This document shows positions 1 to 64,000 of a stretch of DNA of 64,000 bases, in pieces. Under the pieces are notes generated by a model. That model saw only the letters and a list, made by a program, of their open reading frames with translations, did no database searches and was not told the origin of the DNA. The stretch comes from Beroe forskalii. Its lineage: Eukaryota > Ctenophora > Nuda > Beroida > Beroidae. The stretch lies in NCBI GenBank assembly GCA_011033025.1, contig WFMF01000083.1, positions 310,001 through 374,000 of the forward strand, read 5' to 3'. Every line of letters begins with the position of its first letter. Within the stretch, counting starts at the first letter, position 1. The translations under genes were made by a program, and so were the position numbers.

Positions 1-660
1 GTTTTTGAAACTGAAAGCTCATCATCCCCATGCCATTGGCCCAAATTGGTGGGGAATCTTCATAACAAAGATTTATCTAAATTATGTGTTTGGGTTAAAA
101 TATATAATGTTATCATGATTATGTATTATATCGCATTTATTTAATTTTAAATGTGTGGATACAGGATGGATAGTGGATACCATTTCAAACAAACGTATCA
201 GTATGCGCGGCGTCCTGACATGTTATTTATATGCCATTGTCTATACGCCGCGCACACAAAAGATGCGCAAACTGCAGTTAGAACTGCCCCTGTTAGTGTT
301 ACTCAGTGAATACTTCAACCTGTATACACTGACAGTTTTATTTTATTGAAAGTTGTGATACTCGTAAACAAATGATAATTTCGACAAAAATATTGAAAAC
401 AGAATCTGTTGAAGTTGATTATCCATCATTTCATCTTTTGAAAACAGGATTATGATTCTTTGAATTACAGAAATATATTTTCATAAAAGCTGCATTTAAA
501 ATTGAACAACATCGGAGTTTAATATTTAATGAACAATATTATTTGAAATTGCGTTTTACAGCTTCGTCGGTTTCGCTAAGGCACCATTCTTCAAAAACAG
601 ATCCGCTCAAGTCGGAAAATCAACTTTAATTGCGAATTTGCTCCAAAATTTTGATTTGTC
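1..660. other. AT-rich intergenic, no gene seen
   Basis: No open frame here looks like a gene. The one visible structure is a short inverted repeat, TGCGCGGCGT at 204-213 and ACGCCGCGCA at 245-254. It resembles the GC-rich ends of the foldback elements near 35.4 kb and 50.9 kb, so it may be a small relic of that family. Confidence 0.5.
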
Positions 661-667
661 CGTTTTG

Positions 668-1260
668 TTAAAATGTTAAACGTAAGTGCATCTCTTCGGA
701 GTGCGCGTGCCTCTTTTTTGAGTATGCGTGCATCCTTTGGGAGTGCATTTGCGTGCGTACATTCATTTGGAGTGCGTTGCATCTCTTTGGAGTGCCGCGT
801 GCATTCCTTTGCGTGCATTCGCTGGAGTGCGCGTGCATTCCTTTGAGTGCGCGTGCATTTGCGCGTGCATTCCTTTGAGTGCGCGTGCATTCCTGGTGTG
901 CGTGCATTCCTTTGGAGTGCGCGTGCATTCCCTTTGGAGTGCGGGTGCATTCCTTTGAGTGCGCGTATTCCTTTGGAGTGCGCGTGCATTCCTTTGGATT
1001 GAGCGTGCATTCCTTTTGAGTGCGCGCATTCCTTTGGGCGCGTGCATTTTTGCGCGTGCATTCCTTTGAGTGCGCGTGCATTTGGATGAAAGCATTGCAT
1101 TCCTTCGGCGTGCACGTGCATTCCTTTGGCGTGCACGTGCATTCCTTTGGCGTGCACGTGCATTCCTTTGGCGTGCACGTGCATTCCTTTGGATTGCGCG
1201 TGCATTCCTTTTGCGTGCACGTGCATTCCTTTGGCTAGTGCGCGTGCATCTCTTTGGGAT
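668..1260. repeat. 21-bp minisatellite (GCGTGCACGTGCATTCCTTTG-like)
   Basis: This is a tandem array built on GTGCATTCCTTTGG with a variable GCGTGCACGC/GAGTGCGC linker. The unit is exactly 21 bp in the cleanest part (about 1,105-1,190) and irregular (18-27 bp) elsewhere. Because 21 is a multiple of three, it creates long open frames on both strands (KGMHVHA-like or FGVHVHS-like repeats). These follow from the repeat period and are not genes. Confidence 0.9.
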
Positions 1261-2240
1261 GGGGCCGGGTTGTCGGCAGACAAGGACCGGGGTTTGGGCC
1301 CTAACCAGGACCGGACCCTGGTTACGCGCGCGGCAAGCGCGATCCGACGCCCCTGGTTATAGTTAGGGGAAGCCGGGGTTTGTGTGCATCCCTTCGGAGT
1401 ACGCGCGCCGCATTTCTTATTGGAACGCGACGTGCGCGCGCAAGCCTAGCCCTGCATGCGTTTTGTCAAATATTAAACAAACGCATGGGCCGACGGGCCG
1501 TTACCGGGTCAAAAAACGCGAACGTCCGCGTCTGCGTCGCGTCCGACAAGCAAAAAAGCGAATTCCCCTTAAACCAAGGGCGTTGCGACGCAATTATGCT
1601 TAAGTTTAGCGCCGTGCACTCCGTGCGCGATTTAAGGTCCTGGTTACTGGTTAGGGCAAAATGCGAGATTCGCTATCATTGTCGAGCCGCGCAGTCGTCG
1701 TTTCGTTAAGTTCTCAAAACTTGGCGATGAGTGATATCGCGTTGGATAGTACACGCAATATTCCTATATCATACGTGTCCAACAATTGGTTATTGCTGCT
1801 GATGTTTCTATCACTAATTCGCTTATTGACGTACTGTTGCGTTGTAAATTTGCTCAATGAATCATTGTTCTTTCGTTATCCTTCCTAGAATGAATCTCAT
1901 TGTTACAGCTAATGAGGTTTTCGTGCCACTGACATTGTAGCATATAAAAGGGTAGTCTTTCTCAGAACTACATCCACAGAAGCTCTTAATGTATTTGCCA
2001 TAATTTGGTGATTAGTATGTACATTGCAGCTATAAGAATTTGACAAGAAGCATGGCAAAAAGTTTTCAAATATAGCTTTATTTGATCTTATAGGCAAGCA
2101 TTATCGGAAATAAAGCGCCTGCCAAATGGGAATACAGGATCAATTTTGTTGCAACATAATTTGCATCTAATGAATTAATTCACTGCAAACATTTTTAGAT
2201 CCCGGCCCGCCCATTAACCGTACCGTCTGCCAGGTATGCA
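1261..2240. other. Intergenic, partly GC-rich, no gene seen
   Basis: From 1,261 to about 1,710 the sequence is clearly more GC-rich than its surroundings and rich in CGCG. It then returns to AT-rich. No domain is recognisable in any frame. The last 200 bases include the upstream region of the TMED gene. Confidence 0.4.
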
Positions 2241-2242
2241 AG

Positions 2243-2878
2243 ATGTTTTGCCTCTTATTGTCAGCAATTGTCGGCAGTGTTGTATCAGTGGAGATGACCT
2301 TCACCCTACAAGAACATGAAGTGCAATGCTTCCACGAGAATATTGCCAAAGACACTGAGTTTACCTTGGAGTACCAGGTGATCTCCGGGGGCCACTTTGA
2401 CATTGACTGCAACTTGGTGTCACCTAACTCCAAGGCCCTGTACAAGGAACAGCGTAAGCAGTACGATAGCTTCACCCACAAAACCGTGGAAAGTGGCGAG
2501 TACACATTCTGTTTCAGCAATGAGTTCTCCACATTCGCTCACAAGACCGTGTATTTTGACCTGGATTTGGGTGGGGACGACTCAATAGGATTCGATGAGG
2601 AGGGGGGAGAGGAAGGAGCTCACGCTACTGCCCTCACGCAGCTTGAATCATCGGCTTACTCAATCCACGAGTCCTTGAGACTCGTTGTAGACTATCAGAA
2701 CCATCATAGGCTCAAGGAACGGATAGGGAGAGAGGTTGCAGAATACCTTTGCGAGAGAGTTCAGAACTGGTCGATCGGGCAAACTGTCCTGATTGTAATC
2801 GTCGCTTTTGGACAAGTGTTCATGTTGCGGAAGTTGTTCGATAAGCCAGTTGCAAGGACTGGTAAAGTAGGAATCTAA
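2243..2878 (+). CDS. p24 family cargo receptor (TMED, gamma type)
   Basis: A 211-residue single-exon protein of the p24/TMED family, type I membrane proteins that cycle between ER and Golgi and help load cargo, including GPI-anchored proteins, into COPI and COPII vesicles. Seen in order: a hydrophobic signal peptide (1-16, MFCLLLSAIVGSVVS); a GOLD domain (about 17-110) with the conserved cysteine pair C29 (VQCFHE) and C90 (YTFCFS); an acidic linker; a coiled-coil stretch (about 130-175); one transmembrane helix (about 178-196) with the family's GQVF at its end; and a short tail beginning RKLF and ending KVGI. The RVGS-like end favours the gamma branch (TMED1/3/5/7). Length is normal for the family. 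The usual FF or KK tail signals are replaced by LF and a single K, so coatomer binding may be weak. An acceptor-like CAG ends 9 nt before the ATG, so a 5'-UTR intron is possible. Family confidence is high; the exact orthologue is uncertain. Confidence 0.93.
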   Translation: MFCLLLSAIVGSVVSVEMTFTLQEHEVQCFHENIAKDTEFTLEYQVISGGHFDIDCNLVSPNSKALYKEQRKQYDSFTHKTVESGEYTFCFSNEFSTFAHKTVYFDLDLGGDDSIGFDEEGGEEGAHATALTQLESSAYSIHESLRLVVDYQNHHRLKERIGREVAEYLCERVQNWSIGQTVLIVIVAFGQVFMLRKLFDKPVARTGKVGI

Positions 2879-3269
2879 ATTTCAGTTGCTATTTTTATAC
2901 TTTAATGAGACCCGTATTTTGTTGATATGGTAGAGTTTATTTATTTCGGTTGTATGTATTGATTTTCTTTCCTGATATGTGCTATTTTGGCTGATGGTTT
3001 GTCTTTTAAATGTGTATTTCTGATTGACTATCGATATTTGTGGATACATTTGATTGAAAAATAGGTCGCAACCAGTTCAAAATGCGTGACAAGTGAGTTG
3101 CTGTGGGTTTATCTTAAGGTTTTTCAGGTTTATCTAATGAAAAAGGATTTCTTTCCTACGACTGGATTCGGAATGAACATAATTTAGCCCTTATGTTGCA
3201 TAGACTGTTTATTTTGCTATCTAATATTTTGGTTTAAGTTCTATTATTGTATTACGAGAGAACTTGAAA

Positions 3270-3275
3270 AATAAA
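3270..3275 (+). terminator. Likely polyadenylation signal of TMED gene
   Basis: AATAAA about 390 bp after the TMED stop codon and before the PDI-1 start, in AT-rich sequence with T-rich DNA following. It is the first canonical hexamer after the stop that I noticed. Confidence 0.5.
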
Positions 3276-3499
3276 TATATTTGAAAATTGTTTTATTATT
3301 ATCTTCAACAATAAATCTTTGATGTTTCAATGTTACTGGATATATTCACGTTAGAATAAGGTCTAAACTTCTGATTCTATTGTTCACTACGTAAATTGTG
3401 ATATTTCTGCTGTTATTTCTTATAAACTAACTATTTGGATCTCTGATTATCAGTCAAGATACAATAGTTATTTCTAACGAATCCTTCTCTTTTCTAGCA

Positions 3500-6400
3500 A
3501 TGAAGTGTCTGCTCGTGGCAGCCCTGTTTCTCGTGGCAGTACGCGCTGCTGAGATTACAGAGGAGGAAAATGTCCTGGTTCTCACTGATGAGAACTTTGA
3601 TGAGGCAATCGCCACCCACAAGCACATTCTCGTGGAATTCTGTGAGTTAAAACGCAGAGTCGTCATTAGTGCTCCGGGTGTATTTCTTCAGAATTCCTGA
3701 TGCGGTATTATTCACTCGAATTCACTCCTAATTTAAGTTTTTAACCCCTGGGATCTCACAGACGCCCCGTGGTGCGGACACTGTCAAGCCTTGGCTCCTG
3801 AGTACGCTAAAGCTGCCACCCAACTGAAGGAGGAGGAATCCGAAATAAAACTAGCCAAGGTAACTACTTTCTAAATTCCTTGAGTAATCCATTTTTCATT
3901 ACTATTCGAATATGAAATGGTACCTAGTACTCAATCAGCAATGATGAAATGAATCAATTACTTCATAATTTTCTCCTAGTATGAAAGTAATACTTTACAT
4001 CAGTTAATTATCTAACTAATTATTTAATTATCTAACTGCCCCCAAGGTTGATGCGACTCCTGACTCCATGAAGGATATCGCTGAGAAGTACGAGGTCGAG
4101 GGTTTCCCCACCATCAAATTCTTCTCTGACGGCTCCGTCAAGGATTTCGCTGGTGGCAGGACGGGTGAGGAGATCGTAGCATGGCTGAAGAAGAAGATGG
4201 GTGCTCCCTACACTGTCGTCAGCACTGTGGCGGATGTGACTGAGCATGTGGCTGCAGAGAGCCATGTTCTGCTCGGAGCATTCAAGGTAAGATTTTACCA
4301 AATCATAGCAAGAAAAAGGGTATGAATTTCCTCTCAGAAAATCTCAGAATATGCCGAGTATTATATAAGTATATACCACGAAATTCCAAAATATACCAAG
4401 CTGTTATGACAAGTTTTCTGCAAGTTCTAACCCGTATTTTCCTCAGGATCTCACTGGAGAGCCTGCTGTAGCTTACATCACTGTCGCAAAAGAGGAAGAT
4501 GGTCAGCTCTTCCTTATCACGGATAATGACGACGTCATGGCTGAGTTTGGGCTGGCTGATGGAGGTGTCATCGCTGTCAGAAATGTGAGTAATATAACGT
4601 TTTGAAATGGTCTTAATCCTCTTGTGATGTCTGTTTTAATATGAATGTGGATTTGGGGTACCGAACAGATCGTAGAAGTTCCCTTCATTCGTCATCAGGC
4701 GTATCCATCGTCCAGGTGTCCTTCGATTAAAAACACTGAGACATGAGTTGATCGAATCACTGCAACTTTGTACTGTGTTTTGTAGATTGAAATACCCCTG
4801 GCATTAACGAATGATCGTTATTTCAGTTCCCTGACGAACCTGAACGAGTTCCTCTGGAAGGAGCAGTCACTGCCACCTCAGTCTGGGAGCTCATGAAGAA
4901 CACCAACTTCCCTATCGTGGTAGAGATCAGTGCTGAGGTGAATTACTGAATTAACTGACATTTGATTCCAGGACAAAACCAGATATCAATATTTTAACCC
5001 CTTTCTATGTCCACAGACCTCAGTTTTTTAGCCCCATGTCACCAGACACAGGATCTTTAAATTCTTTTGACTTCCCCCTTTCCTTTTTCAATTTCCCAGA
5101 CCTCCGTTTTTTTACCCCATCCTTCCCCAGACTTCACATGATCTATTAACCCCTTTCCTTCCCCAGACCTCACACAGGATCTTCTCTGACGACGTGAGAG
5201 TGCACCACCTTCTCTTTGTGGATAAGACTAGCGAGGGGTACGAGACTCTGATGAGTGGGTTCCGGGAGGTAGCGAGGAAGTTTAACCACGAGATCCTCCA
5301 CATTATCGTAGATGTGAACAGTGAGGATACTGTCCATGTGTTGGAGTATTTTGATTTGGAGAAGACGGATGCGCCAGTGGATAGGATCGTTAATCTGAAA
5401 GGTTGACATTGCATTTCCCTTAAACATCATAATAATTATGTGAAGCAAACTTTCTTAAATTCGACAATCAACAAGGATGATACCGCTAATAATCTGTGAA
5501 TATCAAAGTCCCCCCTCCCTCTCAGCTGAAAGAAAACATGAAGAAGTTCAGCCCTGACTTCACCGAGATGACAGTAGAAAACCTGTCTACCTTCGCTCAG
5601 GACTTCCTGGACGGGAAACTCAAAGCTACCTTCGCTTCGGAGGAGCTCCCCGAAGATTGGGATGTCAATCCCGTCAAGGTGCATTTCAGATAGTTATTGA
5701 TTGGGATGCCAATCCCGTCAAGGTGCATTTCAGATTGTTATTGAGTGGGACTTCCTAAATAAGTCAAAGCTTATGCCATTTCTCTCGTTTCCCTCTTCGG
5801 TACGCTCCCTTGACCGCTCAGCTCAGGCCATGAATTCCCCTAACACTAAGTTCAACCTATTCTATTTTCAACAAGGTGCTCGTGGGAAGCAATCTGGAAG
5901 AGGTGGCAAGGGATGAGACTAAGGATGTCCTGGTGGAGTTCTACGCGCCATGGTGCGGACATTGCCAAAAGCTGGAACCTATCTGGAATGAGCTAGGTAA
6001 GATAAGAGGAATGAACAGGAAATTATTGACAATTTATCATTGATAACTTATAATTAGAAACCAAACTGACATCACTTTCCTTCCTTAATCGAATTATCAC
6101 TCTCATTGCAATCGGTTTACCACCTTGGTCTTTTCATTGATTAGTCACATTCCTTGATTCTTTCCCGCTCTCCTGTATTCTGATGATTGAAGTAAATTCT
6201 AATTTTCCTCTAATTGTATTCTATCCTACTTTCCTTAATTCTTTTCCTTGATTCTCTCCCACTTTTCTTTATTCTCCTACTTTCCATGATTTTGTCCCAC
6301 TTTCCTTGATTCTCTCCCACTTGATTCTGTCCCACTTTCCTTTGCCTCGTGACATCCCCTTCATCAGGTGAGAAGTACAAGGACCATCCTACCGTTGTCA

Positions 6401-6976
6401 TTGCGAAGTGTGACGCTACTGCTAATGAGTTCGATGGAATTACCGTGGAATCCTTCCCCACTATCAAGTTCTTCCCCAAAGCGTCCGGACCTAAGGTTTG
6501 TTATAAGTTTCCGGAAATTATCGACATTATAACCCACAGTTCAGGGTTGTTTTGATTTGCAAATTCGAACGTCGTAGCTTTTTCTCAGAGTCTGTTGATT
6601 AACACCCTTTCAATGTAAACAGTGCGCTCTCAATACAATAGTTCATAACCCTATTTTTGCATAGTATCCTTACTGAAACCAACATACATGAATTGCACTG
6701 TCTGGCACAGCTATATTTGCAAGTTCTCCCTAACTCAGCTATTTCTGCAATAACCTCTAACTCTCCTCACTACAGATGGTGAAGTACACCGGAAAACGGA
6801 CGCTGGAGGACTTCGTTGCCTTCCTGGAAGGACCTCACGATGATCTGCCTGAAGATGACGGTGTCCCTGAACATGAGGATGAGGACGAGGAAGAGGATGA
6901 TGATGAGGACGAGGATTATGATGAAGAAGAAGAAGATGAGGATGATCATCCAGAAGATTTTAGAGATGAGTTGTAG
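3500..6976 (+). CDS. Protein disulfide isomerase 1 (PDIA1/P4HB-like, ten exons)
   Basis: ER oxidoreductase that forms and reshuffles disulfides; in animals this family is also the beta subunit of prolyl 4-hydroxylase. Joined exons: 3500-3641, 3762-3859, 4047-4286, 4447-4584, 4827-4937, 5167-5388, 5526-5678, 5876-5996, 6368-6495, 6776-6976. They give 517 codons plus a stop with no frame break. Seen: signal peptide [16 protein letters not shown]; a domain with YAPWCGHC; b and b' domains; a linker with LPEDWD; a' domain with YAPWCGHC; the conserved cis-proline contexts GFPTIKFF and SFPTIKFF; a long Asp/Glu-rich tail; and RDEL as the ER-retrieval signal. The exon 6/7 junction is the least certain: the phase-0 pair 5388/5526 is used here, but the paralogue is phase 1 at this place. 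It has one intron (5679-5875) that PDI-2 lacks. A possible non-coding exon ends near 3090. Family assignment is very secure. Confidence 0.93.
4990..5166 (+). repeat. Tandem array of decoy 3' splice sites before PDI-1 exon 6
   Basis: Intron 5 ends with several diverged copies of the exon 6 boundary. Acceptor-like segments are CCACAG|ACCTC near 5,017, ACCAG|ACACAGGATCT near 5,046, TCCCAG|ACCTCC near 5,101, CCCCAG|ACTTCAC near 5,133, and the real CCCCAG|ACCTCACACAGG at 5,166/5,167. Pyrimidine blocks (ACCCCTTTCC) and the exon start (CACAGGATCT) are repeated too. This looks like repeated local duplication of the acceptor. Confidence 0.7.
5657..5744 (+). repeat. 44-bp tandem duplication containing the exon 7 donor of PDI-1
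   Basis: Two adjacent 44-bp copies (5657-5700 and 5701-5744) begin TTGGGATG, contain GTCAAGGTGCATTTC and differ at two bases. Each holds the last coding bases of exon 7 plus the GTGCAT donor. Reading through the first donor meets TAG within five codons, so only the first donor keeps the frame. Confidence 0.95.
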
Positions 6977-7678
6977 GTGTCTAACCCACATATCCCTGGA
7001 TTCTGGGCAAGTATTTTCACTGTTAAATTGTTACTTGGGTATTTAGACATTTTTAAAATGTAGTTATTTAAAGTTGTTATTTGTAGATAGGTATTAGTTG
7101 TCTTGTTTATCCTTGGTTATGGATAACAATCATTTTATTTATACTAAACACTGGGCTGACGTTTGTTCCCTTTTTGTATGTATTCAGAATTTATTTGTTG
7201 GAAAAACCGTCAGACCGTTTTAATTTATTATTCAGTTATTTTCAATTTCTATCATTTTGCCATCGGATTTTAGTATTAAATAATATGTATTGGTTTTTCA
7301 TTGACATGTTTTCTTTTTATTAATCAGACTGTTTTTCTTGCGGGAACTTGATCTAATGATATTTTCGACAATGCAGAACTTTCACTGAAACTCAATGTTG
7401 CCACATGTCACAAGAGGCTTTGATTGTTAACTAGTCCCGTTAATAACAAATAAAACCTCCTGAAAGTGTTTGATTATCATTGTTTAGACAGGCTATGAGG
7501 CTATGATGGAGCCTGATTACACTGCTTTAATGAGAGTGTTTCTTCTGATTACACGTGTGTTAATGCGTGTTACACGTATTGCACACCATCTCATGTGATT
7601 TATATAAGACGCTGAAGGTGGATTTCATCCTCAGAATTTATTTAGCCCACGTCATGATTCCGTCCCGATTATCTCAGC

Positions 7679-7806
7679 GGCGTATTAGCTTAAATCCTTG
7701 GAATCCCGAAATAGTCATGACATTGACCAATCAGCGCACGAGTTGACCATCAATTCGTGCTCTGATTGGTCAATGTTTCACGGACCTGTGGGTAAGCTAA
7801 TACGCC
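7679..7806. mobile_element. Foldback (MITE-like) element with paired CCAAT boxes, copy A
   Basis: Outer inverted arms GGCGTATTAGCTTA (7679-7692) and TAAGCTAATACGCC (7793-7806) enclose an inner inverted pair: CATTGACCAATCAGCGCACG from 7721, and GTGCTCTGATTGGTCAATG ending near 7775. No coding capacity. Related copies lie near 8.45, 44.16, 50.85 and 60.76 kb. The small size, inverted arms and dispersion suggest a non-autonomous DNA transposon. No clear target duplication was found. Confidence 0.7.
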
Positions 7807-8422
7807 GTCAATTACCGTCTATCAGCATTGAGTTTCGTGTCATTGGCTGTATTACAAAATAGAAGCTAGATTCTTTTCCCCATACATGGATCAAATCCAT
7901 TTTTGGAGTATTATGTGTGTATTTTAAGTTTAGATTTGTGTTTAATTTAGATAAAAAGGTGTTAGAATTATTTGTGTTTTTTTAATTTTCTCCAATATGG
8001 GACGTGTTTTTCGCAGATTTTCTAAGTAGTTCCTGTTTTCATTTTTCAGTATATATGGTGTACTTTTGTTATTTGTCTGAGACGGACTCGTCTTCTGATT
8101 CGGTATTTTCTATGAGATTGCTCGGATTTGGTTGTAGCATGTTAACTTGAACTTGTAAAATTCCTTTATTTATCAATCAAACCATTCTTCTAGGTGCGTT
8201 TGACTGCTTTTACAGCCTACATGTGAACATTCTTTAATCTTTCAGATTCAGATGATCACCATGGTTTTATTCATATGTTAAAATATAGATCACCTTCATT
8301 GGGCCTCCTTGAATTGTGCGTGTTCAATATTCATCAATTAGACCTTCTGTTATCGCTGTTACCATCGGAACCTTCTTCAGTTACATCACTCTGACTTAAA
8401 TCCTAAATCTGATTAATATCGG

Positions 8423-8530
8423 CGGCGTATAATTTTACCTGCAATCGTCATGGCATTGACCAATCAGCACTCACATTTCTGGTCAACTCGCGCGCTGATT
8501 GGTCAATGTGCACTGAACATGTGGGTAAAC
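8423..8530. mobile_element. CCAAT foldback element, copy B
   Basis: It shares GGCGTAT, GGCATTGACCAATCAGC, the inverted partner GCGCTGATTGGTCAATGTG and the end GTGGGTAAAC with copy A. The outer arm on the right is degraded. Confidence 0.6.
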
Positions 8531-8680
8531 ACCCCTCCTCACTTCCACCCCACTGTTTGCCACGCTGTAAGGACCACTGTAATGACCACGCTGTAGTTAC
8601 CACATGTAACCTTACACCACCTTAATACCTGACGTGGCGTTATAAAATATAACGGTTTAAATCCTGTGTGTCACTAGTGG

Positions 8681-8770
8681 CCAGTACACATCGTATACGT
8701 GTTATGTGGTGGCACAGTGTCGTTTGCCTACATCTTACCAGTACATATCGTATACGTGTTAAAGTTGGTG
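8681..8770. repeat. 57-bp imperfect tandem duplication
   Basis: The segment CCAGTACACATCGTATACG at 8681 recurs with one change at 8738, with related TTTGCC...CATCTTA sequence after each copy. No coding role is apparent. Confidence 0.7.
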
Positions 8771-9420
8771 TGGTAGCTCGTTTGCCACCATCTTATAATT
8801 GCAAGTCATTGATATATCAGCTTATCAGTGTAGTGTTGTTTGACTATGGACTATGTGAATGGACTATTGAACTATTTGAATTGGTGTGCTTTTAGGCAAT
8901 GACCGTAAGGCTAATTGGTTAATGATGATCTACTGTGGAGCCTATACAGTAGAACACGTAGGGTTTAATTATTGTATCATTCGCCGAGGAAATTCATTAA
9001 AACTTAAGAGAATAATTTCGGTTTTAAACTAAAGGCCTAGGTGCCGCCATACCGCTCTTATTCTTTTTTGCACTGTAAAATGTTCCCCTTGACATAGTCC
9101 CAATTTAAGACCGTTATTAGGGCCGCTACATAGTTACCTTCTATAATTGAAGGCAATTCTTTATCCAGCATTTAACAGTACATGTCCGCTTACCATTGTT
9201 CTGTTTTATAATAGGCTCTTGTTATCAACGCCATGTAACCTCCCAATGTAATAGGTTTTATCATTGTGCTCACTGCTAAGTTTAACATTTGTCAGAATGG
9301 CGTCTCGTAGTTTGTAGTTGTGCGTTTAAGTGTGAGATTGTTCAACACAAAATTTGCCAAAAATAAAAACTACTATTATTGGTTTTAATCTCCGCCGATA
9401 GCTGGCCGGAGCTGGCATCT

Positions 9421-9537
9421 ATTTTTTCTTCTCGCTAACCAATCACCGATCACTATTTCTTATCTCTAACCAATCACCGACCCTACCAATCACCGTCCAC
9501 TATTTCTTATCTTTATACAATCAAATTTGAGATAGCA
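9421..9537 (+). promoter_or_regulatory. Putative PDI-2 promoter with three CCAAT boxes
   Basis: Immediately upstream of PDI-2 the motif ACCAATCACCG occurs three times, and CACTATTTCTTATCT follows two of them, so a promoter module has been duplicated. CCAAT boxes are part of the ER-stress response element used by many chaperone genes, but the spaced CCACG half of that element is not present at the canonical distance. TTTATAC at 9512-9518 is too close to the ATG for an ordinary TATA box. The regulatory role is inferred. Confidence 0.45.
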
Positions 9538-12500
9538 ATGAAGTGTCTGCTCGTGGCAGCCCTGTTTCTCGTGGCAGTACACGCTGCTGAGATTACAGAG
9601 GAGGAGGATGTCCTGGTCCTCACTGATGAGAACTTTGATGAGGCAATCGCCACCCACAAGCACATTCTCGTAGAATTCTGTGAGTGTTTAACAAATACCT
9701 GATATTTCTTATGAAAACGGTTGAGGATGCCTTATATTTCTTATGAGAACGGTTGAGGATATAAAATGGGTGTTCTTGATTTTAAAAGACTATTGATTGG
9801 TTAATGGTTATGCTGTTTCAGTGTTTCCATTAAAGCGAATCCATTGACTTGTTAACTCTTAGTAATGCATGATAATGTGAATTTTGAGTTTCACATTCAA
9901 ACGAAAGTTACAAAATTCTGCTTCTTAATGAAGTTGTGTTGTAAAGTTTGAATTTTAGAATACGAAATATCACCCGCAGGTATCATTAATCTCACATGCG
10001 CGGCTGGAATCAGCTCTTGCGTCAACAATCATTTATTCATTCATTTAATCAACAATGATATAATCACGCATTTAAATCAATGCTTCATTAACTCACTCAT
10101 CCCTCCTCAGACGCCCCGTGGTGCGGACACTGCAAGAAACTGGCTCCCGAGTATGCCAAGGCTGCCGGAGTTCTCAAGAGCGAGGAATCTGCTGTCAAAC
10201 TAGCCAAGGTATTTAAAATATTTCATATTTCAAGGTATTTCTTCAAGTCTTCATATCCTTAGATTTTTTAAACTGGAATGAGCTGAATCGAATTGAATAT
10301 ACCGTACATAATACACCTGGTTACTTCATTGCTCATCTATCTGGACCGACTTTTTACAAACTAAACATCTTCATTCCCCTCGCATTAACCTCTCCACCCC
10401 TTCTCCAGCTTGACGCCACCGAGCACAAGACCGCTGCCGGCAAGTTCGGAGTCAAGGGATACCCTACCCTCAAAGTGGTTCGTGGACGGAGAAGCCAAGG
10501 AGTACAACGGAGGCAGGACCTCCCCAGACATCGTCTCGTGGCTGAAGAAGAAGACCGGAGATCCCTGCACTGTGGCTGATTCTAAGGATGTTATCGACAC
10601 TGAAGTTGCTAACTCTCACTTCACTCTCGTCGGAGCTTTCAAGGTGAGACGGTGTTTAGATCGGATGATCGTTTTAGGAATGCACTGGAAATAATGGTTG
10701 GATTGGTGGAATTTGTTGAATTGAGTTTGTTGAATGAGTTGAATTGAGCCAAAATATCAAGTTTTTCTCAACCCCTCTATCCCCTTCGACTCCCCCTTTA
10801 CCCCTGCTTAACGTCTCCTTTACATCTCCTTTACGTCTTCTTTACGTCTCCTTTACCCCTCTCCATCGCAGGACCGTGCCTCTGAGGCTGGCGCCGCTTT
10901 CACTGCTGCTGCAGGTGACACTGACGGTGTCGTGTTCTTCGTGACTGATGACGCTGATGTTATGGCCGCTTTCGGACTTGCTGACGGAGAAATCGTAGCT
11001 GTCAGAGACGTGAGTGAAATGTGGGAATGGTATTTGGGGTATTTGGTTATGTTTTTAGAGAGTTTGAAGTAGTTTCAAGGACGGAACAACTCCTTGAAGT
11101 GGCGCTAAAATGAGTCATGTTGTTACTTTTCACTGTCATTCCATACCGCACATGATGGGATGAAGCACAAGCCACAATTATGTCTCGCAGAACACACCTA
11201 CTTTAAATAATAAAGATTAATTAACACTGCCACACCTCAGTTTGCCGAAGAGGAAGCCCAGATTAAGCTGGAAGGGGAAGTTACTGCTGATGCCATCACT
11301 GAGTTCCTGAGTGCCCACCGTCTACCTCTCGTTGTGGAGTTCAGCGACGAGGTAAGTAAAATAGTGGCACCATTGAATTTGGGGAAGGGATTGAAGGGGT
11401 TATCAATTATTTGATCCTCAGGGGTTGAATTATACCTACTTTCCATCCTCAATGTCAATCTTTGTTCAATATCCTTACTATCTGAAATCTGAAGTGTTAT
11501 CTTTTCTAACCACACCTTTCTACTTCAGACCGCCCCCATGATCTTCGGAGGAGACATCAAGAGCCACTACCTGGTCTTCTCTGACTCCACTGGAGAGGGC
11601 CATGGAGCCGTCTTGACCACTTTCCGTCAAGTCAGCAAGAGCTTCTCCGGCAAATTCGTACACGTGCTCGTCGATACCAGCAAGTCTTCCAACGACAGGA
11701 TCCTGGATTTCTTCGGAATCACCAAGGACATGGGAATCGTCGCCAGGATCATCTTCCTTTGTATATATTCTTCATTTTCAATTTGAAATGACTTCATTAA
11801 TCGGCAAATTATCATCAAAATCGTGTTACGTGTTTCTATCGAAATATCGCCACGTGCTCTTTGATAATTTAGTTACATGTTTAGTCTTCTGCTAATGATA
11901 ATCGATCAAATGCACCTGTTGACCGCGGCAAATTCAAAACAACAAATGTTATTCTTAATTGACATCTGTTTAATGGTTTCACATCAGCTTTGAGCCAAAG
12001 GTAGCGGCTCTTAACGGTGGTTACAGTGTTGTTTTGATACAAATGACCCTTTCTGCACCATTATTCGTTACATTGTTTTGCAATAAAAAGTGTGTACCAT
12101 TTAATTCAGATCCCTCTGAAAAGGATAATCCATGCAAAGCATCGTAGACAAAACAATGAAAAGGTTCATTTCTTTGTACAGTGCAGTATCAAATGGTCAA
12201 TGTGATGTTTTTTCTAAGCTTAGTTATTGACGTGGCGATGGCTGATTTTACGTAGAAGTGAGAATTCTAGACAACAGGTGCTTGAATAACTGTAAAAGTG
12301 TTAAAATTAACAGTAGCGAGGTGCTTAAAGTCCCAATACTTTTGCATACGTGTTTGTGACATTTGGCAATATTTCGTCAAAACATCTTTTTTAACTAGCA
12401 AAATTTTGGGAATCTCTAGTGTAAACACGATTTTTCGGCACTGTGGCCGCGCGGCTCAAACGCGCGCTGCGCGCGTCTGCATTCTTACGTGGCGATGTAC

Positions 12501-13684
12501 ATAGGTATACATCATTGGTCAATGAACAGTTGGTGCTGTATACAATGGGCCCATTAGTATAATTTCTGGCTTTGTGAGGCTTCCCATATTAGATGAAAAT
12601 TTTTATACCGTTCCTCAATCCCTCAGTTTCCGAAGGAGTAGACAAATATGCCCCTGACTTCACCGAAATGACCGAGGAGAACATGGCCGGCTTTGCTCAG
12701 CGATACCTTGACGGAGAACTGACCAAACACCTGAACAGTGAGGAAGTGCCTGAGGATTGGGATGCCCAGCCAGTCAAGGTTCTCGTTGGAAAGAACTTCG
12801 AGCAGGTTGCATTCGATGAGACTAAGGATGTGCTCGTTGAGTTCTATGCCCCATGGTGCGGACATTGCAAGCAGCTCGCCCCTATCTACGATGAGCTAGG
12901 TGGGTTTTATTATTTCAGATCTGTTGTTTACCCACGTTTAACTTAAAGTTATATTTGAAAGTTGCTGCATTGGGTGCATTATAAACCACTCAACATGTCA
13001 GTTGTACCTCTTTTCATGCTGCGCTTACACAGCGAATTCGATCCAAATAGGACTTGATAGTGGGTTTGAAGCCCACTATAACATGTAAGTTTATCACCCC
13101 TCTAAACTTCTCTATCTTTCCCAGGTGAGAAGTACAAGGACCATCCTACCATCGTCATCGCCAAGATGGACTCCACTGCTAACGAGGTTGCTGATGTCAC
13201 TGTCCGAGGCTTCCCGACCATCAAATACTTCCCTCAGGGAGCTGACAGAACGGTGAGTAGGAGAGGGGTGGCTCATGTTCTCTTAGGACTGCCAATAGCA
13301 ACCTTACGCGTGTTTTTACATCAATACACCATTGCAATTTGAGTCGCTACTCAATGTGTTATCTAATAGTCTATTCGACAAAATGTTCCCATCCTAATTT
13401 CACCCTTGGCTACTAAATTTGAGTCAATACCCAATATTCTATTTCATCGGCTTAATATTCGCATCCTACTTTGCATGATCTTGAAATAAACTCGACATTT
13501 CTGATATGTTACAGCTTAAAACTACAGATGATTTACTAACTGACCCTCGTGTCTTCTTCAGGTCCAAGACTACAACGGTGGTCGAACTCTGGAAGACTTC
13601 GTTGCCTTCCTGGAAGGTACCCACGACGAGGAGGCTGAAGATGAAGCCAGTGACGATGGTGAAGATGCTAAAGACGAGTTGTAA
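9538..13684 (+). CDS. Protein disulfide isomerase 2 (PDIA1/P4HB-like, nine exons)
   Basis: Tandem paralogue of PDI-1. Exons: 9538-9679, 10111-10208, 10409-10643, 10872-11009, 11241-11351, 11529-11760, 12627-12899, 13125-13252, 13562-13684. They give about 492 residues if one extra base in exon 3 is discounted. Seen: signal peptide [16 protein letters not shown]; two YAPWCGHC active sites (a and a'); b and b' domains; [12 protein letters not shown] before the a' domain; an acidic tail; and the KDEL retrieval signal. Exons 1, 2, 4, 5 and 8 have the same lengths as their PDI-1 counterparts, which supports the joins. Exon 3 reads LKFF-like sequence only if G10475 is ignored (TLK then WFVDG), so there is an apparent +1 frameshift. 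Every other exon is intact, so I favour an assembly error over a dead gene. The 866-bp intron 6 holds nothing recognisable. Confidence 0.9.
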
Positions 13685-16128
13685 ATTATATCCCTCTTAT
13701 CCCAACTCTTCTTCTTCTCTTTCTCTTGGAGGAGAACCCCTCGTGAATTATTGGAGTTGAATATATTCACGGTGTATTTAAATTGTTAGGGTAACAAAAG
13801 CGTGTGTATAGGACACTTGACGGTTCTACAGATCTTTAAGTGTTTATTTATTTGTTACGGAAGTGGAAATACGTATTCACTCTGTTGCCCTGATATAGTT
13901 AGATGCATCTGTTCCTTCCTAGATACACCTGTTCCTTCCAGTAGACTTAGCTCCTGAAACACCCCAATTTCAATACATGTTCAGTTAAATATCAAATTAT
14001 AGATCAGGGATTTTTATCGTTAAACTTTTTACTCTGAGCCAAACTTGAATAATAGACATTCTATTTGGGCGGGACCCATGTCAAAATGCACATGAGTTGT
14101 AAGGTGTTGAGAGTTTCATCATTATCATGATTTACGATCGCAAAGCACCAACAATTCGTGCGCTGTTAAGATTCAGTGCTCTAATTGCTATCTCAAATCG
14201 TAGTGCAGTAAAGACTTGTGCTTCTTTACAATCTTAGATTGACATCCCCCATCACCATTCAACATCATACAGATAGTCAGATAATTCCATTCATTTTGAT
14301 GATTTCTTGATCACATAAATTGGACGGGTTTCTTTATATCTGATGTCAACATTATCATTACAGAGGCTCTTTAAGCGTTTTATTTATTTAAACGTTATAT
14401 TATATATTTTGAACAAAATCGTTTAATGTGTGCGTAACTTCTTTTTAAGTGTGAAATTATCTGTTAATTTGTAATCTCATGATTATTAAAAGTTGCGAAG
14501 AATTTCGTTTATTTTGTTCAATGCTAAGAAAGTTAAGTAAATCATGATAACTAGATGCTATCTCATTCCCTCGCGGATGATGGCGTGCGAGGCATCCTCT
14601 AACTAAAACAGCTGACTCATTGGCCATGCCAGTTGCAGCCCTCAAATTTTCAATTGGAATGTATCCACATTTCAAAATCACGTCGGGATGTGCATGTGTG
14701 GCGCGCGCGTGTCCCCCACGGCCCCGGCACTCCCATTCTGGCAAGGGTTCAAGTTGTGTACAGGCATATGTTTTCATTAAAAATACTTGGCGTATGGTGT
14801 GCTCGAAATCTCGACCTGAGCCGAAAATTGCAATTATCGAATCAAAAGCTGGGTCGCCGGGTCGGAAGCCGCGCAATTCCGCTGAATTGCGCGGCTTCTT
14901 CTATATCAAGAATCGAGCGCCATCATCTCAGCGCGGCGCGAATTCCAAACCCACAAGTTCAAGGTTCGTTCGTTCATTTTTACCAACTTTCCTTGATTTT
15001 GATACGCACGGAAAAGTTTCCATAATCGGTGTTTCTTTCTCTGTAGTCTGATTGAATGTCATTATCGTCCATCGACTGCAGCCTAAAAGATGCATGAGTG
15101 GTTTTGCTTTTGGTTTCTTTTCTAACCTGAATGGTTTCAATTCAAATGCAAATGAAATTTAAAGTCGTATTTGCTCATAATTTGAGACCTACAGTCTACA
15201 CCGTAGAATCCTGTGCAGAGTTCTCTCCTCAATTTCTTGTATGCATGTTGCAATGTACTCGCCTCTTGATATAATCAATCAATAGCCTTTTACTTGTTAT
15301 GTACTGAAGGAAAGCCTAGGCCTACTTTCTTTGAAATTGAAAAATTGAATATCAATTCGAGACAGCTTAATTCAATTTCACTTGGTATGTTTAGTCCAAT
15401 TAGGGGTAATTTCAATCTTATTGATATTCAGTCTATCCTCTCCATATCAATTCTAAATCCAATTACACGAATTACCGCATATCTCTCGTCCCCTCTTTTG
15501 TCTTCTTGCCATATTTCTAGCTAATGTTATTCTAGGATGGCATTATTATTTTCATACGTCTGCATACTCGAATAATCTAATTACCTTCATTGCATTGCGA
15601 TTTGCGATCTCTTATCTTTCAATTTGATCTATCGAGGTTACATTTGATTACACTCATTAAGAACTTCATTTAAGTATCGGATCCGATCGGATCGCTTTTT
15701 GCTTTGCTTTAGGCTTGGGCTAAAATGATTTGGTGTTCAAAATTTTGGCAGGGCGTAATTTATGAGGATTTCTCCAAATTTTTCAACCACCTATCCCCAG
15801 CCGAGTTAGTCCTTTAGTCGTTAGTTGCTTAGAATTTGACAATTTAATATTTATCAGTCAAATGTCAATGTTTATAAGTTACCCACAGGAAACATGCTGT
15901 AATACATGATCTGATAAACTTTTTATACTTATTGTTATAACCAGCTCTAAGAATTTACTGAGGGCTATTATCACCAAATATTGCGAGTCATTATTATCGC
16001 CATAACACGTGGATCATGCAAATTCATCAATTCCATACCTTGAGTCGTGATAATGATGTCACGAGCCGGTGTCTGCAATAACCGATGTGTTCTATGGCGG
16101 TGTCATCCCAGCTGTCGACATAAAAATA

Positions 16129-16247
16129 CATAGACCCGCCCCTATCGGGCCCATTTGGGATAATTCCCGAGGGATGTATCTGGTTTAGACTCGTACCCCA
16201 AAGGGCAGGGGTCTAAAAATGGACCCGATCAGGTTGAGGTCCATGTT
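16129..16247. mobile_element. Dispersed foldback repeat (CGGGTCC ends), copy 1
   Basis: It begins CATAGACCCGCCCCTATCGG and ends GGACCCGATCAGGTTGAGG. The ends are inverted relatives of each other, with CCCGAGGGATGTATC inside. A longer relative lies at 33,460-33,594. Non-coding, probably a MITE-like element. Confidence 0.65.
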
Positions 16248-18969
16248 CAGTGAAGAAAACGTCAGAGATATCAATAGTACAGTGAAGTGATGCGACTGTG
16301 GTCCGTCAATTAATCAATTAGCGGCTAATGGTTTAGTTTAACAAGCGTTGATTGGAGTAATAAGCCAATAACACGGCATTCTTATGTACCAATTTGTGTG
16401 AGACGAGTGATCAAGTCAAGTGAATTGTTTCTCAAAGAAGTAAAAATACTAGAGTTTGGAGATAACTATTGTTTTATCACTTTTTGATCTTCGTTATAGT
16501 TTTCATGTTTTTATTTTTTGTTTTACAGTTCGTTTTTGTTCCGTAGTTTCATGAATCGCGTCACGTTGTCGTACCAACTTACCAATAACTTTAATATTCC
16601 TCATAATGCCAAAATTAAAAATTAAGCATGTTATATATTATGTCGAATTTGAGGTTTGAATGCATAATTATTTATCATTATTTTGCTATTTTGATGGCGT
16701 TTAATAAACATCTTGCGTTTAATACACGTCTTGCGGAATTGTCTAAATTATTATTGCCAATCACTCTTCAGCCATATGTAATATATTCATTCAAGAGCAC
16801 AGGTGATTATAATCTACAAATTTATATACTTAACAGTTACCCAGTCATATTATATTTCATAATTAGCCTCTGCGAATTAACTAAAATCATCATTTCTTGT
16901 TGATTGCATCTTTCATCGGAGGTACCCTAGAAATTATCAGATTGATCGATGATAGGATAATCAATCAAAAACATGACCATTTATTTAAATTAGATCCTCC
17001 TATATGATTATTAGTTTGCTTGACAGTACCTACTTGACAGCTATCATTTCTAGGTTTTGCTGTGCTCTTGAACACACTCAGAGATATAAGTCTATAAAAG
17101 TAGACAAGCAATGCTTAACAACAGTCCAAGGATAATGTGTAAACTGTTAAATCTGCATTATGCATGTCTTTGAATATAGTGATTACAGGTTTAATTACCT
17201 TTTGAAGTAGTGGCACTGCGCGCCCCCTTTATAGTTTTATCTAAGCAGTAGGTAGCATTTATCCTTTTATCAAAGACTATCGCTAATTCCAAGTATCTGA
17301 GCACCTTGTTAATCTGTAGGAAAGGTGAGAATTGGGCCCGTGATATACTTGTAACTAAGTGCTGTACGCTGTTTCTCGAGTCTACAGAATACTACGGACT
17401 ATCCATGAAGCCAGCTTTTACTGCTGATAAACTACTATATTTAACGCATGAATAAATTCACACTTTGTTAGGCGCCCATCTTCCAACTTTTAGTTACAAA
17501 TCTAATGGCTTTTAACTAATATAATATATTGTAATAGTGACCGATGACTGATCATTGGGAAGTAATTGGAGGTGCAGCGTTCTCGCCCGATTAACTGTGT
17601 AAGTACCTACCACTTTATCATAGGTTATATATTACTAAGTTACAAAGAAGGTAGGTAACATCACAATGCAGACTCTGGACAGACCCTATCTGTACGTATA
17701 ATACTATAATATACGTATATCTGTACGTACCTATAATACTAAAATATACGTATATTTGTACGTATAATATATGTATATAAGTATATATGTGCGCGATTTC
17801 TGCACCCAATTAACGAGCTGATTGTTTAAATATCTCTGGTATAAGTTTCGAATATTATGGTAATTACGCACATATGGGACATATGTAACTGCCCTCGTAT
17901 TGGTTGTGATGAGGAGTTAAATGTGAGTAGGTTTTATATATTCTTCTCAGGCTTCTCTACGGGTTTTCTCTGGCTCTTCAATCCTCCTTCTCTGGCTCTT
18001 CAATCCTCCTTTCTATGCAAGAAGCTCATCCTTATAGGGCAGATTTATGTGTTAAAAATCCTGTGGTTTTCGCATTTTACTATGTTTTATTTTATTCTAT
18101 GTTTTATTATATGTTTTATTATACGTTTTAATTTCTCTTCAGTCTAAAACAGGACACCACCTGTCTGTAAATCTAGACATTTGGACCCTTGTTCGTCTAT
18201 AAAAAGGTTTTTATCGGGTTTCATTATAAGATTGTTATTCCCATGAAAAGTCGGTTACCGATCATAACTTTTTGGCAACCCTTCAAGAAATACGTATAGA
18301 TATTGTTTCACTTCCTTCTTGCCTCAAAATTTCAAGAGAAACATTCCTAACATTGACTTGTTTCTCTGAAAATCCTTTTAATCGATATGGTATTGACGCG
18401 TGCGTTGTTTGCTGCAGATCTACATCGTTTTTTTTAAATTTCTTTTATAAAATGCTAAGAAAATCCATGAGATGGTGGTAAAATAAGTCAACTACTCTTC
18501 TTTTAGATTTATTTTCGTGAATCGTACGGATTTCCCTGAACACAAAGCCGAGGGAGTAGCCGGAATTAAAAAACCTTGCGAAACGAAGGGATGTACGCTA
18601 AACTTGGCTGTGTTACGTCATCAATACACCAGTTTAAGTCAAGATAATGATGTCATTGACATTTGACAACATCCAGCTCTCTCTCTCTCGAGCTGAGGAC
18701 TGACCTTTTGCCCAAAGAGCTGAATAAAACTCCCGACATTTATATTACCATGAGTCGTCAATTTCATGGCTAAGTAAGAATATAGGTTATAATATACCTC
18801 ATATTCTCATTTTGCTATGAAATTGACGTGGGTCATTGGCAGTACATATTATAACGCTAACAAGTTGCTGAGTGGAACCAATCAGATTCGAGGATTCTCT
18901 CATAAATCCTGCGCGGGATTAAAATGACATAACATTCATCTTATAATGGAATATAAAATGGTAGGTGGA

Positions 18970-19020
18970 GGGAGATGACGTCATTATCAGGGGTTACAAT
19001 GGTGAATTGATGACGTGACC
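18970..19020. repeat. TGACGTCA-bounded module (dispersed family)
   Basis: TGACGTCA at 18976-18983 is followed by TTATCAGGGGTTACAATGG, TGAATTGA and a second TGACGT near 19,011. Diverged relatives lie at about 19,330; 21,553; 21,790-21,829; 24,095-24,200; 25,847; 35,185-35,275 and 40,425. Confidence 0.6.
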
Positions 19021-19930
19021 CCAGTTCATTATCCAACCTTTATCTATGCTCTTTAAAGCATGTGCAGCGGATGGTGATATTGGTAAAAATACTAAGTGTC
19101 GTTAGTCATCCAGTGCAGCAGTGGACCCGAGTAAAATGCTAAAATCTGCTAGACTATGCTATTGTTAGCATTATATATATCCATCATTTCTACACATCAT
19201 GTGGCTTTCTCAGTAAAATATATCCAATGAGCAGTGGTTTAATAAAGAAGTGGTTTAATAGAAGAAGTATTTGCTTCTTATTCTTTTTGGGTTTTATCCT
19301 GGGACTATAATAGAGGAAGTGGTTGAGAGTGACGTCATTATGACGATTTAGAATGATAAGTTGATGACGTTTTATCTGCTCATTGTATGTCTTATAGTGG
19401 GCTGGGTAAGGAACTGGAAGGTGTGTCAGTGTGATTTGCAGGGAAGGCGGATCTGTCCTATAGTCTCTAATACTCTAATAGTATTATTAGAGTCAAATGC
19501 TAGAGATTTTACTGACTTAGAACGTGTCACTGAGACGCAAGACAGATCTCTAGTTTGACACAAGAGCAGTGGTTTTGACTCTCAATGCACTCCCAAGAAC
19601 GGGCGTTACGCACACACTGCTCTCAAAGACTTGACTCATTGCCCAGGTCATGTCAAAACTTTGCTAGCATTCCAATTAAAGCAGTATCTATAGTAGGATT
19701 TTTCTACCCTCCACCCTGCGCACTTTTTGCAACACGACCGTTATCAAGTACCTAGTCCTACTCAAGTAGTGAGATTAGGCTTTCGTACCTATCTGTATTT
19801 GGTTATTTGGTTAGAATGAGACCTCGTTGTTTTAAGCGGCTCGTGCGTTGCGTGAACGGCTGTTTCATTAATCGTGCTTCTCGTCCTGAAAGATCAAATA
19901 ACACAGTTTCATAACATGTGAATCACATGT

Positions 19931-19957
19931 TAGACTATCACATGATGTGATAGTCTA
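19931..19957. repeat. 27-bp perfect palindrome
   Basis: TAGACTATCACAT, a central G, then ATGTGATAGTCTA: 13-bp perfect arms. Unmatched by flanking sequence; no function is inferred. Confidence 0.85.
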
Positions 19958-20195
19958 TCCGTCTCATTTCTAATCACATGAACGGTACAAATTGGTGGTT
20001 TAGTAGGTTGGAGCATATACCTAATCATTTTGCTGGATTCTGATTTTTAGATAAGCTCCTTTAACGTCTTCTGAAGTTACCTGCTCGAAATCAAAACTTT
20101 TTTGTAACAGAAAATTTGCCAATTTGTTCATATCCCTTTATTTATTGCGTTATTTGTTGATTGAAGACCTGATAATCTGATTCGTGCATAGCTTC

Positions 20196-20400
20196 AGCTT
20201 CATTAACTTCAGCATCATTAACGTATTATTACTTCAGCTTCATCGACGTATTAACTTCAGCTTCATTAACTTATTAAATTCAAGCTTCATTAACCTATTA
20301 ACTTCAGCTTCATTGACGTATTATAACTTCGGCTTCATTTAATTATTAACTTCAGCTTCATTAAACTTATTAACGTATGTCTTATGCTTCATTAACTTGA
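20196..20400. repeat. Degenerate tandem repeat of ACTTCAGCTTCATTAAC
   Basis: About eight irregular copies (roughly 20-28 bp) of a unit containing CTTCAGCTTCATTAAC and TATTA. AT-rich and non-coding. Confidence 0.8.
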
Positions 20401-23400
20401 GCTCATGCTTACATGGTATTATGCCAACTGCTGTGTGCATGACGCATGTTATAACTTTACCATATATTGAATAACGTGTCCAATGATTGCAATTTGCAAT
20501 ACCTCATGGTTTCACCTAATCTCCTTGATTAAATCTCGTGCTGAAAAAATGAAGCTTATATTATTTGCTTACCAATCTTCATTATATTAACAGCTTTGTT
20601 ATAAAGATATACGAGCAATGTTGAATGGTGATCGGTAATGAAGTGAAAACACCGTCCATCATTTTCATGATTGGACACATGATGTTTGGCACAGAATGGG
20701 CCCGGGTATATTATAAATGTAATTCTAATTTTTGCCCGTGTTTATATTGTGAGTCAGTCAGTATATGGAAAAGCGTGTCAGCTGTCGGTCTGAAATCAAA
20801 TCCGGCTGCGGATAGTATGGAACCTGCGTTTAATAATTATAGACGAGGTTTAATTTGGATTTGTCAGCGGTTGAAATTACCTGCCATTACCTGTCAGGAC
20901 CTTTACCTGCATGAGTCGTGTGCGGTTTGATTAGATTTCTGACGGCGGAAGTTCCTGCTTTCACGAGGAAATCAGGAGATCGGGGAACTGGGATTATATT
21001 AATGAGCTCTCTGACACTTGACAGATGGTGGGATGATTTGTTGAATATCGGCAGTCAGATTCTCCAGGATTCTCTGACACTTTATATTGGGATGGCTTAT
21101 AGATGATTGGTAGTCCGATGCCTCAATCTGTTCACGTCTTCGTGGTTTTGTTCTATGAACTTTGGGGTTCTCTTGCTGTGCAGGTCGTTTTCTCTGTTGG
21201 CTAAACCAACTACTACTATAATAGTCTAGTGTTTACTACTCAATTAATGGGTATTCATCAGACACACTGGCTACCCTTATGCCGTATGATCGTATTAAAA
21301 CCCCCGACTGTCAAAAAACAGGCGGTTAAACGTCATCTAATAACCTATTTGAGCCGTGATAACGCCGTCATTTCAACTACCAATTGCCAATGAAGATCTC
21401 ATTGTATGTAATCGCCAATGACCGATAGTATATTATTGTTATGGTAGTCGAGTAGAAATCCATCTTATGGATTACATACTTCTGACCCATGGTACTCAGT
21501 ATGATTATATAACTCACTCATCGCACGCCGATAGGTAATAATCGCTTTATAATGACGTCATTATCAGGGTTATAATGGTGTTTTATCAACGTTGAAGCGC
21601 CTGTTTTTCGTACACTGTACACTGGATCCACCAGTAATTCGGCACACAAGTACTCAGAAGGAGTAGGTACTGTTGGAGGAGTCAACATCGCATGAAATAT
21701 TAATATCACCCGTCATTAAATACCTCGCCAACCACCTGATAAATATTTGCTCCTTTGTCCTCTGATATATGCTCGAATTGGTGCCTCTTCGTCATCAACT
21801 CACCATTTTAATCTATGATAATGACGTCACTCTCTCAACTGACAAATTCCCGGGCATACTTATTGTTATTGTATCACGAATTTGATGATTCAAATTGTGA
21901 AATTGTTGCGTGGTTATCGCGCGGAGATAATATGGATGTGTGGTAGGTTGCTTCATTTGCATAATTTCCACCTGGTACGGGAGGTCTACTTCTTTACTTG
22001 TTTCTTTCTTTCTGGTGTGAAGGACAGAATAATTCTATACTGCAGTGGAAGTTGTAAACTTTTGGTTAAATATGCTGTGCTTTAAATTGTATCAAGATTT
22101 AGAAATTAGTATGCTGATAAGGAAATTAGATTAAAGTTGTGCAACATTGGCATTGTCAATCATGGTTTTTAATTCCCAGAAATCCAAAATTGTACCCTTT
22201 CATGTGACTTATGATCGAAGACATATAGACTAATCCTTCGGTCTAGGTTTGGACTTCCAAACCATCATTGTTCAGCCTTTTCATCGAAATACGTTGCGAC
22301 CCCGGCTAGTCAGTCATAAGGGTTCACCATCGGACATGAAAACAATTTGCACATCCGATGAAGACAATTAGCAAATCGAAAGCGTCCTTACTTGCGACAA
22401 AAATTAATTAAGATGTTGATTGGTCACTTTTTTAACCTTTAATTAACTTAAACACTGAAACTGTACCTATTTCGCTTTATTAATATTTTTTCTAGACTAA
22501 AGACTGGTAGTTATAGTAACTTGTATTGCATTTAGAATAGCTTCTCTTTTTAACCTTGAAATGTCAGAGGGAGCTAAGACCATGAGAGTATTAGAGTTAG
22601 TCTTCAACACAAGAAAAAACTAAATATTTGAGAGCCGCTCCTCTCAAGTACCATCGGACGGATAATATTATTATTTTTTAGGGGTTCCAATTATTTTTAT
22701 TTTTCTCTTGCCGCTCGCATGTTTTTCTATTTTTTCTCTCTTTTTTGTCGGTACCGTTGATAAAAACTCCCAAATTCCTGCACACTTGCTGGTCAAGTAC
22801 TAAGGTACCAATAACTGGACAATTTATGAAGAGAGGCGATGTCACAATACTTGCGTTTTGTAAAGCACCTCTTTCCATTTTTAAATTGTAACTTTGAACA
22901 TAACAGAAGGGTAGATTTCAAATGAAATGTAACCTATTATTGCCCTCATTCCTCCCAAAATATGCGCCTGAGTGGAGCTCGTGTCAATTGTTTTATAGGA
23001 GCCAAATATTCGGTTGATCCAGGTAGTAATATAGTATGTCAATTAATGATAATATTTGAATATGACACTACTATATATCAGCGCCATTTAATGAAATTAG
23101 TTAGTTATAAGTTCAATAAGAGTCACGGACAGTTTGTCGCCTTATCAAGAACAACTTTACTCAGATACCGCAAAAAGGTTTGGGTTTTCATCAACATTTT
23201 ATTTGTTCCTCAAGTCAGCTGTTCATGAAGTAATGCAGCGACTGTCACCCAATTCAAGGGAACTGTTAGTTCTAAGGTACAGCACAGTTTCTCAGTTGGT
23301 CACGAGGTTAACAAGGAATTAATGAGCGCCATTCTTACTTTTGAGCTCATTCATGTTGATTACTTTACTTACTTTAGTTGGGGGACAACCAAATATACTC

Positions 23401-26160
23401 CGGGTGAATATAGTTCAAATTTGCAAATTTGCGTTTAATTTTGGGCGTTTACAGCGGTTTATTGGGTTTGGTCTCCTTCAAAGTCTCCTTCACCTTAAGT
23501 AAGGCGAACTATTAAAGCATTAAGCCGAATTTAGGGACAGGTCCCATAATCATCATATTGGAGAGTTAAATGGCGAAGTGGTGACTGATACACACTGTTA
23601 CATAAGAGCATTATAAGCGTTAACTGTAATAGTTGGATAGATAGGAGTGTGACCTGCACATTAATTTGATGACGGTACACGCACCCTGAACTTAACAAAA
23701 ACAGGGGTATAATACCTGCTTACTGCTCACTAGGGCTCGTTATTCGTTAATGGCTCCTTCGAAGGTGCACCAGTGAAGCTATCTACAACTGTGTACCACA
23801 TAACAGTGCTCTGGTTCATGTCGATTATATAGTTACTCGTACCCTCAACCATGGTTTAGATTAAAAGTATTTCATGTTGGTAGTATTGGTGATATGACAT
23901 CAGCAATTGCCTACGTTTGTTCATGAAAATGACACCTTCTTATGGCTCCTAGATATTAACTGTTTGTTATACCCAACTGCCCTATTCATGTTTGTATCAT
24001 GTTCATAAACAAGGCCGATGTTATATCCCCTGACCCATATGTTCTGTGGTTGAGTTATTAAAATGCGTTGCTCCGAGGAGAATAGATGGTTCGGAATGAT
24101 GGCATTATCATTGGTTGTAATGGTGAACTGATGACGTCATTATCCTAGGTTAGAGTGGTGAACATATGACGACTTACGTCACCATCATACATTAGAATGG
24201 TGAGTTGATAACCTTTTATTACTACCTTATCAGGATGATTAACACTCCAGTGATACCATTGTCAAGAAACAAGGCATTATTGACACAGTGTGACATCCAA
24301 GTTAGGATCGAAGTCATATGTCACGATATATCATGAAGTGTTCCCTGTGAATTATGTTCCTTTTGTATCGGCCCTTTCAGTTCCTGTAGAATAGTAGGTT
24401 CCTGTGTTCAGTATAAAAGTATAAATTCTTACCATCGATCTCTGAATAATTACCATTCGATCTCTGAATAATCACATAATTCCGTATGATTCTAGATAAA
24501 CCAAATAATTCTGAGTAAATGTATTGGATAAGCCAATTATTCCAAATAATTCTAAGTAATTCTCAATTATTCTAAGAAATGAATGTGAATAATTGTAAGT
24601 TATTTAGAAATTATTCTAAATATTCAAGTAATGCAACAGTTGTAATTCTCCTACTCTTCCATTCTAATAGAATAGAGCGTAAATTAAAACCTATCTTTTG
24701 TAGATATAGGTACGAATGTCTCCTGTTATGCAAAATAAATAAGTATATAGGTAGATAATACAAATCGACAGACGTCGAATGTATGAATACTAATGGAATT
24801 TAATTGGTGCTATGGCATAATATCATTGTTCGGTGTATTTTGTCCTTGCTCAATCGCTAAGATTTTTAGGTTAACTTTGAGATATTTAGGTTAATATTGT
24901 GAGGTTGATTAGGTTAAATTTGCGTGATATTTAACTATTTGAAACTAAGTAGTTTTCTAGTTTTCAGTCGAGACTTCGTGTAGTTATTATTTCAACAGTA
25001 TCTCAGATAATTACGCACCAGTTCATTAATTCAAAGAAAAGATTTTCAGTCAACTGAATAGCCCGGTGCAATTCAAAACCGCGGACTATATTATTAGTTG
25101 CAACCCTAGAATTCTGCCAATAAGTGTCAAAGCCGGCAAAGTGTGCTCTACTGACTTTTTGCTGTACCATCGCTCCTACGGGTCCCGATAGTTTAGTCCA
25201 AATTATTTTGTATCAATCGCTTCATTATTATGTATCTATTGCTTCATAATTCATAGAAGCATGCAGTAAGTGACAAGTTGTGCGCAATTTGATATGAGAG
25301 GAGTAGATATCTGTTGTTAATGATATTTTATTATGTAAACCTGTTGCACTGTAACCCTGTTGCACTTATAACATTAAAAGTTATAATTGATGAGCTAGTC
25401 TAGCTAGTTATTTTAAATTTGATACTTAATCAGGCTAGTGGCTACTGGTTGGTGGACCAGAGAAGAAAAGCAAATTGACTCGAATAATCATGGCGTCATT
25501 TTGATTGAGTTCAAGTAAAAATGTCCTTCGGAGTCTTCTGAGATCTCATCTTTTCCTCTTTGCGAAGTCTGTCAGAGTACTTGGTTACATGACTATAGGC
25601 CGGCTGATTACAGAGCCATGCACTCTATCAAAGCTCCACTTCTTATATCCATGAATTATTGAACAACAGTCTACTTCTTCGTTGAAGTATATGGTAATTT
25701 AAGAATTCATTAACATAAAATAAATTCTCTCTCTCGTAAATTACCTGTCGTACCATGCAGCAATATTGTCCTACGTCATCGGAAGTGTGTTTACATATAA
25801 AGTTCTGTAACAGTGGCTGTGTTTGAAGAGGTGGTCAGATGGAGTGCGTCGTCATTATCATGAGTTAAAATGGCGAACTGGTGTCGTGACACTGCATATT
25901 TTCCATGATTTGACTGCAGTAAAGTATCAGCCTGCTCCAAGCATAACACAATACATACCAAGGTGAGCAACATGCTCATTGGCAACATGTTCATTGATTT
26001 GCCGGGAGAGAGGCTCCTACAACGTGTTGACTTTAAGGTACTGAGGTAAAGCGAACCCTAAAATATATAGCGCTTTTGAGCTCACCTCTCTTTTGTTACA
26101 GATCATTAGAATGTTAGAGCAAATAATATATTCTCCGAGAGCATGAAATAGATTTCATAT
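20401..26160. other. Intergenic, no gene seen
   Basis: Scattered open frames of 60-100 codons have no recognisable domain or exon structure. It contains several of the TGACGTCA modules (21,553-21,560; 21,822-21,829; 24,132-24,139; degenerate near 25,847). Confidence 0.4.
24095..24205. repeat. Tandem run of TGACGTCA-type modules
   Basis: Three successive diverged units of about 40 bp, each with a GTAATGGTGAAC / GAGTGGTGAAC / GAATGGTGAGTT core between TGACG-type ends. The perfect TGACGTCA is at 24132-24139. This is the clearest local array of the family. Confidence 0.6.
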
Positions 26161-26889
26161 TCCCGCCCTGGCCAGGGCGGTAACCCCCCCGCGGTAAAAA
26201 GAAAACTGGCCAGGGGTATAAGTTAGAGATTTGAGTGTCACAGGGTGATATAAGAAGATAGATCATGATAATTGGGAGCAAATTTGGAAAGCCGAGATGT
26301 CAAGAACGGGAAATGGTAGAGCCATGATCGAGGTCAGGTTTTGTTTATCTAAGATGGGAAAATGTTATAGGCTATAAGAGAAGTTCTGGTGACGTCATTT
26401 TCACGTCACTATGACGTCATCAACTTAGCGAAATTTTATTGCTTTTTTAGCGAGAATAGGCCATCTTTATGCGCATTTTTCACCAAGAAGGAATGGAGAT
26501 AGCTCAAAAATGTTGAAAAATCGTTAGTTGGAAATTTAAAGAGCTTTCAGAAAATCATACGGATCATTGGGCTATCTCGATTTTTCATCGAGATATACGC
26601 GATTTTCTAAGGTACGGTGAAAAATCAATTTCAAAATTTTAGGAGAAAAACTTAAACGAGTGATATGTCAAGAACTGCAGCTTATCTTGAGATGAGACCG
26701 GTCAAAGTATGTTGCACTAAGGCGGAATTGTCTTAAAGGCTATATGGGAAGTTGGTTTGAGCTTATTTGGGTGCTGTGATGACGTCATCAAAATCGCGTA
26801 AAACCTCTAAAATAGCGTATTTTGTGATAGAACGCTATTTTGCGCTACTTTTACATCTCCAACTCATAGAGTTTTCATCGGATTATGTG

Positions 26890-27130
26890 GGTCAGAATAA
26901 CGGGAGTCTGAATAACGGGGGTCCGAATAACGGGGGTCCGAATAACGGGGGTCCGAATAACGGGGGTCCGAATAACGGGGGTCCGAATAACGGGGGTTCG
27001 GGTAACGGGGGTCTGAATATGGGGGTCCGAATAACGGGGGTCCGAATAACGGGGGTCCGAATAACGGGAGTCCGAATATCGGGGGTCTGAGTAACGGTGG
27101 TCCGAATAACGGGGGTCCGAATAACGGGGA
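26890..27130. repeat. 15-bp minisatellite (GGGGGTCCGAATAAC)n
   Basis: About 16 copies, mostly identical. The period of 15 creates open frames on both strands (NNGGP repeats on plus, RYSDP-like on minus). No start context, flanking exon or domain supports a protein. Confidence 0.95.
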
Positions 27131-27150
27131 AATATACGATGGACTAGTGA

Positions 27151-27475
27151 AGCACGTAAGTTCACGCGGACGTTTTGTAGAAATTAGGGGATTTGAAGAA
27201 ATTGATATTTACGCAGGATTTTCGACTTGATTATGTTGAAATGAGTTTAAATACGACTAATGCACATGAAATTAGATCTGGTTGCCATATTTTAGCACGT
27301 GAGTACACACGGACGTTTTGTAGAAATTAGGGGATTTGAAGAAAGTGATATTAACACGGGATTTTCGACTTGGTTACGTTGAAATGAGTACAAATACGAC
27401 TAATGCACGTGAAATTAGATCTGGTTGCTATATTTAAGCACGTGAGTACACACGGACGTTTTGTAGAAATTAAGA
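27151..27475. repeat. 143-bp tandem repeat, about 2.3 copies
   Basis: Copies start at 27151, 27294 and 27437 with AGCACGT(A/G)AGT, then GGACGTTTTGTAGAAATTA. The period is exactly 143 bp between both pairs. The third copy breaks off after about 38 bp. It lies directly after the 15-bp minisatellite and may be one composite satellite element. Confidence 0.93.
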
Positions 27476-27662
27476 CATATATCAATTCTAGTAATTTCAA
27501 GTTAGAATAACTTAGTTTTGGACTTCCTCAGGGTGATTTATGGGTTAGACTTGCGTGTGGGCTAGTAACGAGGGTCTGGACTACGTGAGGGCAAGTTACG
27601 TGGGTCGAAACTGCCTTTGGGCAAGTAACATGGGTTCAAACTACATACATCTGTCAAGATAT

Positions 27663-27807
27663 CACCACCAAAACCGTTGGACGGTTGGTCTAGTAACCCC
27701 CCGCGGGTTTGGATGTGACAACGGAACCTGAAAAGAGACAAAATGGGCTGATCACATCCAAACCAGCGGGGGGTTACTAGACCAACCGTCCAACGGTTTT
27801 GGTGGTG
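27663..27807. repeat. Near-perfect 56-bp inverted repeat (long hairpin)
   Basis: The left arm 27663-27718 (CACCACCAAAACCGTTGGAC...) pairs with the right arm 27752-27807 (...GTCCAACGGTTTTGGTGGTG) with one mismatch, around a 33-nt loop. Both arms include TAACCCCCCGC-type G/C runs. A related but shorter inverted pair (CCCTGGCCAG / CTGGCCAGGG) with TAACCCCCC is at 26,165-26,216. No coding content. Confidence 0.95.
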
Positions 27808-27997
27808 TATATAAAATATAAATATACTGAGGTCCCTGCAACCATTATCATTTTATATTATGTCAGAGATTATATTAGCTTGCTGATGACCACGTGAACC
27901 TTTTTCATTAGTCCTCCAAATATCTGTTACTCGAGTTTCTCTGGACCATATTTTCTCTCGCGATCATTTCTTTGTTGGTTTGTTGTTATATTTAATA

Positions 27998-28105
27998 TCG
28001 AGTGAATATAGCAGGTTGATTTATAATTTATGAGGAACTAATATCGAGTAAATAGCTCGGTGAATGATGATTTATAATTTATGAGGAACTGACTATAACT
28101 GAGCT
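27998..28105. repeat. About 50-bp imperfect tandem duplication
   Basis: ATATCGAGTGAATA and GATTTATAATTTATGAGGAA recur twice with small differences. Non-coding. Confidence 0.75.
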
Positions 28106-28643
28106 GCGCGGCCTGCTTGTGATGCTATGTAGGCGGGGTACCATGCCTGATTCTGCCTGGATCAAGAGTGGTATGATTCTGTGATTTTAGGTGGGTACCA
28201 GGCTCGATGGCACCTTTATAAGAATTATTATTATGAAGTTGCTATATGCCTATATAACAGTCCAATGTTTAATTATAATATCATTGTTACAGTACTGGAT
28301 ATATTTTATTTGTTATTAAATTGGTATTCTGATACCATCACTTTGATTATTTCCTTGTTCCATGTTGACTTTGCCCTATCAGAGTTCTTGTTTCCATTTG
28401 AGAATTTGGTTCTATGTTGAATTGCTTCACTCTAATTATTGAGTTCAAGAGTGGAACATAACTTATTTGTATCTCTCTAATATTACGTTCGTCGTTTGCG
28501 CGGTTCCTGCAGCATCATGGAATTTGAAATGTAAATTCTATAAAATTTCAAGAGAATATTTTACATACATTTTGATACATTTTGAAGGGTTTAGCAGGGA
28601 TCGCAGTTGGGATCAGTGATGTCCACGTACTCCATCTCCTCGT

Positions 28644-31560
28644 TCACAGCTCCAGTCGAGTAAGGAGTTGCTGTTTGAGGTGTGTAACCCGTAACCGGTG
28701 GCTTATCCGGGTATTGTGCGAGAAGTCTCCAAGGGCTACTTTGAATGCCTCTAAGGCTGTTGCGGAGTTGACTGATTTAGGGAGTAAGTTCCAGAGACGA
28801 GCTGACTTTACCCCGAATGAGTTGTCGTAGGCTGTTGAGACTGAACGTTGTGCCTTGTAGTTGAATGGCAGGATCTTAGCCCGTATTCCAAGACGTTCAT
28901 TACTGTAGAACTCTAAACCAGTGCTATTTGGGGCCTTGTTCTGCAGGATCTTCCAAGTATGGATCATCGTGTATCGTTCACGTCTACGCTGGAGAGACAT
29001 CAATCGCAGCTTCTTAAGCCGATCCCAATAGTCCATATCTTTGGTGCCAATTATCCGCTTAGTGAAGTAACGCTGGATAGACTCCACTGCCTGGATATCC
29101 TTGATAAAGTGGGGATCCCACACTGGGCAACAGTATTCCAGTCTGCTCCGTATCAAGGACTTGAAGAGGGTCAGCATTGTAAGCTCAGACCTGTCCCGGA
29201 AAGTCCCAAGGACCCATGAGGCGATCTTGCGTGAGTCACCAACATTATTTACTTGTAGGGTCCAGCTACAGTCGTCGGTAATGTAAACACCATGTCTCTG
29301 ACGGATGAGGTTGGCTGAAGAATATTTCCATCGGGTGTTGTGTGTATTGCCTCAGCTCCGCAGTGAAAGGGAGGTTTCTTAGAGGTGGACGAGTTGTTGA
29401 GACAGAAGTTCATTACCTCGAATTTATCCTGGTGGAGCACCATGTTGTTGTTCAACGACCAACTGACAACTTGATCGAGGTCTGTCTGTACAGGGCCTTG
29501 CATAACATGGTGATGATCTTTGACGCATGAGCTTAGTGTCATCTGCAAATGCCAGTGATTTTGACGAGAGGCAATTTGATGATCATGTCTATCACGTAGA
29601 GAATGAAGAATATGGGGACCCAGAACAGTTCCCTGGGGAACACCACCATCGACATTTGCGAATTCAGACTTTTTTGCCATCGACAACCACGGCCCGACGT
29701 CTGTTGCGAGGAATTCCTCTATCCATCTAAGCACAGTTTGCCTTTTGATACCGTAGTGTTCTAGCTTTGCTAGCAGGATTTTTGTGGTCCACTTTTGTCG
29801 AACGCTTTGCTATAATCCAGATAGATTATATCTAATTTCATTACCATCCTTAAGGCCCTTTGAGAATGTAGTCAGTGTTCCAAGAGTTGAGTTAGGCAGC
29901 TTGTCTTCCGGAAACCATGCTGATTGTCAGGAAGTATGCCGTTACTTTCTAGGTGGTCCACTAGACTGTTGCGAATGACTCTCTCGAAGATCTTAATGAT
30001 GTGAGATGTTATGACACTGGGCGGTAGTTTGCCGGGTCGGTTTTATTGCCTTTCTTGTAGATGGGTGTGATGTACTGCAGTTTCAGCCTCATCTGGAATT
30101 CTGCCGTTAGAGAGTGAACTGTCCCATAAGAGCCAAAGTGGAAGGGAAAGGGTATCTTGCAGCTGCAGAGGATCTTGTAGCTGGGATGTCATCATCGGGT
30201 GCTGTAGAGTAAGGATCTAGCTCCCCTATTGTTGTCTGATGTCCCCACAGAGAACTCTATGTCACTACTGAGGGTTGCAATTGAGGGTCTCCCAGCGAAT
30301 CAATGCAGGCTTCAGTCGACATTGTCCGGGTTACTAAACACACTAGTGTATTGAGCCTGGAGAATCTCAGCCTTCTCTTTGCGGATTTGTGCTTAGGGAT
30401 CCACAATCCTTCCTGAGTGGAGCAACGCTGACTTGCATTTTGAGTACTTCTTGGCGTAGCTGAAGAAGTATTTAGGTTATTTTTGATGGTGCTTACAGTA
30501 GCATAACTTTTCTTGCTGGTTGAGATGTGCGAGAATTTCATCTTGATTGCGTGTCATCAGACTAACTTCTCTTCAAGCCCCGGTAAAAGCATTTGAAGAT
30601 GGATTATGTGCCTTGAGAGTTGCAATCTTCTTGTTGAGTTTTCTTTTCTTCATTTTCAGGGTATTGATTTTTGGCCCTGAAGGTCCATTTCTGGATGCTC
30701 TTCCGTCGACTTTTCTGTGGGCCAGGCAAGTCACTTGGAGGACAACAAGACTATAAGGTGCTTGGTAAAACCATCGATATCATCCATACCATCACACAGA
30801 TTTCCCTTCAGGTGATACCAGTCAATCTCCCTTTAACATGTCATTCATAGCCTCAAAGTTACTGTGGAAGTTCACAGCTCTGAAAGAGAATGGGTCTATG
30901 ATCGGATCATGTTTTTTATATTGGAGATAGGGTTATGACCAATTAAGACTTCTACTAACAGGTGGTCTGAGATCCCAACTAAGGGTGGCTTAAGCAACTT
31001 TAACCTCGATCACGGCATTTGAGTTATTGGTTAGAATGAGGCCAAGGTATTGTTACTCTTGTAGAACCTAAAACGAGCTGGCTGAGGAAGTTACAGTCCA
31101 TGAATTCAAGTAGTTTCTGGCAAGCTTGTGTGGTGGGGCCAGTGTCTATTCCGCCAGTTTTCCAGTTAAACTCAGGAAGGAAGTCTCCCTGAGGTAAATG
31201 TCCCTGTTACTGGAAGAATGTAGGTCTAAACAGTTCTGTAGTTCTAGAGCATCTGAGAAAAGTCTGCATTTGCGAATCTGAGGGCGGTAAAGTAGGGCAA
31301 CAACCAAAAGGGATGCAATATATACGGTCAACAGGTTGTTGTAGTAATCCTTGAAGCTGTATTCAGCAGTAACTGTTAGCTGCTCATGAACATAGAGAAT
31401 GCATCCACCTCCTGCCCTATCATCCCTGTCTGATCTGAAGCTTTCAAAGCCTGTATTTCCACTTGAGCGTCTGTGAAGTGGGCATGGAGCCAAGACTCAG
31501 TTATTCCGAAGAACAAGGTTGGAGGGAGGGTCTCATCGTGAAGCAGGACTTTTTGCAAGT
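28644..31560 (-). pseudogene. LINE ORF2 remnant: endonuclease plus reverse transcriptase
   Basis: Recognisable pieces on the minus strand are: endonuclease (FFGITESWLHAHFTDAQ and RAGGGCILYVHEQLTV, 31,150-31,558); RT motifs TPIYKKGNKTDPANYRPVS near 30,005-30,070; NQHGFRKTSCLTQL near 29,890-29,930; LDYSKAFDK near 29,800-29,830; GVPQGTVLGP within 29,249-29,734; FADDTKL near 29,530-29,548 in another frame; and the post-RT region beginning LFKSLIRSRLEYCCPVWDP (28,644-29,177). At least three frameshifts separate these blocks. It once encoded the nick-and-copy enzyme of the element. Confidence 0.87.
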
Positions 31561-31572
31561 AGGGCGCCCCAC

Positions 31573-32215
31573 TTAGTGTCTCCGGCTGCTGCCGGTGAAA
31601 TACTTCTGGCGTTTAGCAGAAGTATCCTGAAACTGGGCTTGGAGGGTGTGATGGGCCTGGTAAGGAGCAGTCGGAAGGGTGTTCAATGACTGCAAGGGCG
31701 GTGCTGACAGGAATCGTTGTGGGGGGCGGGGCTGATTGCCTGATCTGTTCCTGGACCAGTGAGGGTAGGAAGACTGGAGATCCAGTATCTTCTCCGACAT
31801 TTGCATGATTATTCCCTCCTTCATATTCTCCAGGAGCTGCAATAAAAAGCACTCGGCTCTTCCACTGCTACTGGTTGGGTAGGCCTTGCCACATTGGCGT
31901 AGGTTTGCTTGATAGTTGGCGGGTATGGGGGTTGTGAGTTTATTTATAACTATCAAATCTCATCTTCAGCCCAGTTTTATTGATCTGAACCACCTGGGGA
32001 GCAGATTCATTTGGTGCCTCATCTTTCCTCCTGCGAGTGAATTTGAGGTGATCAAATTTACATTCCATGTTGAGACATTCTCGCTTGGTAAGTGAGTCTC
32101 TGCAAACTTAGGGTGGTAGTAGTTGCAGTTCTGGCCTTTAACACATCCCAAGCGCTTGTTGTCCCCATGTTTACAGTATCTAAAGCATCTTGGAGGATGT
32201 CTCTTATCACAGGGC
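31573..32215 (-). pseudogene. LINE ORF1 (gag-like) remnant
   Basis: The minus strand encodes RCFRYCKHGDNK followed by CVKGQNCNYYH, a CCCH-like zinc finger of the sort seen in ORF1 proteins of jockey/CR1-type LINEs, which bind element RNA. Gln/Pro-rich sequence (PPQRFLSAPPLQSLN) follows in a shifted frame. Broken by frameshifts. Confidence 0.6.
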
Positions 32216-33459
32216 TTGCCGTTGATGAGCTTTTTTGCGAATTACTTTTTCTGAAGTATTTTCTGAAGTATTTTCTAAAACTGTAAATTACTTCGCTTCA
32301 ATAAAGTCAACCCAGCGTAAAACAATGCTTTGAAATGCTTTCTCATTGTTGCTGTGGATCGTTTTCCAGCAACTCAATGATGCCTTTGGTTCCAGTGGAG
32401 GAATCAAACCACTCTTTGCATGTTATGAGAATTCTACTGATTCTCGTTCAAAGCCTCCTGAAATTGAAGTGAAAGTGCTGATTATAAACCAGCGCAAAAT
32501 CGTGAATACGTGATCCGCTTTGGCTTGCTTTCTTTATCCTTTGTAAATTTGCTTTAGATTTTCCGTGAGTTTATTCTAAAATTACCCTTTGTGTAAAATA
32601 TGAAAAGTGAGCTAATGATTCACATATTGAGAGTTCTGTATTTGAGGCTTTGAACCGCTTTGAACTGCTTTAAATATTAGCCAGGCCTCAGGATGTACAT
32701 CAAACAGCTATTGTGTCAAATGTTGGTTTATAAAAATTGCGTTTCTCAACACAAACCCAGATTGAATGATCTTGAAATTCTGACTTTTTAGGTGCTAAAA
32801 CACAATACTACAAATTTAACTTATCGAACGGAAAGCATCAGAAAATGCACGAATAATGATATTCTTTTACAGTACTCTTAAACAAGCACTAGCATGCGTT
32901 TTCACTGTAGACTTAGGCTCTCGCTCCAATCTCACCAACTGAGTATTGAGTAACTGCAATAGTTTTCGTGTGTTATAAATGCACTAATCCCGTCGCACCC
33001 CTAGTTCGAGTCTACTAAGAATTCCATATAAATTTTTTCTGGCAGACTTATAAAAACATCCTGTTGACTCAATTTATCACTATAACAGTAGCAGGTGCTA
33101 ACCCATAGATGGTACACATTTTTGTAGAGATGTTTCAGAAAAAATCATCAGATCGCGATGCATTCCACAGCGTTAACTAAAGCTTCCTTTCAGTCGCTAG
33201 AACATATCCTGAGACGATTAAAAGGATTGAGTCTTTCAGTGTTTCTTGTCTCGATGTTAATTGTGTCAGCGTGTGAAAGGTGGCTGCCGTCAATTGGACG
33301 GACTTTATGACACACATTGTGATAGTTCGTTACGCGCTCTCAACTAGAAAACTTACATAGTTATCAGTAGTTTAACTTACCTTACAACAGCTATATTAAT
33401 TGTATTGTGTGAAGATTTCCGCACTTCCACAAGACCGTAATTTGTTAGTTTATATTATA

Positions 33460-33594
33460 CATAGACACGCGCCTATCGGGTCCATTTTGGGGTACTTCCC
33501 GAGGGCGTTAGCCCGAGGGATGTATCCAGTTTTGGCCCGAGCCCGTAGGGTGAGGGTCTAAACCAATACGGACCCGATCAGGCAAGTGTCTATA
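33460..33594. mobile_element. Dispersed foldback repeat (CGGGTCC ends), copy 2
   Basis: Ends CATAGACACGCGCCTATCGG and GGACCCGATCAGGCAAGTG are inverted relatives, and inside lies CCCGAGGGATGTATCCAG. It is longer than copy 1 at 16,129 by an extra GGCGTTAGCCCGAGGG segment. Confidence 0.65.
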
Positions 33595-34689
33595 TTTTAG
33601 TATTTTATTGACCCGCATGAAAACTTCAGAGGGTTCTATAACTCGCCGCATATGTAAGCATATATGCAAACCCCTACCTAAATTTAAGGGAGCGAAATTT
33701 TGAGATTTTAGATGAAAGCCTCTCTATTTTCTCAGAGGTCGAAGATTAGGTCGTAAAAGGAGATGTAGAAAGAACCCAGTCCTATTGATACTTTTCTCAT
33801 TGATACTTTTAGGACATTTTTTCGTCAGAAACTATCCCTTCCCTCATCTCTCCTGAAGATTGCAACTCTGGACTTTATCGTGCAGTCGCGAGTGATTACT
33901 GATTACGAAGCCATGCATAAACTGATATAGCCTCTGCCGAGCCCGTTTACCATGTCCTTTTCACCTATTTATCGACATGTTACTTTCGACCTATGAGCGC
34001 TCATACCAGTCATATAAACGCAGACATAATCAAATAATGAGGTTGCAAAGAGCTGGATAAATACAGTTAAATGGAGTTTCTTGCATGATGAAATGAAGTT
34101 TCTCGCATGATGCGTTTATATACGGGTTCATGACGGGTTATGTACGGGTTCATGACTACTTCTGTCGGTAGTAACTCCGGAACCCGTAAACCAATTGTTA
34201 TAAAACAATACATTTCCTGGTCGGGTCCCCAAATTTTTGCAAAAATATATCGGCCACACGTCTAATGGGGTTACAACAAAAAAGAAGAGAGTTTCTCTCG
34301 CGTTATTATATGATAGCTCTGTATACTCGTTGAAAAGCCAGTTAATTAGCTAATTGCTCTTGTTACCGGAATAACCTTAGCAGAACACTAGAACGCATTT
34401 CAAGGTACGCTGTTATCGAGTTCCAGGGCACAACTTCCTTCCTATACTGTGCCCAAACTTCCTTCCCATTTCCCAAACTGTACTCTGTCTTGCTTCCCAT
34501 ACTGTGCCCGGACTTCCTTCAAATTCCTTCCTTTTCATGAGTGTCCTTGAATAGTGCGCATTTTTTGACTTCATTGTGCGTAAATTGAAAATAATTTTAC
34601 AAAATATGTATTTCAAATTGCTGTAAATTAGTTTCGAATATATTTTGCACCGGCCGCCGTCGCATCGCCCTTGCCATATTATCATCTTT

Positions 34690-34860
34690 TAAACTTTTAA
34701 AGTTGCCACATCACCATTTAAATTTTAAAGTTTCGATCAGCCACCTCATCATTTAAACTTTTAGAGCTTTGATCAGCCACATCATCATTAATTACTTTAA
34801 TAATTAAGTTTTAAAGTTTCCATCAGCCGTATCATCATTTAAACTTTAAAGTTGATGAAG
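34690..34860. repeat. Imperfect tandem repeat (CATCATTTAAACTTTTAAAG)
   Basis: Four to five diverged copies, about 40-50 bp each, built on ATCAGCCACATCATCATTTAAA and TTTTAAAGTT. Non-coding. Confidence 0.75.
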
Positions 34861-35399
34861 ACCCATGGTGGGGTACCCCTATCAACCGTAACGCTTCCTT
34901 CTTTTTCTTATGTCTCCCTCATACGAATCCTGATTTGAATTTTGATTATGTGATTTCGCTGAAAGTCTCGAACTTTATCCGCTCCTCTCCAAGGCTGTGT
35001 CCAGCGTTGAAATATCAACTTATCAATAATATGTTACACAATGCACCTTGCGCATATCGCTCATTCAACCTCCTTGAGGACCTTGAACTGGGTCCATTTG
35101 TAATTATTAGCCCTCCAAGTGAATCCCCGGGCTGTATATATTAGTATATTGGTGCCTCAACATCGAGTACAGTGTGAATTCATTATGTATCCTTGGTTAT
35201 GTCATCAATTCACCATGGTAACACTTAGTAATGACATCATCAATTCACCATGGTTACACTTGGTAATGACGTCATCACTTCCCCACTCTAACCCCCTGTG
35301 TACTTGGTTGCCAGTTCTACAGTAATTGGGTGATTGTTTGAATGCGGGGGCTTCCTTGCTAAGGGTATTATATAAACAGTACGGGTATTGTAGACTCTG

Positions 35400-35535
35400 T
35401 AGGTCTGTGACTTCAGTGTATCGAACTTTTGACGCGCCTGGGTGCGTTGTTTTCTGCTGCGCGTGACAGCGCGCACAGTTCTTTTAATGCAACGCGCATA
35501 ATACGCCGCGCCTCAAAAATTCGAGACACCACGGT
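35400..35535. mobile_element. GC-rich foldback element, partial relative of the 50.9-kb copy
   Basis: It ends ATACGCCGCGCCTCAAAAA then TTCGAGACACCA, and starts with the diverged inverse TATCGAACTTTTGACGCGCC. Related to the better-preserved element at 50,937-51,112. Confidence 0.55.
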
Positions 35536-37718
35536 AATAGCAAGGGAAGGCTAAAGGGCACTCGCGCCCTTCCTACGGATTAAGTAATTTACTTCCACAG
35601 TATTATAGTATTGTAGGTCGCCTTATTATTCTTCCCATTATCATGATATTATTATCATTGTAGTGCTTTCAGCTTTGTTTGTTGTGCTTTATCATTATCG
35701 CGGTTTATTATTCGTGCTAATTCTTTTATTATTGGTGCTTTGTATTGGTGTTTTAGTGTAATATTTATTTATATTGTTTGTTCATAATGGTTTATGAGTT
35801 TGTGAATTGATTGTCTTCTTTCTTTATTTCACAATTATTATATAGTCTTATAATTAATGGTCAGTGAGTTTATTGTTTTCGTTTGTGAAAGTGTTCTATG
35901 CAATGAATTCAACTCTTGTTTCCCCCTAGATACTTTCATGGGAATCTACTTATTTATATTATATTTTTCTCTAGAAGCTTAAAATCGAAAGCAATACCTC
36001 GAAGTACAATGGCTGAAGTTGATGCCCTCAAAGTGGAAATTGCAGACGGACTCAAAAATGTCAAAATAGGAGAAATCGGACGTACTGGGCACATCTCTAA
36101 TTTCTTGGAATAATTTAGCATATTTCAGTCTGTGGACTGTCATTGTGCTCTGCCTAAGTTTTGACAATCGAACTTGGACTTCCAAGGATTTCGGAAATGA
36201 CAATTTTACTTTGATGCGGTATAATTATTAAAATATTCAGTATTATGTTTGATATTTTGAACTTGAGAATCCAATTACCATCTCGCAGTAAACTATTAAC
36301 CTGTGCCTCACCGACTAGCATACAAATTATGTTTAATTAACCCACGGCTCGACATCTAGAAATTTAAAATTGTCTCTAATTTACTTCTTATAGACTGTAC
36401 TACTTTACTGTATTTTATTTTGATAATTTCCTAATTTCGTTTTTCCTTGTCTTGCCCTCTTAAGCACAAATCATTGCAACGTGTCGTCCTTATTACAAAT
36501 CAAAATTTAATTTCCATTGTCTGTGATCGGTATGAATTCAACAATTTGTTAGGCAAATGAAAATCTTGAATCTTCATGAATTTTATTTTCTCACTCAACA
36601 AGGCTGCCACTAAAACCCCAATAAAATGAGGCCCATCCCCACTCCTCTGTCCCCAACTACCCGTGTCCTGTCTAGGACTGTTGACAAAACTCTAAGGAAT
36701 TGATAAAGTTACTATTCTGTGATCATTTACCGAGATTATATAAGTAAGCTCTGTGTTTAACATGCAAGTTGAGGCGTGTTTTTGTCCTGCAAAGGCTCCC
36801 GGAGGTGTTTTGCGAAAGGCTAATATCATCAAAATCTTATTAATTTTGTTACTTTGCTATATACGTATGTCTTCTCTTGATTGTTAAATCTTAGAGCGAA
36901 TTCTTGCTGGGGATACCTATCTACCTTCTGAAGTTAAACTCCAAGTTTCGAGATATATTTCGACTTAAATCGAGTGAATTCTATGTCAAACAGCGCTAAC
37001 TTCCTGCGTAATGTGCGTCAGTTGTGAGGAGCAGCTTAGGTTTATTAGTGTTTAACTTCCTTTAAATCTATTCAATTTGTCGGGAAAAGTTCACATAACC
37101 TTTAAACAGGCCTTATAATAAAGTTATAAGCTTATATCAGTAGAGTAGACAGGTTTTCATACTCCATTGCAATTATGCTGTGACTTCTGTTCCCGACTTG
37201 CAGGCGACACCCATCTATTTTTATAAAGCCTTTTTAAAAGCCTATTTCTACAGAGAGGGGCCTCCCGCGTTATAAACGGGCGTCCTCAGGCCTTTTAAGG
37301 TCGGCTTTTTAAGCACACAAATACTCCTCACAAATTTAGGATCGAGCCCTCTGAAATTTTGAATTCAAGGGCCTCAAAAAGTCAAAACTAATGTTCGTTT
37401 TGAATCAGTGATAGTGTTGTTTGAATTACAACTGAGAGCGGTGCTTTGAAACAGTTGTAATTCTCGAAGCCAGATAATAGTGTGATATTTCGGAGCAGAA
37501 AATCGCAAAATTTTAAGATTTTTGTCGTAATTTGTTCTAAGATCATGTGTCCTTCATGTGCTGTAAACACTCAAACAACTAAAAATGCACGCTGTTTTTA
37601 CTTTGATATTTTCTCGACTTATCCGATCCTGTTAGAGTTCTGAACTTCCTGAATTCCATCAAAATAACTCACCAAAATATCATGGTCCAGCTACAAAGGC
37701 ATGTTGTCAGAAGAGGAC

Positions 37719-37833
37719 TTTGTTAAATCGCCGACTCGGTGCTGATCAGTGCCGATCAGCACCGGTGACCGCCGATCAGCGCTGATCGGTGGTAATTCGG
37801 TGCTGATCAGCACCGAGTCGGCGATTTGACAAA
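37719..37833. repeat. 30-bp inverted repeat enclosing GATC-rich sequence
   Basis: The left arm 37719-37748 (...CGCCGACTCGGTGCTGATCA) and right arm 37804-37833 (TGATCAGCACCGAGTCGGCG...) match with one mismatch. The 55-bp middle repeats GCCGATCAGC / GCTGATCGG several more times. It can fold into a long cruciform or hairpin. Confidence 0.93.
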
Positions 37834-39186
37834 ATACTCATCTGTCGGGATGTTGTGGCAAGTGGTAGTAATGAGCCGACGCAGATCGGTTGGTATTTGA
37901 GTTTAGTTTTCTCTGAAATCTCAACGTATGCTGTGACTTGTGAGCTGCACAAATTACCCAGAAATATAACCCCTACCCCGAAATGCACACCTTGCGTGCT
38001 CACTTGTGAGAAACCTTGACTGTCAAACGTACAAAACTTCAAATAGTTATTGCTCTGTTCATTGCTCGTATTCCAATTGAAGCGTCAACACTGTTTTATA
38101 TGGAGCTGCAGTTAAATGCTGTGTCATTGAAAACCTGGTGAAATCATGTTAAAAACAGATTCCCTGATTTCAAAGCTTTTTAAAATATGAATTGATTTCA
38201 TTAGTTTAAATAAGAGTTAAAAGTTTTATATTCGACAAAAGCCTTGTCAAACACATCCCTCTCGATAAGCCCAGTGCCAATATCCGAATTCTATTTTTGG
38301 TTGCTCCCCTGCCCCCTTTTTTGGGTGAAACCCCAACTCCCAATCATTTTGCCATGAAATTAGAGCTCAATTTTCGGATATTTTTTGAAATTGTTGGAGA
38401 TTACTACCTTAATCGACCCTGCTCTTTTCCTCCGACAGTAGTTCGAATTACTTTATTATGCGACCTGACGATACTGAGCAAGTTCTCGTGGTATAAACAC
38501 CCTGTCAAAAATCGTAACAAATGCACTGAATGTCTGTTGAGATGTTACAGTCTAATCAGTGTTTACATGGACTATAATATGGTGTACAGTTATCATTGTT
38601 AAAACAACAACGCGTACGGCGAGTGGTGATGTTCTTGAGCTGAAGTGAACTTTGTTCAGACGGCTAGAGAATATAAGTTTGACTTTATGATAGGAGCTCC
38701 CCACACTATATAAAGCCTCCACATGACAGGACGCAGTGACAATTCCTTTTGTTGTCATCTATTGTCATACTTTAAATGTCCCTTACACTGACCAACACAA
38801 GCTCATTGATATCATACATGGGTAAATTATGTGCTGTAACACCTAGCTTTTAGTGTTATTTCCATGTGTGATACCTATACGTGACACCGACTGATTGTGT
38901 TAATTAATCTGCAGTTTTTAAATCCTTGCCTATATAGAGAATAATCAATCGTTAATTCACAACGATTGCGATTTGCGTTTAAATCAAAAAAGGTCATTTA
39001 ATCAACCATAATTTGATAACCTTTCAAAGTTTCAATAGCGTAAGTCTCAATCCTGCTGTTATGTGGTTATCGTAACACAGGTTTCGCTACTTCGGGAAAT
39101 AAGCATAATTTCGAAACTTCCGAGTTGTGCAGTGCCATGTACGTACGTTATAAATACGTACATTTCGAAATGTACGTACTCATGGA

Positions 39187-39366
39187 CAGGGGCGTAGCCA
39201 GATTTTTGAAAAGGAGGCGGCAAGTTACATTCGAAACCTGCTGAATGTTTTGTTTTGCTCGGCTCAAAGCTCTCATTATGACAAAATGAACAATATAATT
39301 TTCGCAATTTCTGTCCAAAAAGGGGGAGCTGCCGCCTGTGTCGCCTTCCCCCTGGCTACGAAAATG
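39187..39366. mobile_element. hAT-like MITE, copy 1
   Basis: A 180-bp non-coding element starting CAGGGGCGTAGCCAG with the inverse CTGGCTACG near its right end. It is flanked by identical 8-bp target duplications CTCATGGA at 39179-39186 and 39367-39374. An 8-bp duplication is the hallmark of hAT transposition. It is homologous, in opposite orientation, to 45009-45171. Confidence 0.85.
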
Positions 39367-39912
39367 CTCATGGATTTACTGTTATTTCGTACGTACACAT
39401 GGCAGTCATACACTGGAACTCGCGACATCAGATGATACGTAACCACATAGGATTCGTTCGTGATTATGGAAGGAGGCAGAATCTTGCGCGCGTCTTTTAT
39501 TATAAGTTATCTCAAATTATGTTAAAAGGATTCTCATTAAATGGTGTTATCAGGAATATGTAATTGCTTATTATGTTATTTTAATTGAATTACAGTTTAT
39601 AGTTTTACCCTGGCTGATTATTTATGTAACAAATAAAACATCTGGTCTATACTATTAATTCAAAGGTCTTGCTCATTTACTTATTTATCCATCAAAATTT
39701 AAATTAACCACGCGCCCTTTGCAGCTTTGCAGACTCACATTTCCCAGCCCGTCTTAATATATTATCTCCACATGTCAGCAACTTTGCTTATTACTATTTT
39801 CACATTAATCACAAATCGGGTTTATTGAAAAATACCTTTAATGCCTTAGAACGTAAGTTTCAGGGCCATGAAATATTTATCCTCCAGGTTTAATTCATAA
39901 AAACATTAAAAA

Positions 39913-39966
39913 TACTTTATTGAAACATGGAGGCTCATTGAGCCTCCATGTTTCAAGATAAAGTTA
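39913..39966. repeat. Short perfect hairpin
   Basis: TTGAAACATGGAGGCTCA and its exact inverse TGAGCCTCCATGTTTCAA lie one base apart, with near-matching extension (ACTTTA / TAAAGT) outside. The loop is too small for a normal microRNA precursor. Confidence 0.85.
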
Positions 39967-40838
39967 GTACTTTAGTAAGAGTAAGCAGGCAACATTTATC
40001 CATATATTTTGTACTATCAGGAATTTTCTCCTATCTGAATACCGATCTGAATCTTTTGCTTATTTTGGGCCTAGTTACATAATTACAATTTATATAACTT
40101 ACATTACATGTAACATACAATATGTAATTAGTAATACAACAAAGTTGCATAACTAATTACATTGTGTAACTTAAATTACGTTCTTGAATAACGAATACGC
40201 AATAAAACTGCGGATGTTTTATGATTTGCAGCTGCTTTGTTATTTAGATTCATATATTATCGGTAACATTTTCTTGCGTACTACCTTGAGTCCTTGTTCT
40301 ATTTTTCTTGGAATATTGGTACGTTCCTTTCACATAACATTGTGTGAAGTGCACCTGTTTCAAAATACGAGCTGAACATTTTAACATCTTATGTTGAGCA
40401 TGAAAAGTAGACAGTTTGACGCCAGAAACTCGCCATTCTAAGCCCTGATAGTGACGTCACTATATACTGCTTTTCCTATTTTTTACGTAATCCTATAAAT
40501 CAAACAAAGAACGCAGCTACTTAGGTGTTCAAGCTTTATTGAATATCTCAATTAAATAGGTTATTGTCTGGTAATGGATATTTTCGTGTTCAACATACTT
40601 TTCTCAATCTTTTGACGTCAATCGCATTTTACTTTCCTATTGTTACTTAAAGATTCTCATATTACTTTTTGATTTATTTCTTTCCTTCATTAAATTAATT
40701 TACTAAATGAGGAGTTTTTGATTGATGTCTTGTATCGCAAATTTCGAAAATATTTCGACCGAAATCAAAGAATTAGTCTCTTTTTTGCCGCCAAATATGT
40801 GATATTCCCTGCACTAACATCGCCTCATTTACTCCCAG

Positions 40839-40900
40839 GAATCACCATGACAATACCTCCCCTAACCTGGTACTCTAACACTCCCCAGGAATCACCATGA
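40839..40900 (+). promoter_or_regulatory. Upstream ORF created by a duplicated GPCR start
   Basis: A 50-bp tandem duplication repeats the acceptor-like CTCCC(C)AG, GAATCACC and the start ATGACAATACCTCCCCT. The first ATG (40847) opens a 17-codon frame that stops at 40898-40900, overlapping the true ATG (40897) as ATGA. If the upstream acceptor is used, this uORF would precede the receptor and could lower or couple its translation. The regulatory effect is inferred. Confidence 0.6.
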
Positions 40901-43900
40901 CAATACCTCCCCTTAACGTGACTGCTCACTCCATCACAACTCTCCCTTTCGAGACGTACTGGGTCACAGCTTTCTCTGGGTCCACCACCCCCAACTTCAA
41001 TGCTCGGACCTACCACACCTACGCTTTCGCTGATCAGGTGAGGTGTGGACCATGGTCTGGGATAATTGACCAATTTATGAAAATTTAAATCCTTCTAGCT
41101 CAATGGGTAAGTTAGAACATAGTTGTTGTGAGAGGTTATTCAGGCACAAAACTGAAAGAAATGAAAATAATTTCCTCTCTGATCATCAGATTCCCGAAAT
41201 TTCAAATCACAAATATTATGACCTATTTCTTTCCTTCAGATCCTCGCCATAACCCTGGCAGTTCTAGCTGTCCCCGGGTTTGCAATGAACCTCCTGGTTT
41301 TGAGGAGTTTGTTCTATAGGATCGGGAAGATGAATGCTCCTACTCGACAACTTCACAGTCATATGATGATAGCTAACACCATACTGCTGGTGATCTGTGT
41401 GCCAGCGATATCGTGAGTGAAACACAAGGATTTTTTAACTGTTTCAATTTTGTCAAACACAAGGAAATTATTTACTAAGTTAGACTGAGCTAAAGGTTGT
41501 CAAACACAAGTTATTCTTTAAAATTGATCAGAGTTACTTGGTTTTTTGGTGATGTAAGAACAATTTTTCATTCAAATCGGTCAGTATTTTCAATATTCTT
41601 TTCCAAATATCCAAAGTTCTACTTTGGATCCAGATCCTCCCTCCCCAGGTTATCTCCCTGTACAACGGGAGGCCTGAATTCAAGGACTCCAAGCTTCACA
41701 TGGTCTATCAACACAACTTCATCTTCTGTAACATCAGCGGTTACATCTTCAACGTTATGATCCGGATGATAATCCATATCAGTACGGTGCTGGCAGTGGA
41801 CAGGGTCATGGCAGGTTGGACGTTGGTCACGTGATGTTCACTGTGATTGGTCGGCGGTCATTGGTCGTTTGAAACTGGACGTATCTTAGTCCTTAGAAGT
41901 TGTGCTGATGCGGTCTTAAATGTACATTTACCAGCTTTTCCATATTACATTTATACTGTCACCATCATTAATCAGAACTCACAAAAAATGAACATTAGGA
42001 ATGACCATCTATTTCTTTTCAGTCCAGTGCCCTCTGTTTCACAAGTTCAAGGTTCAGAAGTGGGGCTACAACTGGCTGCTTCTCTTCATTTGGATCCTGA
42101 ACCTCCTCACCATGACCACGCCTTTCATTAAGGGCAGGTGGGCATCAAATTTAAGAAAGTTTTATTCTTTTTTCGTCCATTTCATACTCATAATTGCAAT
42201 TTATTGCGATTGATGTTCTACATGTTTTAAATCTAAGGTCAGCTTGTCCATCGCCTATCACTTGGCCTTCAATCTTTAAAACTAGTGTTCTAAGTGAAGA
42301 AGTGATAGAACTCCGCATCTCCACTCTCATTCACGCAGAAATCTAACACTCCTCCTTTTCCTCAGTTACTTCAAGCACATAGTGTACGAGTGTATCTGCA
42401 ACTGGAAAGCCCTGGACATGGATACAGGGATCCTCAAGAGGAACTCTCCTGCCCTCAACACTGTCTCTCTGCTATTCTTCTTTGGGATTCCCTACAGTCT
42501 TACCAACGTCATCACCATCATCTGCTGCATTTGGGTTAGCAGAAATGCAGTGTGCTTATTGCCATACCAAAATGCCACGCGTAAACAACGTGCAAATATT
42601 ATGACACTGTTTTTGATAAATTCCTACGCTGAAAAATGGATACCTCTGATCTCTACGCCTCTCTTTTACTCTTTAGTGAGTGAGTGAGTGAGTGGATCTT
42701 ATCCCACATGGGCACGTGAAAAACCTTTTAGATGAAGATATAATTAGCTGTGCTGAACGTTAAACTTAAAGATAAGCAACGTTCTCTAAAAACTTTCTGT
42801 ACATTTGTTCACTAAACCTCCCTTACTCGGAATGTTTTTGTTATCATAAACCACACAGCTGCCCTCGCGTGTAGTTTACTCATTTCAACTTTCCTTTGAA
42901 GTATTGTTCAGCTATTCAGTACTCATTGTACCCCGAAACAATAATATTTAGGCCTATAATAGGTACGCATATAAGTCTCATCATGTTGGAAAATAAACTG
43001 GTGTGGTTGTGGTACTTACTCGCCAAACTTCTCTATGTGTAGTAAGGTCCAGTTGCGTCAAATAACAAACGAGTAGGTTTTAATTAAAAAAGGAATCTGA
43101 AACTCATGAAACATTTCATACTATATAGGTTGCTAAACACGTATATCCCTGTGTGGCTCGCGCGGCGCGCTTCCCCGTAGGGAAGCGCGCGGCGCGTACA
43201 CACACCTATGCGGGCTTAGGAACTATATAGGCTACGCCCTTTGTTCAAAATGTTTAGGCATCTGAAACCTCTTCTCCCCTTGGGTCTCTACTGCTTACTT
43301 TCTGTGAGGTCAAAATAAAAATTTTTCGCAGGTTATAATTCTGGTTATTTTTCCCAGGTTATAATTCTAGTTATCTTTCCCAGGTTATAATTCTGGTGTT
43401 GAGGAAGAACCTGAAAGTAGAGCGAGTAGCTGGAGATAAGATGTCCTATACCACCTGCACTTCTGTCATGGCAGGAGGAGCTAATGCCTACCAGTTGCTT
43501 CATATTAATGAAGAGGAAACCAACCTGGATAACGAGGAAAAACCAGCTGAAGAATCAGAAAAGCCTGCCGTGAATTCTGAAGGACCAGCCCTGGAATCGG
43601 AAAAACCAGCTGAGAAATCAGAAAAACCATCCTTAGAAAAACAGAATTCCTCTCCAGTTCCTAATAATGATAAGTCTCGCCCTAGAAGCACCATCACCCA
43701 GGAATCATCGTACATGTTGCTGAGTAATGGTGTTAATGGGAAGTCAGGAGGGGGAAGGAAAAGTAAAGCTAGGAATAGCACTGCGAAGAGTTTTCCTAAA
43801 TCTGTGTTGATGGCAGGTTGGTTACTGTCAGCTTCCATGTTGTCGTCTTTAACTTCTTTTTGATGACATCCCATGATCCTTGATGATGATTTTTTCGTTA

Positions 43901-45749
43901 ATCTTACTTGGTTTTATGTCCTATATTTGGTCATAGCCTGGTGTCAATATTTCGTCGTTCTAAATTCCAATCTCACGTGTCTTGTGTTTTTGTAAGATTA
44001 TTTTATCTCATTTTAACCTTATCTCCTGTTTCTGGCAGGTAAATCAATAAAACAACGCCTCACCTCCCCCGTTGCAAGGATGAAAATGAAGACTGGGATA
44101 CGAGTATCTGCTGATCCTCGAGTTAAAAGGTAGTTAGTTTACTCCCAACCCGTTTACCTTTTGACCAATCAGATTGCAGATTAGTGTTATGCTGCACGCT
44201 GATTGGGTAAAGCTCTGTCACACTGCGGCGTGGATATACTTTCCAACAGCTCGCTAGCTCGGAATTGTTGCAGTTTAACAAATTCTTGTCTCAAAATGTG
44301 TCCCACTTCACGCTCACTTCATCTTGCAGACTCGTCTTCTCAGAGCCAGGCAATTTACCCCTTTCTGGGAACATCCTGTATTTATATGTCTCAAAATCAG
44401 AATGTCAGGTCTGAGGTGATATTATAAATTAAGACCGCCTATGCATGAAGCCATTTTCCTTCAATAGAATTGGAGTTGTCACTTAAACTAATTCACAATT
44501 GTGAAGAATGTGCCAGTGTTATCGAAACTGTCTATCCTTTGGCAAATACCAAAGCGTCATCAATTTATCTCCATAACATATGATGACAACGCCATTCTTA
44601 TCAATTCCTGATCGCTTCATAGCCACGAAATACTCCTGACTATGGGCGTGAAATTTCAACACTAACAAAAAATTAATAATTCCTGATATAATATAAGTTA
44701 AATATAAAACCAGGATATGTTCAAGACTGATGAAAAGCGGATTAGTGTAATTGTCTGTTGACCAGTCAATGATACTTTGATACAACGGATATTTTCGATA
44801 AGGGTTCCCTATATCCGTACTGTCAGCAACTACTTTCCGATACCAGAAGTTGTCAGAGTTGATAATTTGATGGCTGAGCAAACTAGTGAATTTCTATCGA
44901 GCCGCCAACAAAAATTTGGATCGTTCGACACCCAGTCTCCACCCTAAAAACTACTACTAACAATGAGAATATTTCTAATCACCACTTCAAGCCTTGGTCA
45001 TGACGTCAAGGGCGTAGTCAAGGGGAAGGCCGAAGGCGACACAGACCACCGCCTCCCCTTTTCGGACAGCGATTGTGAAACTTTTTAATGATCAGAGCTT
45101 GGAGCCATGCAAATTAAGAAATTGAACTCGAAGACCCTTTCTTAAATTAAAAACCTGGCTACGCCCCTGATTGACGTCACCCCCATACATCTGCACACCT
45201 CCAACCCTCTTCTAAGCAACCGTCTTCCTTTCAGAGCCTGTGAGACGATGGTGATAGTGATAGTTGTGCAGCTTGTCTGCTACTCCGTCATCCAAGTCAT
45301 GATGATGGACGCCCTTCTAAGATGGATTTTCAAGAAAAACCTCTTCGTGAGTAAACACTCAATGAATAAAGGATGATGATCCCTACTTTTTAAAGCCTTC
45401 TGATTCATGTTCGTGAATCACAGAATATGAAAGTATGAATTAGAAATTAGTCGCCAAGATTCCAATATAAATTTTAGATCTTCATCACTGTATTTGAAAT
45501 CTAAAAATCATTTGATAATTTATTTACTCATGTTATTCTCAGGGTACGTTGAGTCCTGACGACGTAGCCACTACAATCATCTTTACCAACTACCAGATCC
45601 CCCTGATCCTCTTCTCCATCGTCATCCCCTTCGTTATCTACTTCAGGATGATCCGAACAGGAGGCTGCAGGTTTAGTTTTAGGAAGAAGGATTCTAACGG
45701 TGCGAGTACCAAGATGTCCTTTGCTACAACATGTTACTCGAAAACGTAG
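40897..45749 (+). CDS. Rhodopsin-like (class A) G-protein-coupled receptor, nine exons
   Basis: Orphan seven-helix receptor. Exons: 40897-41037, 41240-41412 (end uncertain), 41649-41814, 42023-42137, 42366-42534, 43384-43816, 44039-44129, 45235-45346, 45543-45749; about 535 residues. Seen: short N-terminus with NVT glycosylation site; TM1 ILAITLAVLAVPGFAMNLLV; TM2 MMIANTILLVICVPAIS with proline at the usual place; TM3 ending AVDRVMA (DRY equivalent); TM4 NWLLLFIWILNLLTM; extracellular loop 2 with YECICNW; TM5 SLLFFFGIPYSLTNVITII; a third intracellular loop of about 170 residues with repeated EKPA(E/V)xSE; TM6 TMVIVIVVQLVCYSVIQVMM; TM7 with IVIPFVIY in place of NPxxY; basic tail. Exon 2 ends phase 2 at its best donor while exon 3 needs phase 0, so this junction or the sequence is off by one. 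The ligand is unknown; most such invertebrate receptors bind peptides or amines. Confidence 0.85.
43332..43409 (+). repeat. Triplicated 3' splice site of GPCR exon 6 (26-bp unit)
   Basis: CAG|GTTATAATTCTGGT occurs three times, with exon-like starts at 43332, 43358 and 43384, separated by TTATTTTTCCCAG-type tracts. The period is exactly 26 bp. The two upstream acceptors lead to TAA within 11 codons, so only the third gives the receptor frame. Confidence 0.93.
44151..44213. mobile_element. CCAAT foldback element, copy C (inside a GPCR intron)
   Basis: GTTTACCTTTTGACCAATCAG and its inverse CGCTGATTGGGTAAAG lie in GPCR intron 7. Short and diverged relative of copies A, B, D and E. Confidence 0.5.
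44519..44881 (-). other. Unrecognised 120-codon open frame in GPCR intron 7
   Basis: An antisense frame with a non-ATG (TTG) beginning, containing a hydrophobic stretch (HILVLYLTYIISGIINFLLV). I do not recognise it and see no splice partners. It may be a decayed insertion or chance. Confidence 0.15.
45009..45171. mobile_element. hAT-like MITE, copy 2
   Basis: A 163-bp relative of copy 1, inverted, with ends AGGGCGTAGTC and CTGGCTACGCCCCTG. It is flanked by 8-bp duplications TGACGTCA at 45001-45008 and 45172-45179. It lies in GPCR intron 7 just before exon 8. The internal GAAGGCGACACAGACCACCG is the inverse of CTGTGTCGCCTTC in copy 1. Confidence 0.87.
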
Positions 45750-45811
45750 AGACAGTGGAGACAATATTATTATTAAAATTATCAGGCAGTTTTAACTTTG
45801 AGAATAGGTTT

Positions 45812-45817
45812 AATAAA
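45812..45817 (+). terminator. Likely polyadenylation signal of GPCR gene
   Basis: AATAAA 63 bp after the GPCR stop codon, in AT-rich sequence. Confidence 0.55.
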
Positions 45818-45984
45818 CTTGATGAAGGAGCTTTTAACATAATAAGACTTGTCGTGTGACCCCACTTTCAGAAAGGACAAGTTACAGTTTTGATAATCGT
45901 AGGTGATTGAGCTGATTTGCTATATATTTTGTTGTATATAATCAGATATTAAGTTGGATTAGGTACATCAACAGTTTAGTTTTT

Positions 45985-46165
45985 AAAGCAGCTGGTTAGT
46001 ATTAACATTGTTCCCTTCAGGGCTAGGGGCAGCCTTGGAAATTTCATGCTCTTTGAACTTTGATGGGTTGCGTATAGTGTATTGGTATGCTAGTTAATTA
46101 GTTGGTTTCTTCCCTGGCCTAGGGACGCCTGGGAAAGTTTCCTTTCAACTGTCATGGGTTGTGCT
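45985..46165. repeat. About 98-bp imperfect tandem duplication
   Basis: TTCCCTTCAGGGCTAGGGGCAG and, about 98 bp later, CTTCCCTGGCCTAGGGACGCC head two diverged copies that share GGAAA and TCATGGGTTG-like downstream sequence. Non-coding, between the GPCR and sulfotransferase genes. The rest of 46,170-47,280 shows no supported exon. Confidence 0.6.
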
Positions 46166-47280
46166 GTTGTACAAAAACGAAGCAATTATATACTCCAACA
46201 TTGCACTTGATCTTAAATCAGTATGTTTACGAATACGAAGCCATTTCACGCCAATCTCCATCATTGCATTTAACAAGTCCCATCAAACCTGTCCAAAACG
46301 GAATTAACCTATTACAAACCTATCCCAAGTTTGACACAAACCTTTCCAGGGCTTGTCAACAAAAATCGAGGTACCATTGCATTTGTCAGGACTCCGGAGG
46401 CCTAAGTGACTTCACTCAGCACCTCCAATCCATAGCTTCATGATCCTACTCTTCTGGTATAAAATCTACTTCTAGGCACGAAATATGTGCCGTTTCCGGA
46501 TTCTTGTGTTATTGTTATTAGCCCCCAAAAGTCAAAAGTATGCCCCATCAGCTGCATTACGTAATATCTGTGTCATGTAAATACTAGTGAAGTAGTAAAT
46601 TAACTACAACGGAGCATTATTATACTACTGAGTGCTGGGATATGGTTTGTATAGATTGGTAATGATACTATTCACAACTAGAGGTGCTATTGTTGTCACC
46701 GACACCACGTCTCAAACAGGGTAACTGCAGTCTGTTATGTGACCTTGACAACTGACATAGCACCCCCTTATCTCCTCTATCTCTTCTACTCTTCTACAAT
46801 TATCACAACAGTGTCAATTAAATTAACAGGTCAAATAGTAACATTATTATCAGTGGAAGCTCCAAACTATTAAGGTAATAAAATATTGGCATAATTCCGG
46901 CAACCAATTCAAGGGCAATTTTACGATCCAAAGATGCTTCATCATAGAAATATGCACGGTATGATTCAACGCAATTTGGTTAAAATTTTGCCAAAAACAG
47001 ACTTATTGTTGCCCGTAAATTTTCAAACTGTCCTAAACTTACGAGACTTAGTTTTTTAAGATTCCACTGCTCCCTTGCCCTTTCATCCAAAATTTTGCTG
47101 CTATACACTATACAGCCAATGAAAATAGTCCAATGAACCAAAACCAAGATAATATCGGCATGCCTATCTCTCTTGGGCGCGACAATTCTCTTACTGATGC
47201 ATTTGAAATCTGACTTCGCATAATACCATCATAGTCATACTGAGTACACTCTGATGATATATCAAACTCCGAGGAATCTC

Positions 47281-50225
47281 TCAACTTACACCAGGACATT
47301 CCTCCTCTACCGCATCCACTGCTATCTGAGAGAGTTTCTGTTTCCAGTCGGAGATGGAGAGGAACAGCTGGTTCTTGTAGTCCTTGGTGAGGTTGAGGGT
47401 TGGGATAAGGGTCGTTTCAAAGAGTCGGTGGTAGATCTCGGAGAGTGCGGTTACTGGACTGGAAGCGAGCTTCTCGTATTTTACTACCTGTAGGAGAAGG
47501 GAGATGTTTGTTAAAACTTCCGAGCAAATTACGCATGAGATACTTAAAAGGAACTTTTGAATTTGAAGGAGTTTGAAATTCATGAATTTGTCCAATTTTT
47601 CGGTTCTGGCCACTATGAATTTGTCGTATATCCTCAGCACTTTCCTACCCTTTCTCACACCCCTGACCTTGGTAAGATTATTGCTATTACCTGATACAAG
47701 TAGTGAGAGGAGGGTTGGTACTGTAAGAACCCTGCTATCCTTGCACACAGCTGCTTGGAGAACTCCTGAACACTCTCCTCCGTCACATCCCCCAGTTCCA
47801 TGAGCTCTGAGATGATGGCACGCGGGTCACGTGATACGTACGCCACTTCCACAGACACACGATCCACCATTTTCCTGGGGAATATGAAGTGTGATAGAGC
47901 TGATATCTTCATAAAAACACAGAGATACGATCCACCATTTTCCTGGGAATATGAAGTGTGATAGAGCTGATATCTTCATAAAAACACAGAGATACGATCC
48001 ACCATTTTCCTGCGGAATGGAGTGTGATTGGGCTAGTGATTTCACAAAAAACATCATAAAACGATCCACCATTTTCCTGAAGTGCAGTGATTGGACTCGT
48101 AAAAACATTATAAAACTACATGTAGACTTCATATAACTATATGCGTAGACTAGGTAATTCAGCCTGGAACATGGCAAGGTGGTCATTAACTTGATTTAAA
48201 ACCACAAAGCTTCAATTAAAGCGGCGGAAGTTGCTTATAAAGCGGTGCTCTCTCTGTTCATTAAGTTATATTGGAAGACAGTCGTAAATGTGCTGCACAA
48301 TTTGGAGAGAAATATTCAAGTATCGCAGTTTGATTATATTCTGATATTCGAATGGAGGATGGAATTCGTCATAATCTTCTAACAAGAAGATTTCTAAGAA
48401 AACAACACCATCTCAGTTTGAGAGCTGTGCAACTGCAAATGCCCTCGGACACACCGGGCTCATGAAATAACAGCAAAGCTGACATCTCTTAAAAAAGATG
48501 GTGTCATATTGTGACATATCTCAAAATAAGGTGATGTATTTTGTCTCAAGTGTACTCACAAGTCCCAGTCTTCAGCATGTCCCTCCAACACTGACATGTG
48601 CTTCTTGACACACTCGTTCTCTAAAGCACCTGCTGTGAAGCCTTGACACTTCCCTTCAGGGCAGAACTGAAACGAAATGTGGTGATTTAGTGATAACAAT
48701 TCGAGGGTTAGAGCTTCAGAGCATAGAAATAGTCAACATTGAAAAGGGCATACGATGTGTGCTCATTTTGCCATGAAGAGGCTTGGTGGCTTGAATTTCC
48801 TTCAACTTTTGACTCAATTATCACCATTGACTCATTGCGTTTGACCGGCCCCAATAACTCACCTTTGCCAGTGATTTGGAGCTCATCAGGACAGTCTGAT
48901 GAGTTTTGTAGTAGGTAACCACCTCATCAGATATGATGCAGTGTCTGATCTTACTGAAATCAGCCTCTGTTTTGATGACTGAACTGATTGAGGGCAGGTA
49001 GAATATGTTCTCATCATGAGCAATCAGCTTTCCAAGAACATCAGATCCCCCTCCTGAGAGAGATATGGTTTAGAGGTTTATGTGTCTTTATATAAGTGCC
49101 AGCAGGGAATAAAATGTCCTTTCCCTATCAGAGTTTTCAGTGAAATTTCGTGCCATAGTCATTCGGACGGAATTCGAGCAGTTTATTAATCAATCCTAAT
49201 CGTAGTGCTAAAAGTAAGATCAACAGTACGATAAGCTTACTCTTTTCCGAGATGATCAGAACGTGTGCTCTCTTCGTTAGATCAGTGATATCATTATCCT
49301 CCTCCTCCTCCTTCTTCCCCTCCTCTACCTTCACTTCCTGATTGGTTTCTTCCAGGTTGATATCTTTCAGAGCACTCTCTAGAGGATTAACATCATCCTT
49401 TTCTGTTTCGCTGCCTGCTGCAGCTTCCTTCATCGTATCTGGTTTGTTGCCAATGTTCAGCACGTAATGGGGCACTTCTCGTTTCTTCTTCTTTTCTTCC
49501 TCCTCTTCATTGCCTTCCCCTGGCCACTTGCCCAACAGGTACCTAGGGAGGAATAGTTTGTGATTTTAGAAGCTAGGTTCTGAAAGTTCATGAGTAGATG
49601 AGGCCAGTACCATCAAATTCTAAAATCTCCTCAAATAAATTGAATGATAAGTAATTCCTCCCTTGAATCCTTCGATTCAGTGGCTGCCCGCTGTTGGAAT
49701 CTAGGCAAAAACATGGCAAATAATTATAAAAAGTTAAGTCGTCTCCCAAATATATTTGGCCTAAAACCTGAAAGAGTCCTTCATTTCGTCGTGTTTTCCC
49801 GACTGTTCGTTTATCTTGATTTCCATCAAATGGTTTTCCTTCTTCATAGCTGATATGTCGATCTTCATCAGTCGTATCTGGTGGAAATTCGAGTATTTAT
49901 GGACGACTTCAATGTAGCATTGAATGCTTATCCAGACAACATTTTGCCATCCATTCCGACATGTCGACATGAATCGTATCAAGGTTTTCCCAGGACATTT
50001 TCATTTACTGGCAAGATCTAGACAGGTCTTGGTAAAATATTTAACAGTAAAACTTCACCATGTTTTGAAGTAAAACTTCCCCATGTTTTCCACACCCACC
50101 TGTTCGTCAATGGTGCTCTGGTACACATCCGCCTGCCACACAAACAATGACGATACAATGGTTACCAAGACAACGATCAGCGTGAAGTAGCAACAGTTCT
50201 TAATCAGCGTGACAACCCGAGGCAT
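47281..50225 (-). CDS. Golgi carbohydrate 6-O-sulfotransferase-like protein (seven exons)
   Basis: Type II membrane enzyme predicted to move sulfate from PAPS to a 6-hydroxyl of galactose, GalNAc or GlcNAc in the Golgi. Minus-strand exons: 50100-50225, 49768-49877, 49241-49542, 48863-49053, 48560-48666, 47691-47874, 47290-47487 (or to 47281 with a direct stop, GVS then TGA). All phases agree; about 408 residues, normal for the family. Seen: N-terminal MPRVVTLIKNCC then one hydrophobic anchor (about 13-30); a stem with a KIDISAMKKENHLMEIK helix and a Glu/Lys-rich insert; 5'-PSB-like loop AHVLIISEKRGGSDVLGKL with ENIFYLP; 3'-PSB motif VSRDPRAI; then VVKYEKLASSPVTALSEIY, the usual segment near the end of this family. 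The PAPS loop is altered (usual RSGSS), so activity is not assured. Acceptor-like CCCTAG lies 14 nt before the ATG. The true 3' end is uncertain. Confidence 0.82.
47861..48090 (-). repeat. Quadruplicated 3' splice site of sulfotransferase exon 6 (67-68 bp unit)
   Basis: On the minus strand, CAG|GAAAATGGTGGATCG occurs four times. The plus-strand GATCCACCATTTTCCTG begins at 47861, 47929, 47996 and 48063. The lowest copy is the exon boundary used (47874). The two middle units also repeat the TGATAGAGCTGATATCTTC segment. All four keep an intact CAG acceptor. Confidence 0.93.
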
Positions 50226-50835
50226 GTTGTGGAGGGTTGCTAGGGTTACGTAGACAAAGTACGACTCTCAGTCTCAGATATTACTATGACAACAGCGGTA
50301 AAACACGAATATCAATGCCAATAAATACTGTTTGTCAAGCACGGTATAAAATGGCAATTTCCGATGTAGAATAGTAAAATGGGCAGGTATGAAATCTGCT
50401 AGGTATTCAGAGCAGCTAGCTACGACTTCTACAAGTGAGACTGAGAAAATTGTGTGACGTGTATACACTGAATGGAGTATACCATGTGTACTCATGCCCA
50501 CATCATCCCTCATGGAGTAACTGCTGTATAGGCTGCAGATACTGCTCCACAATCACGTGATCGGGTTCTCCACGCTCATTTGGTTGGTGGGGCGAATGCT
50601 GGGCGTTGATTGGTCGTTAGACATAATAATTGAGGAACGTAATCGATCATGATTTCTGGTAATTGATTTGTTGCGCTTTTTAGATCAAAATCCCCTCATG
50701 ATTTTAATTTAGTATTTGTTATTGTTATCGTTTCAATAATTCGAAACTAAATTATAATTTTACAGTTTCTCTAAAATACTCAGTTTTACTTTAAAAAAAA
50801 CTCAGATTCAGCTGATCCTGATTTTACTACCACGG

Positions 50836-50905
50836 GTCCATTTGGCATTGACCAATCAGCGTGCAAGTTGAGCGTTAACTTGCGCGCTGATTGGCTAACG
50901 TCATC
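50836..50905. mobile_element. CCAAT foldback element, copy D
   Basis: GGCATTGACCAATCAGCGTG and the inverse GCGCGCTGATTGGCTAACG, with AAGTTGAGCGTTAACTT as an inner palindrome and CGGGTCCATTTGG at the left. It lies about 610 bp upstream of the sulfotransferase ATG, so its CCAAT boxes could act on that promoter (speculative). Confidence 0.65.
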
Positions 50906-50936
50906 GTCCGACCGTCAAATGTGGTGTACACTGTAC

Positions 50937-51112
50937 TGGTGTCTCGACTCTTTGGTGCACGGCGTATTTATTATGCCGCGCTTTGGTACTTTTTCGCGGC
51001 GCGTGAATGTGCTTTTGTTTACATAAAAAATACATTTGCGCCGCGCCGCAAAAGTACCCAGGCGCGGGTGTGCGGCGTAATACACCGCACCTCAAAAGGT
51101 CGAGACACCAGG
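50937..51112. mobile_element. GC-rich foldback element with TGGTGTCTCGAC ends
   Basis: The ends CTGGTGTCTCGACTCTTTGG and AAAAGGTCGAGACACCAG are inverted repeats. The inside pairs GGCGTATTTATTATGCC and GCGGCGTAATACACCGC. Non-coding; relatives near 35.4-35.5 kb and possibly 204-254. No target duplication found. Confidence 0.7.
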
Positions 51113-52233
51113 GTCATCGACATTTTACGATGATTTCAATTTCGGCCGAAGCATTCGGATTATCATTAAGCTAATACGTCACTAGAGTCCCCCACTCGTG
51201 ATCACAATCACCATGGACAAAGAATCACAAATGTTTAAAAATTCGATTGAAAATCCTCTGCAATTCTAACAATGAACAATTAATAACAGGACTATCATAC
51301 CGGTTAAAGTTAAACTTTTCAATTTGATTGACAGCAATGCTGGTATTTGGATCAGATTTAACTATCTGCAAAATTTGATCCAACGATATTTTTTCACGTT
51401 ATACCGGAATAAACAGCTCATTTATTGGCAGTTGGCACAGGTCAATGTGGCAATAGGAACTGGTTACCGTTAATCGATCATGAGGTCAAGACTCATGACG
51501 ATAAATCCTAAATGTACATTAAATGATCATCTGTGAAAGAGCAGGCGTCGAATTTAAACATATATCTACAGCAATAAAATCTTTTGGCCCAAAATAAACA
51601 TTTATTCAAATGAAGGGATTGTAAATTTGCTCTAAGATTCGGTGGTTCACAGCTACAGCTACTTTTTTACTTTAAGATTAAGCAATAAGCCGGCGGCCAT
51701 TGTTTCCATAAACTCATAAAGATCTACTTTCCATGGTCACATCCAACCACCCCTTCTAACTTATAGAAATCTAATCCACATAATTTTGAAAAATTCATTA
51801 TCTTAACATCTCTTATTTCTCAAATTTTAAACTCAAATCAAATGTGAATATGACGTCTTTTGTTCTACAAAAGGGGCGATATGCAAAATCATTTGCACAT
51901 TATAATATTTGCGACACCATCACAGATGGTAAATTCTATTTCAAATAATCAGTATTTTCCATTGTTCATTTTCCAGAACCAGCATATCTTGTATCGTCAC
52001 TGTGAATACTGATTAAAGTGTAAAAAGTCAGTTTTTGTGTTAGGCCGGAATCAAATATATCTGATAGTCTTGATCAGGCTTTGAAATTTCAATCAATCAA
52101 TCAAGAGCTACTTTAGTACTTTCATGTCTAAGTTTTTGAGTCCGCATCGACCAAATCCATAGTCCTCTCCGATATTGGTAGCTAATATTCAACACCTTTG
52201 ACAAAATCAAAGTCTTGTTGACGAATATTTCCC

Positions 52234-55200
52234 TCACTTTGTAGCCCGGTGAGCCTTGATTCCCGTTACAGACAGGGAAACATTTGCCTTCTTCTGGGGC
52301 TGCACGGCCCGTCTGTTCCTGGTCCCAGGGGTTCTGTTGTTCGGAGGTCCGTATATCTTAGCCTTCTCAGCGATCTTCACTTGAGATTCTGAGGGAAATT
52401 GTATTTCAGGGATTGGGCTTTCAAATACGTTAAACTAAAACTGTAAAATAAGAAAGTAAGAAGTTTTCTGGAAGGCCGAACAACTGAAAAGAGATACTTT
52501 TGAGTCTTCGACACGCCGAACTCTGGGCAATACAACTCAAGAATATTGCTACACATTTGCACGATGACGAACAACAGAGAATTTGGTCGCGTCTTCACGG
52601 CCTTCTGAGCTTCTGGTTGCCGCGACGAATGAGAAGGTGTTCTAGCGTTTTTGTCATAAAAGTGTCAGGATTTTACAGGATTTTACAAGAGGTTCCTCTC
52701 CATTCTTGTCATGGATTTTACAGAATTTCAGCAATTACAGTATCAACAAAGAGTTCCCTGTGGCTTTGCGGCTTGCAATATGTCTGCTCGATGTCACGTT
52801 CTATGTTTTAGGCGGTTCGGCTGACGTAATTTTAATTGAGCAGTATGGACGCTTTATTTAATTGTCTACTAGCTTGGAGAGCCATGTCCGTATCATGATA
52901 TCGATTACAGATATTCTTAGAAATTCGCAGTTGTTCGTGTCCAGAACGCGCCGCATGCTCTGTCGATGATCAATAGGTACAACTCCTGTAAAATCATGAC
53001 ATTTTTGGGCTAGAACATCTACTGCGACGAATTCGGAGTTTGTCAACAACGGTGCGCGCGGCAGTGTTTTGGGCGCATGGACGCGCGCACCCATGCTTTT
53101 AGGGCTGCGCGCGCGAGATTTTCGCTATACTAACTGCGAGCACTGAAAATTCGTTCATTAAAATTGTTCTGCGCCGTACGCAATAACTGATTGCCACTTA
53201 GTAAAACAGTAGGACATAAATCGAAAGTGTACCAAGAATACTGCCGAAAGTAAGGTGTTTTGGTACAACAATTTTGCGAAAACTACTAGTCAGATTTTAA
53301 AGAAACTTTTCAGTTAAGTCAAGCTTGACCCAAAGAATATAGAAACGTCAAAAAATTGGTAGGTCTATGTGCTAACTTTCGAGATATAATCCAACACATG
53401 GAAATGTTATTTTAGCGATTTTTACGGTATTTTGGTACATCGATTACTCGAAAACTGGTCGTCACATTTTTATGAGAAATTCCAATTAGGTCGAATATGG
53501 CCCAACTAACATAAAAACGTCAAAAAATTGGGTGGTGTATGAGCTAACTTCCGAGCTATAACAAAAGAAAAGAAAAATGGTATTTCCTTGTGTTCGGGGA
53601 TATCTCGAAATTTAGCATATAGACCCCTCTATTTTTTGACAGTTTTATGTTCTTCTAGTCATGCTCGACCTAACTGGAAAGTTTCATCACAATTTGACGA
53701 CCAGTTTTAAAGCAATCGTTGTACCAAAATACTGAGAAAATCGCTAAAATTATATTTTCTTGTGTTTGAATATAGCTCGTAAGTTAGCATATAGACCCCC
53801 TAATTTTTTGACGGTTTTATGTTCTTTGGGTCATGCTTGAGCTAACTGGAAAGTTTCATCAAAATGTGACGACTAATTTTCGGGTTACATACACTTGTAC
53901 CAAATCCCATAATTTGGTACACTTGGTACACTTAGGTCCCTCTCTAGTAAAAATGTCACAAAAGTCCGTCAAAACATCAAAGACGAGTATGATAAGCTTG
54001 TTTCAAGATTGACCGAGTTAAACAGAAAAATCCTGGAATTCATATCGTCAAAAGACACGCTTCAAGCAACCATTTTATACGATTTCACCATTCGAACAAG
54101 GGCTGCTTAAAAATCATGCCTAGCTCCACATATGACAAACGACACAACACAACACATCTGAACGAACTGAGTACACAATGCTATGGGACCTCGGACTCGA
54201 ACATCTCGCTCGGTTTTGGGGGTTTTAGCGGGAATAATAACGCCCATATTCCTAATCTTCTTGATGTTTGTGTTCCTGTCTTCCAACCAAGGGGGCTGAG
54301 GTCGCCCTGGGAACGTCTAACGTGAAAACAACACGAGGGTGGCATGGGGTTGTTGGGAAGGAATTGTATGGATGGGAGCATTGGACGGAAAACGGATTGA
54401 TAAAAAGATTGGAATATCCGGAGGATTCAGGATGTTGAAAAACTGTAAGATGGCGTGACGATGCCATGAATTTAGGTCTATTTCTGTTAGAATCAATGTT
54501 AGGTATTTAAGGGAAATGACGAAATGTTGATTTTGACACAGACACATTGACACAAGGTGCTTTTGGACCTCGGCCAGTGACTTCTGATTTGGGGGGGTTG
54601 TGTTTCATGAGGGCGAATGTGGCTCCCATATTCTTCATTTTCCTCATGTTATTGTTGCGTTCTTCCAGCCAAGGCTGACGTTCTGGAATTTCAATAACCC
54701 AATGTCAGATCATGTAAAGCAAGGGACATTATATTAGGGGACTTACATTTTCAACAATGAAACATTTTGGCTTCCTTTCTGCAGCTGTGGAACCCTTCAA
54801 AAATATAACTATCAATTACCAAATGCCACACGCCCACACGTTCATGAACAACGGAACACAGTATGATCACGACAGAAGACAGAATGGGTGACGATTTGTA
54901 CTCTAATTTGCAATATGATCCTCACAATATCGCTCCTAAAACTACTAATCAATCAAATTATTTCACATTTTCGCAAACCAAAGATTTCAAAATTAACTAA
55001 AGATTTCAAATACAGCAGGATGCAGAATTCAAAATATTGGGGATGTCACAATACAAAAGTGATGCACTTTATACGATACGGTGTGCCATATTGACCTTCT
55101 ACAAAATATGTAGCCCCCGCGTTCTTGAGATTGGGGTTACGCCTTGTAGCCCAGGGATGGGTCACCTCTGCAAGCGTTTTAATGATGTAATATCATGCGG

Positions 55201-58200
55201 TAATGATTAACTTGATCAGGTATTAGAATTTGCTTCAATGCTGGATTATTATTACGAATGAAAAACCTGAAATCATGCACTAAACTTATAGGTTATGGAG
55301 TCATCAATTCGCTCCTTGAAAGCTTGAAGAAGGTGAGGCATCACTACTTCTCTAGTCTTCACTACTGATATTGCTTACTCGGCTTTGCTTTTTAAATGCG
55401 AAAGGATAAATCTTCCCTTTTTATCAAATATGGAATTATTAAAAATTAAATAATCGTTTGTTGAAATCTGCCTGTTTACAATCAGGGGATTTGGGACTCT
55501 AAGGTCCTTAGAGTCTAACGAATGCACATTGCACATGCTGCTCACGTATTTACCTGGTTTGGGACCATTGTTCTTGTTAGTGTTCTTGTTATTGGTGTTG
55601 TTCCTGACTCGTGGTTTGGGTTTGGGCGGGGGTCCCAACACCGGCTCAGTTCGCAGAGTCCTCAGTCGCTGGAGTTGCTTAGCTGCAAAACACGCATTGA
55701 ATTAGAGCTTTCAAAAACGGTGTTTTTCAATTATACAGTCAAAAATGGATATAAAAGAATAAAAGTGGACAGACTCTACACCAAACGATTTTGCATGGTT
55801 TCCATATAATAGTTTTTTGCATGAAAAATTGTTGTGACAACTTTCTACAATATGTTGGCTATAAGGAAATGGTCATTGGGTTGCTGAGTTATGGGGTTAA
55901 AACCATTCACGCCGCGCACGTGAATCCTTAACCACCACGGAGATTTTTTGAGATGGAAAAATGAGACCCTCAACAGAAGTATTTCGAAATGGGGCTCCAC
56001 CTAACCACCAAGTGGCAGAACTCTGGCCGTGGCGGTCAAAAAACCACGCGCACCACGCGCGCGTGAAACTACTAAACCTACTCCACCACCAGGCACCTAC
56101 CCAACATGATTGAGGTAAAACTACATCTCATCTCTCTGCTGGAATTGGTTTCAAATCTCATTGATTGAAACTTCTCTCAATATTCGCCACTCTTTGTGGT
56201 TAATGAGAGTACTTGTCCCCCTAAATTTGCTAATTTTGGCATATTTTTCACCACTTTTTCATTTTGACCCCCAGATCTTCAGATCTAAGAAGTACACCGA
56301 AGTATGCTACTACGCTCCAATCCCCCGGCTCGGTCACCCGCCAAGCGTGAATTCTGCGCTGAATTAACAATTTAAATTTGACATTTTCTTTCATTGTCAC
56401 ATCTGGAGGTTTTTACAAGGGGTATAAAAGGGTGGGATTGGATAAAGGGGTATAATAATGCACAGTACTCCCCCCTTCTCACCTCGGGTAGCCTGTTTGT
56501 CCGGGGCAGCCCCCCCCCCTCTAAGAGGGCCATTAGGCCCTATGTCACAGGACCCCATCCTCTCACCTCCCCCCCCCCCCCCTAGGATACCACCCTCTCC
56601 CCTCCCCCCTGGAGGTACAGGACCCCACCCTCTCACCTCGAGTAGCCTGTTTGTCTGGGGCAGCTTCCTGGGGTCTAGCTGGTCCAGTGTGTGGGGTGAG
56701 CAGTGTACTGGTTTCCTTGGTATGTACACTGGTACTGCTGCGGGGTGGACTGCCGGCTTCAAGGGACCCGCGTCCTCCTGCGGGGGATAGGGCGGGGGTT
56801 AGGAGGGAATTGGAGGGGGAATCGGGAGGGAACTGGGAGGATATTAGGGGTAATTGTGAGGGAATTAGGAGGGTATTAGGGATAATTGGGAGGGAATAAG
56901 GAGGGAATTAGGGGAAAATTAGGAGGAGGATTGGGAGGGAATTAGAAGGTGATTGGGAAGGGGGTTAGAGGGGATAAGGAAGGAATAAGAAGGTTCGTTG
57001 GAGCCACTGTCTCAGTTTGAGGGATTATTTTACCACTGTCTCCCAGAAGTAAAGAAGCAAGGAAAATTATAAGTCTAGCTGTACAAAGCAATCCAGGCGC
57101 CATACAGTTCATTTTACCGTACGCGCTATTTGATGCTCGAATTAAGTTCAGCATATTTACTTGCTGATATTGTATTAAATTCTATCATATTATTAATGCT
57201 ATCATAATCCCGAGATTTAATCAAAAATCTAATTTCCTAATTGAAATGTAAAGCATGTTGACATGCAGGATTGCCGATTTGACGATTCCTCAATCAACTC
57301 ATCGAATAGATATGCCGATCGTATGTGACGCTTTCGTATGTGACATTATATAATACATGGCTCGCAAATAATAATAATGTGGTTGACTGGTTGAAGATGG
57401 TTTTCTTATCAAGGCTTGAACTAACGAATTCATTCCGTCAAAATGTATAATTTTCGGAGAAAGTTGAAATATGGTTGATAAAGCTGTCGGCTCCAAGGCT
57501 TAAGATGTTTTGTAATTCACTAAAAATGGTTAGTATTTTAGGCTCCAACTAGCTATCTATCTACATTTATAAATTCTTAAAATTCAATAAAATAAATAAT
57601 TATGTTTAATTTAAATCAATAATGAATAATCAATTGTCGCTGAAATCATTGACAAAAGTGCTTCGGCTTCAAATCAATCAGTCTCCAAAACAAGCTTCAT
57701 AATGTTCGGGACCTTGCATAATGCATGTTCTGTAGGAGCAAATCAGAGAAGGATCTGCCTGCATATACCAACCCCTGCCACTGCTCTCTTGCTTCCCAAT
57801 TCCCACGAAACTCTTGAGCGACTCCCACGTTCCCTTCTTCCTCTTCTCTCCCGTATCCTTGGTGTCAGTATCCGAGTAGAACGCGACACTGCCTGTGTAG
57901 GGCCGGTCTATGATCACGGTCTTCTGACGGATCTTCTTCTTCTTCGACAGGTCCGTGAAGGTTGATCCGAAGGAGGGGGGAGTGAAGGGTGTTCCCAGTG
58001 TTTCGCGTTCTTGACTTGGTGACTGACTGGTAAATGTCCGTTCTAGACTTGGTGGCGTCCGTTTCAGACTTGGTTGGGGTCCGTTCTAGACTTGGTGGTG
58101 TCCGCTTCAGGCTGGTTGAGAGCGTTCCAGAATTGGTGGCGTCCGTTTCAGACTTGGTGGGGTCCGTTTGTGGCTGCTGGAGGAGCGGTCGAATGAGGCA

Positions 58201-61200
58201 CGGGATGGAGGGAGCTCGTTGCTGCTGAAATCCATGCAGAGGAAGGGGAGGAGGAGCTGTCTGGTCAACTGGTCCTGCTCTGGTGTAGGGTTAAGCATGA
58301 GCCAAAGATTTCAGCACTCTTTTCAAACATAGATTCGATCGGCGCATACTTACCTGGCTTTTTCCTTCGTTAATTGCCACCATAACACTAAAATGACGCC
58401 TCAATTGGTCCAAAATCTGTAAAATATGTGAAAATTTGTAGCTCAGTAATATAAACATCGTGCTAAATCTATCGTAATTCACAAACCGGTTAGGCTCGGT
58501 GTGGATAGAACGTGCATTATGGTCTGAGACATCTCCCTTTCCATTTTCTGGGTATCCGATGAGTCGTGTCCATCTGCCACGTTGTAGGTCTTCATGAAAA
58601 CTGAGGAAACTTATTTTAAACCATTGCTGACAATTATCCAGGCATTACCTTCTCCAGAAAAATTCAAAATTAAAGTCTCACGACCATCTCTTCGCACGCT
58701 TCTTGTACTTGATTGATTCCGTCACTAAAATAACTGGACGACTCAATACCTGGCTCCACGTTGACAGTGGTAGTGGGGGTGGGAGGGAGGGACTCCATGA
58801 TACTGCTCAGATTATCTGGCTCACTGCCAGCTGTAGTTGGACGGCTGCCAATACCCGGTAGGACAGAGTACTCCCTCAGATCACGCTCTTGTAACCGTCT
58901 GAAAGAAAGGGTAGAGTGTTAGAGGATGTTACAGAACTAGTAAAAATGTTGGGAGAAAAGGAGGGAGCATATTATTATCGCAAAATTAGAGCTGTTGAAT
59001 CTCAAGAAAGTCGTGAATTGCTCAATACTTCAATAGATGTCGTGAACCTCTTTTGAAATCCACGCATGAGACTCAATTAATTTTGCCTCAAGATTTCCAA
59101 ATTGAACTAACAATACCTGTACAAGTTCTTGAGCTCTGGAGTGGTTTCCACGTTGTTACCCTGAAGGAGCTCGTGTTGCATCTTAACCACTTCCAACAGG
59201 TCCAACTTCGTTTGGTTGTGCGACTTCAGCCAGTGCCCCTGTGAGAATTAAGAGGTGAATACTCTTAGGGTTATTGCTAGGTACCCACATTGTATCGGCA
59301 GACTTAAACATATTTCTTTTTGAATTAAATGACCAGACTTTGAATTAAATGATCGTCAGAAATCGAAATTCGTGACGAACCAAGAACGGATTTAAGATTA
59401 ACTGGGGACATATTATGTCCCCAGTTAATCTACATCTTCCAACCTGTTCCTCGACGACTTTCTCTAGTGATGTCATGTCCATCTTAGCTCCAGCGAGCTG
59501 CAGCTCTAGGGAGTGGATGGTGGTGAGCATGTTGAGGATCTCCTTGTGGTCCTCGTCAAGGATCTTATCTTCTATGTCCTGCAGTGGATAAGGAACGTAG
59601 ATAAGGATTAAAGAATAAGGAATTTAGACATGGGATATAGATAAGGAACCAAATTAGAATTGATGTACACGTCAAGTAAATCCTTTAAAAGGTATAATCC
59701 TATAATCCTCAGTTTGATAAATAAGATGGAATTCAATGAGTATAAGACCATAAAATCAGCCCATATCCCTACCTCTTCGAGGGTCCTGTACTTGTCTGCT
59801 AGTCGTGTCCAGGTAACCAGCAGATTCTCCTGGTTCGTGTCTCCCTTCCTCTTACGAGCTGACATCTGTCTCAGGGCTGTCTGGATCTCTATCTCCTGAT
59901 AGGGAGAGATTGTCTTTTAAATGAGATCTACAAAGCTACAACTAGATGTCCGATTTGTCCTGCGAGGCATCAAGCTAGCCCCTCAGGTTCAGGGAATCAA
60001 AGAGATCAGATTCGGTATATCTCCAGAGGGTGGAATCATGTGTAATAGGGATGTTCTGATTTGGTCTTGTGTGAGGATGGCAAGCCCTTCATTGCGATGG
60101 TTGCGTTTAACTCTTCTTTCCTCCCAATATGCGACGTAAATTATATCATGCTATCATGGACGGTATGATATCCCCAGACTTCCTGAAGAGGAATTAGACA
60201 GTGCCATATCACCAGAGCAGCAGTTCATTCATTGGAAATGATATGAAGTTTGTATACACTTTCACTGGAAATATGAACCGCGCTTACACTAGCCTTAATA
60301 CCTGTACACTTATCTCATACTTATAGATCACTAATCACATCGGTTGCTAATAACTATCTGTTATGTATGTATATATCAGAGCAGTAGTCGGTACATACGT
60401 CATAATGAGCTAATTAGCCTTTGTAAAGGAGTATTTCACCCTGGAAATGATGTGGTAAGGGCTCAGGTCGGTAGTAAACAGGTAAATAGAGCTTGAGAGA
60501 GGAAGGGAATATATAATATACAAGCATTGCTGCCTAGCAGCATGTGTATAGAGTGTGATTTATGTGAATCTCACTTGGGAAAAGAATAATTAGCGTTCAC
60601 TCTATCACGATTACACGATTCTCAAGGTATAAATTTTTTCACTTTATACAAAATTTGTAACGGTGAATTAACTAATTAATGTAGCATCCAAGCATCCAAT
60701 GTGTCGTAGGTGGAGAATTTGCCCATGTTGTTATCAACGGCTTATAATGAGTTTACCCACAGGTCCATTTGACATTGACCAGTGCACGAGTTGACTGTAA
60801 ACTCGAGCACGCTGATTAGTCAATGTCATGACAATTTGAGGATGAGTAAAGTCAATGTCATGACGATGATTTCGCAATCATACGGGTATTCTTATACACC
60901 AGTCATCACTGACATTAGGGAGCTTTAGGGTGGCAGTATCGAATTTACGAATGTCTCACTTGGCAGTGTAAACTTGACACAGTTGGAATTTGACACTTGA
61001 GAGTGAGGATTGAGTCAAGGTATTATTAGGTGACATGAGTCACTTCATGTGTATATTACATGATAACACAGAGAGTGAGAGGGTTGTCAAGGGAACGGTA
61101 AACTGGTTGAGGAGTTGGTGGTAGGAGGGAAATATACTATCAATATACACTTAAATACACTCCTTATATAGGTACACGGTGAGTGAATGTGAACTTTGAG

Positions 61201-63537
61201 AATCACGTGGTTTGACAGGCAAAATAATGCTTTAAGGGTATTTTCCGTCACATTATTTTCACTTATATTGTGTTACATATTATGATATTAAATAGGAGCT
61301 TTCTGCATATAAAATAAGACGCATTTAAAATTTTAAAACATAATTATGTCGATTCTAAAATTGAAATCATCATAAATTTCTGCAGTACTTGGTTTTATTC
61401 CTTTGCATAACTAGAATTTGATTATCATTGAAACAAAATCTCTTCGAAGAATCAATAAATTGTGCTTAATTTTGCTCTTCTTTTGTGAATAAAGCCGCGT
61501 GAATTTAATTTGCAACAAAGCTATAAACAATAATTAATAATAAAAGTCGTCTTGAGCCTTTTATATGACATTGTGATGGAGATTAAATGACGATTTTATA
61601 GCTCCCAAGTCCCAAGGGAATAAAACTGATCAAAGCGGCAAGTTACTACTGCAGTAATAAATTAATAGGATTCTTACAGTAATCTTGGGAATTCTGGGAT
61701 CTAGACATACTTTACACCTTTACAATGATATTTTAAAACTCTTTTTGCAGCTTGTGTACGATCTGAATGAAATAACTTTCCGACTGCACTTATAGTGTGA
61801 ACTTTTGCAGTGTGACCCGATGTTGGAGTGAACATTTATCACAATGAACTTGGGTAATAAGCTCAGTTCATCTCTCCTACAGGAAGACTGCCATTTTGTT
61901 TACAGCTTGTTTGTTTGTGCTAGGACTCTACTAGAAGATATGTCTAGATATCATCTAGATATCCAATAGTAAAGCCACTAGATATCTAGATATTATCTTG
62001 ATATCTAGTACTCATATCTAGATATTATCTCTTCAACTCCTTGACAACAGCTCACATATCCTATTCATATCTAGATATTATCTCTCCAACTCCTTGACAA
62101 CAGCTCACATATCCTCAGGTTCGTGACTGCTATGAAGAAAATGAGGCAAATGACGGAGGAGTAATTTGGCGGGAAGGGAGGATTCTATTCGGCAATATCA
62201 GACAATATACAGTGATATGTAGAGAGGAGGGCACCTCTTTAGTCAGGACCTCTCTCGAATGGGAGATATGAGGGGAGGGTAATTGGTAGTTTATAAAGGA
62301 GTAACGTGCCCGGGGATTGATGACTCACAAACTCACGGAGATATATCGTAATGATGATGCTGTGTGTTTAGAGCACTCACAGAAAGTGAAGATTGAAATT
62401 AGCATGGAATGTTTAAGAGGGGTCAATAACTTTGAAACATTGAAACTTTCAAAAATGAAACACAAAATGTACTTTCAAATTTTAAAACCTTCTTCTCGAT
62501 GTCCACTTCTGGCTGGGGGTTGTCAGGGTCTATGGGAGGCAGGACGCTGTACAGGGACTTACTCTCCATGTGGTGGTGCAGCTAGGGTCTGTAGGTGACC
62601 CGTTTTGTACCTGGCGGTTTCAGTAGCTATTTAGTGACAAATATGTATTTGATCTCATTGGGTACATAAAACAAATACTCAAATATCAATGGGTCAAATA
62701 AATCATATCCATATTTAAGCCCAGGAGGGTTTCAAATCAAATAATGAGAAACATACCCGCTCATCTTGAGAGAGCCGTCTACCCGGGACATGCGGGTTTT
62801 CAGCTTCAGCTGCTTGTTGTACACCCGCATCAGGTCGTTACGCTTGCTTTCGAAGATCTCACGGTCCTTGATGGGGATCACGCCTGGAGATGATGTGTGA
62901 GGTGAATCCCTTTTATCAATCGAAGTTTGGTACAGAAACAAAGATCAATGAAGGACAAGAAACTCAGAGACATTTGAGACACTCATTTGCGGAATCAGAG
63001 TTAGTAGTTAGTACACAGAATATCTGGATTTCTCACCTGAACATGACTCAAGGGACTGCAGGTCAGCGTTCTTGTTTGCCTCCTTTAACCGGGCAATCTC
63101 CTTGTGTAACTCCTCCACAATAATAGGGTACTTGGCAATGTGATGAGATACCGTGTGCAGATTAGGCCGAATCTAAGGAGAGGGGATGTTACGAGTTTCT
63201 GAAAATTGGTACAATCACAATGCTTAGGTACCTATCGCTTAGTACTCACTTTAGCTTTGAGGTAAAACAGGTCATATTGTTGGCATCCAAACTAAATTTC
63301 CAAGAACACCGGCCTAAGAAATAAGGATTCCCAAAAAAAACCCCCAAGCCCTGACCTTTGTTTTGATTCTCTTGGCCCTATCAGCGTACTGCAACGTGTT
63401 CCTGCTTTCATCAAACAGGTAGTTATCAGGGGACACATGGGCTATCATTACAGTCTTACAGTTCCCACCCAGTGAGTCCTTGAGGAGTCGAGTTAGCTTG
63501 CTGTCTCGGTAGTTCACATACGACGTCGTGTTGTTAC
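52234..63537 (-). CDS. Kinesin-8-like motor protein (KIF18/KIF19-like), 5' end outside window
   Basis: ATP-driven microtubule motor; this family walks to plus ends and limits microtubule or cilium length. Minus-strand exons: 63356-63537, 63037-63172, 62757-62883, 62489-62588, 59773-59895, 59444-59578, 59117-59238, 58750-58898, 58487-58600, 57773-58279, 56637-56777, 55554-55682, 54569-54682, 54190-54306, 52234-52388. The first encodes the end of the motor domain: [46 protein letters not shown]. Next come the neck and coiled coil ([20 protein letters not shown]), a helical stalk ([18 protein letters not shown]) and a Ser/Pro/Lys-rich tail. About 780 codons are visible, which with the missing motor fits a KIF19-sized protein. 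Phases agree except as noted: exon 62489-62588 contains an in-frame TAG as its third codon, and exon 57773-58279 has two compensating shifts in a minisatellite. The ATP-binding P-loop exons lie beyond 64,000. Confidence 0.82.
53220..53950. mobile_element. Palindromic element of four related units (two forward, two inverted)
   Basis: The core CGTCAAAAAATTGG occurs near 53,347 and 53,518, and its inverse (CTAATTTTTTGACGG or CTATTTTTTGACAG) near 53,630 and 53,800. Each is followed or preceded by a segment related to GTGCTAACTTTCGAGATATA and TTTTGGTACA. The whole makes a roughly 730-bp palindrome of about 175-bp units inside the last kinesin intron. Non-coding. Confidence 0.7.
54190..54682 (-). 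other. Duplicated pair of kinesin tail exons
   Basis: Two homologous phase 1-1 exons: 54569-54682 encodes [19 protein letters not shown] and 54190-54306 encodes [18 protein letters not shown]. Both end at CGAG|GTCC, weak donors at matching positions. If those donors are ignored, each frame runs to its own stop (54507-54509 and 54107-54109), so they could instead be alternative last exons. Transcripts are needed to choose. Confidence 0.65.
56483..56670 (-). repeat. Duplicated 5' splice site of a kinesin tail exon (about 154 bp apart)
   Basis: On the minus strand GCTGCCCCAGACAAACAGGC with TACTCGAG|GTGAG ends the exon at 56637, and a near-copy GCTGCCCCGGACAAACAGGC with TACCCGAG|GTGAG ends at 56483. 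Both encode AAPDKQATR. The extra 154 bp is not a multiple of three, so use of the second donor changes the frame. C-rich runs (CCTCTCACCTCC) between them are repeated as well. Confidence 0.88.
58035..58170 (-). repeat. 21-bp coding minisatellite in kinesin tail
   Basis: About six copies of ACCAAGTCTGAAACGGACGCC-like units encode SLKRTPP or SLERTPP heptads. Two units have lengths other than 21 (near 58,073-58,077 and 58,108-58,125). Between them the exon frame contains TGA and TAG, but the frame is restored after the second. Ser/Thr-Pro sites suggest a phosphorylated tail (inference). Confidence 0.8.
59395..59431. repeat. 37-bp perfect hairpin in a kinesin intron
   Basis: AGATTAACTGGGGACATA, one T, then TATGTCCCCAGTTAATCT: 18-bp perfect arms. 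Same architecture (18+1+18) as the hairpin core near 39.9 kb, but unrelated sequence. Confidence 0.9.
60750..60835. mobile_element. CCAAT foldback element, copy E
   Basis: GTTTACCCACAGGTCC, ATTTGACATTGACCAGTGCACG and the inverse CGAGCACGCTGATTAGTCAATG around ACGAGTTGACTGTAAACTCG. It shares the ACCCACAGGTCC end with the inverse GGACCTGTGGGT of copy A. Confidence 0.65.
62013..62116. repeat. 53-bp tandem duplication
   Basis: Copies at 62013-62065 and 62066-62116 both start CATATCTAGATATTATCTC and contain CAACTCCTTGACAACAGCTC. Nearly identical, non-coding. Confidence 0.93.
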
Positions 63538-63880
63538 CTGAACACAAGGAAATGTTTCTTAGAAACATCTAAAAGAGGTAGGTGAAACATGCAACCTCTA
63601 GAACTTCTAGACTACAGTTGGCATACTGGGTGGTGTTTTTACCTGGACGCAAGGAAATGCATTTTAGAAACATTTTAAAAAGATACAGCCTCATAACTTC
63701 TAGCGTTGGCATTCGAGGTGAAATAAAAGTTCTAGAGGTTGTATGTTTTTAAATGTTTCTAAGGAATTTTCTTGAGAACATTTAACAACATACAGCCTCT
63801 ATAGAACTTGTAGAGTTGGCATACAGAGTGGTGTTTTTACATGAACACAAGGATATGTTACTTACTACTTAGAAACTAGG
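63511..63880 (-). repeat. Repeated 3' splice site of the kinesin motor exon (about 90-110 bp units)
   Basis: The real acceptor (minus: TTGTGTTCAG|GTAACAACACGACG) is at 63537/63538. A second unit has TTGCGTCCAG|GTAAAAACACCACC at 63642/63643, and a third near 63,840 has GTTCAT|GTAAAAACACCACT with the AG lost. Shared flanks include TAGAAACAT, CAGCCTC and AACTTCTAG. The upstream units look like diverged copies of the exon edge. Confidence 0.8.
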
Positions 63881-64000
63881 AACGCTCACATTTGAGCATA
63901 CAAACTTCTAGAACTTTCAGGAACATAGAGTCTCAAAAAGCACTGGAAGTCCATAGGCACGAGACGTAAAACATCAGCTGTTATAGTAATTAGTATAGTG

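Follow-up and report, generated by a model that had tools for sequence, protein, structure and literature searches.

Duplication of splice sites in this genome very probably follows from a heavy load of tandem repeats in introns, such that splice sites lie on a slope of repeat density and are not themselves targets. Non-coding DNA in the genome sample is rich in local tandem duplications and minisatellites, and in the window (the whole 64-kb stretch of DNA under analysis, C947:310001-374000 of a 216-Mb genome in 1134 contigs) the number of splice sites spanned by such duplications, 8 of the 101 on the window stretch, equals the 7.9 ± 2.8 obtained by random relocation. An earlier note on this DNA had listed seven exon boundaries, in four unrelated genes, at which the splice site is repeated in tandem, and saw in them a possible genome-wide habit that could feed alternative splicing and new introns, with the caution that exons had been looked at hardest. 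That caution was justified. The window count is what the repeat load leads one to expect.

The outside sample comprises 269,625 bp in 42 stretches elsewhere in the same genome, which were picked for exons of kinesin, dynein and myosin and for DNA matches to a PDI-1 stretch. The sample is small and follows these motor-protein families and PDI matches; together with the 65,050 bp of the window stretch, 334,675 bp were scanned. The PDI-1 gene of the window was modeled by hand as ten exons (3500-6976) in a full open frame. Among the best 120 of its 5914 relatives, protein disulfide-isomerase is the usual name of those that are named, and identity to PDI-1 is at most 57% throughout. The neighboring paralogue PDI-2 contains an apparent one-base frame break, seen by eye, that suggests an imperfect consensus. 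Hand-built models of a GPCR and a sulfotransferase-like gene also give full open frames, the weak donor of GPCR exon 2 having been picked so that the frame holds. Pfam gave no match to the unspliced translations of these two stretches, and both names are therefore those of the earlier note's author. The three window models and Pfam-matched exons served to train a semi-Markov gene finder, which was then retrained on its own predictions. It found 56 of 78 introns bracketed by neighboring Pfam matches, a recovery that is not independent in that stop-free Pfam exons were also in the training set. Exons scoring at least 10 supplied 606 splice sites, mostly from the self-trained predictor, and three arrays with more than 3 predicted sites each (on C169, C164 and C414; 47 sites) were removed before counting. 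The 559 sites kept divide into 101 on the window stretch (97 of them inside the window proper) and 458 outside, and 118 form a homology-supported subset. Some predicted exons fall within arrays and are probably false (e.g. C790:10641-10690), so that the spanned count is inflated.

To call tandem duplications with units of 15-250 bp, a gapless period scan, a local self-BLAST and TRF were combined, and the three detectors were united because a blastn-only detector overlooked short-period arrays. Duplications so defined cover 8.4% of the window stretch versus 14.2% of the outside sample. Chance does not account for these arrays: in a comparison of the 334,675 bp with one order-2 Markov shuffle, which covers TRF and the gapless scan, TRF gave 261 hits in the real sequence versus 3 in the shuffled one and the gapless scan 1190 versus 0. 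The median TRF match is 86%, which indicates that most copies are neither newly made nor plain doublings by the assembler. Moreover, only 6 array pairs are similar across contigs, arrays on different contigs being mostly unrelated in sequence, and this scarcity suggests a local origin of the arrays. A dispersed repeat family as the seed of the arrays was rejected on the same count.

The united detector recovers all seven stretches of the window listed in Table 1. It also picks up a donor predicted at 56594 and an acceptor located just beyond the window end. Six of the seven boundaries do carry copies of their own splice site, as the earlier note had it; the kinesin tail donor is less secure, the repeat there being coding and the ab initio exon end at 58154 lying inside it, at a weak predicted donor (CAA/GTCTGA, by eye) lacking homology support. 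Arrays clear in TRF are those of PDI-1 exon 7, the GPCR exon at 43384 and sulfotransferase-like exon 6, and those at the GPCR start, PDI-1 exon 6 and the kinesin motor exon are less regular or more diverged. At PDI-1 exon 6, positions 5002-5077 resemble 5086-5164 at an offset of 84 (74% identity with gaps), and strong acceptors 36 nt apart stand before 5131 and 5167, with the frame kept by both. The acceptor before 5131 scores 10.2 versus 9.3 for the normal one and would, when spliced in silico, add 36 nt in frame; use of the acceptors before 5017, 5024, 5100 and 5178 would lead to a stop. At PDI-1 exon 7, the donors after 5678 and 5722 are equal in strength (both score 3.9), and the copy after 5722 is predicted to give a premature stop. 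The GPCR start box AATCACCATGACAATACC occurs at 40840 and again at 40890 with an acceptor ahead of each (7.6 and 8.6), and the upstream ATG copy opens a short frame followed by a stop. Premature stops are likewise predicted in silico for both extra upstream acceptors of the GPCR exon at 43384 and for the three upstream acceptors of sulfotransferase-like exon 6, where four acceptors with scores of 7.6-9.6 stand before 48076, 48009, 47942 and 47874 and two of the 67-bp units are identical across 68 bp. Copies of the kinesin motor acceptor lie at offsets of 105 (77%) and 303 (80%), with more matches at 201 and 108, and the far copy at offset 303 reads AT instead of AG. For the three window genes taken together, in silico splicing at 11 alternative sites gives 10 premature stops and 1 product in frame.

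Table 1 Duplicated boundaries in the window and large splice-site arrays elsewhere in the genome sample
Feature	Position	Strand	Basis or remark
PDI-1 exon 6 acceptor region, diverged duplication	5002..5174	+	exon starts 5167
PDI-1 exon 7 donor array, 44 bp x 2.2, 94%	5655..5750	+	TRF; exon ends 5678
GPCR first coding exon, acceptor and ATG box doubled, 50 bp spacing	40834..40913	+	box at 40840 and 40890
GPCR exon beginning 43384, acceptor in 26 bp x 3.0, 92%	43321..43397	+	TRF
Sulfotransferase-like exon 6 acceptor, 67 bp x 3.4	47850..48079	-	TRF; exon begins 47874
Kinesin tail, 21/43-bp coding minisatellite	58036..58182	-	repeat within open frame
Kinesin motor exon acceptor, diverged units	63511..63864	-	exon begins 63537
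Kinesin acceptor array, 56 bp x 28.8	C897, site 44265		homology-supported; 46 good site matches
Dynein donor array, 55 bp x 11.9	C712, site 67186		homology-supported; 9 good site matches
Dynein donor array, 49 bp x 12.1	C580, site 383853		homology-supported; 12 good site matches
Myosin acceptor array, 34 bp x 8.1	C225, site 1033085		homology-supported; 6 good site matches

Are splice sites duplicated more often than the sequence around them? A site was counted as spanned when an array covers at least 5 bp on each side of it, and the expectation was derived from 300 circular shifts. Of the 458 outside sites, 37 are spanned where 58.4 ± 6.5 are expected, and every shift gave at least 37. Duplications that span splice sites in unrelated genes are thus found beyond the window as well, and they include 10 of the 118 homology-supported sites, a set with one window boundary in it. 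A boundary-preferring habit throughout the genome is not borne out: there is no excess over matched intronic controls, and outside the window the sites are depleted, with arrays covering 8.1% of sites versus 15.8% of intronic positions 40-250 bp from an exon. The corresponding values in the window are 7.9% and 9.4%. The earlier note had itself named a lack of enrichment over matched intronic controls as the outcome that would speak against such a habit, and that lack is what was found. By distance, the window control stands at 11.9% for 40-100 bp and 7.0% for 100-250 bp with the sites in between, and outside coverage is level with depth into the intron (16.1% at 40-250 bp, 16.7% at 100-250 bp). 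Coverage in the window has a hump: from 8.9% on the junction it rises to 15.8% at 30 bp and then drops to 9.6% at 100 bp and to 5.4% at 150 bp (37 sites). In the window alone, where numbers are small, boundaries and near introns look slightly richer than deep introns. The 45 spanned sites are spread over 17 of the 43 stretches, the window's included, and are clustered, with 12 on C790, 8 on the window's contig and 6 on C897. With C790 and C897, the contigs richest in repeats, left out and the dropped arrays excluded on both sides of the comparison, 19 of 419 outside sites (4.5%) are spanned versus 11.2% for the intronic control.

Across all 559 sites, array coverage is graded: it is 3.1% for positions 45 bp deep in the exon, 9.3% for the junction itself and 15% for the intron at 30-60 bp, where it amounts to ~13% for donors and ~17% for acceptors. 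The same gradient is seen at the 118 homology-supported sites (1.7% at -45, 9.3% at 0 and 19.5% at +45), and coverage of the exon-body control is 4.0%. We infer that duplications arise irrespective of splice sites, through slippage or microhomology-mediated joining, and that their copy number changes afterwards. Because array coverage is lower in coding sequence, duplications inside coding sequence would mostly be lost to selection, and duplications that cross an exon edge would survive, as the copy beside the intact exon could give the normal junction while the other copies become intron. The spanned splice sites would then represent the slope from tolerant intron to intolerant exon, and as a side effect, an active splice site stands in some introns in anything from two to dozens of almost equal copies.

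An alternative hypothesis is that splice sites, or the pyrimidine tract and AGGT around them, are hotspots for duplication, which would supply material for alternative splicing and for intron gain. In its favor, 64 kb contain six clear cases, window acceptors are spanned more than window donors (6 of 50 versus 3 of 51 at at least 3 bp), and coverage of the window sites is slightly above that of positions 100-250 bp into introns. However, all-site coverage has no peak at the junction, sites outside the window are depleted relative to introns, and overall, with at least 3 bp on each side, arrays span donors (26 of 281) and acceptors (26 of 278) equally. Enrichment of AGGT at spanned sites was rejected for acceptors (7 of 24 versus 85 of 254; Fisher P 0.82) and for donors (13 of 21 versus 146 of 260; Fisher P 0.65) alike, and we regard boundary-specific duplication as very unlikely. 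The least probable of the explanations considered, and one to which we attach hardly any weight, is that the repeats were made or miscounted by the assembler. The two identical sulfotransferase-like units and the imperfect consensus suggested by PDI-2 would fit this explanation, but the copies are mostly diverged, each boundary has a separate unit, and three or four copies at differing divergence are unlike a doubling.

It is also conceivable, though in our judgment quite unlikely, that the extra copies have been retained to tune expression via unproductive splicing or stochastic site choice. The premature stops predicted for nearly all alternative sites of the three window genes would suit such a role, as would the number of usable copies: among the 52 sites spanned at at least 3 bp, 41 have at least 2 good site matches in their array, and for 21 the number is at least 4, although a good match is anything above the 25th percentile of predicted sites anywhere in the merged array, and look-alikes are therefore counted. 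Some arrays far larger than those of the window, which span homology-supported sites, are given in Table 1. On C790, a 43-bp x 18.0 array (10480-11254) lies in an intron directly upstream of the dynein exon 10309-10439 (minus strand), whose acceptor reads CTACAG/GTGTTAG, and this 13-mer occurs 15 times on the minus strand, the last at 11195. The splice dinucleotide is kept in 93.7% of copies versus 85.5% of mirror positions across all 33 arrays (P=0.013), which could hint at use, but among the 14 verified arrays the difference lacks significance (98.6% versus 94.0%, P=0.25). Extra copies thus retain AG/GT at least as well as mirror positions do, which indicates that duplicates are not purged. 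Firm selection for extra splice sites was rejected, as the control for edge distance leaves the verified set at P=0.25; same-dinucleotide and any-position controls, which carry no edge-distance correction, are significant or nearly so. The earlier note called the unit lengths mostly not multiples of three; divided by three, the smallest periods leave remainders of 0, 1 and 2 at 15, 8 and 16 of 39 sites, and these counts express no clear frame preference. The extra sites may feed alternative splicing or decay switches.

When tested against a matched control, the idea of a splice-site hotspot finds no support, and its place is taken by a quantified account based on repeat load: in a minisatellite-rich genome, splice sites are duplicated in line with that load, and coverage falls from intron to exon. 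Among the matches listed, no measurement was found in the literature of the share of an animal's splice sites that lie in tandem arrays. In this sample that share is 4.5-9%, and an unlikely reading is that, in this animal lineage, a sizeable share of introns carries copies of its own active splice site and that these arrays act as evolvable dials. Stochastic choice among the copies would then set how many transcripts contain premature stops, and changes in copy number would shift gene output or start new introns. Natural arrays of near-equal splice sites would, moreover, be good material for the study of how the spliceosome chooses among identical neighbors.

Single-gene precedents for duplicated splice sites already exist in IFI6, UBC and potato RdRp. 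The minisatellite of human IFI6 (6-16) reportedly supplies multiple splice donors (Turri et al. 1995). As in the arrays described here, the minisatellite unit bears the donor so that many donors stand in a row. IFI6 is one human gene with a unit shorter than those found here, whereas the donor arrays of this genome occur at dynein exons with units of 49 and 55 bp. Several normal-strength splice-site matches per array, as expected of the IFI6 kind, are present at 41 of the 52 spanned sites with look-alikes included. A tandem array of dual-specific AGGT splice sites is described for UBC, where stochastic splicing is reported (PMC10809524). The dynein array on C790 is similar in that its repeated site can be read as acceptor or donor, but the UBC units are coding according to that account, and the arrays here are mostly intronic and hold predicted sites.

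A counterpart at an acceptor is the potato RdRp gene, for which a tandem duplication across the intron 1/exon 2 boundary is described, with a new spliced intron demonstrated by RNA-seq and by comparison with relatives (PMC4974935). The duplicated unit of that report, the 3' end of an intron plus the start of an exon with the acceptor, resembles the units found here. Introns born from duplications are likewise reported in Drosophila and other species (PMC2891723, PMC3443670), and a local tandem duplication that doubles splice signals is common to that type of intron gain and to the arrays of this genome (PMC2891723). The models described there double an exonic AGGT (PMC2891723), whereas the sites spanned here have no excess of AGGT. 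PDI-1 intron 7 is missing from PDI-2, which is continuous at 12754, and the 44-bp duplication of PDI-1 includes intron sequence, so that the duplication is later than the intron. In contrast to those models of intron gain, the copies here appear to enlarge introns that already existed.

Exon 6 of PDI-1, a hand-modelled protein disulfide-isomerase relative in the window, has two strong in-frame acceptors, predicted at window positions 5131 (score 10.2) and 5167 (score 9.3). Judged from the sequence, this pair, 36 nt apart, is a natural candidate for alternative splicing of 12 residues. Both ends of PDI-1 intron 7 carry a 7-bp direct repeat, AAG|GTGC, and the neighbouring paralogue PDI-2 has a continuous exon at window position 12754 with no counterpart of this intron. 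The third exon of PDI-2 shows an apparent one-base frame break, such that two reading frames are required, which points to gene decay or, alternatively, to an error in the consensus. Open frames elsewhere in the window resemble a reverse-transcriptase remnant, as judged by eye.

Coordinates of the features discussed
Feature	Location	Strand	Remark
PDI-1 intron 7	window 5679-5875
PDI-2 third exon, frame break	window about 10413-10475
Reverse-transcriptase-like frames	window 28647-29809	minus
Kinesin motor exons	G000:C291:171201-174881
Dynein exons	G000:C712:67027-76215	plus and minus	few kb between
Repeated acceptor region	G000:C790:10420-11832	minus	adjoins dynein exon 10309-10439

Motor-protein loci were found on other contigs of the same genome. 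The kinesin motor exons on C291 (Pfam model positions about 221-264 and 266-300) occur in several tandem copies, and the locus is, on this sequence reading, an exon-pair duplication within a single locus. On C712, a 55-bp repeat lies near each dynein exon with its orientation reversed between the two strands, an arrangement explained either by a duplication in inverted orientation or by a palindrome made in assembly. The dynein heavy-chain matches at G000:C534:78781 and C1024:1426554 look as if they were nearly intronless genes, their open frames being reported as 3010 aa and 3715 aa long, although the longest plus-strand stop-to-stop frame in a 9.6-kb stretch of C534 is 1833 aa.

The dynein exon acceptor on C790 reads CTACAG|GTGTTAG, such that a donor-like GT directly follows the acceptor. 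This motif has 15 exact occurrences, extending into a 43-bp × 18.0 array that is followed by a 33-bp × 17.3 array. The C790 array resembles the UBC tandem array with its dual-specific AGGT splice sites (PMC10809524), but the C790 look-alike is non-coding.
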